Of a DNA stretch of 64,000 nt, positions 1 through 64,000 are shown one piece after another (the first letter of the stretch is position 1; the number at the start of each line of letters is the position of its first letter). This DNA comes from Branchiostoma floridae (taxonomy: Eukaryota; Chordata; Leptocardii; Amphioxiformes; Branchiostomatidae), in NCBI RefSeq assembly GCF_000003815.2, contig NC_049981.1:9279828-9343827 (forward strand), in the 5' to 3' direction. Both the position numbers and the translations under genes were made by a program. Below the pieces are notes generated by a model. It saw only the letters and a program-made list of their open reading frames with translations, did no database searches and was not told where the DNA came from.

Positions 1-460
1 CGGAAGACCGGGTCTTCCCTCATCAGCTTCTCTAGCCTCTCCTCTATGGTACTCGTGGTATTGTTCATATCTGCATTCGGAGGACAGCCTCCCTTGCGCC
101 TCGCGGGAATCACGTACCGCGGGATCTCCGACTTCGCCTCCCCGGTACACCTCTTGTCCTCCCCCAACTCTCTGCTACTCTGCTGAGCTGATACAGGACA
201 CTGTTCACCTCCGGCAGCTCTCCCGGCCCTGTCTCCTTGCCTACTGGCCTGGGCTGTCATCTTAAGTGCTACTCCGTAGTCATTACCCAGCAGCACCGGA
301 TATGGTGTATCCATTACACCAACTCTCATCATCCGGACATCTCCGCCCATCTGCAGCTTGACTCTCGCCGTGGGGATTGTATCGACTTTACCATTAGCTA
401 ACCTCACTCTGACGGTGTTTTCCTGGTAAAGCTCCCATGGTACAAGCCTGCGATTGACAA
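1..460 (-). pseudogene. Retropepsin continuation and linker of the same retroelement
   Basis: Reverse-strand translation left of the GTTTA microsatellite stays open and continues the protease, ending its core with PVLLGNDYG, the flap/C-terminal signature of Gypsy-type retropepsins. A linker rich in Ser, Arg and Gly follows, up to the window edge. It is separated from its active-site half (DTGCS, near 515-535) by the 50-bp repeat, which brings a stop codon. Confidence 0.7.
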
Positions 461-481
461 GTTTAGTTTAGTTTAGTTTAG

Positions 482-510
<29 letters not shown>
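461..510. repeat. (GTTTA)10 microsatellite inside the retropepsin frame
   Basis: Ten perfect GTTTA units. They lie exactly between the two halves of the protease coding sequence, and the reverse strand reads TAA immediately next to them. Confidence 0.97.
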
Positions 511-512
<2 letters not shown>

Positions 513-1619
513 ACACAAACGTCATGGAGCACCCTGTATCCCGGTACATTTTTACCTGGTGACCATTCACCCACCCGCTGTTGCTGTACCTGCTGCAACT
601 GTCCTTGCCCGAAGTCTCGTCAGTATGTTGAGCGAACATGCCTGTCTCTGGGGAGGTCTGTAGGTTTGGGCAATCCGCTCTCACATGCCCTATTTCCTTG
701 CAGTGGTAACACTCGCCCTGGAAACCATCCGAACTCGTACCATAGCCTCGTGCTGGTTTAGGCTGATACGCTTTCGTCTTGCTGAAATTAGACTGGGAGT
801 TGGAGGTCCTACCCACCGACCTGGGAGGGTTGCGCGAGCCGGCGCCTTCCGATAGACCGCGACCATGTGCTAACAGGTACTGTTCGCTCATCTTGCCCAA
901 CTCCTTCAGGGACGCTGGCTTCCTCTCCCTGACGTAAATTGCAAGCTCCATGGGGCATAGGTCTAAGAACTGTTCCTGGACGATCAGGTCACGGATTCCG
1001 TCGTATGTCTTGGGGACGTCTGACAGCTCGATCCACCTGTCGAGGTAGTGGCTCAGACGTACGATATACTGATCAGGCGCTTCCCCTCCCTGACTCCCTG
1101 AGGAAGCTCCGACCTGAACATCTTCCGGAATCCATCCTCAGTAAGCTCATACCTCTTTAAGATGGCCTCCTTCACCTTCTTGTAGTCTTTCGCCTCCTCG
1201 TCACTCAGCCTACCATAGACGTCCAGAGCGTTTCCCGACAGCAAGGCGCTGAGCGAGGACGCCCACGTGTTCTCTGCCCACTGGTGAGCGCGAGCGAAAC
1301 GCTCGAATCTCAAGAGATAAGCATCTACCCTCTCTCCCTCCACGAAGCTGGGAAGCCTCGGCGCTTTTGCCTTGACTGTATCACCCGCGCCTTCCTTCGC
1401 CTCGTTGGCATGGTAGTCGTATTGCGCCTGTTTCAACTTCAAGGTTTCCATCTCCAGCTCATGCCTTCTCTGAGCCTCCTCAGCCTCTTTCTTTGCTTCT
1501 CTCTCTCTTGCCCTTTCATCCCTCTCATGGGCTTGCTGCTCTTCCACAAATTTGAGAATTGCCGGCCCCTCCAGGCCCATCTCCTTGGCCTGTGCTATTA
1601 GCTTGTCCATGGCTGACAC
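511..1619 (-). pseudogene. Retrotransposon gag polyprotein, frameshifted
   Basis: The first open segment (1053-1619) starts MSAMDKLIAQ and has a long Glu/Arg/Lys-rich coiled coil (about residues 25-70), then a SCAN-like helical part with the motif LPSFVEGERVDAYLLRFERF. It goes out of frame at a run of G near 1086. The downstream segment (open at 511-951) resumes the expected protein in another frame, carries the CCHC knuckle (about residues 82-95 of that segment) and reaches the protease DTGCS. The two open segments are therefore one broken gene and not two genes. A single-base loss in the G-run is the simplest explanation; a sequencing or assembly error there is possible. Confidence 0.8.
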
Positions 1620-2690
1620 TGGTAGAGAGCTGGCCGAAACGTATTATCCCTAATACAGCTCAATGCAGAGGCCCTGGCCTTACTTTAACAGAGTCTAGGT
1701 GGAACTTCTGGCTCCTACCCCTAAGACTATACTGAACTGTCCCTACCGAGCAAAACAGAACTATCGTTATAACAGATGATGGTAATCACGCACAAGATGA
1801 ACACAGCAAGCACGGCTTATATATGTAACAACAAAGAACCGTACCGTTATGCTACAATTTCTGGCCCAGCACAATGTATTCTACCGTATACCATTGCCTA
1901 AACCAGGTTGGGATACCATCTAATAACCACCCCTTATACTAGCTGAACGGTCCCCAACAGAACAGTGATATCTAAACCAGATGTAGTGAGATACTGTCTC
2001 CTGTCAGTGAGGTACAAAAACACACAGGATACAGGAATTTGGGTCAAAGGGAATTATCAAAACAAACTGTGTACAGATAGAGACTCCATCCTAGACGATC
2101 CTGAGTTCAATCTTACATAAGTATGCCAAACTAGAAATAATGACAAAAACCACCAACTGTTCGCAGCTCTTGTAGTTCTCCCTTTCTCTCACAGTTCTAC
2201 ATGTAAGTAACTGTTCAAGTTCAGTTTATACAGATCAGGGCCGGCCGTCCTCTTGCCTGGAACCCCCGTGCTTGGAACCCGACTCCTCTTGGTCTCGTAC
2301 GCTGAACGCTGCCTCCCGCAGACAGCCGCTAGAAAGGTTCCACTGGAAAGTTCTCCGGACTCAGTCTCTCTGCCTCTACACCACGGTCGATCCCCAAATC
2401 TCTACCTCTATCTTCTGAGATTTTGATCCCACCGTCTCCAGGGCCACCTGAGTCCTTCCGAATTCTTCCTGTCCTGCTTCTGTTGGCCACGACAACCGGA
2501 GACTGTCCACGTGCGAAACAGATCCGCAGATCCAACCTTGCACCCAAGCTCTGCACCAAAGCAAACGCAAGGTCCTGCTCCAATCTTCCAGTTTCCACGC
2601 TCAGCTCCAAATCCTCCCTGGTGCTCCGCTGAATCAAGCCGACATACGCCAAATGATAGAAGGTTCGTTCAGAAGTAAGAGTTCAGCACG
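1620..2690 (-). other. 5' untranslated/LTR region of the retroelement (unresolved)
   Basis: About 1.07 kb upstream of the gag start. It holds no recognisable host gene. A 107-codon open frame at 2329-2652 (minus) is GC-rich and has no motif I recognise. An LTR probably lies here, but its partner would be outside the window, so limits and primer-binding site cannot be fixed. Confidence 0.35.
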
Positions 2691-2695
2691 GTGAC

Positions 2696-3722
2696 CGCCC
2701 TATGTTCCGAAATCCCTATGTTCCGAAATCCCTATGTTCCGAAATCCCTATATTCCGAAATCCCTATGTTCCGAAATCTCTATGGAAGTGTTCCAACACA
2801 CTAGCGTACCGACTATCGTTGTACAGCGACCATTGGGAGTCGACCAAAGCTACATAAGTCCAGGCTGCGGACACACTGTCAGCAAAATAGGAAGTTGCGG
2901 CCTATATATTATATCACGTTACCATCTTTAGATATTCTCCTTTATGGGTTATTTGGGATGTCTTGAAATCTGCTAAAACTATGATAATAACAGAGGACTA
3001 ACGTTACCGCCATTGCAGATTTTAGCCGCAAACTTTTCTTTACAAATAGGCAATTCTAAACGCGCATCATCGGCAAACATTTAAATGTATCATTTTTGTA
3101 ACGCACCTAACCTCGTACCAGTTTGATAGCATCATAATTTCAACAAAATTCTTGACGAGGAAATAAAAAGATACACTCATGCATGAAAATGACATACGAT
3201 ATTTGCATAATTGCATGTATACTAAAAAATTATTTTTAGATTATACGCGATTATCTCGTTTACCCACAAATCAATCAAAAACGAGACCAGGTAAATGGTT
3301 TACGTTAAATGCGGTTAGCAAATGATACATAAAGAAAAGTTTCAGCATAAATTTGCGATTGAGTTTGGAGTCTTTGGACTCTGTTTCAGGTGCTAGAAAA
3401 AGGTTGAACTTTTATAAGTATTCTAGTTTATTTCTATAAATAAAAATGAATTAGAATTCGAATTTCAGGTGTTTTCAGCTCAGTGTGACCCATGCGACCG
3501 TCGGAATCGGGTCGGCGTTCAGGCCGGTTATCATCGGGAAACTGTATGGCTTCGTGGGTATTGGCTATCGACTTGTACACTCCATCCATAACGTCCTTGA
3601 TCCATGTTACATGTACATGATTATAGCTGTGTGTCACAACACTCACATACAATTTCGGAACATAGAGATTTCGGAACAAAGGGATTTCGGAATTTAGGGA
3701 TTTCGGAACATAGGGCTTGAAC
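2696..3722. mobile_element. Non-autonomous element with inverted minisatellite ends
   Basis: At 2701-2785 a 17-bp unit (CCCTATGTTCCGAAATC) is repeated about five times; at 3657-3715 the reverse complement of the same unit is repeated about four times. The roughly 0.9 kb between is AT-rich with no coding frame. Sequence just inside the two arrays is weakly similar in inverted orientation. This suggests a foldback-type DNA element. No target-site duplication was identified. Confidence 0.5.
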
Positions 3723-3727
3723 CAGCA

Positions 3728-4048
3728 TCCAATCCGGGTGATTTGAAGTGAATCACCGACAGAAGGATTTGCACCAACGCACACCGCACCATCGCACGTG
3801 TGGGGGTTCTTTAACGTGCATGGGGTCTGGCTCTCCCCATACACGGGGCCTCCATTTAACGTCCTATCCGAGGGACGGCCCTAGCCGAAGCTAGGTACTC
3901 ATTTTCACCTAAGTAAAGAGGAAGTGAGGAAGAAAGCCGTGTAAAGTGCCTTTCCCAAGGGCACAAGATCGATAACACGGCAGCCGGATTCGAACCCGCA
4001 ACCTCTCGGTTCCGAGGCGAACACACTACCACTGTGCTACGCGGTCCC
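3728..4048 (-). mobile_element. tRNA-derived SINE
   Basis: On the minus strand the element begins with a tRNA-like head: an A-box-like TAGCACAGTGG (about 4029-4039) and a perfect B box GGTTCGAATCC (3986-3996). A conserved body follows, with TGCCCTTGGGAAAGGCACTTT split across about 3945-3965 and a GGACGTTAAATGGAGGCCCC segment near 3848-3867. The same body occurs in the copies near 29978, 30708 and 35884. Confidence 0.85.
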
Positions 4049-4207
4049 AGGAATCTTCTGCTCAGTAATCCAGTAGTTTGCAGAATCTGAAGCAAACAAG
4101 TACTGGCTACAAAACAAGTACTCAAATGCAATTCCACATTTAGTTGATCACAACCTGTTCTTTCAGAATTCTGCCAATGACAAGAAATTGCCACAAAAAG
4201 GCCTTAC

Positions 4208-7200
4208 GAATTATTTGCTCCATAGCAGAAAAGCAGATGTGGCAGTCCATGGTGTCCGCAGGAAAGAAGAAGGGGTCAGCATCGCATATGGTGGTGGTCA
4301 GGATCTCTGCACTCCACACTACCAGACCATCGCTGCTGACCCGAACAGGTACGTCCTTTTGTAGGCCTCGATGGGTGACATCAGCACTGGGAAGTAAATT
4401 AATTCATGAGCTTCTACTTCCCATTTATTTCCATTTAAAAATGCATACTTTTTATGGGCGCGTTCCATATGGAACTACAAAAAAGTATATTGATATTATT
4501 CATTCTATTTTGGACACATTTAAAAAATGGCAACAACATCTATACACCATGTCTCTTTTTATGGTTATCACAAACCGCAGTTAAGTCTCGCGTCGCAAGA
4601 GGCACTGTCTCGCTGCTAGCATACAAAACCCAGCACTACTCTACCCCAGCGTGGGGATGCCGAAAAACTCATTTCCAGTTATAAAAAAGCTAGCTTGATT
4701 AAACCTCGCTTATAGCAGCCCGCCCAACATCCACCGTTCTCTGCGGGGAGGGGCCAGTTACAGCCCTGGACAGCAGCGTTTGTGTTACAGACTACAAACT
4801 TGAGAGTTGGCTTAAGCCCCGGTCACAAAGCGCGTACGATTCCTTGCGATGGACTATTCCGCATATCGTACGATGAGCGCAGTACATCGCAACAAAATCG
4901 TAAGCATCGCAAGCCATCGTAACGCATCGGATGGTGTTCAAAATTTTTCCAGCGTCGCACGATGTTTCACTTGTGTCTCTTCTGTATAGCCGTCTGACCG
5001 CTTTTGTGCTTCTTTAACCAACAAACATCATGGTGGACGTAGCTGTTAAATACCTTCCTATAATATCTTTAACTGTAAAAATAAATTAAAAAAGACCATG
5101 ACAACAATATTACAAGCAAAAGTTCAAATCAAGCGTGAGTACTGGTATGGTTATCTCGGCCTGCTTGCCGGCTCTACGTGTCAGGCTCTTTCGAAGATCG
5201 TATCATGATATGCTATCAACAAAAAGATGCCATCATACAAAAATCAAATGATAAGCATTATATCATATATATTTCCGACTCATAGAGCCTGCCTTTATGT
5301 TCGAGTTGTCCCCATGGTTATTACGATTATGGTAAACTGACCCAAGAGTGCCAAGACCGACGAGAGCTAAGATTTGATCTAATTATAAACTCACGTGCAT
5401 GAAGCGATCAAACTAGTGTCTGCATCACCTGTGCGTGACGCGCTGTTCTCTGGTTGCGACTGTGGCAGTTGCGACTGATATATTTCCCCTTTTCGTCAAT
5501 ATCGACAATATCAGGTAAAACTGAAACCATCACAACATACTAAAAAATCATAAATCTATAACCTCATCAGTAGACAAAAATTGCCGTAATGAACTCTGCT
5601 ATGGGGGCAAATAAAACCTTACGACGATAGCGAAATTTTGAACATGTTCAAAATCCATTTCAGCTCTATTTTTCGCCATACGACGCTCCCCGATTTACTA
5701 TGATTCACTGCGATTGACACAGGCACGCTCTTATGACCTCATCGTACGATCCACTACGCGCTTTGTGACCACGGCTTTATATACTTAAACCATTGCTTCC
5801 GATTTTCTTCCGACGTACGTCGCACTGCGATTATCCTGCGCATCGGAAGGAATCGCAAGGAATCGTACGCGCTTTGTGACCGGGGCTTTAGCTAAAACTG
5901 TATTTCTCACCACTATAGATAAACTGCCCGCGAAAGTAAGGCCCCGGTCACAAGAATCGTACGATTGACTGCGATGGAGGTTTTATGCGCGGTATAAGCC
6001 AGTACGTCGTAAGTCGGGCAAGAATCGGAAGCAATGATTTAAATATATAAAACCGTGGTCACAAGGATCGTAGCGCATCGTACGATGAGGTCATAAGAGC
6101 GTATCTGCGTCAATCGCAGGTAAATCATAGTAAATCGGGGAGCATCCTATGACGAAAATAGAGCTGAAATGGATTTTGAATATGTTCAAAGTTTCTCCAT
6201 CGTCGTACGATTTTTTATTGCCCCCATAGCAGACTTCATTATGGCCATTTTTGTTGTACTGATGATGTTAAAGATTCTTAAATTTTTAGCATGCGGTCAT
6301 GGTTTCAGTTTTCCCTGATATTGTCGATGTTGTCGAAAAAGGAAATCTATCAGTCACAATTGTTCACAATAGAACTAGAGAACAACGCGCCCGTAGAAGA
6401 GCCTGCCTTCAAGGTAATATTTTCCACGTGGCAGATTCAGTATCACGCACAGGTGATGCATACATTAGTTTGATGGCTACATGCACGTGAGTTCATAATT
6501 AGATCAGATCTCATCTCTCGCCGTTCTCGGTCAGTTTACCATAATCGTAACCATGGGGACAACTCGAACAGAAAGGCAGGTTTATGATATAATGCTTATG
6601 ATATGATTTTTGTCTGATGGCATTTTTCTTGATAGCATATCATCACAAAAAAGCAAAACATGATTTTCGAAAAAGCCTGACTCGTAGGGCCGGTACGAAG
6701 GCCGAGATAACCATGCTAGTACTTGTGCTTGATTTGAACCTTTGTTTGTAAGACTCGTGCTATTATGGTTTCTTTTTATTTGTTTTTTTTACAGTGAAAG
6801 TCATTATAGAAAGGTATTCAACAGCTAGGTCCACATTTGGTTGTTAAAGAAGCACAAAAACGGTCAGGCGGCTATTCAGAAGAGATACAAGTGAAAAATC
6901 GTACGACGCTTGGAAAATTTTGAACATCATCCGATGCTCTGCGATGGCTGATTTTGCTTACGATTTAGCTGCGATTTCCTGCAATCATCGTGCGATATGC
7001 GGAATATGCCATCGCAATGACGTCGTACGATTCTTGTGACCGGGGCTTAAGTAAGTTGTGAAGTAAACTTTAATCCAACCATTGTCTTTCTGGGCCGGCA
7101 ATCTTCTAAAGTATACGCTCGTAATACACGAATGAGACCATAAAAAAATATAAGGTCATGTTGATTTGGTTATAAAGGACTACTTCGGGAAACCCAAAAC

Positions 7201-8194
7201 TGATGCGAGCGCGAGATAAAGTTGCCTTCATTATGAAATTTAAGTGGTTAGGAAGGTTGAAAAATGATTCAACACACAGGGAACGGTATACGTATACTGG
7301 ACAATAGATTCTTCATTTTTGTTCTTCTATATCTTCTTCTTTGACCTTGGCGCCCTATAACGTTGATGTACGTTTTTCTTTTATATATTTTCCGGCATGT
7401 ATTTTTTCATTTTGCAGCTGCTTTGTACGATCTACATTATGATTGAAAGCCTTTTTTCTTCACAGACTGGCCGAAAATTGACGCGCACGCGGATGTCATC
7501 TTTATAATAAAATCGTGGCCTGATGTGCATTTTGTTATATAATGGACTGGCCTCTAGCAGGTCTGTTACGAATGACTTGCAAGATTAATACTGTTACTGC
7601 AACTGTAGAAATTTTTTAACATACTTCTGATGAAGCAAATCAATTCTTTTGAACCAGCCATGCCTATAAGATTTACTAGTACGTACTTCCTCTTTAGGGT
7701 GAATGATGGTGTCCAAATTCTGCTGCCCAGAACGCGGAAAGTCTTGATGCCACCAAAGTACTTTGGGTTCCATTTCAACCGACCGTCCTGCCATTTCTAG
7801 AGGAAATATCATTTAGTTGTGCAAACAACAATAAAATAGAAACACTTGCAAATTTTGAAAGTGCAAAATTATGTAACTAGAATGTGTCCACAACACATGA
7901 TGTCAAACTGTATCAACTCACGAAATCGACGACTACAGATGCGACCAGCTGTTCCTTCTTCTCATCCTGAAAGAACATTTACAGCATGTGGTAAGATACA
8001 ATTTTGCCACCACAAGGTGCCACCGCATCTGTTAATTGCAAAACAGGAATCTATCACGTGTATACAGTTACTAGTACTTACCAAGTCGATGATCTGCTCT
8101 ACAGATCCATTGAAAAAGATGGTAATGTTCTCGGGCGCTAAACCGGCATTTTGGGTGTCTAGCACCTCTTCTTGTAGCCTTTGCTTATGATCGA
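4208..8194 (-). CDS. Cys-loop (nicotinic-type) ligand-binding domain, four exons, C-terminus outside window
   Basis: Exons 8082-8194 (N-terminal helix, PENITIFFNGSVEQIIDL), 7922-7966 (DEKKEQLVASVVVDF), 7687-7796 (KWQDGRLKWNPKYFGG to RIWTPSFTLKR) and 4208-4386 (NADV to VSSDGLVVW, then ICDADPFFFPADTMDC). The Cys-loop has exactly 13 residues between its cysteines and an FPxD motif. The 45- and 110-bp exon sizes equal exons 3 and 4 of vertebrate nicotinic receptor genes. The loop A aromatic (Tyr of LLYN) is replaced (LKRN), so classical acetylcholine binding is doubtful. Two MITEs (4815-7047) fill the last intron. No M1-M4 exon is visible to the left, where a SINE and a retroelement lie. Confidence 0.87.
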
Positions 8195-8309
8195 CTATTA
8201 AAGAAGGGGTAAAGTGTATGCTCATTATTTTGATAATGGCAAGTATCATTGACAGCCTAACGACAACATGTCAACTATTACGTTTGCAAAGAGGGTTATG
8301 TTTTCGGGG

Positions 8310-8386
<77 letters not shown>

Positions 8387-11300
8387 TGCGTGTGCTTGCG
8401 AACTCGATAAGTCGTGGGAAGTCGTGGGATGATATTTTCAAGTCTTTACAATATGGTAGGGTTTGGGGCACCTTAGCGTTTTTTCATGGTACTGCAGCGG
8501 AACAGGGTTTTGACTTTATGTGGTACATGTAGATTTATCTTTTACTTGGTAAGCAGTGTCATAACTTTGGAGCAACTAGCCGTTTTTCTTAACTGCAACT
8601 GCTCAACTGCTTTTTGTTGCAGACTTTGAAAGGAAATAACGCAGGAAGCTTGAGGGTTTGATGGTTGGTCATGACTTTTGGCATGTAAATAGAGACGATA
8701 GACATTGTTAAATGCTAATGATGCAGGAATTTATAAAAACTATACAAATGTGCACAATAAATGACCAAATACTGCAATTCCATAGTGATAAATAAGTTAA
8801 ACTTGGATTTCATAATTGCGGAATCAGAAAGTTTAGCAAATCACAGCCTCATTAACATTTTTTTAATGGAAAACTGCAATTGCCTTCTTTGCCCTAAAGT
8901 TATTACTTTGAACAGATATATTATTTCGATAGCTTACATAACTAACATAAATGGTGACTTAATTTGCATAATCAATGAGAAACATTTATAATATGTCAGT
9001 CGTAAAGGTCTAACATCATTCGGCGAACGTTATTGCTTGTTCAGAACTGTTTTTAAAGACTGTTTGAAACTCACCTGAACAACTGGGCTTGTCATATTGC
9101 CAAACGCCTCCTTTGGTGCACCTCACCTCCTTGTTGTAACCTGTGGTCAGGGTGTACCCCTCGTTGCAAGTGAAAGTGACCCTTTCTCCTACGTAGTAGA
9201 ACCTCTTCTTAGGGCTTCTCTTGCCGTAGTTTGGAGGACCTCTGTCCCAACATACGTCCTCATCTGTACGTGTGTGATGAGCACATGGCTTGGTAGGTGA
9301 GTGGATGTACCATTGATAATTTTGGTACAGATCTACTTAAACTACTATAGCAAATTAATAACATAAAGGGGTTATATATACATATGTCACAGGGGAGATT
9401 GGAATCCGGGGGAATTCAGAATTCCCCTAGGAGAGATTTGAATTCCCATCTCCACTAGGGAAATTGGAATTCCAATCTCCCCTAGGCGATTCTGGAATTC
9501 TCCTAGGAGACATTGGAATTCCAATTATCCCTAGTGGAGATTGGAATTCTACCAGGACAATCTTCGATTCTACAGCTACCAGGAGAAATCCAGATTAGAT
9601 GAAATTGTTTCGGAACGTAGACTGAATGATTTCACAACTTCTAATCATAGGAGGTAAGGTTACGTACATTACAAACTATTCCAGGTGAATCACTTCATAT
9701 TTTAGACAGTACATTTTGGCATGCCACTTGCTACATTGAAACTACATTTTATGTTGTCCATTTCTGCAAATTTGGAACTGACTTTGGAGAGGAAAATTAG
9801 CTCTTGCATGTATGTATGGAGTCACTAACCTGTAATGGTCGTATGCAAATATACATGTAGATACATATTTCGCACATACAATAGTAATAGTACATGACTA
9901 ATATTTTCAAGCATAACATGGCGAAAAGTTCATTAACCCCATCATTCGTCTCCCTCGTAATTTCAAAACGGCTTACGATCACCAGATTTATAGGGGATTA
10001 TGCACTCGTATGGTTTTATCTTTTCTGCAGTTTTGGCATCGTTAGGGACTTCCGTTAAAGGCATTTAATAAAACGTTGACTTGTAAGGTTGTCTTCTTGA
10101 TATTCAAGTCTGCGAACTCTTCTGTTGCCAATGACGACGAAAATATGACGTCAGAAAATGACGTCATATGTCGGCCATCTTGGATCGGCAATCTTGAATT
10201 TTCTAAAATATTTTTTTTCTCTTTATAACCCCCAAACCCAGTAGAAGTGGACTAAAACGTTCATATTAATGTGTTTTGTAAAGACATAAAAGATGTTTGA
10301 CAGAATTTGAGTGAAAATAAATTGATATTACCGTCGCTAAAGACATGGCCCACCGCTCCTGGATTTTCCCAAAAGACGCCCCAATGCAACGTCATCAAGT
10401 TAACATAGATTATGAATACTTTATCATAAATATAACATGAAATTACATAGGATGCCAATGATAAAGGAAAAGTTTTCTCTAGCAAGAAAACCTTGAAACT
10501 TCATTATTTAAACCGAAATGAGTATACTTGCTAAGATATGCCTGTCAAAAATCCGTTGCCATGGCAACACTAAAAATAACAAACTCACCGTTTTACCGTA
10601 GAATTGTTACCAAAAATAGTCTAGGAGAAGTCATTAAATTTGGTAGCCCTAGCACATCTAATCTTAGCCAAAAAGCACATGTGGTAATTTTCAGATACGG
10701 TAAATGATCGACCAAATCAAAACAAGAAATTGAACTCACAGAATAATAAGAATCGTTCTATACTAAATTATTATCTTTGAGATTAAAAGTGTGTATTTTT
10801 TTGACTGCTCACTGCATGTAATGACGCCACATTCCTCTTGGCTACCGTCTTCGAGTAAACAGAATGGCCGCTCGAGACCGGTAGGGTTGCGGCAGTAGTT
10901 GTTATCCAGGTTAGCCCAGTGGTACTCTGCCATGTAGTTATCAGTTGACCACTCCACACAATCTGCCCCAGATGCAGTCTTATGCCAATGTCCACGATAG
11001 TTTATTCCATTGCCATGGTAGCAAACTAAGGGTGACAATGAATCATAGATTAAGTGCTGATCATATAAACCCCTAAATATATTGCGGCAATAGAATGTAA
11101 CCAGAAAACCAGGCACGAATTCCAGAAAAGTAATTTGTTACTGGAAAGGCATCATTTTCGAGAAAATGCAGATTGTTTTCCGTGTACCTTTTGTCAAGCT
11201 ACTCGCACACAATACCACACCATTAAGCCACATGACATCTACTTGGTTTTTGGGCCAGGTCAAAAGCATAATTTTATTATACCATTAGGCTCGCCATATG

Positions 11301-14300
11301 GTATTGTGTGCGAGTATAAAAAGAAAATTACCGACCAACTTTTGCTTTCGCAAGCCTGTAATTGTTTTGATGATTTATACAATTAATGCACTGATGTAGG
11401 TCTAAGCTCTGATTGGTTTGTGACAGAAGAAGAAGAAATATAAAGAACACACTAGCAAAAACAATATGTTTTCGCATTGTGGAAACATAAAAAATCATTT
11501 TCTGTTGGTCGAAATGTATAAGGAAATGAACAATTGTATAATTCAAACGAAATAGCCATCTTAAATGAGATTCCAGTGATAGTAATTCTTTTTACTTTCG
11601 TCTTCCCTCTTAGCTGGTTCAGGGTTCCAACAACCGTGTTGTGATGATGGAAACAATACACACGGAGGAAACAAGTCCTTCATCCGGTCATCAAGCATGT
11701 TGAGCACTTCCTCGCACCACGTACGGCACGGTACAAGTTGTGAACCCCTAGGAAAAATAAGTAGGTTTACTTCGAGATGATGAAAGTGAAACAGTTAAAT
11801 ATAATCAGACAGATGTTGCACGTTGATATCATTGGTGTTAGAAAGATATATAAACTTTAAGATATATAAATTTCAGAAACCATTAACCAAAAGTTTCGTT
11901 AAACGCAAAGTTCTTTTCCACTCACGTGCAAAGTTTGTCGTTTGCATCTGGAGTCGGAGAGCAGTGAGTGTTCTCCACAGAGACATTGCATTGTGGGAAA
12001 ATGACAGTTGCTACGAATTCTCTTAACTCTGGATGATAGTTTTTTAGGATGCCGTTAGAACTTTTGAGCAGTTCCACGACAGAAATCGAAGAATTGAACA
12101 CCTCCTCAAACGTTTCCTGCCCAAGCTGGTTTGGTAACATGGTAGCTCTATTGCTGAGTTGAAAGCCATCAGGAATCGTCAGGCATACTGAAAATTAGAA
12201 CAAATCATTGCGACATGTTTAATACGACAAACAAATTGGTTGAACTAGTCACGATTTGATTTTGATGACATGCCAATGAGTAGACCAGTACTTTTGTACT
12301 CTGATTCTCTAGCATCTTGCTCTATATCTTTCCTGCTGTATGGACGAATCAATTAGAATAAGAACTGCAAGAGAGGTGTTTGAAGATCGCATTAAAGACG
12401 AAAACCCCAAGTTGCAAAACCCATGTTAAATTAAAATTATGGGATTTTCATATTTGTGACATATGTCACTTGGGTTGAGGGTATAAGACACATGTCACAA
12501 ATATGGAAATCCCATAATTTCCTCTAAAGCGCCAAGAAAGTTTATTTAGTAGATGTGTAGATAAGGTCCTCTGCTGCATAAATCACCTACATCACATTTG
12601 TTGGCAATCTTCTCCAAATCAAATTACAATGTCCACAAGTAAAACTATGAAAGCGCTCTCCTGGCATAGAAGGCGTTTGTAGACCTTATATGCAAGTTTG
12701 ATCTTACATGTAAACACTGGGAGTTAAAAAGAACATTTTACAAAATGTACAGAAACTCTGAAAATAAACTTTGAATAACATGATAACACCGGCATGGCGT
12801 AAATAATATAGACTTGAGCAAATTTCCTGTATTCCCAATGTGATTTATCTATATGGAAAATAACACTAAGCAACTATAAGTTACATGTACACGAATTTAG
12901 ATGTACTGTACTAACCACAATCTTTCTCGTCACTTCCGTCCGAACAGTCCGTCTGCCCGTCACAACGCCGCCATGATAAGATACTCTTGGATCCGTCACC
13001 GCAACTGAAGAACCCGACCCTAGCACTTCGGTCTTTTCAAGCAGATTATGGCCAATTATTTATAACATAACTTTACATAAACATGACAAATCAAAGACAC
13101 ATCAATACCATCAAACAGATACAACTAGACAGACAACATTTGCGAGCAAATGCAGCATATTTCACCCATTTTCCACTTCATGAAAAATTGATCTGTTCCA
13201 AAATTTCGCTTAACTAAAAGGCAACCCCAATGCGAGAATGCAGAGCGTGTAGAAATGGACCCTTCCAGTCTCAGATTCTATACGTCAGAATTAAGCAGTA
13301 CAATCAAAGTACTTCTGCTCAAAAATGGTAATCATCCAACTGATACCTCCATGAAATGTCTAGAGATTTTGTGATTTCATACAAATTGCTCACACATTTA
13401 CCTAATTTATGCATGGTGATGTTTATCATTAAGTAACGCACACATGTCAAAAGTATAAAATTCCCATCATGTTACTTTCCGTTTGCCTATTTAGTATCTG
13501 TTTATTTTTGACCTATCATAAATTACACGTGTTATATTTACTGAAGTCCAGTTATAGAAAACAATGGAATGATACAATTTCCTTATTAATTTTGCAAATT
13601 AGGTCCTCATTTACATAACATGTATATCATTATGAACATCTTTGCCTAATAAGCTTGGAAATCCATCGTACCTCTCTTTAGTTATCTTTTTTGGAATGTC
13701 TGGACAAAAACGCCCCTGCAGTTCCATTTTTCCTTTTTAAATTTACTCTTCGTTGAGTTTTTCAGTGTTTGGGAAGTTTTATTGCAAAAATATTATTATA
13801 ACGCTGGACGTGACAGCGATCTCGCACACCACAACCCCGCCCCACCCCCACCAGCACCCCCATCTCGCCCTTCCCGGGGCGAAATCACTAGTGATCTCGC
13901 CCCGCTACCTCGCCCCCTTTAGCGATTGGCCCCCTTAAAAAAACGGGTTTTCATGACATTTTAGTTGATTAGTACAAACCACAAACTGCAGTTTCAGAAT
14001 GATATAAGTACACTAGTTTGATACATAACCCTAACCATAGTATTAACAATAACTTGATTAAATGATATGGTATGGATATAGTTTAGACTTATAGTTAGGA
14101 CTTGTTTCGGACTGGAAGGGTTTGTTTGTTTGTTTGTTTAATTTGAAACACCTGGGTAGCCTATTCAGTGCTAACACACTGGTTTTCGATAGGGCCCAGT
14201 TTCACATATACATACATGGAAATAAAAAACAACTTACAGAGAGAAAAGTAGACATACACGTCGGAACATATAGGTTCAACTGAAACATGAAAGACAGATA

Positions 14301-17300
14301 ACTCAAAATCATAATCCGAACCAAGGTCAACAGTTTAGGAGGTCAGAGGTCACTACTCAGTACTGAGACTATGTTAGGTCTTTCAAAGCTGACTTAAATG
14401 AATTCAGGCTTGGAACTTGCTTAATGTAGGCTGGTAGTGAATTAAAGTGTTTAGCACCTCTGTAGGCAAAAGTACGCTGTCCTGTTGTGGTCTTGAAAAA
14501 GGGTTTGTATAGGAGTGATGTCTGTCTGGTTTGGTAATTGTGTAAGTTGTGGTTGTGAGAGAAAGTGGATGATAGGTATGTTGGTGCTAGCCCATTGGTA
14601 CACTTGTAAACCATAATGCACACATGATCCCGCCTTCTCCCTGCGAGGTACTGCCAGCTGGGTCTCTTGTATTCCCTTTTTGCATCTACTTGAGTCCCGA
14701 CATACTTTTCATTGTATTAATCTGTCCTCAAGCAACATTAAGCTCCCAATCAGAAGTATTTATAGTTGACTACAATAAAATTATAAAGAGCCTGTATCAG
14801 TTATAATGCACATTCTGTTATATGTACCTTCCCCTCCAATATGACTGGATCTTTTGAGTATTTAGGAACTTTTTTGTTTACCTGTGTGTTTCTAAAGTCT
14901 GGTACTTTACCAGTGTTTTTGTAGCATTTATTAACAGGTAAGTTAACTTGCGTGTAGATAGTGTTCATAATGAGAAACATGTTTCCTGCAGAATAAAGAC
15001 AATACTGTGTGACAAATGAAAACATATATCNNNNNNNNNNNNNNNNNNNNNNNNNNNNNNNNNNNNNNNNNNNNNNNNNNNNNNNNNNNNNNNNNNNNNN
15101 NNNNNNNNNNNNNNNNNNNNNNNNNNNNNNATGGTGTTGATTTATACATTCTCGATAGCAAATTTTTTAGAGGGGCAAGATTGCTACCGATTTCCGGGGG
15201 GGGGGGCGAAATCACTACAGGGGGCCAGATCTCTAGAGGGGGGGCGAAAACACAAGCAATTTCGCCCCCCGAGGGGGGGGGGGGGAGATCGCTGGGGTCG
15301 AGATCGCTGTGACACCGGCAAACTATCATTCCAACTGTCGCAATTGCGTGAGCTGTTCTTTTCAAACCCGACCGGGAAGTTTTTGGAAAAATATATGTTT
15401 ATTCTTTGAGTACATATCAAAGAACACATATACTGTGCCAACTTTTAGGTCATTTTGTCGTAATAGGTAGATATACATTTTTGACCTAAAATCGCCAAAT
15501 AAACTCAATAAGATCATTTTTCATCTTACACGCAGTTAGAAATGAAAAAAAAAGCAAAACAAACGTCAAAGGGTATTAGCTTACTCTACCCTTGTGCCAC
15601 ATTTCTAGTCATATGGCCCCAGAAATGACCTGTCTTTGAATCGATTTGAAGATTTTACGGTTACTGTCGCATTTGTCTCGTCACGAACATGCAAATGAGC
15701 AAACGCCCAATTTCACGACCACATAATCAGAATGTGACCTTACGATGCAACGCTGCACGTGGGCTATCCAATCGTGACGAGACAAATGCGACAGTAACCG
15801 ATTTTACAGGGGAGGAGGGAGAAGAAGAAGAAACATCAGGAACTTAAAAAGGCCGACATTTTTTCGTTAGCAAATACAGCATATTTCACATCATTATCGT
15901 ACAAAAATGGACTGTGCCTTTTGCAGAAATAGACCATCCAAATTAATTACATGTAACATCAACTTTAGTAATTCATTATGTAACGGCAATTTTTATTTTG
16001 AATACGTACCTATTTGGCAAATGAAATATTTCTGGCGGTAGCAAAAGTCATCGTCCCACTTGTAGTTGTATGCGGACCACATTTGCACACAGTTTTGTCC
16101 ATTGTTATCATTTGGTTCGTACGGTGCCCAGTTGGTGAACGCACCTCCGGCCAATCTGGTTCCGTCTGTCCACATCCAATTGCCGTCAGTCTGAAAAAGA
16201 ATGAAAAAAAAGATACGTTTCATCATTGGAAATAAATGGCATCCATGGTAAACTGCATATCAGTTTTCATGAACACGATTTCATATAACAAGATGTAGAC
16301 TGCAAACGTATAAGAAAACAAAACGTCTAAAACGTACGTATCGATGACTAGTTTATAGCACTTTGATGTAATCAAAGCTTGTTCAGGTTTATCGCGAGGT
16401 CACCTCTATTCGTTGTTCTATTCAGGGTTCTTAGGAATATCATGTCGACGGATGATGGTTGGAAATTGCAAGATATTAGAAATACATGACCAGTTTGAAA
16501 TCTCTGTCCGGGGGTATCCCTAATAACTGTTGAAAACAACGGATATAGGTCATCCCTGTGGTTAAAGGTGAACGAGCGTTAGATATGAGATAAATAGAAA
16601 GTTTCCACTCACGTCTCCACCACTAAGCCCGATCCATATGTCACCAGGGTCTGAAATCAAGTCTACGATGAAGTTGTTGATAGCCTCAGTATTGACAATA
16701 GCCAGATGGCCTCCGTCTGCCTCACACGTCTGCTGAGCACTGGTGTGGTCCTTCCTGGTCCTGAAGACTTTGTAGAAGGACCCCGCACGTTTTGTGTACC
16801 CAACTGTACTCAACGACCCTTGAAGGGAACAAGAGAGAAAGCATTTCGATTAAATATCGAAAGAAAAAAAGACTGATGTGTGATAAAATAGTTCGTGACA
16901 TGACGAAATTGTAGAAAGGCTAAAATCACTGTTCGAACCTTTTCTATACCTTTTTCAAAAACATACTAACCCACTCGTTTCCGATCAACCTGAAGCAGGC
17001 CGTCGATTCGGCCCTCGATTCGTAACCGGCGTTTGTGCCGGCGTTTCGTCTTTGTAGAGAAGAAAACATCTGATTCGGACGACGATTCGAAAAAAAAACT
17101 GAATATTCTTAATTTCCTTTTGAAACCTAAAATAAATATCGAGAATGGGTGCATATGTCTATTACCGATCAATTTTTTTTATTCTCCTGTCGATTTGACA
17201 GGTGAGGAGGCAGACAGGCATTTGCAACCTGTTTGCCTGACCTGCACATGACTTTTTATGGTGAAGGAGGGGTGTGCAATTCCTTCTCCACCCTCTCGTC

Positions 17301-20300
17301 TACTGGAGCACTAAGTCTCACAGGGACAGAACTGTCTGCCACGTGTGAGACGGCTCCAGCAGATGCAGCTTTGTTGTTCGATGCGCCGTGCACGCACGAA
17401 AGGTAACTTGCAGTGTCAAGTTCAAACACCAAGTGGGACAAAATTGAGAATTAGGCAGCCACCACTAACACATACACCAAATACCATCGCGCGTGCACCG
17501 TTCGTTCTGGAGATACAGCGCCGGAAACGTCCCATCCACACAGAAAAAAAGCTACCTGCCGTGTCAAGTTCAAACACAAGGAAGCCCCAAATGAAACGCG
17601 AACGACAGGCGACAGGCAACAACCACCAACCCATGTACCAAAAATCATCGCAATCGCACAATCCGTTCTGGAGATACATCGCCGGAAACGCCCCTTCCCC
17701 ACATTCCCACGCTAATGTATAGCGCTAAACTATATCTGCATTACATGCAGGTAATAAACTTTGAATTTAAACAGATAGACCCTAGATGTAAACATTATGA
17801 ACATGTAAACATTAGCATGGCGTAAATAATATATAAGTATACTGACTTGAGCAAATTTCCTGTATTCCCAATGTAATTAATCTATATGGAAAACAACACT
17901 AAGCAACTATAAGTTACATGTACACGAATTTAAATGTACTGTACTAACCACAATCTTTCTCGTCACTTCCGTCCGAACAGTCCGCCTGCCCGTCACAACG
18001 CCGCCATGATAAGATACTCTTGGATCCGTCACCACAACTGAAGAACCCGACCCCTGTGCGGTTAACACTTCGGTCTTTTTCAGTAGATTATGGCCAATTA
18101 TCTATTACAAAACTTTGCATAAACATGACAAATTAAAGACACATAACTGCCAACAGATACAACGAGACAGGCAACATTTGCGAGCAAATACAGCATATTT
18201 CACTCATTTTTCACTCCATGAAAAAATTGATCTGTTCCAAACTTTCATTCAACTAAAAGTCAACCCCAGAGCGAGAATACAGAGCGTGTAAAAGGGTCCC
18301 TTCCAGTTTACCCATGTAAAATAGAAAATAGATCAGTCCAAAAATATTTCTGCTCAAAAATGGAATTTTGAACTAGAGTTGGGCGACCTCATACCTCCAT
18401 GAAATATTGAGAGCTTTTATAGATTTCATGCAAGTGACTTACACATTTACTTAGTTTATGCGTGGAGATGTTCATCATTGACCAACGCACACATGTCAAA
18501 AGTATTTAATTCCCATTATGTATCATTAAGCGGTTTTACCATGTTTGCATAGATTATGCAGATCAGATTTCATTTGCATATTTGGTATCTGTTCCACCTA
18601 TCATAAATTACATGTGTTACATTTATTGAAGTCCAGTTATGGAAGAAATGGAATTATACGATTTCCTCATTGATTATGCAAATTAATTCCTTAATAGCAT
18701 AATATGTATATCATTATGACCATTTTTGCATAAGCTTCCTGCATGCCTCAATTTATGGAAATCCATTGTCCCTTTATTTGGAATGACTTATGACGAAAAC
18801 GCCCCTGTAGTTTCAAAGTTGTTTTTGTAAATTTACTGTTCGCTGAGTTTGTCGGTGTTTGGGAAGCAACGCTGAAGTTTTATAAGGCTGGATAATTGCA
18901 CAGACTGGCAAACATGAAATTATCATTCCAGCTATCGCAATTGCGTGAGCTGTTCTTCTCAAACCCGACCAGGAATTTTTGTGAAAATACACGTTGAACT
19001 AGAGAGGCAACATTTGCGAGAAAACACAGTACATTTCGCCCATCTCTCACCCCATACAAAGATGGACTGTTCCAGTGAATTTCAAAACACTTTGCAAAAA
19101 TGGACTTCACATATGATCACTCTGGTCGAAAATTGAATTAAAAAATTAACCCTCACGTGAGAATAGACCCTTTCAGTCGCATCCACGTGTAAAATAAACC
19201 ACTTCCACTCAAAAAAATGGAATTTTAAATCATTATCTTCACGTTGTAAACTATCTTGAAACCGCTAAAGTCTGTTGGTTCATTGAATTAACGCAATAAA
19301 AAATCTCCCAGTGACCTGTAAACTGGAGAAAAACACTTCCATTCAAAAATACTTTTGCAAATCATGCTATAGCCCATGAATGAATTTCAAAACAAGACTC
19401 CGCAGTGTAATAATGGCCTGTTGCAGCGCACACCATGTATTTTGAATCATCACCAGAGTCCAAAACTGAATTCTGAAAAATCCCCTTTCCGTCCAAAAAT
19501 GGACTCTCCAAGCAATACACAAAGTAAAGAAGAGCAGTTCAGCATCGGTGTTTTTCCTTAAAAGGGGCTTCTGCAAATCACCCTTTAGTTCAAAAATCAA
19601 TTTAAAAATTTGTCCCCTGTACAAGAATGGACTCTTCGACCCCAAGTAGAATGGTACAGTGGACGAGACCGAAGTCACTCACGCTAAGAAATGGTATTTT
19701 AATCATTACCCTTGTCCAAAACTGAGTTTAAAAAATCCCCATCCGTGCAAGAATGGACTCTCCCTCCATTCGAGCGATTGAGTCAGACTTAGGGGTGGGT
19801 ACCGGTACAGAAAATTCAGGTCCAGGTCCGGTTCAGGTCCAGAGGATCAGGTCCAGGTCCGGACCTGAACCTGGACCTGATTCACTATGACTCCTACCAA
19901 TGATCCATTTCACTACAAAGAAATCTGTTTGATGGAGTATTAGACTCACACTGGCGTTTTAAAATCCTACAATGCTAACTGCACCTGTACTATTGACTGT
20001 AAAACTTGGCAGAAATGACTATACACTCTACTCTACTTCGCTCTTGTTATTTTCTTCCACCTGCAAGCGCCAAAGCGTGTGAATGCCTGGTCAAATAATC
20101 TGTTCATTTTCTAATAGGTCCAACATCCGGTTCACCTAATTTTTTCAGGTCCGGTTTTTCTGGACCGGTCCAATAAGAAAAACCGATTTTGTACCGGTAC
20201 AGCGTACCGGTACCCAGCCCTAGTCAGACTAGCTCATTGGTTGCGGGATCCTTGTGGTTTACTAATTTAGGCTACTTGATTGTTTGTTCACTAATTCAAT

Positions 20301-21143
20301 AATTCAAAAAAAGCACACTTTTGGCTCCAGTACCCTGGTTTTACAACCATGTACTAGTTTGATTTTGGCACGAATCACTTCAAAATGATTTTGGATTTTC
20401 TGGTCATTTTTCAATGGCCAGAGGGGACAACGACCTTATGGTTGTGGACCCCCACCTGGAGACTGTTCTCTTGGCAACTCTATGGCAACCAATGATTTAG
20501 CCTGAATCAATATATCCTGAATAAGATAATTTTAAAGGCATGTATGAAAAATAAAATGAAAAATAACAACTTCTGGGGGTATTGGGCCCCTCTACCATTG
20601 TGCTAAATTTCAGGTCATTCGGTCCAGGAGAAGAAGAAAGAAGAAGAAGAAGAAGAAACATTACGAATACAATATATTTCACCATACCTGTGATACGGCT
20701 GAAATATAACAATACATTTCTCCCATACCTGTATGGGTGTGGTATGGGTGAAATCTAATGAAAGGCGATTCCTAATTGGCTGCATTTGATTAAAAAGAAA
20801 AAAAAACTAAATGTAGTAAAGGCCTACCAGAAAATACTTGTACTTCGCACAGGCTGAGTACTCTTGAGGACCCTGGAAGACGGATGCCCACATAGCGTCC
20901 CCGCATTCCTTGACATGAGACGACAATGGACGGCTGATCCACGTCGATTCGATGGTCACCACCACATTTGGGATTCATGCTGGTCTGGTTGGAATCGCCG
21001 ATGTGGATGTTGAAGGGGTTGAGGCGTTCCCGACAACAGTCCCGGCGGTTAAAGATGACCACACTGTAGATATTGGGGACAAAGTGAGGGCACTTGTTTT
21101 ATACACATTACATGTTCGGATGAACGTTCTTATGAAAAAACAC

Positions 21144-21202
<59 letters not shown>

Positions 21203-24200
21203 TTTTTTGTCGTATTCTTCCTCCCAGCAAAAAAAAGGTTTTCGGAAAAGGCTGAGCTGTGCACCAGGCGTAGCCACCTGGCTACTTCCTTCTTCGGCCA
21301 ATCAGAAAAAAGGAAAGCAGTGACATAATCTGAAACCAAGTAGATGTAGGCTGACACTAACACTATGATTGAGAAGGTTTTCTATGTATGTGTACTTCAG
21401 AATGTGGTTCTTACAAACGGCTATTTTACATCTTTTTCATAAAAATGCACATTCAAGAAGAAACTGATTTAAGTGATTTTGCAAGAACAAATGCGTATAT
21501 CTCATTGTGTGCCAAAACTGTTCACAAAATATGTTTATTATGTAATTCAATGAATAAATCCAATTACACAAATTGTTTTCATGAAAAAAAAAAACTTAAA
21601 AGTCTATTCATGCCCGGGAGGGGGGGAGGTTACACTCAAGGTTTGGACTGTCTTGTTTGTACAAAAGCCCATATCTTGAGCGGGTGCATTTTCGGACTGG
21701 TCTATTTTGCTAATTTACATAGGGTACACTGGATGGAATAGTCCATTCTTACACGGGATGACAATTTTTATCCATATCCATACGTTTTATCTATCACAAA
21801 AATGTTTATTATCGCGGCATTTACATTAATGACTCCAGATGCATAAATCATCTTAATGATCTGGGACTGGGGCCTCTGTTTTCTTTTTTCACTCGCACAC
21901 AATGCTTCTGGGCGAGCCAAATAGTATAGTATTCTGTGCCAGTAGCTTGAAACAAGGCTAAAGGAAAAACATTCTGCATTTTTGCAAAAATGTGGCCTTT
22001 CTAGTGTCATATTTACTACAAAGTAAGTCTTATATATGAAAAGCTATCTGTATATGCATATATATATACGTACCTATCAACCACATACGATTCACCGAGA
22101 TCCACCCACCAGGTTGGGTTATCCTCTCTCGGGGCATCGGTGGTGTGTGTACAGGAACCAGCGGACCAGTGGGTAGCGGTGTTCCCATCTACGGCAAGGC
22201 TGGCAGGCCCATTATATGCGGTGCTTGTTTGAAACGCTGGCTTTCCCAGGGCGACATTGACACCTACCACAGGCGAGAGGACTGTGATCAGTACTATCAT
22301 TTTTACAACGATGACCCAAGTTAAAGACAATTCTCTTTTCCTAACAGAGCTACTATTCCAGGGTATTGAGCAGCACACCAAATCACCTTAGTATCCGCCA
22401 GGCCTCGCTTACATGTAGGGTCACGATGATTTGACTTTCAAGTGAGACACAACCATGTTTGAATTAGGGGAGGGATATGGCATAATTTCCGTATCAAAAT
22501 TTTCTATCGGGCATCGTAGACGTATTTACGATTGTATTTTAATCCATACACAGTATGGATTGGCATCTGTTTTTGTCGCGTTTCTTCTTCTCCTCCTTTC
22601 ATTTTGGGGCCAGATGAACCGTTTGGTATTAAGGTTAAGTTACCAAATCACCACAGACTTTTTCAATTTTTTTTTATATAGGCCTTAAAATGATTTCATT
22701 TATTTATGCTTTGTTCATTCTTAGACTATAGACCAACAATGTATATATTGGCCCCCTGTGCCCTGGCATTACAACACAATGACCTGAAATTTTGTACTGA
22801 GGTGCAATGGACATCAACACCTTTTGCATGCACAACTTCAAAATGATTTATTTTCAGGGATTTGGGGTCATTTTAGACTAAAAATGTAAAGTATCGGCCC
22901 CTATACCCCCATATTAAAGCCAAATGACATGAAATTTGGTAGGACCGTGTATAGCACATGCGCCCACAGGACTTCATTCACATTTACTTTAAAATGATCA
23001 AATTTCATATTTTCCACAATTTTTGGACAAAAAATGTTTATTTTTGGCTCCTGTGTACGTGCATTGGTATTAAACCAAATGACCTGAAATTTGGCATAGA
23101 GATGCCTAGGTACATGCGCCTAAAGGACTTCATTTACACTTGTGGCATTTATCACTTAAATATCAAATTTATGGTTTGTGGCCATATTGAGACAAAAGTA
23201 AATTTTGGGCTCCTGTGCCTTAGTATGAATTTCGTATAGAGGAAGCTTTCTCACTAGAGATGGTAAATAGGGTAACATGGAAGAACCCATTTTGCACAGG
23301 GAGTCCATTCTTGTATTGAAAGGGTTTTTCAGTGAGATGGTTGTAGATGGTCTATTTCCGTAAAAGGTTGATATGGAACAAAAAGTCTTGATATCATCAT
23401 CACTAGCAGCATCTATTGTTATAATTAGTATTATTGTTTACATCAGTTTAATTTTTATTGTTATTTGGTCATTTCATTTATTGCTGTCTATTTATGTTTG
23501 CCTATGTTTGTGATGCATAAGTTTAATTTCATTTTATGTAAACACGCAGGGCTCCACTGAAAAGCAGTGCAAGAGCACTGAGTTTGGACCACCCTGGATA
23601 AAGATTACAGAAAAAATAAAATAAAATAAAAGTCCATTTTGCTTTGTGACAAATTGATTGAAATATGCTTTATTTGCTCTCGAGCAAAAGTCGCTCTTTC
23701 TTGTTTAATCTATCTTTTTAATACGAAGCTTTGACACGACAATAGTGCCATAGACATCTTACAGACCATTGGCCTAAAGGCCTCCGGGTGAGATGAATAC
23801 TTCCCATGAATCATACTTTAGAATACTTAAGAAAATTGCCTATTAAGAGACATACATTTTCCACAGGATACATCAACAGCTTTTAGTCTGTGAAAAAATA
23901 TTGCTTATGAAGACGAGTATATAACATGTGCATCCCTGCCTTTGGGATAATTTTAATCTAAAACCGCACAAAGAACAGAAAACCATTATTAAGTGACTTC
24001 AAATGTTCCTCAAATAGGTTTGAATATATGCTAGAGATGCCCATTGCTTCAATGTAAATGGGGCAGGTAGGTAGGCATAGGAAGCTACTGAACTAAAACC
24101 TACTCGAACAAAGAGTTTCACGCCTGCAGCTAGAAAAGAAGCACGTCACAAATACGACTATTGTCAACGTCCCCACTATACTGATCACAAGACAAACAAG

Positions 24201-24341
24201 ATTGTGAAAGGAAGCATATATTCATACAGACGTGATGACAGTAAACTGGTAGCGGCGATTTGTTATTACCTCCATGAAATATTAATGGGTCGATGCATTC
24301 ACGGATGTTATATTTTCAATAGCGTCTGTGTGTGTGTGTTT

Positions 24342-24384
<43 letters not shown>

Positions 24385-24396
24385 TGTGTTTGTGTG

Positions 24397-24451
<55 letters not shown>

Positions 24452-25700
24452 GTTTGTGTTTGTGTGTGTGTGTGTGTGTTTGTGTGTTTGTGTGAACTCA
24501 ACTCAAGAACGGCTGGATGGATTGGTCTCATACGTGGTGTGTTAGTAGACCTGTCAACATGAGGAAAGCTGAAAATGATTAGATTTTGTGTCCCCTAGCG
24601 GCTTCCCCTGGTACTGCAGCGTAACTTCCTGTTTTGCTATCCTGTGTTCTGAACAAGCTATGGACACAATTTTTGCCGTGTCAAAATGTCGTATTATAAA
24701 TAATAAAGTGTACCTCAAAATGTCGTATCATAAAGTGTTCCTTAAACGAGCGAAAATAAGTGCACGACATTATGATTCGTGAATATATCGCAACGATGGC
24801 GTGCTAAGGCTTCCTGCAACGCCGTATATCGTAGCAACATTGGACTAAATAAGTATATTGCAGATACGTTATAACATTACATAATATGTGATAACGTAAC
24901 AGAAGAACGTAACATTAATGCACCATACGGTACATTAAGAATTCTGTGTGTCTAACGTGAATGCACCATAGGACACGGTGGACACGGCAACCGGTTCAGA
25001 ACCGAACATCGCGGGGTACCAAAATACCGTTGAGAACCAGACAGCGCTAATTTATACAATTTCAAGACACTATAATATTTGCTTTGTTTGCTTCTCGAAA
25101 GTGTTTTAGCGAGCTGCGGTAGCAGGCTCCGAATCGGCTGCTGTGGTTAATGTGACATCATCGAAGTAAATCAGCATTTAACAAGTACAAATACTCTAAT
25201 ACCGGTACTCCTGTAATGCATCTTGAAAATAGAGGAAAGTCGGCATTTGTATTCTTTCATGTAAACGTCTTCACTTCGCGCACTTTTACATGGATAGACC
25301 GAAAATCGTCAAAGAAGACACAGCACTGTTACTCTGACATATCTAGGAATTGTTACATTTGTTCAGAAGGTTGCATTTTAGGAAGCATTTATCTGTGTGT
25401 CCCTATCGCAAATCGTACACGTATTTGTTCAAGGCACACTCTGATATGATATTTTAACACAAAATTTTAAAAGTTGTAGAAAGAGGCGCGTGGGCATTGC
25501 TCATAAGGTCCCTTCCGTTCAAGCTGAACCAAAGTTTTTATGCTATAATTGAATCATCGTAGACGTATTTACATGTATTTAAGTACGCTTTTTAAATTGA
25601 AATTTTGACAAGGGGATGATGCTATAGAGAAGGTATAATCCTTACCTTTGACCGCCTGCAGGCAGCAGATGATCCAAACAGCCCAAAGTTGGCCCCTCAT
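4208..25700 (-). CDS. Mosaic secreted/membrane receptor: lectin, LDLa, Fz, kringle, sushi modules plus Cys-loop channel ligand-binding domain
   Basis: Fifteen exons can be joined, all with AG/GT borders: 25646-25700, 22074-22281, 20828-21063, 17949-18053, 16613-16818, 16010-16190, 12916-13032, 11926-12187, 11596-11747, 10813-11025, 9075-9263, 8082-8194, 7922-7966, 7687-7796, 4208-4386. Cumulative length is 2371 bp (790 codons), and every junction phase agrees. Order: signal peptide, F-type lectin, LDLa, C-type lectin, LDLa, Frizzled CRD, kringle, sushi, nicotinic-type ligand-binding domain. The last visible exon ends in phase 1 just after the Cys-loop, so the membrane part must lie further left or is lost. 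By family, the ectodomain would be extracellular and bind glycans or proteins. A role as ligand-gated channel subunit is inference. The main doubt is whether the sushi-to-channel junction is a real transcript or two adjacent genes. Confidence 0.75.
4815..5887. mobile_element. PIF/Harbinger-like MITE, copy 1
   Basis: Terminal inverted repeats AGCCCCGGTCACAA and TTGTGACCGGGGCT are flanked by a TTA target duplication (4812-4814 and 5888-5890). TWA duplications are the mark of PIF/Harbinger elements. There is no transposase frame. A second, nested copy of the terminal motif (near 5767-5776) lies inside the right end. Confidence 0.85.
5940..7047. mobile_element. PIF/Harbinger-like MITE, copy 2 (opposite orientation)
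   Basis: It has the same terminal repeats as copy 1, here flanked by TAA (5937-5939 and 7048-7050). Its interior is the reverse complement of copy 1: for example the poly-pyrimidine and CTTCTTTAACCA segment near 5010 matches TGGTTGTTAAAGAAG near 6838. Different TSDs show that two separate insertions occurred 52 bp apart. Confidence 0.85.
8311..8395. repeat. (GT)n microsatellite within a dispersed repeat
   Basis: About 40 GT units with few interruptions at the end. The flank at about 8405-8505 (GATGATATTT through GGTACTGCAGCGG) recurs next to the GT tract at 24326. Confidence 0.95.
9075..9263 (-). CDS. Sushi/CCP domain exon
   Basis: A phase 1-1 exon of 189 bp encoding C-W-D-R-G-PPNYG, then YYVGERVTFTCNEGYTL, VRC, GVWQYDKPSC. 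This is the four-cysteine complement-control fold with the VTFTCNEGY and GxW marks. The donor leaves one G, which with TC from exon 8082-8194 makes Val and keeps the reading frame into the channel domain. Confidence 0.92.
9386..9570. repeat. Short palindromic minisatellite (GGAGATTGGAATTCC type)
   Basis: About seven alternating forward and reverse units of GGAGATTGGAATTC / GAATTCCAATCTCC, separated by CTAGG or CTAGTG. It lies in the intron between the kringle and sushi exons. Confidence 0.85.
10813..11025 (-). CDS. Kringle domain exon
   Basis: One phase 1-1 exon of 213 bp. All six kringle cysteines are present: CYHGNGINYRG, then TASGADCVEW, a WANLDNNYCRNP segment, RPFC, EECGVITC. The NYCRNP and PFC marks are diagnostic. 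It lies directly after the Frizzled CRD. Confidence 0.93.
11135..11320. repeat. Dispersed repeat with CTCGCACACAATACCA inverted ends
   Basis: TACTCGCACACAATACCA near 11199 and its inverse TGGTATTGTGTGCGAGTA near 11299. A related copy, inverted, is at about 21885-22012 beside the F-lectin exon (GAAAGGCCACATTTTTGC form). Confidence 0.6.
11596..12187 (-). CDS. Frizzled cysteine-rich domain, two exons
   Basis: Exon 11926-12187 gives CLTIPDGF, then TMLPNQLGQETFEEVF, with the PN(x)6-8 helix typical of Frizzled CRDs, and VIFPQCNV. Exon 11596-11747 gives VPCRTWCEEVLNMLDD, LFPPC and HGCWNPEP. About nine cysteines with CRD spacing are seen, one fewer than usual near the N-terminus. The donor at the end is a weak GTAAAA. 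Known CRDs bind Wnt lipids or related ligands. CRD followed by kringle is the same order as in ROR-type receptors. Confidence 0.88.
12438..12517. repeat. 31-bp imperfect hairpin
   Basis: TTATGGGATTTTCATATTTG at 12438 is matched in inverse at 12487-12517, with a 17-bp loop. Intronic; probably a small MITE remnant. Confidence 0.7.
12777..13745. repeat. Segmental duplication carrying an LDLa exon (copy 1)
   Basis: It matches 17811-18860 in the same orientation, including intron sequence on both sides of the LDLa exon (for example AGCAACTATAAGTTACATGT on one side and TTTGCGAGCAAATACAGC-like sequence on the other). The duplication is about 1 kb and the copies are 5 kb apart. Confidence 0.85.
12916..13032 (-). 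CDS. LDL-receptor class A module (downstream copy, altered 5' splice border)
   Basis: It is nearly identical to the exon at 17949-18053 and ends with the same donor. The original acceptor is lost through a small deletion: the nearest AG (13020-13021) would give a 104-bp exon and a frameshift. The next AG upstream (13033-13034) gives a 117-bp exon that is open and keeps phase 1-1, adding four residues. It may be used this way, be skipped, or be a dead exon. Confidence 0.6.
13807..13950. repeat. GATCTCGCCCC family element, copy 1
   Basis: It begins GTGACAGCGATCTCGC and continues with C-tracts alternating with GGCGAAATCACTAGTGATC and TAGCGATTGGCCCC. Same family as 15180-15312 and 63849-64000. 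Confidence 0.8.
14117..14640 (-). mobile_element. LINE 3' end (CR1/L2-like reverse transcriptase C-terminus)
   Basis: The minus-strand frame 14369-14623 encodes the usual end of a non-LTR reverse transcriptase: YKCTNGLAPTYLSS, then TFAYRGAKHFNSLPAYIK and a final SFKSALKDL. A 3' UTR and a (CAAA)n tail follow, ending near 14117. It is 5'-truncated and carries no endonuclease. Clade assignment is by motif only. Confidence 0.85.
15031..15130. other. Assembly gap (100 N)
   Basis: Exactly 100 undetermined bases, so the true length is unknown. Confidence 1.
15180..15312. repeat. GATCTCGCCCC family element, copy 2 (inverted)
   Basis: Reverse orientation: G-tracts, GGCGAAATCACTAC, and AGCGATCTCG ending in CTGTGAC. 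It lies 50 bp from the assembly gap, which fits a sequence that is hard to read through. Confidence 0.8.
15659..15799. mobile_element. 141-bp hAT-like MITE with perfect 28-bp TIRs
   Basis: GGTTACTGTCGCATTTGTCT opens the left 28-bp repeat (15659-15686) and its exact inverse is at 15772-15799. The 8-bp target duplication GATTTTAC stands at 15651-15658 and 15800-15807. Eight-base TSDs are typical of hAT transposons. Confidence 0.92.
16010..16818 (-). CDS. C-type lectin domain, two exons
   Basis: Exons 16613-16818 and 16010-16190 join in phase 0. The domain shows FYKVFRTRKDHTSAQQTC at the start, GGHLAIV, IWIGLSGGD, then WMWTDG, the EPN tripeptide, the WDDDFC counterpart of WND, and FICQ at the end. 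EPN with the WND-like Asp residues is the calcium and mannose-type sugar site in this family, so carbohydrate binding is plausible. No transmembrane segment is attached. Confidence 0.92.
17380..17705. repeat. Dimeric ~150-bp tandem repeat
   Basis: Two diverged units share TGTCAAGTTCAAACAC at their starts (near 17415 and 17560) and GTTCTGGAGATACA plus GCCGGAAACG at their ends (near 17503 and 17663). It is intronic, and its open frames are not supported as genes. Confidence 0.7.
17811..18860. repeat. Segmental duplication carrying an LDLa exon (copy 2)
   Basis: Partner of 12777-13745. It retains the intact LDLa acceptor. The block ends in a 400-bp dispersed repeat (CATACCTCCATGAAATAT) also found alone at 56705-57110. 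Confidence 0.85.
17949..18053 (-). CDS. LDL-receptor class A module (upstream copy)
   Basis: A symmetric phase 1-1 exon of 105 bp with acceptor CACAG and donor GTTAGT. It encodes FFSCGDGSKSIL, RRCDGQTDC-type spacing and the calcium-binding SDGSDEKDC end (here Ala/Gly variants of the same codons). Only four of the six usual cysteines are present: the first and third, which normally form one disulfide, are both absent. Confidence 0.82.
19020..19780. repeat. Degenerate short-unit repeat array
   Basis: Diverged units built around AAAATGGACT(C/G)T and TTCAAAA(C/A)A recur many times with changing spacing. No exon signals. It lies in the intron between the F-lectin and LDLa exons. Confidence 0.5.
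19790..20222. mobile_element. hAT-like MITE with TAGGGGTGGGTACCGGTAC ends
   Basis: Ends TAGGGGTGGGTACCGGTACA and, inverted, GTACCGGTACCCAGCCCTA. The 8-bp target duplication GTCAGACT is at 19782-19789 and 20223-20230. Subterminal AGGTCCAGGTCCGG repeats follow. A second, end-truncated copy lies at 50222-50627. Confidence 0.92.
20330..20660. repeat. Dispersed ~180-bp repeat (GACCTGAAATTTGGTAT family), diverged
   Basis: It contains the family marks TACCCTGGTTTTACAACCA, TTCAAAATGATTTTGGATTT and TAAATTTCAGGTCATT. The same monomer builds the arms of 39160-42797. Confidence 0.6.
20828..22281 (-). CDS. F-type lectin (fucolectin/FTP) domain, two exons
   Basis: Exons 22074-22281 and 20828-21063 join AG to T (Ser) in the middle of the domain. 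Visible family marks are VNVALGKPAFQTS at the start, AVDGNTATHWSAGSC, WWVDLGESYVVD, then IFNRRDCCRERL, with the RxDx4R fucose-binding pattern, and CEVQVF at the end. The conserved His that helps hold fucose is probably the one in THTT, at a slightly longer spacing than the usual motif. F-type lectins bind L-fucose with calcium structural support; sugar specificity here is inferred. Confidence 0.88.
21147..21199. repeat. (CA)n microsatellite
   Basis: About 26 CA units directly upstream (in gene sense) of the second F-lectin exon. Confidence 0.95.
22735..23235. repeat. Three tandem ~165-bp units of the GACCTGAAATTTGG family
   Basis: Three head-to-tail units each carry a GGCCCCTGTGCC-like segment, AATGACCTGAAATTT and CTTCAAAATGAT-like marks. 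Intronic, upstream of the lectin exons. Confidence 0.75.
23547..23632 (+). mobile_element. LINE 3' tail fragment
   Basis: GGGCTCCACTGAAAAGCAGT through CCACCCTGGATAAAG, followed by an (AAATA)n tail. This is the usual end of CR1/L2-like LINEs; no coding part remains. Confidence 0.6.
24265..24625. repeat. Dispersed repeat with embedded interrupted (GT)n
   Basis: TTACCTCCATGAAATATTAATG, then a 168-bp GT tract with regular TTTGT interruptions (24326-24494), then GGCTGGATGGATTGG and a TGTCCCCTAGCGGCTTCCCC to GGTACTGCAGCG end. Related copies without or with the GT tract are near 8300-8505 and 37038-37245. Confidence 0.6.
25646..25700 (-). CDS. Exon 1: start codon and signal peptide of the mosaic gene
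   Basis: ATG at 25698-25700 opens MRGQLWAVWIICCLQAV, a short hydrophobic leader with a basic N-terminus, followed by the donor GTAAGG after AAA G (phase 1). Phase 1 matches the acceptor of the first lectin exon (22281). A short alternative leader could start inside the lectin exon (Met codon near 22300), so the first-exon choice is likely but not certain. Confidence 0.65.
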
Positions 25701-27719
25701 CTAGCTAAACCCGAGCCAGGGTAAGCTCCGTCAGTAGGGCTGAGGCGTCGTTATAGTCTTGTGGCCCCAACAACACACAGTTTATATTCTCCGAAGTTGA
25801 TGTTTATCTAAAAGAACTCCTGTAACATTGTCACTCTGTCAACATTTTCTGAGAGGCAACGGAAAATACCTGTGTGAACAATACACATGTTTCAATCACA
25901 TCTTTTTAAAAGAATGAAAGCTGGCATGGTTTAAGAAGATAAGAGTATTAAAACGTTGGTATTATCCCAGGTGTTAACAGTGGAGTTTCTTCATTTGTTC
26001 GTACAGTTCATCGCTACCTTGGTTGTCAAAAGATGATTTACAAAACAAAAATGCATGACGATTGAAAGTTAAATACTTTATTGTAAATTTATTGACTTTG
26101 ACTAATGTAGATGAATGGTTTGTCGGAGTTCAAAACATAATACATTTGGACGATTTGCAGCCTATTTGCAAATGACAATGATGTCAGAACGGAATAACTC
26201 ATTGCAGTGACTTATTTTCACACATTTGAATGTCATTTCCTATAAGAATATATGCATGGCAAATCTGTCTACTACTTTCTGGCACTTACCATACATGTCA
26301 TAATAGCCTATTCAATACCTCTATAGCAGGTTCGACAATCAACCTGACATTTAATCTAAAAACGTTAACATTCCAGATGAACTAAAGATAAATATTTTTA
26401 AGTTTAGCTGATCGTCAGTTGAATACTCCCATGAGTGGAACATTTCAAAAATACTTCTGCTTACATCAAGCTAGGGTCGTATTCAAAAGTTACCAGTCTG
26501 AGAGTACAAATATGGCATTTTCCAAATAGACTCATCTGATTCCCATACTACATATCTATACTGATCTATACTTCACACAAAGACACATAGTACATACACA
26601 CACATACACAGACACAATCACAACACTCAAGGACTGTGTGTACATACATATGCACAAACTTAAACCACACATAAACATAACATACATACACACACACACA
26701 AGGAGTGCGTACATACACGCACACACAACACTGACACACACGTGTTAATCCTGAGTCTCTACCAGATCTCTTCAGTGTCACTGACTAAAGATAGTGGGTG
26801 TTATCTGAAACGTCTGTTTCCAAAATCATATTCTGTTGCTTTTTGGCATATCGTATTACCTTCATCGACGTGTCTGACTGTATATTATATGTTTTTCTCA
26901 GATATAAAGCTTGTATAGTTTCGGCCTATTGTGACCATAGTCTCTCTGATACCTACATTGTAGAGGGTCCCTTTAGAGTAATTAAGATCATTTTGTTAAG
27001 AACTGATGATTGGAAATCATAGAATGCATGCTGTAGTGACAGAAAACATTGAATTTAATGCTGCATAGTTCATTCATCATCTTAAGTTGTGAATTTTTAT
27101 TCCCCCTCTGCATGTAAAATGGTACAGTCTATCCCTGATGGCCCGCATCTGATGGCTCCTTAACTGCACTCGCGTCACGCTTGCTTCACTGCGGGTTCGA
27201 AAGATACTCAACGAATTTCAGAGATAAAGAACAAATTTTCTTACTTTTTGTGTATTTTGTCATCTTCTAAGTCATACTTTTATCTATTATGCAATAACTA
27301 AATCATAAAAAATTGGAGAAAATAACAAATCATGTGACGCAGTGAGCGAACCCCGCAGTGACTGAAGCTTGACGTACGTGCAGTGACAGGACACCTTTAC
27401 TGGTGGCCCTAATCTGATGGCCCTATGGTGGCTGGCATCCGGCACGTGTCACTACCAGGTGCAGTACCAAACTAATTCACAAGACGTCACCTCTACATTA
27501 TCAACATTGCCATTTCGTTGATTGCAATAAATTTATTTACTGTTCCTATTCATACACTACAATTTCAATACAGAAGTGGTAAAATATTCAAAATATATGT
27601 AAATATTCAAAATAGTTTTCACATACTAGTATCTTGAATGAAATAATAGTCTTTTTCGTAAAACATGTGTTTATATTAGCAGACAATTAAAATTGTTTAA
27701 AAATAGCTCTACTTATTCA
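25701..27719. other. Intergenic region between mosaic gene and oxygenase gene
   Basis: It holds the promoter side of the mosaic gene and the 3' flank of the oxygenase gene. A CA-rich imperfect microsatellite lies at 26577-26742. No supported gene; short open frames are AT-rich and without motifs. Confidence 0.5.
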
Positions 27720-30700
27720 TCAATAATTTGTTAATGCCATAATTTTCCCTTTAACGTATTCCCCTGCAGTGATTGGTTTGTATTTGTCCGATCCATCCAG
27801 GCACGTGACGACGGCATCATCATTGGGGTTCACAAAGAAAGCCATAGAGCGGCGGGTAACTCTCCTGTGTTCCCTAGTATCCGGTATCACCACACGATGT
27901 TTCTGTAATAAATATTAAAAATTGGGTCTCTGTGCAGTACAGATTTATTTTTGCATAAAAGTAAGAACTCAACTTTCATCTGAATGGCTCAACACTGACC
28001 AATCAGAATGTTGGAGACTTATCTATCATTCCATTGGCCAAATGTTTGCCATCATCTGATTGGCTCAACTCTAACCAAACAGTGTGTTGAAGACTTGTCT
28101 ATCATTCCATTAGCCAAATGCTAGTAACCATTATCAACTATTGCAATATTGCATAGAGAATGATTTTATCCTTATACACCCATTGACTAAAGCACCATTG
28201 GCTTTCAAAGACCTATCGTTAGCCAGATTTATAATAATTTCCTACGTTTGATACAATCTTGTCTGAGGTCCACCGTTGCATGAGGTCTCCAATGTTGACC
28301 ACCACAGTATCGGCAAGGGGAGGGGCGGGGATGTATCTGCCGTGACTGTTTAGCACCTGTATATGAAGGATGTTAGGCAATATGTTAGGCTATACCATTA
28401 ACACATTCTCTCTCTACCTCCCTCCCTCGATCTCTCTCTCTCTCGTGCCCATGCAATAGAAATAATATATTTAACTGCAAAAACACCAAACCAAAAACAA
28501 TACCTCCCTGTGAATAAGTATCCTCTTCCATTGACCTTACGACCTGGAATGTATGTGATGTCTAGTAAATGACAAGTTCTACCACTTCTGAACTCAGCTT
28601 CCTGCCACTTCTACAAGTTTGACTTTTTTTGGCAACAATCATCTTCCCACTCAATTCCTTCCAATCCTGACAGTGAATTCCTATATATATATATATATAA
28701 CTATGAACACACAAGGACACTAAGGCTGATGTCAATGCCATCAGGCTTAGAAGCACTAATTTGGTTCAGACATGTAGTAAGGAGACCATCAAACACATTA
28801 GTTCAAAAAGCCTACTACCAGGAACTTCAAAAGACAAAACCACAGGGTAGACCTCCGAAGCACTGGGAGGATCAAATTGCAAAGGATATTGGATGGAATC
28901 TCAAGTTTGCGGGCGGAGAGAAGTGCAAAGGACCGTGCAACCTGGAGACTTCTAACGGAGAGGAGCAAGGGGCCAGTCCCTGGCCTAGGCACTTAGGCAG
29001 GTTGGTAGGCAGGACACAAGTACACAAACTTCCAGACACACCGAAACAAAAACTCTGTACAGAGAGAAAAAATGGTTCCTCCCTACCTCTAATCCAGGAT
29101 GTGTGTCCTGAAAGAGCAGAGTGATGGAGCCATAATCGCTGTGTTCTCCACAGCGGATCTGTCCCTCGCTCACGTGGTCAGGTACAGGTGGGTAGTGCAA
29201 CGTTGTCAGCGAAGTGATGTTTGCCCGGGAGCCTATCAAGCTGTGCATTGCCAGGAAGCTGGGAATATCCTTACAAAAGAATTTAAGAAGAAGTAAAGAA
29301 AACAACTAACTGTAAGCGGACTGAAGTTAGAGTGAGCAATTGGGTTATGACTATTGCTTCTTGACTAAATCACTTTTCATGTTACATTTCAGATATTTTC
29401 ATGTTACATAATGTATACCATAAATTAATGTATCACAATAGTCCCTCCAGTATGGCGCTTCATTGAAAACTGAAAAATCTTGAAGTAAACAGGTATATGG
29501 TAAAACTGTGAATCTTAAGGTATGACGATTTTACATTTTTCTAAAAACCCATTTTAACACATTTAGATAATGTAGACAATTTTATTATTACATCATTAGT
29601 ATATGCTAGTAACTGACCTGAATTTGAAGTCCCCTGGCTATAAGTTCCAGCACCCTCAGACTGAACAGGTGGCATTTGTCATACATTTCTTGGAATGTCT
29701 CTTGAAATTCTGGTACTTCCTGGTTTGGCCATGGCTATCAATGGTTTAAGAAAGGTCAAGTTAGATGGAACAAAGTTGTATAATCACTACAGCAGAGGGG
29801 TAAGTCCCCTGATAGTGGTGTACGAGTATGTTCAACTCCAACTCTTTCCCATGAGTGTTGAGGACTAATGAGAAAGGTATGTAACGTTACAAGTTTCAAA
29901 ATTTTGGTATGGGGGACGGGCTGCCATCAAGCCGCCTTATCTTCGTGCAAACACGTCTATTTACTGATGGTGGAATCATGTGGCATAACGGTAGGGCATT
30001 TGGCCTATAACCCAGAGATCCTGGGGTCAAATCTGCAGATATGGCACTCATCTTCCATGTCCATGGGAAAGGTAGGCACTTAACATGACTGTCCTCACTT
30101 TACTCAAGTGCAAAATGTATACCTAACTTCTGGTAGGGCCAGCCTTAGACAGGACATTAAATAGAGCTCCCACTCCTCAAGCATTTTAAAGGACCCACTG
30201 CATTTATTGATAGAGAAAGGGTCCCTGAGTGAGCAGTTTTAACCTTACAGTCTGGTTTCTCTTTTATTTCTTGAAGGTGATGGTTAATAGACTGCATAGT
30301 GAGTAAGTAAATCTCAGTCCAGCATCAAATCCGCGACCTTGCATAGTACAAGCAAGGCAGGCACTAGGTTATTGTAACCTGCATTTAGACAAATACAGGA
30401 AAAACAGATGAAAATTATGGAACCTTTTCATTATCACGTGGACGATATACTCCCATAGCTTCTTTGATATCTGCAGGTCGGGCCGGATTGACTCTGTATG
30501 ATATGATATAATGAACAAAATTATGCATAGGTACGATTCACATAACAAAAGAAAACATATGCACACATGAATATACATATTTGCTATTTCTTTGACAATC
30601 TGTTCCCATGAAAATGACTACTATTAGTGTAGTGAAGCCTAGATTTGATAGTACAATTGTATTCTTCTGTCTTCACAACTTGTTTCAATATCATAGTGTT

Positions 30701-32034
30701 GGTGTTGGTGTGGCATAGTAGGGTGTTTGGCGCAAAACCTTGAAGGCCTAGGTTCCAATCCCCTAACATTGTCCTCAATGTTGTCCCCTTGCGAAAGCAA
30801 AAGTTTCCTCACTTTAATCGGGTAAAAATGACTACCTACATTTAGCTTGGGTCTGGAATGTCCGATAGGACGTCAAATGGAGGTCCCGTGTTCGAGGAAA
30901 GCCACACATTGAGCATGATAAAGAACCTGCCACACTTATCGAAAGTAGGTGCCTTTACCGGTGTGAGTGGATGAAATAAATCTGTTTGGATATACAGCAT
31001 GTACTCTTCAGTACAAACCTGGTGTGTTCCGCCATGAGGCGGCTTTCCTGGTATGCAATACAAACAAATTAGGAATGCAATACTTAAAACTTGCATGATA
31101 TAACATAATTTCATAAAGTACTTTTCAGCCTGATAGCCGACCCAATAGAGACTGCAGCCCTGTGATTTGGAAAACCTTGTCTTCACTTCCTCCGGTAAGG
31201 AGAAGAACTTGTTGGCGACTGCAAACGTCTTGGAGATCTAAGCAAACAATCAAACAAATAAAGAAGAAATACTTTATATCCTTCAAGTTTATATTCCAGA
31301 AAAACATTTTCAACTACAGTATGGTATTATCTTAACGCAATTGAGGTCCATTTCAATTCATATGATCAAACTTTACTACTTGTTACTGTAAATGCTCACA
31401 GGATTCAATTTTGCAGAAAGGAGAAAATGCAGTGTTCTCAGAGGTTTTGAGTTTACAATAGCACTATGTAGCCACATACTGTACGGAATTGAAAACCCCA
31501 GTGCCTTATTGGACAGCCAGTAGGAATAACCTACTTGCAACTGGGCAAAGATGCTACAGGCGGACAGTCAACTGTCACTCAGATCTAACAATTATCAGTG
31601 CTTCTTAATGCACAGCACTTTTTGCTAAATATTAGCTGTTCAATGATCAAAAATCAGGTCCGTGTGTCTTCACAGAAACATGCACCTCTAACATATTACA
31701 ATACTGTAACGTGCTACATTGGATAGCATAAAATTTTTTTGCGGTGATTTTTGATATTTTGCATTAAAGCACCATGAAAACTGAAAACATAAAACCACCG
31801 CAAACATTTCTGTATTTACAGAATGTCCCAATACATCAAAATACAATTATGTCGTACCAGCGTGTTCGGTATCCCATGGTTACGCAGATAAACAAACCCC
31901 TCTGTTGAGAAGGCTTGCACGAGTCGTGTAGCGAGACGTTGGAGCTCATCATCATCTGTCTCATCATTCTGTAAGCTGTAGGCTGAGAAATCGATGATTG
32001 GCAGCTTCTCTTCTTGGTCTGTGGCAACATCCAT
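27720..32034 (-). CDS. 2-oxoglutarate/Fe(II)-dependent oxygenase, isopenicillin-N-synthase-like
   Basis: Seven exons: 31858-32034, 31122-31237, 30424-30493, 29618-29734, 29087-29269, 28246-28356, 27720-27902, giving 318 residues with all phases consistent, the usual family length. Marks in order: LPIIDFSAYS and GFVYLRNHGIP in the N-terminal (DIOX_N) part, WVGYQAEK, PADIKEAMGVYRPRD, then the iron ligands His and Asp in GEHSDYGSITLL, the VVVNIGDLMQRWTSD segment, the distal His in KHRVVIP, and the RxS 2-oxoglutarate contact in RRSMAFF. The catalytic set is complete, so an active oxidase is expected; the substrate is unknown. The donors at 31121 (GTACTT) and 30423 (GTTCC) are weak. Introns carry three SINEs or SINE pieces and one LINE piece. 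Confidence 0.93.
28735..28985 (+). mobile_element. LINE C-terminal fragment (RTE/Jockey-like)
   Basis: Plus-strand frame WFRHVVRRPSNTLVQKAYY followed by GRPPKHWEDQIAKDIG matches the end of many non-LTR reverse-transcriptase proteins (WxGHVxR then RGRPxxRWxDxI). It is short, 5'-truncated and intronic in the oxygenase gene on the opposite strand. A (TA)n stretch lies just before it (28683-28700). Confidence 0.75.
29978..30170 (+). mobile_element. tRNA-derived SINE, diverged
   Basis: Head GTGGCATAACGGTAGGGCAT and a B-box-like GGGGTCAAATC, then CATGGGAAAGGTAGGCACTT and GGACATTAAATAGAGCTCCC, the diverged body of the SINE at 3728-4048. Confidence 0.75.
30312..30385 (-). mobile_element. tRNA-like SINE head fragment
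   Basis: On the minus strand, GGTTACAATAACCTAGTGCC then a B-box-like region GGTCGCGGATTTGATGCTGG. Only the head is present. Confidence 0.45.
30708..30985 (+). mobile_element. tRNA-derived SINE
   Basis: Head GGTGTGGCATAGTAGGGTGT with B box GGTTCCAATCC, then GGACGTCAAATGGAGGTCCC and AAAGAACCTGCCACACTTAT, the same body as 3728-4048 in the opposite orientation. Confidence 0.85.
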
Positions 32035-33460
32035 CCTATATTGAACAATTATTGTCCCAAAGTCTTATTGGCAGGATTGTTAGGAAATTAATTGGTACAC
32101 ATCTGTTGATTCAGCAAGGGGTTCAATCATTAGTGTGATGGCCTAAACATGCTTGTATGGCGCAATCTATAGTGTTGATCTCACTTATTATATTTTGTTA
32201 AGAAATAGTAGGACCAACTATGTTACACAATGGACCTTTAAACCCCATCTTAGAGCGTACAAGACTTTCCTTGGTCTGACCCCGAGTGTAACAAGTGCCT
32301 TAACAACACATGTCGTAGAACTCTGTGACGTACGGTAACTTAACCAAACACAAGAGAGCAAAGTTATGATATGATGTGTTCTTCAAACTGTTCCTCTTCC
32401 TGTTGAAGCGACCACAATCAACGTGCTGATTATTCTGTCGCTTGTGGGTGGTCAAGGGTCGAGGTCACCGGCCAAGGTTTTAGGTTGTCATATCAGCTTG
32501 GAGACCATTGCATTGACACAAACGTGTCAATGGAGGAGGCTTCGACAGCCACTTGTTCGAGGGTGACCCAGCGTAGAAGACGAAGAAGTGTTCATCAGGG
32601 GCAGCGTTGCGGAAGGACTGTGGTTTAATAACTCCTTGTATGATCCAGCTGATTGCCCCATATAACGTGCAAATCTCCGTTGACACTCCCCTCTCTCTAT
32701 CAGAATGACAGACGACGGAATGGAGGAGACCACTCACTTTCGGGTTTAGCAGCTACATTTTAATATTGAAATATGAAGATAATTGCAAGATATTATTTCA
32801 TTGTACACTTTTTACTATCGTATATTAGATTTTAATACTTTAATCATAAGAAAAGTAATATTTTTTTAGTTTTAACAATGAAATTTAATAAATTATTGTG
32901 CCTTGACACCCCGCATTGGCAAATAGGACAGCCAGTTGACCCATTTAGTGACCCTTGTGTTAGTCTAGAATTCAGACTGTTTTTCAGGTGTATTGAGAGA
33001 CCAGCTTCAAGGCTAACATTTTTCCAGAGAAATGTCCCTAAAGGAAAAGTTTTGTACACTTCATTCTGAGGACATGGGGGCTGTGGTACAAATTTCGTTC
33101 TGGAAATGTTAGTCCTTCAACCGAGAAGTTAACCCTTTAAAAAGCCCGGTATGTAGACTATTACTGTCAAGTTGACAACAAATATATGACCGTGCTAGCG
33201 GGCGCGGGTGGGCGGTAGGAGTCTCCACTTTACCCCGCCCGTGCGGCGCCTCTGACCCGTCAACACTCAGGTCTTCAAGTACACAACAATCTTCAAGACC
33301 TTCCCAACCAACAACTGTAAGTAGGAGCCCATTTTCTTAAGATTTAGGACGCTTAGGACGGTGCAAATGTGTTCTTTAATAGAGTTGAACTTAGAAAGCA
33401 TGTGTGTTTGCCCTTCGTAGATATCACGGAATCTTTCATTTTTCAAGTGTCAGACTTAAA
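32035..33460. promoter_or_regulatory. Divergent promoter interval and candidate 5' UTR exon of the PAQR gene
   Basis: It lies between the oxygenase start (32034, minus) and a GC-rich patch at 33185-33260 (GCGGGCGCGGGTGGGCGGT and its near-inverse CCCCGCCCGTGCGGCGCC). A strong donor, AACT then GTAAGTAG, at 33316-33317 would close a noncoding plus-strand exon leading toward the PAQR gene. No TATA box is obvious. A minus open frame at 32480-32737 has no motif I recognise. Confidence 0.4.
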
Positions 33461-34754
33461 CGTTACAACTTAAAATATAAGCTGCGCAAATTTTCTATCA
33501 AGTTTGAGAATTCCAACTTATATATTAAGATCACGTATTTGTTTTTAATTAGCCTTCTTTAAACGGTATACGACTGGTCTCTAGAAATTTCTATGGCCTA
33601 CGGCTAGAATTCCGACGAAATTATTTGGCTCAAGGTTGATTTTTAAGGGCTTGGCTGTTGGATGAAGAGCTTATGTCATTCTGAGTGAATCTTTAGGTTG
33701 GGCACACCCTTTTCCTGAGGTCTTCAAGCAATCCTTATCAGAAAACATGTCGCGTTCCAAAGTTAGCCGGTATAATGACTCCGAATTAAGTAGGTCATTG
33801 CTGTCATCTTGGAGTATATCAAGTTTCAACAAGGACGTTTTAATTTTTATAAGGTACTTGGTTTTCAACAATTTTGTACGCCAGAAAAATGGCTAAGATG
33901 GTCCACTATCTAACATCATGTAGAAAGTTACTTTTACTAGATTTCCCTGCCATTTCTTTACATGGTAAGTGAGGTCAACACTATTGAATTGCAAACCTAT
34001 AATATATCGGGCTGCCATTAAAGTGCACAATAAAACTTAGTTACTGATATTTCAAACCAATTTGTGTTGTTGTGTTGTTGATTAGAGCCGAAGGTCTAGT
34101 TTGAGATGGTTTCAGAAACTTAGCAGATCGTGTGCAGTTTGCTCTGTTCAGTTCACAAACACCAAAAAGTATTAAAATACCAAATTGATTGGAAAAAGCA
34201 GAGATGTGGTTGTACATGTCATTCAAAGGTTGTTTTTGTTCTTCAGAAAATTTTCAACGTCGGGGCCACAATATAAAATAAAGTGCATTTAAATCTTAAT
34301 TCCCATCTTGAATTTAAAGATGTCTTGTGAGAGATTGTCATTTTTGTTTTTTACTTAAATGTTTTTCATACCTCAAGTCTGTTTTCAGGCATAATGCCGC
34401 ATTGGTGATTTGCCTTTTTTTAAATTTCAGAATTCTTTGGTCGCTGTATGTTAATTTGATGATCAAAAATTCAAATTGTCATTGTGTCATAACAAAGTCA
34501 TTAAATGTTATTTCCGGTAAGTAATAGTAAGCTTCACCTCACCATAAGCTTCACTGCAAAATTATTTGATCTAACTTTTAAGTGCTTGCTTAATGAATAT
34601 GTCAACCATGATTTCGTTATAGTTGCTATATACTTATCATTGAAAATTTTAGGGATCACATTTGCAGTTTGTATCTCTAATAATTTTTTTCATTATATTA
34701 TAGTATATAGATAGTGTATACAAAATATTTTGAAAGGTTGAAACCCCTAGAAAA

Positions 34755-35246
34755 ATGTTTGGCCGTTTGCCCAAAGCCAATGTTGTTATCAAGATTGGGA
34801 CACACCCTTTTAAGAAAGCTACAACGCCCATTCATTTACTCTCCAAGCAAAGGCTTCGTTTTTTTAGTCATTTTTGTCAGGCTTTCAACTTTCTTTCTAC
34901 TGTTTCTTCAAGTCTGCCGGTGGATGTAAAGAAAATGAAGAAACTGGACGAAATAGAAAGCCTGACAAACGAATGTCAAAAAAAAAAGCCAGAGTCGAAC
35001 CTCTGCTTGGAGAGTACTAGTACATGTATTGGTGACCGGGTAAACAAAGACACAATGGTAGCCATGGTCATGTTTCACAACAAAGTGTATGCTTTACGGC
35101 TTAAATGGACATCCAATTACACGAATGGTTCTACTTCCAAGTGCCGCAGTATGACGCTTAGTGACATTCTGTCCAGCAATGTTTCACAACTTCATGACTG
35201 CCATGAATTAAATTTGTTTACTTTCGTGGCAGTTTTATTTGATTGA
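34755..35246 (+). CDS. Hypothetical 163-codon open frame
   Basis: It opens MFGRLPKANVVIKIGTHPF and ends in FTFVAVLFD. It has no domain I recognise, an AT-rich context and no upstream splice signal that decides a start. It lies between the candidate PAQR 5' exon and its coding exon, so it is probably intronic chance sequence or a repeat remnant. Confidence 0.15.
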   Translation: MFGRLPKANVVIKIGTHPFKKATTPIHLLSKQRLRFFSHFCQAFNFLSTVSSSLPVDVKKMKKLDEIESLTNECQKKKPESNLCLESTSTCIGDRVNKDTMVAMVMFHNKVYALRLKWTSNYTNGSTSKCRSMTLSDILSSNVSQLHDCHELNLFTFVAVLFD

Positions 35247-35257
35247 AAGAAAAAGGG

Positions 35258-35618
35258 CCAGGGCTCAAAATTCATTTTTGGGATTAGGTGCACTGGTGCA
35301 CCCAGCTTTAAATTTGGGTCACACCAACAAATTTTTGGGTGCACCACTTAAATTCAAGTAGAATGTCAGAAAAACCTAATAATAAAACTTAGTCAAATTC
35401 TGTCAAATTCGTAAACAAGTACAATGTCAGACATTTTTATTATCTTTCTAACATTTAGATGTCAAGAATATGATGAATACTACTATACTTTGATATTTTT
35501 ACAAACATACATGTAAGCCTATGTAAATATTTGGGTGTACCCTGGGCACCCACAGAAAATAATTGGGTGCACAGTTCCAATTTTGGGTGCACCTGCACCC
35601 AGTATTTCGAGCCCTGAG
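35258..35618. mobile_element. MITE with CAGGGCTC(A/G)AAAT ends
   Basis: CAGGGCTCAAAATTC at the left and ATTTCGAGCCCTG at the right, with inner arms of GGTGCACCCA(A/G) repeats in both orientations over about 70 bp. The flanks show AGGGC on both sides, but a clean TSD is not evident. No coding frame. Confidence 0.75.
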
Positions 35619-35883
35619 GGCAAAGGAGTGTTTTAAGTTTTCAGTTCAAGAAGTTTCATATCTGTAGTACTAATACATTGGAAAGGCATGCTGTGGTGTC
35701 ATAAACTTGCAATAGAGAAGTCACCACAAAAACCACAAAAATAAAATTGCTGCAAAAGTTTTTAGTTTTACTGTATGTAGGCGAAGACATGTTTTGTGTA
35801 CATGCAAATATGTGGGTATCTAGGCGTTAAATGTCAAAGAGTCAATTCATTCTAATTCTAACTGCATGTTTTATGACCTGTAA

Positions 35884-36085
35884 ATCTAGGACTCGAACGT
35901 ACCTGAAGCTAGGTATGCATTGTCACCCAAGAACTTAATTGCATGATAATTATACATTGTTCAAGTGAAATGAGGAAATTTATATAAAGTGTCTTTCCCA
36001 AGGACACAGTGTCAGCATATCAGGGGACTCAAACCAAGGACCTCTAGGCTTTTAGCCAAAACTATTTCTAAGCAGAGCCAACACC
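35884..36085 (-). mobile_element. tRNA-derived SINE, diverged
   Basis: It contains AGTGTCTTTCCCAAGGACAC and, on the minus strand, a B-box-like GGTTTGAGTCC followed by the body ending in GAAGCTAGGTATGCATTG-type sequence, as in 3728-4048. Confidence 0.7.
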
Positions 36086-36269
36086 TACAACACATGTTTA
36101 TAAAACAACAGACGATAAACTGCAATTCAAAGTGAGTGAGAGCAACTGTCATTATTTTAGGAATTTGACATAATCCAACCTCATTTGACCCAACAACTTG
36201 ATGTGATCATTGCTCTTTTCAGCTGTAGTTGTTTTGTCTGTTGCCCAGGTAGTTAAACACTTCCATGAG

Positions 36270-36450
36270 GTCACCGTTTGCCAACTGTCAAAGTGGGATA
36301 TTGATGTTGGCGGTGCCTGTAATTAACATTCTTCGATTCTGAAGTATTGAATTATACACCATTGGTATCTAGATTTGAAGATATGTCTTTATTTTGTGTT
36401 GCTAATGTGTCTAATTTTGCAAGTTGAGAAAAAATTTACCCAGAATTTGT
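36270..36450 (+). repeat. Direct repeat (copy 1) flanking the PAQR coding exon
   Basis: CAACTGTCAAAGTGGGATAT through CCCAGAATTTGTACAAAAAA; nearly the same sequence occurs at 42955-43140 in the same orientation. Confidence 0.8.
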
Positions 36451-37037
36451 ACAAAAAAACTACTGTAGCAGCAAATACACAAGCCACTGTACATGTCATA
36501 TACTGTAAATATTTGGACTTTTGTGTGGCTTAATTTTCGCAGTTTTTTGTAATACATGTACATGTATATGACACTGCAAATGTACGGACTTCCAATGAAT
36601 TATGGATATTCCTCAGGAATTGGTACCCTGGAAAAGCGGACATTCCTCTGCATAAGCGAACATTCCTCCAGTACCCTGACTGGAATGGAAAAATCCCTCC
36701 AAGTCTGTAGTTTGTCTCAACTACATCTGGCAATCCAAACCCTCTAATTGTATATAAATGTGCTAAGCTTTACAGGTATTGGTCAGGGTGTCTTGTTAGT
36801 TTCCAAGCAGATGTGTCAGTTGGATGGAAAAAAAAGAGAAGAATTCGGCCAACTAGGGATAGATAAGTTGCCATAGGATTTCATTCAGTCATTTGCAGTC
36901 TGTTCACTCCTGGCCCAATCATCTCCTACTAGGCTTTTATTCCAAACCTAGCCAAAGTCCCCTATATTACTATTTGGCCAGGCTGCAGTCTGGTAGAGAC
37001 TAATGTCTTGTCAAGAACTGAAGAAGTGCACAACTTA

Positions 37038-37245
37038 TTACCTCCGTGAAAGAGGTATTGTCTTTAGGGATATCAATTTTTTACATACTTTAAATCAGCA
37101 TATTTTGCGTAAGAAATATTATTTAGCTCTGGATGGATTGTGATTATATTTGGTATGCGGGTACATGTTCGTCTTGGAAAGTTGAAGGTCAAGTGAATTT
37201 TGGGGCCTCCTGGTGGCTTTCTTTGTTCAGTTGGTGTAAGGTTTG
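37038..37245. repeat. Dispersed repeat, ATTACCTCCGTGAA family
   Basis: It runs from ATTACCTCCGTGAAAGAGGT to GGGGCCTCCTGGTGGCTTTC and includes CTCTGGATGGATTGTGATTA. It is the GT-free relative of 24265-24625. Confidence 0.5.
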
Positions 37246-38129
37246 AACAAATGCCAAGGAAAGTATGCCAGTGTGGGTGGGCATAGGAGTGGTCTCAAAA
37301 CATCTTTTTACACTTTTGTTGTCCGGACAATCCATCTGTTTGCGTGGGTGCGGTCACGGTTCTCAATTTTGAAAAGGGGTCGTTGACCTTGTCATAGCAA
37401 CTGGTAGAATAGTTTGAGGACGGTAGCGAGAACTTTTCTAATAAAGACTTCAAGAATGAAAAGGGAAACATAAATGTCAAGTGTGACATACAAGGTCGCC
37501 AGTCCCATACGTTAGTATGCAGCACTAATAAAGAAGTCATATGTATGGCCAGGCCGCCAGATGGTCCTTTTGATACTGTAACAATGTTCGACTATTTTAG
37601 AAACAAATGTGTTCAACGCAACAGTACTTTGTGTAAGCTCACGACTTTCAGTCATACTATAGAGTTTCCATAAATAGGCTGCGATGAGAATTGACGAAAT
37701 CTTAAAGTGTGATCAGAACAAGTGAGAACAAGTTTTTCACCATTCAAGCTTTGAAGGCCTGAGAAAAAAATGCTGTGTTTCCAATGATGATCCTGAGTCA
37801 GTAGGTAGGGATAATGTTATTTTTTTTATTGGTTAAAGATCCGAAATACTTGAGTTACTCACAGATGGTAGGATTCATTTGGTATTTTGAAGTACGAGTC
37901 ACATGTATGTCAGTAAACTACTAACCTCCTGGTTTAGAATCGCAGCTTACACATTGTAGCCACTGAGTGTGTCTATACATTAGACTGTCAGGGAATAGTT
38001 TAGTGTCTGCCATTAAGGACAGATCATGCTGGAAAAATTGTACTTCGGACTGTACTTCATCAGTGTAACTGGATACACTATGATGATGATGATGATGATG
38101 ATGTGTGCAAATGCCATGATCTGAGTCGT

Positions 38130-38229
38130 NNNNNNNNNNNNNNNNNNNNNNNNNNNNNNNNNNNNNNNNNNNNNNNNNNNNNNNNNNNNNNNNNNNNNNN
38201 NNNNNNNNNNNNNNNNNNNNNNNNNNNNN
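38130..38229. other. Assembly gap (100 N)
   Basis: Exactly 100 undetermined bases, preceded by a (GAT)n run at 38078-38102. Confidence 1.
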
Positions 38230-38460
38230 GGACTATGTAAACCACTTTGTGAGCCAGAGACTTTAATTTTAAGTTTGTTGAGAAACTGGCATGATTTATG
38301 TGTGTATACAAATTTAAAAGATTATCTTTTCTGTATGTCATTGATTTCTTGAACTGCTCAAAAAATTCAAACGGAGAAAGTAGCATGACTATAGATGTTT
38401 CTTAATTTGAATGAAGTTGCAATTGAAGGGAGAGTAAAGTTGGAACGACAACTGCGAAAA

Positions 38461-41400
38461 ATGTGGAGCGGACTGAAAGTGTGGACGACAGAATTACTCC
38501 ACATAGATGACATCCCTCACCATTACCGCGAGCACTGCATCGTACGCGGGTATCGGAAGCCAAAAAGCTCGGCCACGGACTGCGTACTGAGCGTCTTCCA
38601 ACTGACCAATGAGACGCTTAACTTCTGGACCCACTTCCTACCATTCTGGTACTTCATTTGGCGACTGGTCGCTGTCTCGTATGATTTCGATTTCTGGGTC
38701 GACCCATACACGTGGCCGCTCCTGGTCTTCATGTTGTCGTGCTGTGCGTACCCTATCACCAGTAGCATGGCGCACTGCTTCAACTGTATGTCCGACCGGG
38801 CGCAACACATCTCGTACTTCATGGACTACGGTGCGCTCAGCCTCTACAGCCTTGGATCGGGGATAGCGTATCATGCTTACGTCTTCCCGGATTCGTTCAT
38901 CGGTTCGTGGTTCGACGATGTGTTCTTGAGAGTTGCCACATTTCTCGCCGTGGGTTGTACGCTGTTGTCGTGTATGTCACGGTTCGAAGATCGTCCAAGG
39001 ATACGAAAGGCGCTGAGACTTCTGTCCTTCTCTCTACCCTACTTCTTCAACAGTGTTCCACTCTGCTACAGGGTAAGGTGTCTACCTGAATACACTCACT
39101 CACACTCACTCTGGCAAGCTCGCTCGGAATCTCATACCTGAATGCATGTATACCCATTTAAGAGCTGATGTCTGTAAAAACCAAGCAAATTCAGAAAAAG
39201 TTGGCCAAACTAAAAAAATCGATTTTCCTTAAATTTTGTGTGGTGGTAGGGCCTTGGTCCAAACCTACAAAAATGGCAAAGGTTTAGATCTGCGGTCACC
39301 GGTTGCCATGGCAACGGCCATTTTTCAAAATGGCGGATTTTCACCAAGGGACGGCCTTGGTCGCGTCCAAAATAGGCCTTCTTTGGACTCCTGTAGCCCC
39401 CACAAATTAACAGATATTTTATCAATTCTCGCATATGTTATTACCCATATTCTAATGAACAAAATGATATATAGTGATGCTCAAAATATTTTTGTAGTCA
39501 GGTGCAGTAGATGTTTAAAAATGATGTGTTTTCGTGAATTTCCAAAATTGGCAAAAATCCATTTTTTGACCATTTTTATTGACCATTAGCTCATTATCAG
39601 GCAAATCAATTTGCTTCATTTTCGGCACAGTTATAGTTTGAACCTTTGTATACATCATATGTAAAAATAAATTTGGGCCTTTAACGTATTGAACCGTGGT
39701 GGCCCCCAGAGTAAACCAATATTTCCATTTCAAGAAAATCGTAACCATAGAATTATTCCTGGAAAAACAGTCATAGCTTACCAGAAATGAATCTCGTTAT
39801 CATTTTATGTAACAGAGGAACTTACCTATCACTTATAAAAGCAGGGTTGTTTTAGATTTTTTTTATAATTGCCTTTAAAATGATTTTTTTTTAGTTTTTT
39901 TGGTCATTTTTAGACCAAAAAAATGTATATTTTGGCCCCAGCACCCTGGTAATACAACCAAATGACCTGAAATTTGGTATGGGAATGTCCTGGACATGTA
40001 CACACATGGGTTGATAACTGGTTTGCCATATGATAGAACAAAATGCTGAATTTTGTGACTTATTTGGGGCATTTTCGGCCCCAAAACTACATTTTTTGCC
40101 CCAGTACCCTGGTTTTACAACCAAATGACCTGAAATTTGGTATAGGAATGCCCTGGACACATGCGCACATGGATTCAATAACACTTTGGCATACTGTTCA
40201 ATAAAATGCAAAATTTTGTGATTTTTGGTTTATTTTTTCCCCCCAAAAGTACATTTTGGGCTCCCCTACCCTGGTTTTACAACTGAATGACCTGGAATTC
40301 GGTATAGCAATGCCCTGAACATATGCACACATGGATTCAATAACATGTTTTACATACAGTACAACAAAATGCTTAATTTTGAGATTTTTGCCAGTTTTTT
40401 TTACAAAATAAAAGTCATTTTCTTGCTCCTGTTCCCTGGTAAATAACCAGTAAATAACCGGTAAAAAATTGGTATAGGAGCGCATTGGAAATGGCTTTTA
40501 TAACCCGTTTTTGCATACAGTGCAACAAAACGCTTAATGTTGTAATTTGTGGTCATTGCTTTACCCAAAGTACATTTCTAGCTCCTATTCCCTATTAGGC
40601 ATTACAGGCAAATTACCACCTGGACTCCAATAACCCCCACAAAGTAAGAGATATTCTATTGATTCCCGTATATGTTATTACCCATATTCTAATAAGAAAA
40701 GTGAGATAAAGTTATACTCGAAATGTTTTTGTAGTGAGGTGCAGCAGATGTTAAAAGATGACGTGTCTTTGTAAATTGTAAATTGCCAAAAAGTGTTATT
40801 AAAGTGTCCAGGGCACTCCCATACCGAATTTCAGATTATTTTGGAAAAACAGGTTACAGGAGCCAAAATATTTTTTTTGTGAAAAAAATGGCAAAAAACA
40901 CACACAAAATTCAGCATTTCGCTGTACTGTATGACAAGCATGCCCTGGACATATGTGCGCATATGTCCAGGGCATTCCTATACCAAAGTTCAAGTCGTCT
41001 AAATTTTTTTAGTTGTGAAACCAGGCTACAAGAGCCAAAAAAGCACTTTTTTGTTTTAAAAAAATGGCCCAAAATAACAAATTAAGCATTTTGTTCTATT
41101 GTATGCCAAACGTGTTGTTATTGGATCCATCAGCGCATATGTCCAGGGCATTCCAATACCAAATGCAGGTCATTCAATGGTAAAGCCAGGGTACAGGAGC
41201 CAAAAATGTACCTTTTTTTTTAGTAAAAAAAATGACCAAAATTAAGCATTTTGTTGCACAGTATGCCAAAATCATTATTGACTCTATGTGTGCATGTGTC
41301 CAGGGCATTTTTATACCGAATTTCATTTACTTGTAAAACCAGGGTTTAATGGGCCAAAAATGTACTTTTGGGGCCAAAAATTACAAAAAGGAGCCAGAAA

Positions 41401-44400
41401 TGTACTTTGGGTAAAACAATGATCAAAAATTACAACATTAAGCGTTTTGTTGCACTGTATGCAAAAACGGGTTATAAAAGCCATTTCAAAGGCGATTCTA
41501 CATTTGTATACCGATTTTTTACCGGTTATTTACTTGGAAAACCAAGGAACAGGAGCAAAAAAATGCCTTTTTTGTAAAATAAATCTCAAAATTAAGCATT
41601 TTGTTGTACTGTATGTAAAACATGTTATTGAATCCATGTGTGCATATGTTCAGGGCATTGCTATACCGAATTCCAGGTCATTCAGTTGTAAAACCAGGGT
41701 AGGGGAGCCAAAAATGTACTTTTTTGGGGAAAAAATAAACCGAAAATCACAAAATTTTGCATTTTATTGAACAGTATGCCAAAAGTGTTATTGAATCCAT
41801 GTGCGCATGTGTCCAGGGCATTCCTATACCAAATTTCAGGTCATTTGGTTGTAAAACCAGGGTACTGGGGCAAAAAATGTAGTTTTGGGGCCGAAAATGC
41901 CCCAAATAAGTCACAAAATTCAGCATTTTGTTCTATCATATGGCAAACCAGTTATCAACCCATGTGTGTACATGTCCAGGACATTCCCATACCAAATTTC
42001 AGGTCATTTGGTTGTAATACTAGGGTGCTGGGGCCAAAATATACATTTTTTGGTCTAAAAATGACCAAAAAAACTCAAAAAAATCATTTTAAAGGCAATT
42101 ATAAAAAAATCTAAAACAACCCTGCTTTTATAAGTGATAGGTAAGTTCCTCTGTTACATACAATGATAATGAGATTCATTTTTGGTAAGCTATGACTGTT
42201 TTTCCAGGAATAATTCTATGGTTACGATTTTCTTGAAATGGAAATATTGGTTTACTCTGGGGGCCACCACGGTCCGATACGTTAAAGGCCCAAATTTATT
42301 TTTACATATGATGTATACAAAGGTTCAAACTATAACTGTGCCGAAAATCAAGCAAATTGATTTGCCTGATAATGAGCTAATGGTCAATAAAAATGGTCAA
42401 AAAATGGATTTTTGCCAATTTTGGAAATTCTCGAAAACACATCATTTTCAAACATCTGCTGCACCTGACTACAAAAACATTTTGAGAATCACTATATATC
42501 ATTTTGTTCATTAGAATATGGGTAATAACATATGCGAGAATCGATAAAATATCTGTTAATTTGTGGGGGCTACAGGAGTCCAAAGAAGGTCTATTTTGGA
42601 CGCGACCATGCCTTCCCTTGGTGAAAATCCGCCATTTTGAAAAGTGGCCGTTGCCATGGCAACCGGTGACCGCAGATCTAAAACTTTGCCATTTTTGTAG
42701 GTTTGGACCAAGACCCTACCACCACACAAAATTTAAGAAAAATCGATTTTTTGAGTTTGGCCACCCTATGCTTGGTTTTTACAAACAGAGCCTCTTAAGC
42801 TTGCATATCCATTTAATGATGAGTTACAGGCTAGAGGGTACATATTCAAAATGGGGTGTGGACAATGCAGGGGGTATGGGCAATGTAATTTACATTTACA
42901 GGGGTAGGGACACTACAGTTGGTATGGACATTGCAGGTGTACCTCCGCAAGGCAATTGTTTGTCAACTGTCAAAGTGGGATATTGATGTTGGCGTTGCCT
43001 GTAATTAACATTCTTCAATTCTGAAATTTTGGATTACATGCTATATACCATTTGTATCTTGTAGTAGGTTTGAAGATATGTGTTTATTTTGCATTGCTTG
43101 TAATTTTGCAAGTTCCCAGAATTTGTACAAAAAACTGGGTACAGACACTACAGTTGGTATGGACATTAAAGGGGTTCCATTTAACCCTATAGAGGATGTG
43201 AATACTAGAACAGGTACAGACACTATTATAGTGGGTCCAGACACTATGGGGAGCTCTGACACTACAGATAGTATGGACACTTTAGGCGGTACAAACACTA
43301 CAGGGGGTACCGACGCTAAAGGGGTACAAACGCTGTAGGCAATACGGACACTACAGGGTATTGGACAGTACTGGGGGTACGGACAGTACAGGGGTACGGA
43401 CAGTACTGGGGGTACGGACAGTACTGGGGGTACGGACAGTACTGGGGGTACGGACAGTACTGGGGGTACGGACAGTACTGGGGGTACGGACACTACTGGG
43501 GGTACGGACACTACTGGGGGTACGGACACTACAGGGTATTGGACAGTACTGGGGGTACGGACAGTACTGGGGGTACGGACAGTACTGGGGGTACGGACAG
43601 TACTGGGGGTACGGACAGTACTGGGGGTACGGACAGTACTGGGGGTACGGACAGTACTGGGGGTACGGACACTACAGGGTATTGGACAGTACTGGGGGTA
43701 CGGACAGTACTGGGGGTACGGACAGTACTGGGGGTACGGACAGTACTGGGGGTACGGACAGTACTGGGGGTACGGACAGTACTGGGGGTATGGACAGTAC
43801 TGGGGGTACGGACACTACAGGGTATTGGACAGTACTGGGGGTACGGACAGTACTGGGGGTACGGACAGTACTGGGGGTACGGACAGTACTGGGGGTACGG
43901 ACAGTACTGGGGGTACGGACAGTACTGGGGGTACGGACAGTACTGGGGGTACGGACAGTACTGGGGGTACGGACAGTACTGGGGGTACGGACAGTACTGG
44001 GGGTACGGACAGTACTGGGGGTACGGACACTACTGGGGGTACGGACACTACTGGGGGTACGGACACTACTGGGGGTACGGACACTACTGGGGGTACGGAC
44101 ACTACTGGGGGTACCGACAGTACGGGGGGTACGGACACTACTGGGGGTACGGACAGTACTGGGGGTATGGACACTTATGGGAGTACGGACACTTATGGGA
44201 GTACGGACGCAAGTAGAGGTACAGACACTGCTGGAGGTACGGACACTACTGGGGGTACGGACACTACTGGGGGTACCGACAGTACGGGGGGTACGGACAC
44301 TACTGGGGGTACGGACAGTACTGGGGGTATGGACACTTATGGGAGTACGGACACTTATGGGAGTACGGACGCAAGTAGAGGTACAGACACTGCTGGAGGT

Positions 44401-45423
44401 ACGGACACTACTGGGGGTACGGACACTACTGGGGGTATGGACACTACTGGAGGTACGGACACTACTGGGGTACAGACACTACTGGGGATATGGACACTGC
44501 TGTGGGTACGGACACTACTGGGGGTACGGACACTACTGGGGGTACAGACATTACTGGGGGTACAGACACTGCTGGGGGTACGGACACAAGTAGAGGTACA
44601 GACACTGCGGGAGGGTACGAACACTAGTGGGGGTACAGACACTACTGGAAGTATGTACATTACAATACCAGTGATAAGGAACACAAATATTATTTATTCA
44701 ATACATGTCTTGTCACCATCTAATATTTAGCAGATGTGAATTGTTGTTGTTATCTCCAGGTGTTCCTGTGCCATGGGGAGGGGTGCAGTCACAACGAGGC
44801 CGTGATCATATACTACTGGATGTTGTTCTTCTCCTTTCTCACGCCATTCCTGTATGCTACGCATATCCCAGAAGTCCTTGCTCCAGGTAATCGCTCAATC
44901 ACACTCACCTACTCATTCACATGTACTCACTATGTGAATGACATACATGTGGTATTGTGCATCAAATATGTAGTTTACCAAATCTGCTATATCATCTAAT
45001 AATAAATTGTTGTAAAATGGCCTTTATATCAGGAATTAAATTGCATACACCACTTCAAAATGAATTTCAATTACATAGGTATTTTTTGAGGAGGAATTTG
45101 GGGTTATGAAATTCCAGCGTCTTGCTGTTTTCTTGACAGGAAAGTTTGACCTCATCGGCCACAGTCATCAGCTCTTCCATGTGACCGGGATCATCGCGAC
45201 CAACTTCCAGATTTCCGGCGTGCTGACGGACCTCCAGATGCGGCGCGAATTCCTCGACGTGGTGAGACCCCAACCCATGGAATTCTGGGATAACATCGGC
45301 CTGATGTCGTTAGTCCTCATGAAAAACCTTTTGATCATTCTTTTCTTCACTCTATCACTATATGTAGAGAAACCGACATGGTTGAAGGTCAGAGGTCATG
45401 GGATAAAGGGCAAAGTAGACTAA
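38461..45423 (+). CDS. Membrane progestin receptor-like seven-helix protein (PAQR family, class II)
   Basis: Three coding exons, 38461-39072, 44760-44886 and 45140-45423, join in phases 0 and 1 to give about 340 residues, the usual length. Marks: GYRKPKSSATDCVLSVFQ, the signature TNETLNFWTHFLPFWYF, FMDYGALSLYSLG, then EAVIIYYWMLFFSFLTPF in exon 2 and FDLIGHSHQLFHV in exon 3. The zinc-site-type Ser/His/Asp residues of PAQR proteins fall in these segments. Multiple hydrophobic spans fit a polytopic membrane protein. Family members bind progestogens and signal at the plasma membrane; PAQR5/6/9-like is my guess. The start at 38461 (MWSGLKVW) is preferred over the in-frame ATG at 38395, because homologues start near there and an AAAA precedes it. 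Confidence 0.93.
39160..42797. repeat. 3.6-kb near-perfect inverted repeat in the PAQR intron
   Basis: The left arm (GTAAAAACCAAGC, GGCCAAACT, AAATCGATTTTCCTTAAATT) reappears inverted at the right end. Frames encoded by the two arms differ at only a few residues over 80 codons (39515-39748 minus against 42218-42460 plus). The centre is near 40958, where a local palindrome TGCCCTGGACATATG / CATATGTCCAGGGCA is seen. Each arm is made of about eight ~180-bp monomers with GACCTGAAATTTGGTAT and CCCTGGTTTTACAACC. No credible gene lies inside. Confidence 0.92.
42955..43140 (+). repeat. Direct repeat (copy 2)
   Basis: Partner of 36270-36450. It stands between the large inverted repeat and the minisatellite. 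Confidence 0.8.
43355..44660. repeat. 18-bp minisatellite, higher-order, in the PAQR intron
   Basis: About 70 units of TACTGGGGGTACGGACAG and variants. Blocks of 7 to 12 units are separated by ACACTACAGGGTATTGGACA. Toward the right the units become GACAC variants and a ~170-bp block is itself repeated. Single diverged units start as early as 42890. Because 18 is divisible by 3, long frames stay open in several phases on both strands; these are not genes. Confidence 0.97.
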
Positions 45424-48400
45424 AAACTAGAGGTCAGGTCAAAGGTAATGAATATTACATGAGATTGGTTTCATGGTCCAAAAGGCACCACAATTTTTTA
45501 AAACAAAATGAAGGCCACTAAATGAGATTAACTGCATTTAATTTTTGTCTAAGATAATCTATATTTTGCAATATTGCTATAATTGTTACCATTGAATTGC
45601 TGTAAACAAACTTATTGCTTTTATAATTTATTATATGCTAGAAAAACATACAGCAGCAGCAGGGAAATAGTGCAAACTGGTCACCTTTTATGGAAAATGA
45701 TCAATTCATCATAAGCTATACGTAAGATTATCCAAGACGGTAATTCTATGTGTACTGATTTTCGATTGATATTTCAAAAGCAGGAAAATGTTCATTATAA
45801 CATCAATGCTTCCAGTTATATAATTACTGACAGGCATGGTTGCTAATTATGATATTTAGACATTACCTGTGGCAGTGCCTTATATCAAGGAGGTTGAACC
45901 TCCTTGCTTATATTTAGAGCCAGTGTTCTTGATATGCATTGCTTGTGCCTTATGTCTGTTATGATATGAATGGTGGACTGCATTACACATTATTTAAATG
46001 TGAGTAGTATAGAGGGAGCTATGTCACTGCGAAAATGTATTTTTGACTAATATTCCCTTGTTTTGAGCATTTTGATAGATTATAATACACGATCTATGGC
46101 ACATCTGTGCAATTTGTAGACATGGTTAGAATGCTGCTCTAAAAGAATACCTATATCACAAATTTCTCCACAAAAATGGCAATCTCAATGGAGAGGAATT
46201 TGTTCATAAACAGAAAAATGACTATTTCTTAAATTTCAGGATTAGTGCTTTTAATGTTTATTGTGTAATAGTATGAAAAATGCTGTGCCATGTGGGAACT
46301 GAAACTTTTATTTTAGGAAAAGGCAGCTTTTGTTATAAACTTGTTGCAGTGGCCAAACAGACATTTTATTTTTCTTTCAACAGCAAGATTTTTAGAAATA
46401 TATAAGGAGCTTCAGGTTAGAAAATAGAATTATTTTCACCTTGGTTTTGCTGAAAAAATTGTATTTGTAGCTAGAAGCATTCAGCATAATAATGTTGTCT
46501 CTATTTTTCTGCTTCCTTTGAAAAAAGTGTATGTTGCACTAACTAGGGAAAATGCCATCAATAATTATCATATACATGTACAACTATAAAAGAGAATGGA
46601 TAGAGGGTAAATCTCTCTAAAATATGGATTTGCTTTGAATGTGGTACAGGGCTGTCTGCATCTTTAGATGTTTTCCATCATTGTTTGGGAGGCTGCATTG
46701 TAGATTTTTGTTGTCAAAGCTGTCATTTTAAGCTTACGGAAGACTAGTATATTTTTCAGTTTCATATTGTGTTTAAGTTCAGATTTTTGGGATGGATATC
46801 TGTCCTAACAAGCAAATTTCCATCCTGATACAGAGTGACGGGTCCTGGAGAGAGCCCTTAGTGTCATACATAACTGGTAGTGTTGTTGACAAAAAATGAA
46901 CACTTTCTACTTCAAACACTTTGTATAAAAGAATTAGATAGTTATAATATATAACTAAAAAAAGCATTTGCAAATTTAATATTAAAAGAACTGTGACAAA
47001 ATATCAAAAAGCGATTTTGTTCTAGTAACTTTTGCAAAATCTTGCAAGCAATCTTTTTTCTCTTCAAGCAGATATTTTAAAATGCTACGTTAAGAAGGTG
47101 TTCACTTCATTTAAAGTGTTCAATTTCTAAACAGCCAGTAGTATAGAGTTGAAATAGACCAACCACTGTTGTGCTTTATAGCCTAAAGAGTTATATATTT
47201 TACTAGGTGATAGGAACTAAATGCATTGCTGCTCAAATATATATATATATATTTTGCAACAACTTATACAAGTGGAACATATACCTAGCTTTTATATTAT
47301 TATTGAATTTAGATAGGGGAAAATGCTTTAGATTTATATAAACATAGGAACATGAACATTCTTATCATTATATTGATGTAGGCAACATATATATTTTAGT
47401 AGGTATGGACTAGTCCATTGAAAATCAGTCACAAATTAGTTAGATAGTTAAAGACCGCCATAGAAAAATGTGTCAAATGTGAAAACAACTTAAAGTGTGA
47501 AAGTTTGGGGAATTTTTACCAAGTTTAATGCTCCCATAACTGATTTTAACATATTGTAGTAGTGATAATCAAGTTATGTATGAAAATATAATGTGAGAAA
47601 AAATTGATTGTTATTCTGAAAAATGTTGCTTTTTCAAGATACATGTAGAATGGTAACCGTTGTATTTAGTTTTGATATAAGCCGGTTTATCGTAAAAACT
47701 AGCGATGTAATATAACGTCAAACTTGCAGGCCTCTGAGACATAAAGAAAACATGTTTGAACATATATGAACATGGTCTAAACAAGAGCTGTTTACAAGTT
47801 AGGGGCCTTCACCTTTGACATGTTACCCAGAATGCATTTTGCTGTGCATACACAATTCAAACAGTGGACAGGCTTATACAATGTAGCGATGTTTACAGCA
47901 ATGGTTACCTTTCAAATAGTACTAGAACCATGTATTCATGTATGTACATGTTTTGTTTTGATTGATGAAAGCTTCCTTGTCTTACACAGTAGCTCCAAAC
48001 TTTGTTTTGAAAGGTGTGAAAATGTTTTGTTTCCTTTTTGTTGTCATCCAGCATTTTTTTAATATATGATATTCTAATGCAATATTTTGCAAAATGTGTT
48101 TGTCTGTATAAGTGTATATGGTGTGTGTGTATGTGTGTGTACAGTATAGATATACATGTATTTTGGCTTTTGATATAAAAGCCACATAACAAAAAACTCT
48201 TGAATATCACAGAATGCACAGAAGCTCGTTTTGTTCCAGTTGCTTTTTGCAGTCTTTTCAGAAGTGAAACTATTCATATCAAATATGCGCCAAATGTATT
48301 ACAATAATTACATGTATTATTGGTAACTTATAACCAATCAAAATCTTTCTGACAAATCCTAAGTGTTTAACAGCCAATCAGCACCAAGGACAGGTACTTT

Positions 48401-48580
48401 GATCATGAAATTTAATTAAATTGAATGGAACAAGAGGTTTGGTGAAGGGGGCCCAGGAAAAGCTCGTAGGCATTTACACCCCTTCATGTTGTATTTTCCC
48501 TCCATCAACATAATATTCTTTATTGTTTTAATTTATGCAAAAATAGAGAAAACAAAAACAAATGTTCACAATACCGGAGT
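45424..48580. other. 3' flank of PAQR gene and AT-rich intergenic DNA
   Basis: No gene is supported. It probably contains the PAQR 3' UTR; no clear polyadenylation site can be chosen among many AT-rich candidates. A 19-bp perfect palindrome AAGGAGGTTGAACCTCCTT lies near 45887. Confidence 0.5.
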
Positions 48581-48589
48581 ACATTGTCA

Positions 48590-51300
48590 CTCGGGGGTAG
48601 ATTTTTAATACACCGGTACATGAGGACATGAAAACTGTATCTTCAAAAGCTCCCCATCCCTCTTAACAGGAATTCCAAGGAAGCTATTGAGATTACCTTT
48701 TGAATTTTCATTGATGCTATATTTGCCTCGTTCCAGACGGATTATTAAGTGGTTAGCGTGCATATTCAAAGCTGTGTTGTACGTGCTCCGTACCAGATAA
48801 GTTATGCCAAGGACTTTATATAACGTCCTTCGTTATGTCTTTATCACCGCAAACAGACCAATCCTGAGTTCATCATAATTATCAGTTCTGTCAATGAGAG
48901 GATAGCAATTATTGGTTCGACCAATGAGAGAGTCACTGCATGTCCATTAAATATAATTATATTTTCAGCATAGGTGTTAGCTACAGTAAAAGTTTATTTA
49001 TTTATTCATGAGAAGCTTTCATTGAGATCATGAGGGAAGAGGCAAGGATAAAATGATATATAACAGAAATAAGGATTGCATAATGAGAAGTTCAAAACAG
49101 CTATTTTAAAAAAATTCTTGAGGGAAACTATTCTATAACAGAATTTGGTTTCTCTTGTATTGTAAGACGGCAGGGACAATATATGGTGGAAGTTGTAATT
49201 ATTCATAAATTACTGTTTCAAATTTCATAATTTCTAACCATAAACTTTGTATGGGTTGCTTATGGTGGATGGTGGCCCACAGCCCTACTAGAAGCGTTAG
49301 TATAGTGCCCGCTGCGTTCTTTTTATTCCGTTTGCGCCTGGTATATAAGTACACGTTCACATAGGTCGTGCTTTCGTCGTACAATTTTTAATGGCATTGG
49401 ATTTTCAAGCAGGCTGAGACAGAACCAACCACCAACATGGATCCAAAACACCATTTTGTGTACCAAGACAGTTGAACTTTGCAGGAGATGTACATTTTTG
49501 TCCTCCAAAATGCCCGAAGTTAACGATCGTACAACGATCGTACGTACACGACCTATGTTACCACGCCCTAACTGGTTTCGATACGTATCGGGACTCGTAT
49601 CCAGGTCGTACACTACCAATTTTTTTTTACCCAAAAAGTAACATTTTTTAAACTAAAAAATTACTATTTTTTCTATAAAAAATAACAACTGGAAAATAAC
49701 ATTGTCACCAGCTGCCAGACGACTTTTGACAATTTTCCAACGGCAACCTTAATCAAGGACGCTATAGAACGTCCTTGTCATATTCAAAACCTTCCCATCA
49801 GTTTCGCCTCTTATGAGGAATTCCGAGGAAGTTATTGAGATTACCTTTACTGTGATGACGCCATATTTTGCTTCGTTCCAGACAGATTAGTGTGTGGTTA
49901 ACGTGCATATTCAAAGCTTGGGGATACGTGCTCTGTTAGATTTACAGTAAGTCTTACATCGGACAAAGCAGCCAATTATTGACATTAATATATGTTATCA
50001 TTGTATATGCGCATAAGAAGGCAAACAGACATTAGAAAGAGAATAGACATTTTACTATATATTTAGTCAAGAGCTTTATTATGTATGACATAGTCCTTTG
50101 TACAACAAATGGAATTCATTAGAAGAAGTTGATAATTATGCGTTTTGTTTTGAGGTGTAATTTGTACTTGATAGAACAGAAGATGACAGCTGAACTTTAT
50201 TGACTATTGAATTTTTCTCATTGGACTGGTCCAGAAAAAGTGGATTTGAAAAATTTGGTGGACGGGATGTTGGACCTATTAAAAATGAACAGATTCCATG
50301 ATCAGGCATTCACACGTTTTGGGTCTGACTCTTACTGGTCGAGAAAAATAAGAAGAGCGAAGTAGAGTCTACAGTAACTGTTATTTCTACCATCTTTTAC
50401 AGTCAATTGTACAGAGGCACTTAGCCTTGTAGGATTTTAAAAAGCCAGTGGGAGTCGAACACTACACAAAACAGATTTTTTTTGTAGCGAAATGGACCAT
50501 TGTGTTGAGTATCGCCCATTCACAAGTTCTCACATACTGAATCAGGTTCGGGTCCGGACCTGGACCTGATGCTCTGGACCTGAACTGGACCTGGACCTGA
50601 ATCTTCTGTACCGGTACCCACCCCTAACTGATATACATTGTAAAGGAAAACACCAAATCGAAGGTCAAGTTCGATAATGAGCCCTTGGTGGCTTTATGAG
50701 GTACAGTGCATTGGAACTTGGCCTCACAGCCAGCAAGTCTTTTATTCCAGAAATAACATTAAATTTTCCAAAATACAGCAGTTAGAAACCACCGTTCTTC
50801 GACTTGCTATCCCTAAATCCCCCTATAGTCATAAAAACAACGATATAGGTTACAACATGGATAAAGGTGAACTAGCATTTCAACTGCACTCCGGGCTGCC
50901 GAACTGTTGCACTTTATCACAGGTCAACAAAATCAGGCAAAAATCCATGCACGTGCTGATGTCACCCATAAAATTCACTTCCTGTGTCCTGACGTTCTGG
51001 GTACAAAACTTGTAGAATAAGTTTCTAATCCTTTCTTATATCATTAACATTCTAGTACAACTGGAAACATTGTCACTAGCGGCAGGACGATTTTATACAA
51101 TTTACAACGGATATCTGGCAACCTTCATCAAGGACGTTATATATGAAACGTCCTTACATGAAATAATTCAAAACATCAGTTTTGCCTCTGAATTGAATTC
51201 CAAAGAAGCTACATGGAGATTACCTGTACTGTGTTTACTCGTTCCAGACAAATTAGTGGATAACGTGCATATTCAAAGCTTGTGCTTTCTTGCTTCTAAT
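48590..51300. repeat. Three diverged copies of a ~200-bp upstream repeat
   Basis: Copies at about 48590-48800, 49770-49950 and 51150-51300 share (C/G)GAATTCC(A/G)AGGAAG, ATTGAGATTACC, TCGTTCCAGAC and GTGCATATTCAAAGC. A fourth copy is at 57780-57995. They lie upstream of the LRR-Ig genes and are part of, or older than, the block duplication. Confidence 0.7.
50222..50627. mobile_element. hAT-like MITE, truncated copy of 19790-20222 (inverted)
   Basis: The right end CTGTACCGGTACCCACCCCTA is intact. The left end stops inside GGACTGGTCCAGAAAAAG. Subterminal GGTCCGGACCTGGACCTGAT is kept. Confidence 0.85.
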
Positions 51301-51879
51301 GCAACAAAAGGAGCCAATTTAACTAGATTATTGATATGTCCTTGTATATGCACATTGTATATGCACATTGTATATGCACATTAAAAACGGGATGAACAGA
51401 TATTAGGAATTCTACTATATGATGTACAATATACTATATCTGTTAAGTGCTTTATCTGGTACAACATAGTCTTTTGTACAGTAAATACAGTAAAATCATA
51501 AACCTGATGTACAAGGTGATATGCGTTGTGTTATGAGTTGCTATTTATCTTTGATAGAATAGAAAATGAACAATATTTTGTAGTAGAGTGTACTTTATAC
51601 AAGAAAGAGAGAGCTGAACCTTGTAGACTGATATATAACCTTATATAATGCACCTAAGTTATACGGACAAAATCATATTTCTTGTGCATTTAGAAAAATT
51701 TTTGTTGTAAAATATATCTGTTCCTACATTTACCATCAAAACAAGCTTTGGTTCGGGGCGTTCTCTCTGATAGGAAAAAAAAAACTTAACGTCGAGCTAA
51801 CCTTTTTCCTGATTGGTCGCAGGGATGTCAGATAGACACAGTACTAATCACATGAATGGTAATGCATATTTACAAACAT

Positions 51880-52722
51880 TATCATATATCAAGGAGACTG
51901 ATCTGGAAAAGGGTACAGCTCAGATGCTGTGACTGTTTTAAGTGAGCCGGCTGCTCTTCTTTGGAATTCCTGGTAAATCCGGTCTACCTAACACTGTGGA
52001 ACAGGATTTACGGATGATCACAAAGCAAGGTGGGCTGTTTGACGATTGTTATACATGTAATAATGGTTTGAATTTCTGAGATTATCCCCGTTACCTGTGT
52101 TTGCACATTGAATTCCTTGTTGATACTTTGCATCAATTATGAAGAAAACCAATTGTGTTTCACCTCATAAACAGTTATTTTTTTCAACCTATCAAATCCT
52201 TTTTTTCTTTTTGCTTTATTGCTTCTTGGGCCGGAATACCGGTGCATTAGTAGCCTTGTTTGCAGACGTTTGAAACAGCGTCTTTTATATGTTAAAAGTG
52301 TGCGAAGAAGGCTGTTTACTTTATACACGGGTGTTTCGGAAGGGTTCATATTTTTCAGTATGATCCGGGCTTGCATTGCACAGGCTTCCATAAAGTTATT
52401 TACCAACACAGATAAACTTTCAAGCTAATATTGTCTGATGATACTACAAATTATAGCCACATTTTTCGATAAGCGTAATTGGCGGCTTTGACTCCGTATA
52501 GTACGTTGTTATCCAGAATCAATTGTTAATATTTGTATTATTGTATTTGCCTATCTTTACCAATTTTTCGGATAGTCTTGCCCATCGAGATACTTTCTAG
52601 TGTGGTGTGTAAAGAAATAAAATGCAAGTTCAGAAATTGCCTAAAAGATGTATGCCAATTTATTTCCAGTCTTAGTCATTTCAGGTCACTATGAGATATT
52701 CAAACTATTTTTTATCTTTCAG
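51880..52722 (+). promoter_or_regulatory. 5' flank and candidate noncoding leader of LRR-Ig gene A
   Basis: The segment with GTGAGCCGGCTGCTCTT (about 51942) and TTTTTCAGTATGATCCGGGC (about 52352) is duplicated at 58490-58985 upstream of gene B, and its last part again at 59045-59155. A clean acceptor TTTATCTTTCAG ends at 52722 (matching TCTCTTTCAG ending at 60628 for gene B), so an upstream noncoding exon is likely. Core promoter elements cannot be placed. Confidence 0.45.
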
Positions 52723-52788
52723 GTTGCACTTAAATGACTATACTGAGCCACAACTTGCGGTGACCATTGAAACAGATACAGTACAGAA

Positions 52789-55700
52789 ATGGCAGGCACG
52801 AATATGTCACTTTGTCTTCTCTTTCTGTTGGCGGTTTCGCCATCTCTGGCTGGTTCATCTTGTCCTGGCCTTTGTGAGGTAAAACGTACGGGGTATTGTT
52901 ATGCACGTGAAGTGATAGATATAAATCGTCATTTCCTCTATGGCTATGGCATCTCCAACTTACCTTGCGCAACTTGCAACACGACCGGGCAGAGGGATGA
53001 ATATCAGCTCGGGTGTCTGCCAGCCACTCTCAGGAGGCTCCAAGTGGCAGGGCACTCCGACAGCAGCGGTAGGCTGAAGCCTCTGCCTGCTCTTTCTCAG
53101 CTCCACACGCTGCTCCTGGGGCCTGGCCACATCCTGACGGCTGAACGCGAAGCGTTTTCTGCCGTGCCAAACCTCCTCGCACTGTCCATGAGCAACAACG
53201 CCATCAAAGTCATTGGAAATTGGTTTGGCGGAATCAGCAAGTTGCAACAGCTCGAGCTCTCTGGGAATGAAATCAAAGAAATCAAGAGGAATGCTCTGCA
53301 GCCACTGACAGAGCTGTGCATTCTAAGGCTGGACCACAACAGGCTTGTTGCTGTGGAAGAGTGGTACTTCGCAGGATTGACCAACCTCAAGTATCTGCAC
53401 CTGAACTACAACAACATCTCGTATATAGCCGGGAATTTCTTAGATCATCTCCCAAGGCTACAAATGTTCTCCCTTATACACAACAAGCTGGCTTCCATCT
53501 CCAGGCAGATAATCAGCACCATGTCTGGACTCAAAAAGAGTCTCTTCATAGAGGAGAATCCTTTCCGCTGCACCTGTGCCCTGGAGAGTTTGAAGTCGTT
53601 AGGGGCTAGGGCATTGAAGCCCCATGTCTACAGCAGTTTGCGGTGCAGCTACCCGCCTAGCCTTGCCGGGAGAAAGATCGCCGACGTGGAGAGAATGCTA
53701 TGGCCATGTCCGCCACCCACAGCCAGGGTATCACGTCAGGGCGACGGAGCCACTCTCGTCTGTGAGGTCTTCTGGGAGAAGCAGCCAGAGATCAAGTGGT
53801 TGGACCCAAGAGGGAGGCCCGTTGGAGAAAGAGAGTCCCTCGACTCATGTGTACATGGTGGTACTGTGAGCACACGCTTGGAGCACAAAGTTCCCACCAC
53901 CCAGTCTCCTGAGGGAGAAACGGCGCACTCAACCGATGACTCCAGCCTACCCTACATCGGCAAGTCCACCTCCACCCTCCGCCTGAGCAAGCAGGCCTAC
54001 CGATGCTGGACGGAGGGCAGTTTCCGGTGTGTCGTGCAGTCTACACCAGGCATCACCGCTGTGGATCTACCGCTGACCAAGTCAAGTGAGATTAACGGAG
54101 GACAGAGGCAAGACAACATCATGATGACAACCGCACAGCAAAATGCAACGGTTACGGAAAGGATCATCAAACTGAAGGACAAAAACAGTCTACCGGGTGG
54201 CACTAATCCAGCAAGTACTGACAAACCGCGATGGAATAACGCGATGACCGCTGTCTACACCACAACGCCTCTCCAGCAGAACACGAGTATCATGGCAAGG
54301 ATGAGCAAAACCACTGACAAGAACACCCAGCAGGGTGGCACCACTCCAGCCGATGATGATGATCCACTGAGGAAAACCGTAATGATGATTATTACCTTCA
54401 TTGCAAGCGCAGGTGCAGGCCTAGTAATATTCTCGCTGTACAATGCATTGGGCACCTGTTACAGGCGCTACAAGAGGGAGCAAAATCAGCGTCAGTACTT
54501 GCACAACAATGCTGCAGGTGCTATTGGAGGCATACCACTGCAAAACATCCAGGCACCGCCCGCTGCACCCACGACTGGAAACCCTGTATCTCCACAGAAC
54601 GCGTATGAAGACATCCCGGATGACAACACCATTGCTCCGTATGCCGAAACGACGCGTTTGGACAATCCCGTGTATGGCGCAGACGCGACAGGGCCGAAAG
54701 GTGCCACATCGACCCTAAACCCTTGTCCCCTACCCACAGCCGCAGGACCAACTAACTCCAACGCCTCATCAAGATCACGGCACGTGGGCAAGGCCCCAGA
54801 TCCGCCTCCACGGTCTGACAGGCCAGGCAACACCAGCGACTCTGCCTACTACCCTCCAGCCACAAGGGCGACTCATGCAGAGAAGAGAAGGACCCACCGC
54901 ACCAACAAAAACTCCAACGTCTCTTTGAAACCGCAAGATTCGGGACTGTCATCCAGGCCATGCCACGGGGCCACAGCAGACCCACAAGGCTCGGGCTCGG
55001 AAGGAAAGGAGGAGGTCAATGGTCCCAACATCTACCTTGACCTCAACGGCGCATCAGGCCCCTCTGGTTCGGAAACGGCTCAACAAAGGAAGGTCCCGGG
55101 TCCACTTAAACGGACCCATACGTACGTCAACTCCAACGTCTCATCGAAACCGCAAGATTCGGGACTGTCATCCAGGCCGCACCACGGGGCCGCAGCGTAC
55201 CCACAAGGCTCAGGGGCGGACGGAGAAGAGGAGGTCGATGGTCCCAACATCTACCTTGACCTCAACGGCGCATCAGGCCCCTCTGGTTCGGAAACGACTC
55301 AAGCAGAGAAAATCCCGGATCCACTCCCACGGACCAAGAGGCATGCCAACTCCAGCAAACGTCTCATCGCAGCCAAAAGTCTCAGAGACGACTCGGAGAA
55401 GATCCCAGATCCGCTTCCACGGATCCACACCTATGTCAACTCCAATGTCAACTCCAAGGTCTCATCACTACCTCGAGGCATGGAGACGACTCAAGCAGAG
55501 AGGATCCCAGATCCACTTCCACGGATCCACACCTATGTCAACTCCAATGTCAACTCCAAGGTCTCATCACTACCTCGAGGCATGGAGACGACTCAAGCAG
55601 AGAGGATCCCGGATCCACTCCCACGGACCAAGAGGCGTGCCAACTCCAGCAAACGTCTCATCGCAGCCAAAAGTCTCAGAGACGACTCGGAGAAGATCCC

Positions 55701-55839
55701 GGATCCACTTCCACGGATCCACACCTATGTCAACTCCAACGTCTCATCACAACCACAAGGCATGGACATGATCCAAACAGAAGAGATCCCAGATCCACTT
55801 CCACGGATCCACACGTACAAAAATGTACGCCAACTCTAA
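52789..55839 (+). CDS. LRR-Ig transmembrane receptor A (single coding exon)
   Basis: 1016 residues. Signal peptide 1-21; Cys-rich LRR N-cap about 24-75; some seven LRRs about 85-245 (LxxLxLxxNxI forms such as LKYLHLNYNNISYIA); LRR C-cap with NPFRCTCALESL about 257-305; one Ig-like domain about 308-430 (LVCEVFWE, IKWLDPRG, FRCVVQS); a Thr/Asn-rich stalk; one membrane span about 529-552; a 463-residue tail. The tail carries YEDI, NPVYGA, two IYLDLNG, four TYVNSN and a final TYKNV, plus PDPPPR and repeated IPDPLPR blocks. YxN is a Grb2-type SH2 site and NPxY a PTB site by known consensus. This suggests an adhesion or immune-type receptor that signals through tyrosine phosphorylation; ligand unknown. 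The start is fixed by the leader and by gene B. Confidence 0.93.
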   Translation: MAGTNMSLCLLFLLAVSPSLAGSSCPGLCEVKRTGYCYAREVIDINRHFLYGYGISNLPCATCNTTGQRDEYQLGCLPATLRRLQVAGHSDSSGRLKPLPALSQLHTLLLGPGHILTAEREAFSAVPNLLALSMSNNAIKVIGNWFGGISKLQQLELSGNEIKEIKRNALQPLTELCILRLDHNRLVAVEEWYFAGLTNLKYLHLNYNNISYIAGNFLDHLPRLQMFSLIHNKLASISRQIISTMSGLKKSLFIEENPFRCTCALESLKSLGARALKPHVYSSLRCSYPPSLAGRKIADVERMLWPCPPPTARVSRQGDGATLVCEVFWEKQPEIKWLDPRGRPVGERESLDSCVHGGTVSTRLEHKVPTTQSPEGETAHSTDDSSLPYIGKSTSTLRLSKQAYRCWTEGSFRCVVQSTPGITAVDLPLTKSSEINGGQRQDNIMMTTAQQNATVTERIIKLKDKNSLPGGTNPASTDKPRWNNAMTAVYTTTPLQQNTSIMARMSKTTDKNTQQGGTTPADDDDPLRKTVMMIITFIASAGAGLVIFSLYNALGTCYRRYKREQNQRQYLHNNAAGAIGGIPLQNIQAPPAAPTTGNPVSPQNAYEDIPDDNTIAPYAETTRLDNPVYGADATGPKGATSTLNPCPLPTAAGPTNSNASSRSRHVGKAPDPPPRSDRPGNTSDSAYYPPATRATHAEKRRTHRTNKNSNVSLKPQDSGLSSRPCHGATADPQGSGSEGKEEVNGPNIYLDLNGASGPSGSETAQQRKVPGPLKRTHTYVNSNVSSKPQDSGLSSRPHHGAAAYPQGSGADGEEEVDGPNIYLDLNGASGPSGSETTQAEKIPDPLPRTKRHANSSKRLIAAKSLRDDSEKIPDPLPRIHTYVNSNVNSKVSSLPRGMETTQAERIPDPLPRIHTYVNSNVNSKVSSLPRGMETTQAERIPDPLPRTKRRANSSKRLIAAKSLRDDSEKIPDPLPRIHTYVNSNVSSQPQGMDMIQTEEIPDPLPRIHTYKNVRQL

Positions 55840-56010
55840 AGTCTTATCACAACCACGAGGCATGGAGATGACTCATTGAAAACAGAAGAGATCCCGGACC
55901 CCTTCCACTGGTCCACATGTACATCAACTCTAACACTTCATCACAACCTCAATGCATGGGGATGACTCAACACAAAGAGATCTCGGATCCACTCCCATTC
56001 TCAGGAAATT
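55840..56010 (+). pseudogene. Former tail-coding repeats, now 3' UTR of gene A
   Basis: After the stop, sequence still resembles the tail repeat at DNA level: CATGGAGATGACTC, AGAGATCCCGGACCCC, ACATCAACTCTAAC, CATCACAACCTC, CATGGGGATGACTC and GATCTCGGATCCACTCCC. The reading frame is lost by a ~10-bp insertion just before the stop. Confidence 0.8.
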
Positions 56011-56704
56011 CCACTCTTTGTGGTCTACAACAAAGATGAGAGAGCTAACCTTGCGCGGAACAGGACTATGATTCTGGACAATGATTCTGATTTGTCGTAT
56101 TGAACTGTATATACAAAATGTAGTATCACTTACTTTGTTGCTGTCTGCATATGCATGTTTCCATTGTGATCTGGAGAGATGCGCTAACACATTGTGAGAA
56201 TGTGTCTGAGTAAGAATTAAAAAGAGCAATAATTCTTAGGCGAGCCTATGTGAAGATTGACATTATGTATATGCTTGAATGTACATGTAATTGTTAACTT
56301 TCTAGTGTTCAAAGTTCAGTGAAATTTGTAATATCTGTGAATATATGAATGAACATTGTTTAGCTGTTGTTGAAACTCCTAACTTGCACTGTTTTAACTT
56401 TTACTGTAAATATTATTTTGTAATATTTGGCCATGCTCTCCTCCAGTTTTTCTAAAAACAGCAATTTATGACTATACAAGATTGCTTTATACATTGTCAG
56501 TACCAGTGGTCAGTAAAATTGATTGAATCGTTTGAAATTGTGGCTCCCAATTTTATTTGATTGGGCACTTCTTGTAATTACTTTTAGTTTACACAACCCT
56601 AGGCATCACTTAAATAAGCATAACTGAAGAGGATATATATCTCACTGGACAGTGGTATGTTGGCATTGGTGCTGTGTTCTAAATTCAACTAGAGATTGGC
56701 AACC

Positions 56705-57110
56705 TCATACCTCCATGAAATATCTACGTTTTGTAGATGCCACAAATGTAAAATTCCCATAATTTATCATTAATCAGTTTTGCCATTTTTGCCATAGATT
56801 ATGCAAATTGGTTTATTTGCATATTTGGTATCCGTCTATTATGATGTGCATGTGCTACATTTATTGAAGTACAGTACTGTTATGGAAAACGATGGAATTA
56901 TACAATTTCCTCATTAATTATGGAAAACAATGGAATTATACAATTTCCTCATTAATTATGCCAACTAAGTCCTCATTTGCAGACTCTGTTGATCATTAAC
57001 TACTTTGCCAAAGCTACCTGCATGCTTAAAATGATGGAAGTCGTTCCTTTGTTCACTTATCCTCTTTGGAATGTCTTGGCAAAAACACCCCTGCAGTTCC
57101 AATCTCAAAT
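56705..57110. repeat. Dispersed ~400-bp repeat, CATACCTCCATGAAATAT family
   Basis: Matches segments at about 13340-13740 and 18385-18830: CATACCTCCATGAAATAT, TTGAAGT(C/A)CAGT, GGAATTATACAATTTCCTC, AAAAC(G/A)CCCCTG. A TTATGGAAAACAATGGAAT stretch is repeated twice here. Confidence 0.75.
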
Positions 57111-57233
57111 GTTAGGGGGCTCAAACCTGCACCACTTTGTCATGACACCAAAAGCTATCTGTCATTCAAATAATAGGATCACATCATATCTGGGACAAGA
57201 GATACATTGCAAAAAAAACTGCTGTGATAGAAT

Positions 57234-57312
57234 CAATCAATCAATCAATCAATCAATAACCTTTATTTAGACTGGAATAGCCCTGATGGCCTTAGCCGCT
57301 GTTCCCAGAGGT
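57234..57312 (-). mobile_element. CR1-like LINE 3' end
   Basis: On the minus strand, CTCTGGGAACAGCGGCTAAG and GGGCTATTCCAGTCTAAATA end in AAAGGTTATTGATTG with a (ATTG)n tail. No coding part. Confidence 0.65.
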
Positions 57313-60300
57313 CCAGTGGACTATAATATTCACATTAATCATGAAAATGTCCCCCATTTTGCATAACTAGTATTTTATTTTTCACATTTTGGTCTAAGCT
57401 GCGTATATACATGTAACCAAATCAGAAAAATCTGTTAGTCCTATCTTGAGTTATCCTCTCCGGGAGTTTTGTTTTACAAAAATGCCCCTGCAATTCCATA
57501 CATCGCTGCTAGGGGGCCCAAAGTTACATCATTTATATCAGAGCACAAGAGCTTTCTGACACCCCCAAAATCTTCTCCATGGCTTGTTCAGAACACAAGA
57601 TATAAACCCGGAAGTTCCACTGCAGTACCGAAGGAAGCCACTAGGTGGCCTCCAATCTAATTCTTTTCATGTTTTATTTGTATATAGTATATTTCATCAT
57701 ATTATTTTTGTTGTTTTCATTATTCATATTTGCAAAATAGACAAAACAATCAAATCTTTTATCATTATAGTGGAGTACATTGCCACTCGCAAGTATATTT
57801 TCAATACACTGGCACATGAGGACTTGAACAATGTATATTCAAAACCATTCCGTCAGTTTTGTCTCTCAAAAGGAATTCTGAGGAAGCTATTGAGATTTCC
57901 TGAGATTACTGTGTTGACCCTACATTTTACCTCGTTCCAGACGGATTTGTGGTTAACGTGCATATTCAAAGCTTGGGCGTACGTGCTCCGTAAGAGTCAT
58001 ATAATGGACAAAGCAATCAATTATTGACGTTATAATCCATGTATATGCACAAAAGAAGGTGAACAGACATTGAACATTTTACTATATAAGTCTAGAGCTT
58101 AATCATGTACGACAGAGTCTTTTGTACAGTACAAATGTAAATGAGTTTCGTAGAAGTTCATAAAAGGTATTAAATATAAATGTCTTCATCATGACGATAT
58201 GTTTTTGAAAACAACGGATATAAGTTACCCCGCGGATATAGGAGAACTGTCATTAATACCTGCATGCGTGTATCTGTTTGTGGGCCACAGCGTCACATGT
58301 TTCAAAATCTGTACAGTGATCTCAACTCACCTAACTCAATAAGTCATATTTGTTGGTTGGTTTAATCATGGATCAGACAAATTTGCTTCTGGTGACATTA
58401 AAAAAAAAACTTAACACCGAGTACCACTGCTCCTGATTGGTCCACGAGTCACATGAATGATTATGCATATTTACAAACATTACCATAAAGCACGGAAACT
58501 GGTCTGGTAATAGATGCTGTGGCTGTTTTAAGTGAGCCGGCTGCTCTTTTATGGAATTCCTGAGAAACCCAGTCTACCCAACACTGCTGAGCAAGATTCA
58601 CGGTTGTCAGGTTGATCACAAAGAAAGGTGGGGTGTTTTGACGATCGTTCTAATGATAATTTGAATATCTGACCTTATCCCCGTGAACTTAAATAGAGAA
58701 AGGGCGGCAAAAGAAAATTACCTGGGTTTGCACATTGAATTACGTGTTGATAATTTACATCAAATATGCTGAAAACCAATTGCGTTTTACCACATTTATT
58801 TTACCCAACCTTCTAGAACTTTTTGTTGTTTTCTTTTACTGCTCCCATACAGTTATTGTGAACTCCTGAACTCCTGTTTCGGAAGGGTTCATATTTTTCA
58901 GTATGATCCGGGCTTGCATTGCACAGGCTTCCATAATGTCATTTACCAACACAGATAAACTTTCATGCTAATATTGTCTGCTTATACTATATCACATGAA
59001 TCACCCAATGGAAATCTCCATTGATGTAGCCACTCTTATCAATGTCCGGAAGGGTTAATATTTTCCAGTATGGCCCAGGTTTGCATTGCACAGGCTTCCA
59101 TAATGTTATTTACCAATACTTCAAGCTAATATTGTCTGATGATCGTACAGATTATAGCCACATTTTTTGATAAGCGTAATTGGTGGCTTTGATTCTGCGT
59201 AGTACGTTGTTATCCAGAATTAATTGTTATCAATAATATTCGTATTTGCCTATCTTTACCATTTTTTTTTGCATAGTCTTACCCATTGAGATACTTTCTA
59301 GTGTGGTGTGTAAAGAAATATAATGCAAGTTCACCTTTCTCTATGAGGTAGCCTATATCTGTTGCTATTAAGAACAAGGTATCAACGGATATCAAGTCGA
59401 CGGAACAGTGGTTTCAAATTTTCAATATTTTCAGATATCACAGTTTGAAAACACCAATGGATAAAGGTCAACTAGCATCACTCCTCAGTACATCGTAAAG
59501 CATTACCAGGTCTCTCTATGTAGCCCCCCTTTCAACTAGTGCGCGAGGTCTATGTTTTAAGACAAAGTAGGGTCATTTTTCAAACCTTCTGTTGAAAGTT
59601 AAGACTTTTTCTAGGTGTTAAAAATTGTTTTTTTCATCTGGAGAAATAAAATGCACAGTGCGGTTACCTATTGAATGGATAGTGCATTGAAAATATAGCC
59701 CTTCTGTTCACCAAGACTAATTATTCCAATGGTACATTTACTCTGTAGTACATCCCTTTAGCCTTGTGCCAAATTTCATATCATGATCATTTGATGAAAA
59801 AAGATGAGCTTGTTAAAAAACCAATGGCATTACTTTTTGAAAGACCCTCGTGCTTGTCTTGACCATTGTCTCGATTTGAATAACAATTTACAGACGTGTT
59901 TTGCTTATGTCTCCGGGGCCGTCACCTGTGACGTACACTGTATTACCGACAATTCATGTAGCTGAACATGTGTACAGTAAACGGTGAACGAGCTTACAGC
60001 TGTGATGTGCTATGTGAAATTTGCACGGGTTGAGGGCAGTCGACGATTTTCTGTCTCAAAATTCAGGTGTATGGCTATTTTCTACACTTGAGAATAAAAA
60101 AAGTAGCAGTGTTTTGAAGTTTGTTGATGTCTTAAACAAACTGACAATTTTCTTGTAAAATATTTTGGCAAGATGTTCTGTTCGGCTTTCTGAGCCGCGG
60201 TGCAATTACCCAGAACTACGCCAGGGGCTGCAATTCTACCACTTTTAATCATTTTCTTTCGTTTGAAGGATTTTACGAGATCATTGTTTTATCGCCTAAA

Positions 60301-60628
60301 TATCGGTATCTCGATGACGCAGGTAATTGCTTTCTCAAAGAACTGACAGCAAATAGAATGTTAACATTATGGGGGGGGGGGGTGGGATGTCCAAGCTATG
60401 GCATGCTTAGAACTGCATTCTTGTCACTGGAGCGACACCTAGCAGTGGCAGGTAGCATTTTTAGTATTTTTCTGAAAGATGTATACCAAAAGAATTATTG
60501 GAGGGTTGGTAGGTAATTGAAACTTTACACCTTATTGATATCTTAAGATTATTGTTTTACTCCTAGTCTTAAGCCGTTTCTTTTTACAGGTCAGCATGAG
60601 ATATTCAAACTATTTTGTTCTCTTTCAG
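57311..60628. other. Intergenic and 5' flank of LRR-Ig gene B
   Basis: It holds duplicated flank segments (57780-57995, 58490-58985, 59045-59155) and a 12-G run near 60371. The stretch between about 59340 and 60600 has no match in gene A's flank that I can see, so it is either an insertion here or a loss there. No gene is supported. Confidence 0.5.
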
Positions 60629-60695
60629 GTTGCGCTTAAATCGCATGCGACTATACTAGCTACAAGCTGCGGTGACCACTGAAACAGATAAAGAA

Positions 60696-63600
60696 ATGGC
60701 AGGCACGAAGATGTCACTTTTTCTCCTCTTTCTGTTGGCGATTTCCCCACATCAGGCTGATTTATCTTGTCCTGCCCTTTGTGAGATCAAGCGTACGGGG
60801 TATTGTTATGCACGTGAGGTGATAGATATAAATAATTTTTTCCATGGCTATGGCATCTCCAAGTTGCCTTGCGCAATTTGCAACACGACCGGAGAAACCG
60901 ATGAGAATCAGCTCGGGTGTCTGCCAGCCACTCTCAGGAGGCTCCAAGTGGCAGGGCACTCCGACAGCAGCGGGAGGCTGAAGCCTCTGCCTGGTCTCCC
61001 CCGGCTCCACACGCTGCTCCTGGGGCCTGGCCACATCCTGACGGCTGAATGCGAAACGTTTTCGCCTGTGCCAAACCTCCTTGGGCTGTCCATGAGCAAC
61101 AACGCCATCAAAGTCATTGGAAACTGGTTTGGTGCAATCAGTAAGCTGCAAAAGCTCGAGCTCTCTCGAAATGAAATCAAAGAAATCAAGAGGAACGCTC
61201 TGCGGCCACTGACAGGGCTGTGCGTTCTAAGGCTGAACTACAACCGACTTGTTGCTGTGGAAGAGTGGTACTTCACAAGATTAAACAACCTTGAGTATCT
61301 GCACCTGAACTACAACAACATCTCGTATATAGCCAGGGATTTCTTAGATCAGCTCCCAAGGCTACATACGCTCTCTCTTAAACACAACAAGCTGGCTTCC
61401 ACCCCCGGGCAGATAATCAGCGCCATGTCCGGAATCAAGAAGAGACTCTTCATAGAGGAGAATCCTTTCCGCTGTACCTGTGCCCTGGAGGGTTTGAAGT
61501 CGGTAGGAGCAGGGGCATTGCAGCCCTATGTCTACAGCAAGTTGCGGTGCAGCTACCCGCCTAGCCTCTCAGGAAGAAAGATCGCCGACGTGGAGAGGAT
61601 GCCATGTCCGCCACCTACAGCCAGGGTGTCGCGTCAGGGCGACGGAGCCACTCTCGTCTGTGAGGTCTTCTGGGAGGAGAAGCAGCCAGAGATCAAGTGG
61701 TTGGATCCAAGGGGGAGGGTTGTTGGAGACAGAGGATCACTCGACCAATGTGGCGGCGCTGTAACCACACACTTGGAGCTCGAGGTTCCCACCACCCAGT
61801 CTCCTGAAGGAGGAATGGCGTATTCAACCGACGACTCCGGCCTACCCTACATCGGCAAGTCCACCTCCACCCTCCGCCTGAGTCAGCATGCATGCCGGTG
61901 CTGGACGCAGGGCAGTTTCCGGTGTGTCGTGCAGTCTACACCAGGCATCACTACTGTGGATCTACCTCTGACCAAGTCAAGTGAGATAAGCGAAGGAGAA
62001 CAGAGGCAAGACAACATCATGATGACAACCGTCTTCAGCGGCACAACACCCGTCCAACAAAACGTAAAGGTTACGGAAAGGATCATCAAACCAAAGGACA
62101 AGAACAGTCTGCCGGATGGTATCAATCCAGCAAGTGATGACAAACCGCGATGGAATGCCGTGATTACCGCTGCCTACATCACAGCACCTGTCCAGAAGAA
62201 CACGAGGATCACGGCAAGGATGAGCGAACCCACCGACAAGAACACCAAGCAGGGCGGCACCACTCCAGCTGATGATGATGACCCACTGTGGAAAACCGTG
62301 ATGATGATCGTTACCTTCATCGCGAGCGCAGGCCTGGTCCTGTTCTCTCTGTACAAGGCATCGGGCGCTTGTTACAGGCGCTACAAGAGGAGGCAAAATC
62401 AGCATCAGTACTTGCAGGGCAACGCTGCAGGCGCTCTCGGAGGCATACCGCTGCAAAACATCCAGTCACCGCCCGCTGCACCCACGACTGGGAACCCTGT
62501 ACCTCCACAGCATGCGTATGAAGATGACACTCCCATTACTCCGTATGCCGAAACGACGCGTTTGGACAATCCCGTGTATGGCGCAGACGTGACCGACCCG
62601 AAAGGTGCCACATCGACCGCAAACCCTCGTCCCCTACCCACGGCCGCAGGGCGAACCAACCCCAACGCCTCATCAAGACCACGGCGCGTGGGGAAGGCCC
62701 CAGATCCACCTCCACGGTTTGACAGGTCAGCCAACACCAGCGACTCTACCTACTACCCTCCAGCCACTGGGGCGACTCGTACAGAGAAGAGAAGTACCCG
62801 CCGCACCTTCAAAAACTCCAACGTCTCATCCAAACCACAAGATTCGGGACTGTCGTCCAGGCCACAGCACAGAGCTGCAGCGGGGCCACAAGGCTCGGAG
62901 ACAGACGGAGAAGAGGAAAGCGATGGTCCCAACATCTACCTTGACCTCAACGGCGCAACAGGCACCTCTGGTTCAGAAACGACTCAACCAAAGAAGATCC
63001 CGGGTCCACTTAAATGGACCCATACGTACGTCAACTCCAACGTCTCATCGAAACCGCAAGGTTCAGGACTGTCGTCCAGGCCACGCTGCGGAGCCACAAC
63101 GGACCCACAAGGCTCGGGGACGGACGAAGAAGAGGAGGTCGATGGTCCCAACATCTACCTTGACCTCAATGGCGTGTCCGGTTCGGAAACGACTCAACCA
63201 AAGAAGATCCCGGGTCCACTTCCGCGGACCAAGAGGCATGCCAACTCCAGCAAACGTCTCATCGCAACCAAAAGTCTCAGAGACGACTCGGAGAAGATCC
63301 CGGATCCGCTTCCACGGATCCACACGTATGTCAACTCCAACGTCTCATCACTACCTCGAGGCATGGAGACGACTCAAGCAGAGAGGATCCCGGATCCACT
63401 CCCACTGACCAAGAGGCGTGCCAACTCCAGCAAACGTCTCATTGCAACCAAAAGGTTCACAGACGACTTGGAAAAGATCCCGGATCCGCTTCCACGGATC
63501 CACACGTATGTCAACTCCAACGTCTCATCACAACCTCGAGGCATGGAGACGACTCAAGCAGAGAAGATCCCGGATCCACTCCCACGGACCAAGAGGCGTG

Positions 63601-63800
63601 CCAACTCCAGCAAACGTCTCATCACAGCCAAAAGTCTCAGAGACGACTCGGAGAAGATCCCGGATCCGCTTCCACGGATCCACACGTATGTCAACTCCAA
63701 CGTCTCATCACTACCTCGAGGCATGGACATGATCCAAACAGAAGAGATCCCGGATCCGCTTCCCCGGACCCACACGTACAAAAATGTACGCCAGCTCTAG
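60696..63800 (+). CDS. LRR-Ig transmembrane receptor B (single coding exon)
   Basis: 1034 residues from MAGTKMSLF, chosen because gene A starts at the same point, although an in-frame ATG lies eight codons upstream (60672). The layout is as in gene A: leader 1-21, LRRs about 85-245, LRR C-cap NPFRCTCALEGL, Ig-like domain, a stalk (here with an extra FSGTTPVQQNVK-type insert), membrane span about 533-555, tail about 479 residues. The tail has NPVYGA, two IYLDLNG, four TYVNSN, a last TYKNV and PDPPPR. The number and order of IPDPLPR repeat blocks differ from gene A, while the ectodomain is close to it, so the tail evolves mostly by repeat turnover. Probably the tandem duplicate of A. Confidence 0.93.
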   Translation: MAGTKMSLFLLFLLAISPHQADLSCPALCEIKRTGYCYAREVIDINNFFHGYGISKLPCAICNTTGETDENQLGCLPATLRRLQVAGHSDSSGRLKPLPGLPRLHTLLLGPGHILTAECETFSPVPNLLGLSMSNNAIKVIGNWFGAISKLQKLELSRNEIKEIKRNALRPLTGLCVLRLNYNRLVAVEEWYFTRLNNLEYLHLNYNNISYIARDFLDQLPRLHTLSLKHNKLASTPGQIISAMSGIKKRLFIEENPFRCTCALEGLKSVGAGALQPYVYSKLRCSYPPSLSGRKIADVERMPCPPPTARVSRQGDGATLVCEVFWEEKQPEIKWLDPRGRVVGDRGSLDQCGGAVTTHLELEVPTTQSPEGGMAYSTDDSGLPYIGKSTSTLRLSQHACRCWTQGSFRCVVQSTPGITTVDLPLTKSSEISEGEQRQDNIMMTTVFSGTTPVQQNVKVTERIIKPKDKNSLPDGINPASDDKPRWNAVITAAYITAPVQKNTRITARMSEPTDKNTKQGGTTPADDDDPLWKTVMMIVTFIASAGLVLFSLYKASGACYRRYKRRQNQHQYLQGNAAGALGGIPLQNIQSPPAAPTTGNPVPPQHAYEDDTPITPYAETTRLDNPVYGADVTDPKGATSTANPRPLPTAAGRTNPNASSRPRRVGKAPDPPPRFDRSANTSDSTYYPPATGATRTEKRSTRRTFKNSNVSSKPQDSGLSSRPQHRAAAGPQGSETDGEEESDGPNIYLDLNGATGTSGSETTQPKKIPGPLKWTHTYVNSNVSSKPQGSGLSSRPRCGATTDPQGSGTDEEEEVDGPNIYLDLNGVSGSETTQPKKIPGPLPRTKRHANSSKRLIATKSLRDDSEKIPDPLPRIHTYVNSNVSSLPRGMETTQAERIPDPLPLTKRRANSSKRLIATKRFTDDLEKIPDPLPRIHTYVNSNVSSQPRGMETTQAEKIPDPLPRTKRRANSSKRLITAKSLRDDSEKIPDPLPRIHTYVNSNVSSLPRGMDMIQTEEIPDPLPRTHTYKNVRQL

Positions 63801-63848
63801 TGTCTCGCCACAACCATTAGACAACTCATTGAAAAAAAAAAGAGATCC

Positions 63849-64000
63849 CGGTGTGACAGCGATCTCGCCCCCCCCCCGTGATCTCGCCCCCCCCCCCGGG
63901 GGCGAAATCACTAGCGATCTCGCCCTCCCCGGCTAGTGATCTCGCCCCCCTACCTCGCCCCCCTTTAGCGATTTCGCCCCCCCCCCAAAAAAAAAACGGG
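63849..64000. repeat. GATCTCGCCCC family element, copy 3
   Basis: It starts GTGTGACAGCGATCTCGC right after GAGATCCC of the former tail repeat downstream of gene B and runs to the window edge with C-tracts and GGCGAAATCACTAGCGATCT. The gene B 3' flank is cut short by it. Confidence 0.85.

What the first reader, a model, noticed from the sequence alone, without database searches (positions are those of the whole stretch)
4208..25700. A pentameric-channel ligand-binding domain with a lectin/LDLa/Frizzled/kringle/sushi N-terminal extension
Fifteen exons with canonical AG/GT borders and one unbroken chain of splice phases join an F-type lectin, two LDLa, a C-type lectin, a Frizzled CRD, a kringle and a sushi domain to a complete nicotinic-type ligand-binding domain including the 13-residue Cys-loop. 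Vertebrate nicotinic subunits normally start at the N-terminal helix right after the signal peptide. I know of no named receptor with this order, but cannot search. Such a protein could couple glycan, lipid or microbial pattern recognition to ion flux, or be a secreted binding protein if the membrane part is lost.
Basis: partly seen in the sequence, partly recalled or inferred. Interest (0 to 1): 0.92.

Follow-up and report, generated by a model that had tools for sequence, protein, structure and literature searches.

The report
Lancelet ion channels with lectin heads
This lancelet gene joins sugar-binding-type and other recognition modules to the receptor part of a nerve-type ion channel, and it belongs to a large lancelet gene family for which I found no published description, which suggests channels that can read surfaces or partners directly.

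Summary
The finding holds and leads to something larger. On the minus strand (25700-4208), 15 exons join in one open frame of 784 codons: signal peptide, F5/8 (lectin-like) domain, LDLa, C-type lectin, LDLa, Frizzled-like CRD, kringle, sushi, then four exons of a nicotinic-type ligand-binding domain. Two corrections: the binding domain stops just after the Cys-loop, so it is not complete, and the second LDLa exon fits the phase only with a weak acceptor. The channel part (M1-M4) is not in the window.

Three searches listed 146 distinct relatives, all named Branchiostoma. Of the first 123, 102 carry kringle, binding domain and membrane part. The sushi/binding-domain junction is gapless in 110 of 124 relatives that span it. 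In 92 aligned relatives the pore is cation-type and the acetylcholine contacts of loops A and B are gone. A 2022 paper says that extra N-terminal domains are not observed in any eukaryotic homologue. Most likely these are surface-recognition cation channels. That function is inferred; no transcript, ligand or current was seen.

The parts
25646..25700 (-). Signal-peptide exon (MRGQLWAVWIICCLQAVK), splice phase out 1
   Evidence: weakly similar to the first residues of P0040 and P0017 (E 0.03-0.04)
22074..22263 (-). F5/8-type (F-type-lectin-like) domain, exon 1, phases 1 to 2
20828..21063 (-). F5/8-type domain, exon 2, phases 2 to 1; R-x-D-x4-R motif present
17949..18053 (-). LDLa exon 1, phases 1 to 1
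16613..16818 (-). C-type lectin exon 1, phases 1 to 0
16010..16190 (-). C-type lectin exon 2, phases 0 to 1; EPN and WDD motifs
12916..13032 (-). LDLa exon 2, a copy of exon 1; phases 1 to 1 only with the weak acceptor at 13032
11926..12187 (-). Frizzled-like CRD, exon 1, phases 1 to 2
11596..11747 (-). Frizzled-like CRD, exon 2, phases 2 to 1
10813..11025 (-). Kringle exon, phases 1 to 1
9075..9263 (-). Sushi exon, phases 1 to 1
8082..8194 (-). Ligand-binding domain, exon 1, phases 1 to 0
7922..7966 (-). Ligand-binding domain, exon 2 (45 nt), phase 0 to 0
7687..7796 (-). Ligand-binding domain, exon 3 (110 nt), phases 0 to 2; loop D and loop A region
4208..4386 (-). Ligand-binding domain, exon 4, Cys-loop C-x13-C; ends in a GT donor (phase 1), so the gene is expected to go on beyond the window's left edge
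17800..18866 (-). One copy of a roughly 1.1-kb duplication (78% identical) that carries LDLa exon 1
12777..13776 (-). The other copy of that duplication, carrying LDLa exon 2
1..1643 (-). Retroelement frames (gag with SCAN-type domain and zinc knuckle) lying where the next intron or exons would be expected

Best explanation
The window holds the first 15 exons of a gene in a lancelet family of pentameric ligand-gated channel subunits with a modular outer arm: a variable head (F5/8 lectin-like, C-type lectin or CUB), then LDLa, Frizzled-like CRD, kringle and sushi, then a nicotinic-type binding domain and, in the relatives and expected beyond this window, four membrane helices with a cation-type pore (this identity part: about 0.93). 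I think they work as surface-recognition cation channels: the head binds glycans, lipids or partner proteins on a nearby cell, microbe or matrix, and that binding, or a non-acetylcholine ligand that it brings to the subunit interface, opens a sodium/calcium-permeable pore. Shown here by sequence: architecture, splice phases, and in the relatives a cation-type pore, loss of acetylcholine contacts, many copies, changing heads. Inferred from families: glycan binding, pentamer, cation flux. Not shown: ligand, gating by the head, expression. The confidence is for identity and mechanism together.
Against: No transcript, ligand or current has been seen. The M1-M4 exons of this gene are outside the window, so it could be broken. 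The sugar motif of the F5/8 domain is not exact (29 instead of 26 residues between H and R). The loop D tryptophan of the acetylcholine site is kept in 92 of 92. The LDLa copies have four cysteines (sequence) where six are usual (recalled). The C-type lectin and second LDLa are joined in no gapless relative (CT2|LDL2 0 of 38, LDL1|CT1 4 of 15). The relatives are gene models; some contain plain mis-joins (reverse transcriptase in P0011, P0045, P0062, P0119; NACHT in P0008). Of the 123, 13 start at sushi or at the binding domain, perhaps truncated models, perhaps real short forms.
Confidence: 0.45

Rival explanations
1. Built-in clustering rather than sensing: the arm tethers and concentrates the channel at contacts. 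The module types are those of separate proteins that gather or modulate receptors elsewhere (LEV-10 and Neto: CUB + LDLa; LEV-9: sushi; MuSK of fish, amphibians and birds: Frizzled CRD + kringle; LRP4: LDLa). Here they would be fused in cis to the channel.
For: LEV-9/LEV-10/Neto roles (PMC9083331, passages); MuSK and LRP4 modules (PMC6966886, passages); 23 of 123 relatives read CUB-LDLa-Fz-kringle-sushi-channel.
Against: Fz and kringle of one CUB-headed member (P0098) match Sizzled/Frizzled and plasminogen best in the PDB; MuSK or ROR are not among the 60 shown of 116 matches, so no common descent with MuSK is shown. Loss of loop A and loop B acetylcholine contacts in 92 of 92 and lectin heads (35 of 123) are not needed for synaptic clustering.
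Confidence: 0.3
2. The window gene is a secreted or membrane-less recognition protein or a decaying copy: the channel part is lost and the binding domain is a relic.
For: No M1-M4 exon in the window and retroelement frames where the next part should be; a weak acceptor for the second LDLa exon. Three residues fewer between Cys-loop and exon end than in P0009, although that stretch varies in the family too.
Against: No stop or frameshift in 15 exons; the last exon ends in a usable donor, and the relatives' residues at that junction fit the same phase; 115 of 123 relatives have the membrane part; LDLa exon copies 103/105 identical against 707/877 in flanks.
Confidence: 0.15
3. Two neighbouring genes, a lectin-kringle-sushi gene and a nicotinic-type gene, wrongly joined.
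For: Some relatives' models start at the sushi or binding domain (8 SU-LBD-TM and 5 LBD-TM of 123).
Against: The sushi/binding-domain junction is gapless in 110 of 124 spanning relatives (the set comes from three named species and two hybrid assemblies); the phase chain is unbroken there.
Confidence: 0.04

Closest known systems
Nicotinic acetylcholine receptors (cationic Cys-loop receptors)
   Same: Binding-domain fold and Cys-loop, loop D tryptophan, cation-type pore in relatives, best PDB matches
   Different: Recognition arm at the N terminus; loop A tyrosine, loop B tryptophan and loop C vicinal cysteines in 0 of 92 relatives; four extra near-invariant cysteines in the binding domain
Octopus and squid chemotactile receptors
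   Different: No N-terminal recognition modules mentioned in the passages I saw; another lineage; sensory function of the lancelet genes not shown
DeCLIC and other prokaryotic channels with N-terminal domains
   Same: Extra domain before the binding domain of a pentameric channel, influencing gating in DeCLIC (PMC9897478, passages)
   Different: Bacterial; two beta-rich lobes, not lectin/LDLa/Fz/kringle/sushi; that paper says such a domain is not observed in any eukaryotic homologue
Amphioxus adhesion GPCRs with kringle, C-type lectin, LDLa and CUB domains
   Same: Same animal group and same kinds of modules shuffled onto a membrane receptor (PMC2246102, passages)
   Different: Seven-helix receptors, not channels
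Amphioxus nAChR expansion of nine genes, sister to vertebrate CHRNB2/4/5
   Same: Lancelet-specific nicotinic expansion (PMC6354393, passages); may overlap this family
   Different: The word 'kringle' does not occur in that text; identity with these genes not tested

Membership tests
Cys-loop (pentameric ligand-gated) channel | Neurotransmitter-gated channel ligand-binding domain | tested here: met
   Pfam PF02931 1.3e-27, profile 9-146 of 216, so the first two thirds; 167 PDB sequences matched, the 60 shown are nAChR chains or fusions
Cys-loop (pentameric ligand-gated) channel | Cys-loop C-x13-C | tested here: met
   CDADPFFFPADTMDC in the window; both cysteines in 92 of 92 relatives
Cys-loop (pentameric ligand-gated) channel | Four membrane helices M1-M4 | tested here: inconclusive
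   Not in the window; 115 of 123 relatives have the M1-M3 region and the model of P0004 has four membrane helices
Cys-loop (pentameric ligand-gated) channel | Pentamer, ligand-gated current | not testable with these tools
   Needs expression and recording
Nicotinic acetylcholine receptor in the strict sense (acetylcholine-gated) | Loop A tyrosine, loop B tryptophan | tested here: not met
   Window has K and M at the aligned places (the loop B place is uncertain because of a gap); in 92 relatives loop A is K64 E14 Q10 R3 S1 and loop B has no W; positions taken from the alignment
Nicotinic acetylcholine receptor in the strict sense (acetylcholine-gated) | Vicinal cysteines of loop C (alpha type) | tested here: not met
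   0 of 92 relatives; the window's own loop C lies outside
Nicotinic acetylcholine receptor in the strict sense (acetylcholine-gated) | Loop D tryptophan | tested here: met
   Window and 92 of 92
Nicotinic acetylcholine receptor in the strict sense (acetylcholine-gated) | Exons of 45 and 110 nt in the binding domain | tested here: inconclusive
   Window has exactly 45 and 110 nt, but the vertebrate sizes are recalled, not looked up
Lancelet mosaic channel family (defined here) | Order Fz-kringle-sushi-binding domain | tested here: met
   Own-HMM scan: F58-LDLA-CTLD-LDLA-FZ-KR-SU-LBD; tree puts the window in a 9-row set at 100/99
Lancelet mosaic channel family (defined here) | Membrane part in the same protein | tested here: inconclusive
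   Outside the window; a donor at 4208 suggests that the gene goes on
F-type lectin | Fucose motif H-x26-R-x-D-x4-R/K (recalled) | tested here: not met
   R-x-D-x4-R present, but 29 residues after H; of 11 F5/8-bearing relatives, P0005 and P0018 fit exactly
Frizzled cysteine-rich domain | Pfam Fz above cut-off | tested here: not met
   E 0.12, 13.4 against 32.1 bits; homologous to relatives with Pfam Fz
Octopus/squid chemotactile receptor | Activated by hydrophobic surface molecules in sensory cells | not testable with these tools
   No expression or physiology available

The most novel reading that the evidence does not exclude
Lancelets have ionotropic pattern-recognition receptors: a large, changing set of pentameric channels in which interchangeable lectin or CUB heads on an LDLa-Frizzled-kringle-sushi stalk bind surface glycans or lipids and gate a cation pore directly, turning contact with a cell, microbe or matrix into current without a second messenger. 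As far as I know and searched, it would be a receptor class described in no animal, and the first eukaryotic Cys-loop channels shown to carry extra N-terminal domains.
Probability: 0.22. Interest if true: 0.93.

Novelty: new variant of a known kind. Interest (0 to 1): 0.78.

Why it matters
A paper on channel architecture states that an extra N-terminal domain, known from prokaryotic pentameric channels, is not observed in any eukaryotic homologue (PMC9897478, passage). On the level of gene models this family contradicts that: 102 of 123 relatives carry kringle, binding domain and membrane part in one chain, among them 22 distinct 90%-identity clusters named B. lanceolatum. If confirmed at protein level, it links recognition modules of innate immunity and of receptor-clustering proteins to a nicotinic pore in one chain. 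Three questions become testable: can lectin binding gate or tune a Cys-loop channel; can receptor clustering be built into the receptor itself; and do lancelets use channels where other animals use immune or chemosensory receptors.

Tried and rejected
Two-gene misjoin: rejected because relatives cross the junction without gaps. Channel exons inside the window: tblastn with the 72 relatives gave only the known exons plus simple-repeat noise at 43288-44475, 44005-44421 and 62556-63813. Descent of the Fz-kringle pair from MuSK or ROR: not supported by PDB sequence matches (60 of 116 seen). Relatives outside lancelets: none among the listed hits of three searches (120 of 140 found; 44), but 20 hits were not shown and candidates need shared five-letter words, so ordinary nAChRs of other animals did not appear among the listed hits either; absence elsewhere is not shown. 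The species of the window could not be fixed: the most similar tree row (P0004, belcheri) is 79% identical over 149 columns. The whole genome could not be searched. Folds of single modules were not tested apart: the structure-search rows covered residues 448-912 of the model only, and the model's mean pLDDT is 72. Papers: eight searches aimed at this family or its setting (two gave no paper) and two for comparators, all seen as listings; passages only of PMC4795631, PMC6354393, PMC4284660, PMC3927612, PMC2246102, PMC12373286, PMC9083331, PMC9897478, PMC6966886, PMC11526382, PMC10338036. None that I saw describes such a receptor. The library holds open-licence papers only.

Full report
WHAT IS THERE. 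The gene reads on the minus strand. Fifteen exons between 25700 and 4208 have AG/GT borders and join to 784 codons without a stop. Every module boundary is phase 1: signal peptide, F5/8 domain (two exons), LDLa, C-type lectin (two exons), LDLa, Frizzled-like CRD (two exons), kringle, sushi, binding domain. Symmetrical 1-1 modules behind a phase-1 signal-peptide intron are the usual mark of exon shuffling (recalled). Pfam finds all domains above cut-off except the Frizzled CRD. The binding domain matches nAChR chains in the PDB, best 9.7e-20 with neuronal beta-3.

CORRECTIONS. The binding domain is cut after the Cys-loop (profile 146 of 216); loop C and the membrane part are not in the window. 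The second LDLa exon keeps the phase only with the acceptor at 13032; in this copy 9 bases including the acceptor of the first copy are missing. The two LDLa exons lie on a 1.1-kb duplication that flanks the C-type lectin exons. The exon copies differ at 2 of 105 bases, the flanks at 170 of 877 (Fisher p = 1.6e-7), which points to constraint on the exon; because the flanks next to the exon are also more alike than the far ones, gene conversion is an alternative. Since LDLa, C-type lectin and second LDLa are all 1-1 units, the first LDLa could also be spliced straight to the Frizzled exon, which is the order in relatives with an F5/8 head. The CT2|LDL2 junction has no gapless support (0 of 38), LDL1|CT1 has 4 of 15, F2|LDL1 4 of 54, so this part is the least certain.

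THE FAMILY. A search with the binding domain gave 72 proteins; one with kringle to M3 of P0012 found 140 at E <= 1e-5, of which 120 were listed; one with a seven-sequence profile of binding domain plus membrane part gave 44 at E <= 1e-10 out of 7996 scored. Together these list 146 distinct proteins, all named Branchiostoma; tagged by hand from their names: belcheri 53, floridae 33, lanceolatum 29, hybrid assemblies 17 (floridae x belcheri) and 14 (floridae x japonicum). Several annotations of one genome overlap and some models are fragments, so these are clusters at 90% identity, not gene counts. In the first 123, my own domain models give: binding domain 123, membrane part 115, kringle + binding domain 110, kringle + binding domain + membrane part 102 (belcheri 39, lanceolatum 22, floridae 15, hybrids 14 and 12), Fz-kringle with binding domain-membrane part 92, lectin head with binding domain-membrane part 35, CUB with binding domain-membrane part 34. 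The commonest order is CUB-LDLa-Fz-kringle-sushi-channel (23), then the same with a C-type lectin (19). These samples were chosen by similarity to the family and are not a census. The order of the window, F5/8-LDLa-CTLD-LDLa-Fz-kringle-sushi, occurs only in the window (1 of 124).

TREE. On a tree of 92 relatives and the window (relatives with one unbroken binding domain-M3 match; 31 of 123 dropped), the window sits in a 9-row set with support 100/99; of the 8 others 5 carry an F5/8 head and 7 are named belcheri. The tree splits into 63 rows (window included; lectin and other heads) and 30 rows (mainly CUB heads). The head type, scored for the 61 of 93 rows that show one and counting combinations as their own types, needs at least 11 changes. 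Missing heads from poor gene models could raise or lower that number.

HOW IT MAY WORK. Recognition reading: nAChR-derived chemotactile receptors of octopus detect surface molecules without acetylcholine (passages of PMC11526382); here the recognition part would be a whole arm with lectin heads. Clustering reading: CUB/LDLa and sushi proteins gather acetylcholine receptors in C. elegans (PMC9083331, passages) and MuSK of fish, amphibians and birds has a Frizzled CRD followed by a kringle (PMC6966886, passages); the lancelet chain would be these helpers fused to the channel. I prefer recognition because of the lectin heads, head changes, many copies and loss of acetylcholine contacts, but the two can both be true.

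NOVELTY. A 2022 paper states that an N-terminal domain is not observed in any eukaryotic pentameric channel (PMC9897478, passage). Eight paper searches aimed at this family, seen as listings, and passages of eleven papers showed no description of it. Similar shuffling onto amphioxus adhesion GPCRs is known (PMC2246102), and a nine-gene amphioxus nAChR expansion is known without mention of kringles (PMC6354393). The predicted proteins themselves are in public databases. I therefore call it a new variant of a known kind.

LIMITS. No transcript evidence; the only hint of transcription is that several source names carry 'isoform X' labels (for example P0065, P0087, P0098). Gene models contain errors. 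The search tool needs shared words and cut one list, so lineage restriction is provisional. The window's species is not identified.

Noticed in passing
52771-55836 and 60660-63797, + strand: Two long single-exon frames (1022 and 1046 aa) with leucine-rich repeats and a repetitive C-terminal half, in tandem; look like paralogous LRR receptors.
   Followed up: partly
1-1643, - strand: Retroelement frames with a SCAN-type gag domain (3.5e-8) and a CCHC zinc knuckle, downstream of the last binding-domain exon.
   Followed up: partly
about 27720-32040, - strand: A multi-exon 2-oxoglutarate/Fe(II) oxygenase gene just upstream on the same strand; three joined exons match PF03171 at 1.9e-22.
   Followed up: partly
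4800-7100: Several copies, seen by eye in both orientations, of a motif near 'GCCCCGGTCACAAG...CGTACGA' in the intron before the Cys-loop exon; may be small inverted-repeat transposons.
   Followed up: no
43044-44730: Minisatellite with long open frames in several frames; gave spurious tblastn matches.
   Followed up: no
22263-22300, - strand: The F5/8 exon could also start with its own ATG (MIVLITVLSPVV...), a possible alternative first exon.
   Followed up: no
P0118, P0122, P0123: Relatives with the CUB-LDLa-Fz unit doubled before kringle-sushi-channel, found in lanceolatum and in a hybrid assembly.
   Followed up: no
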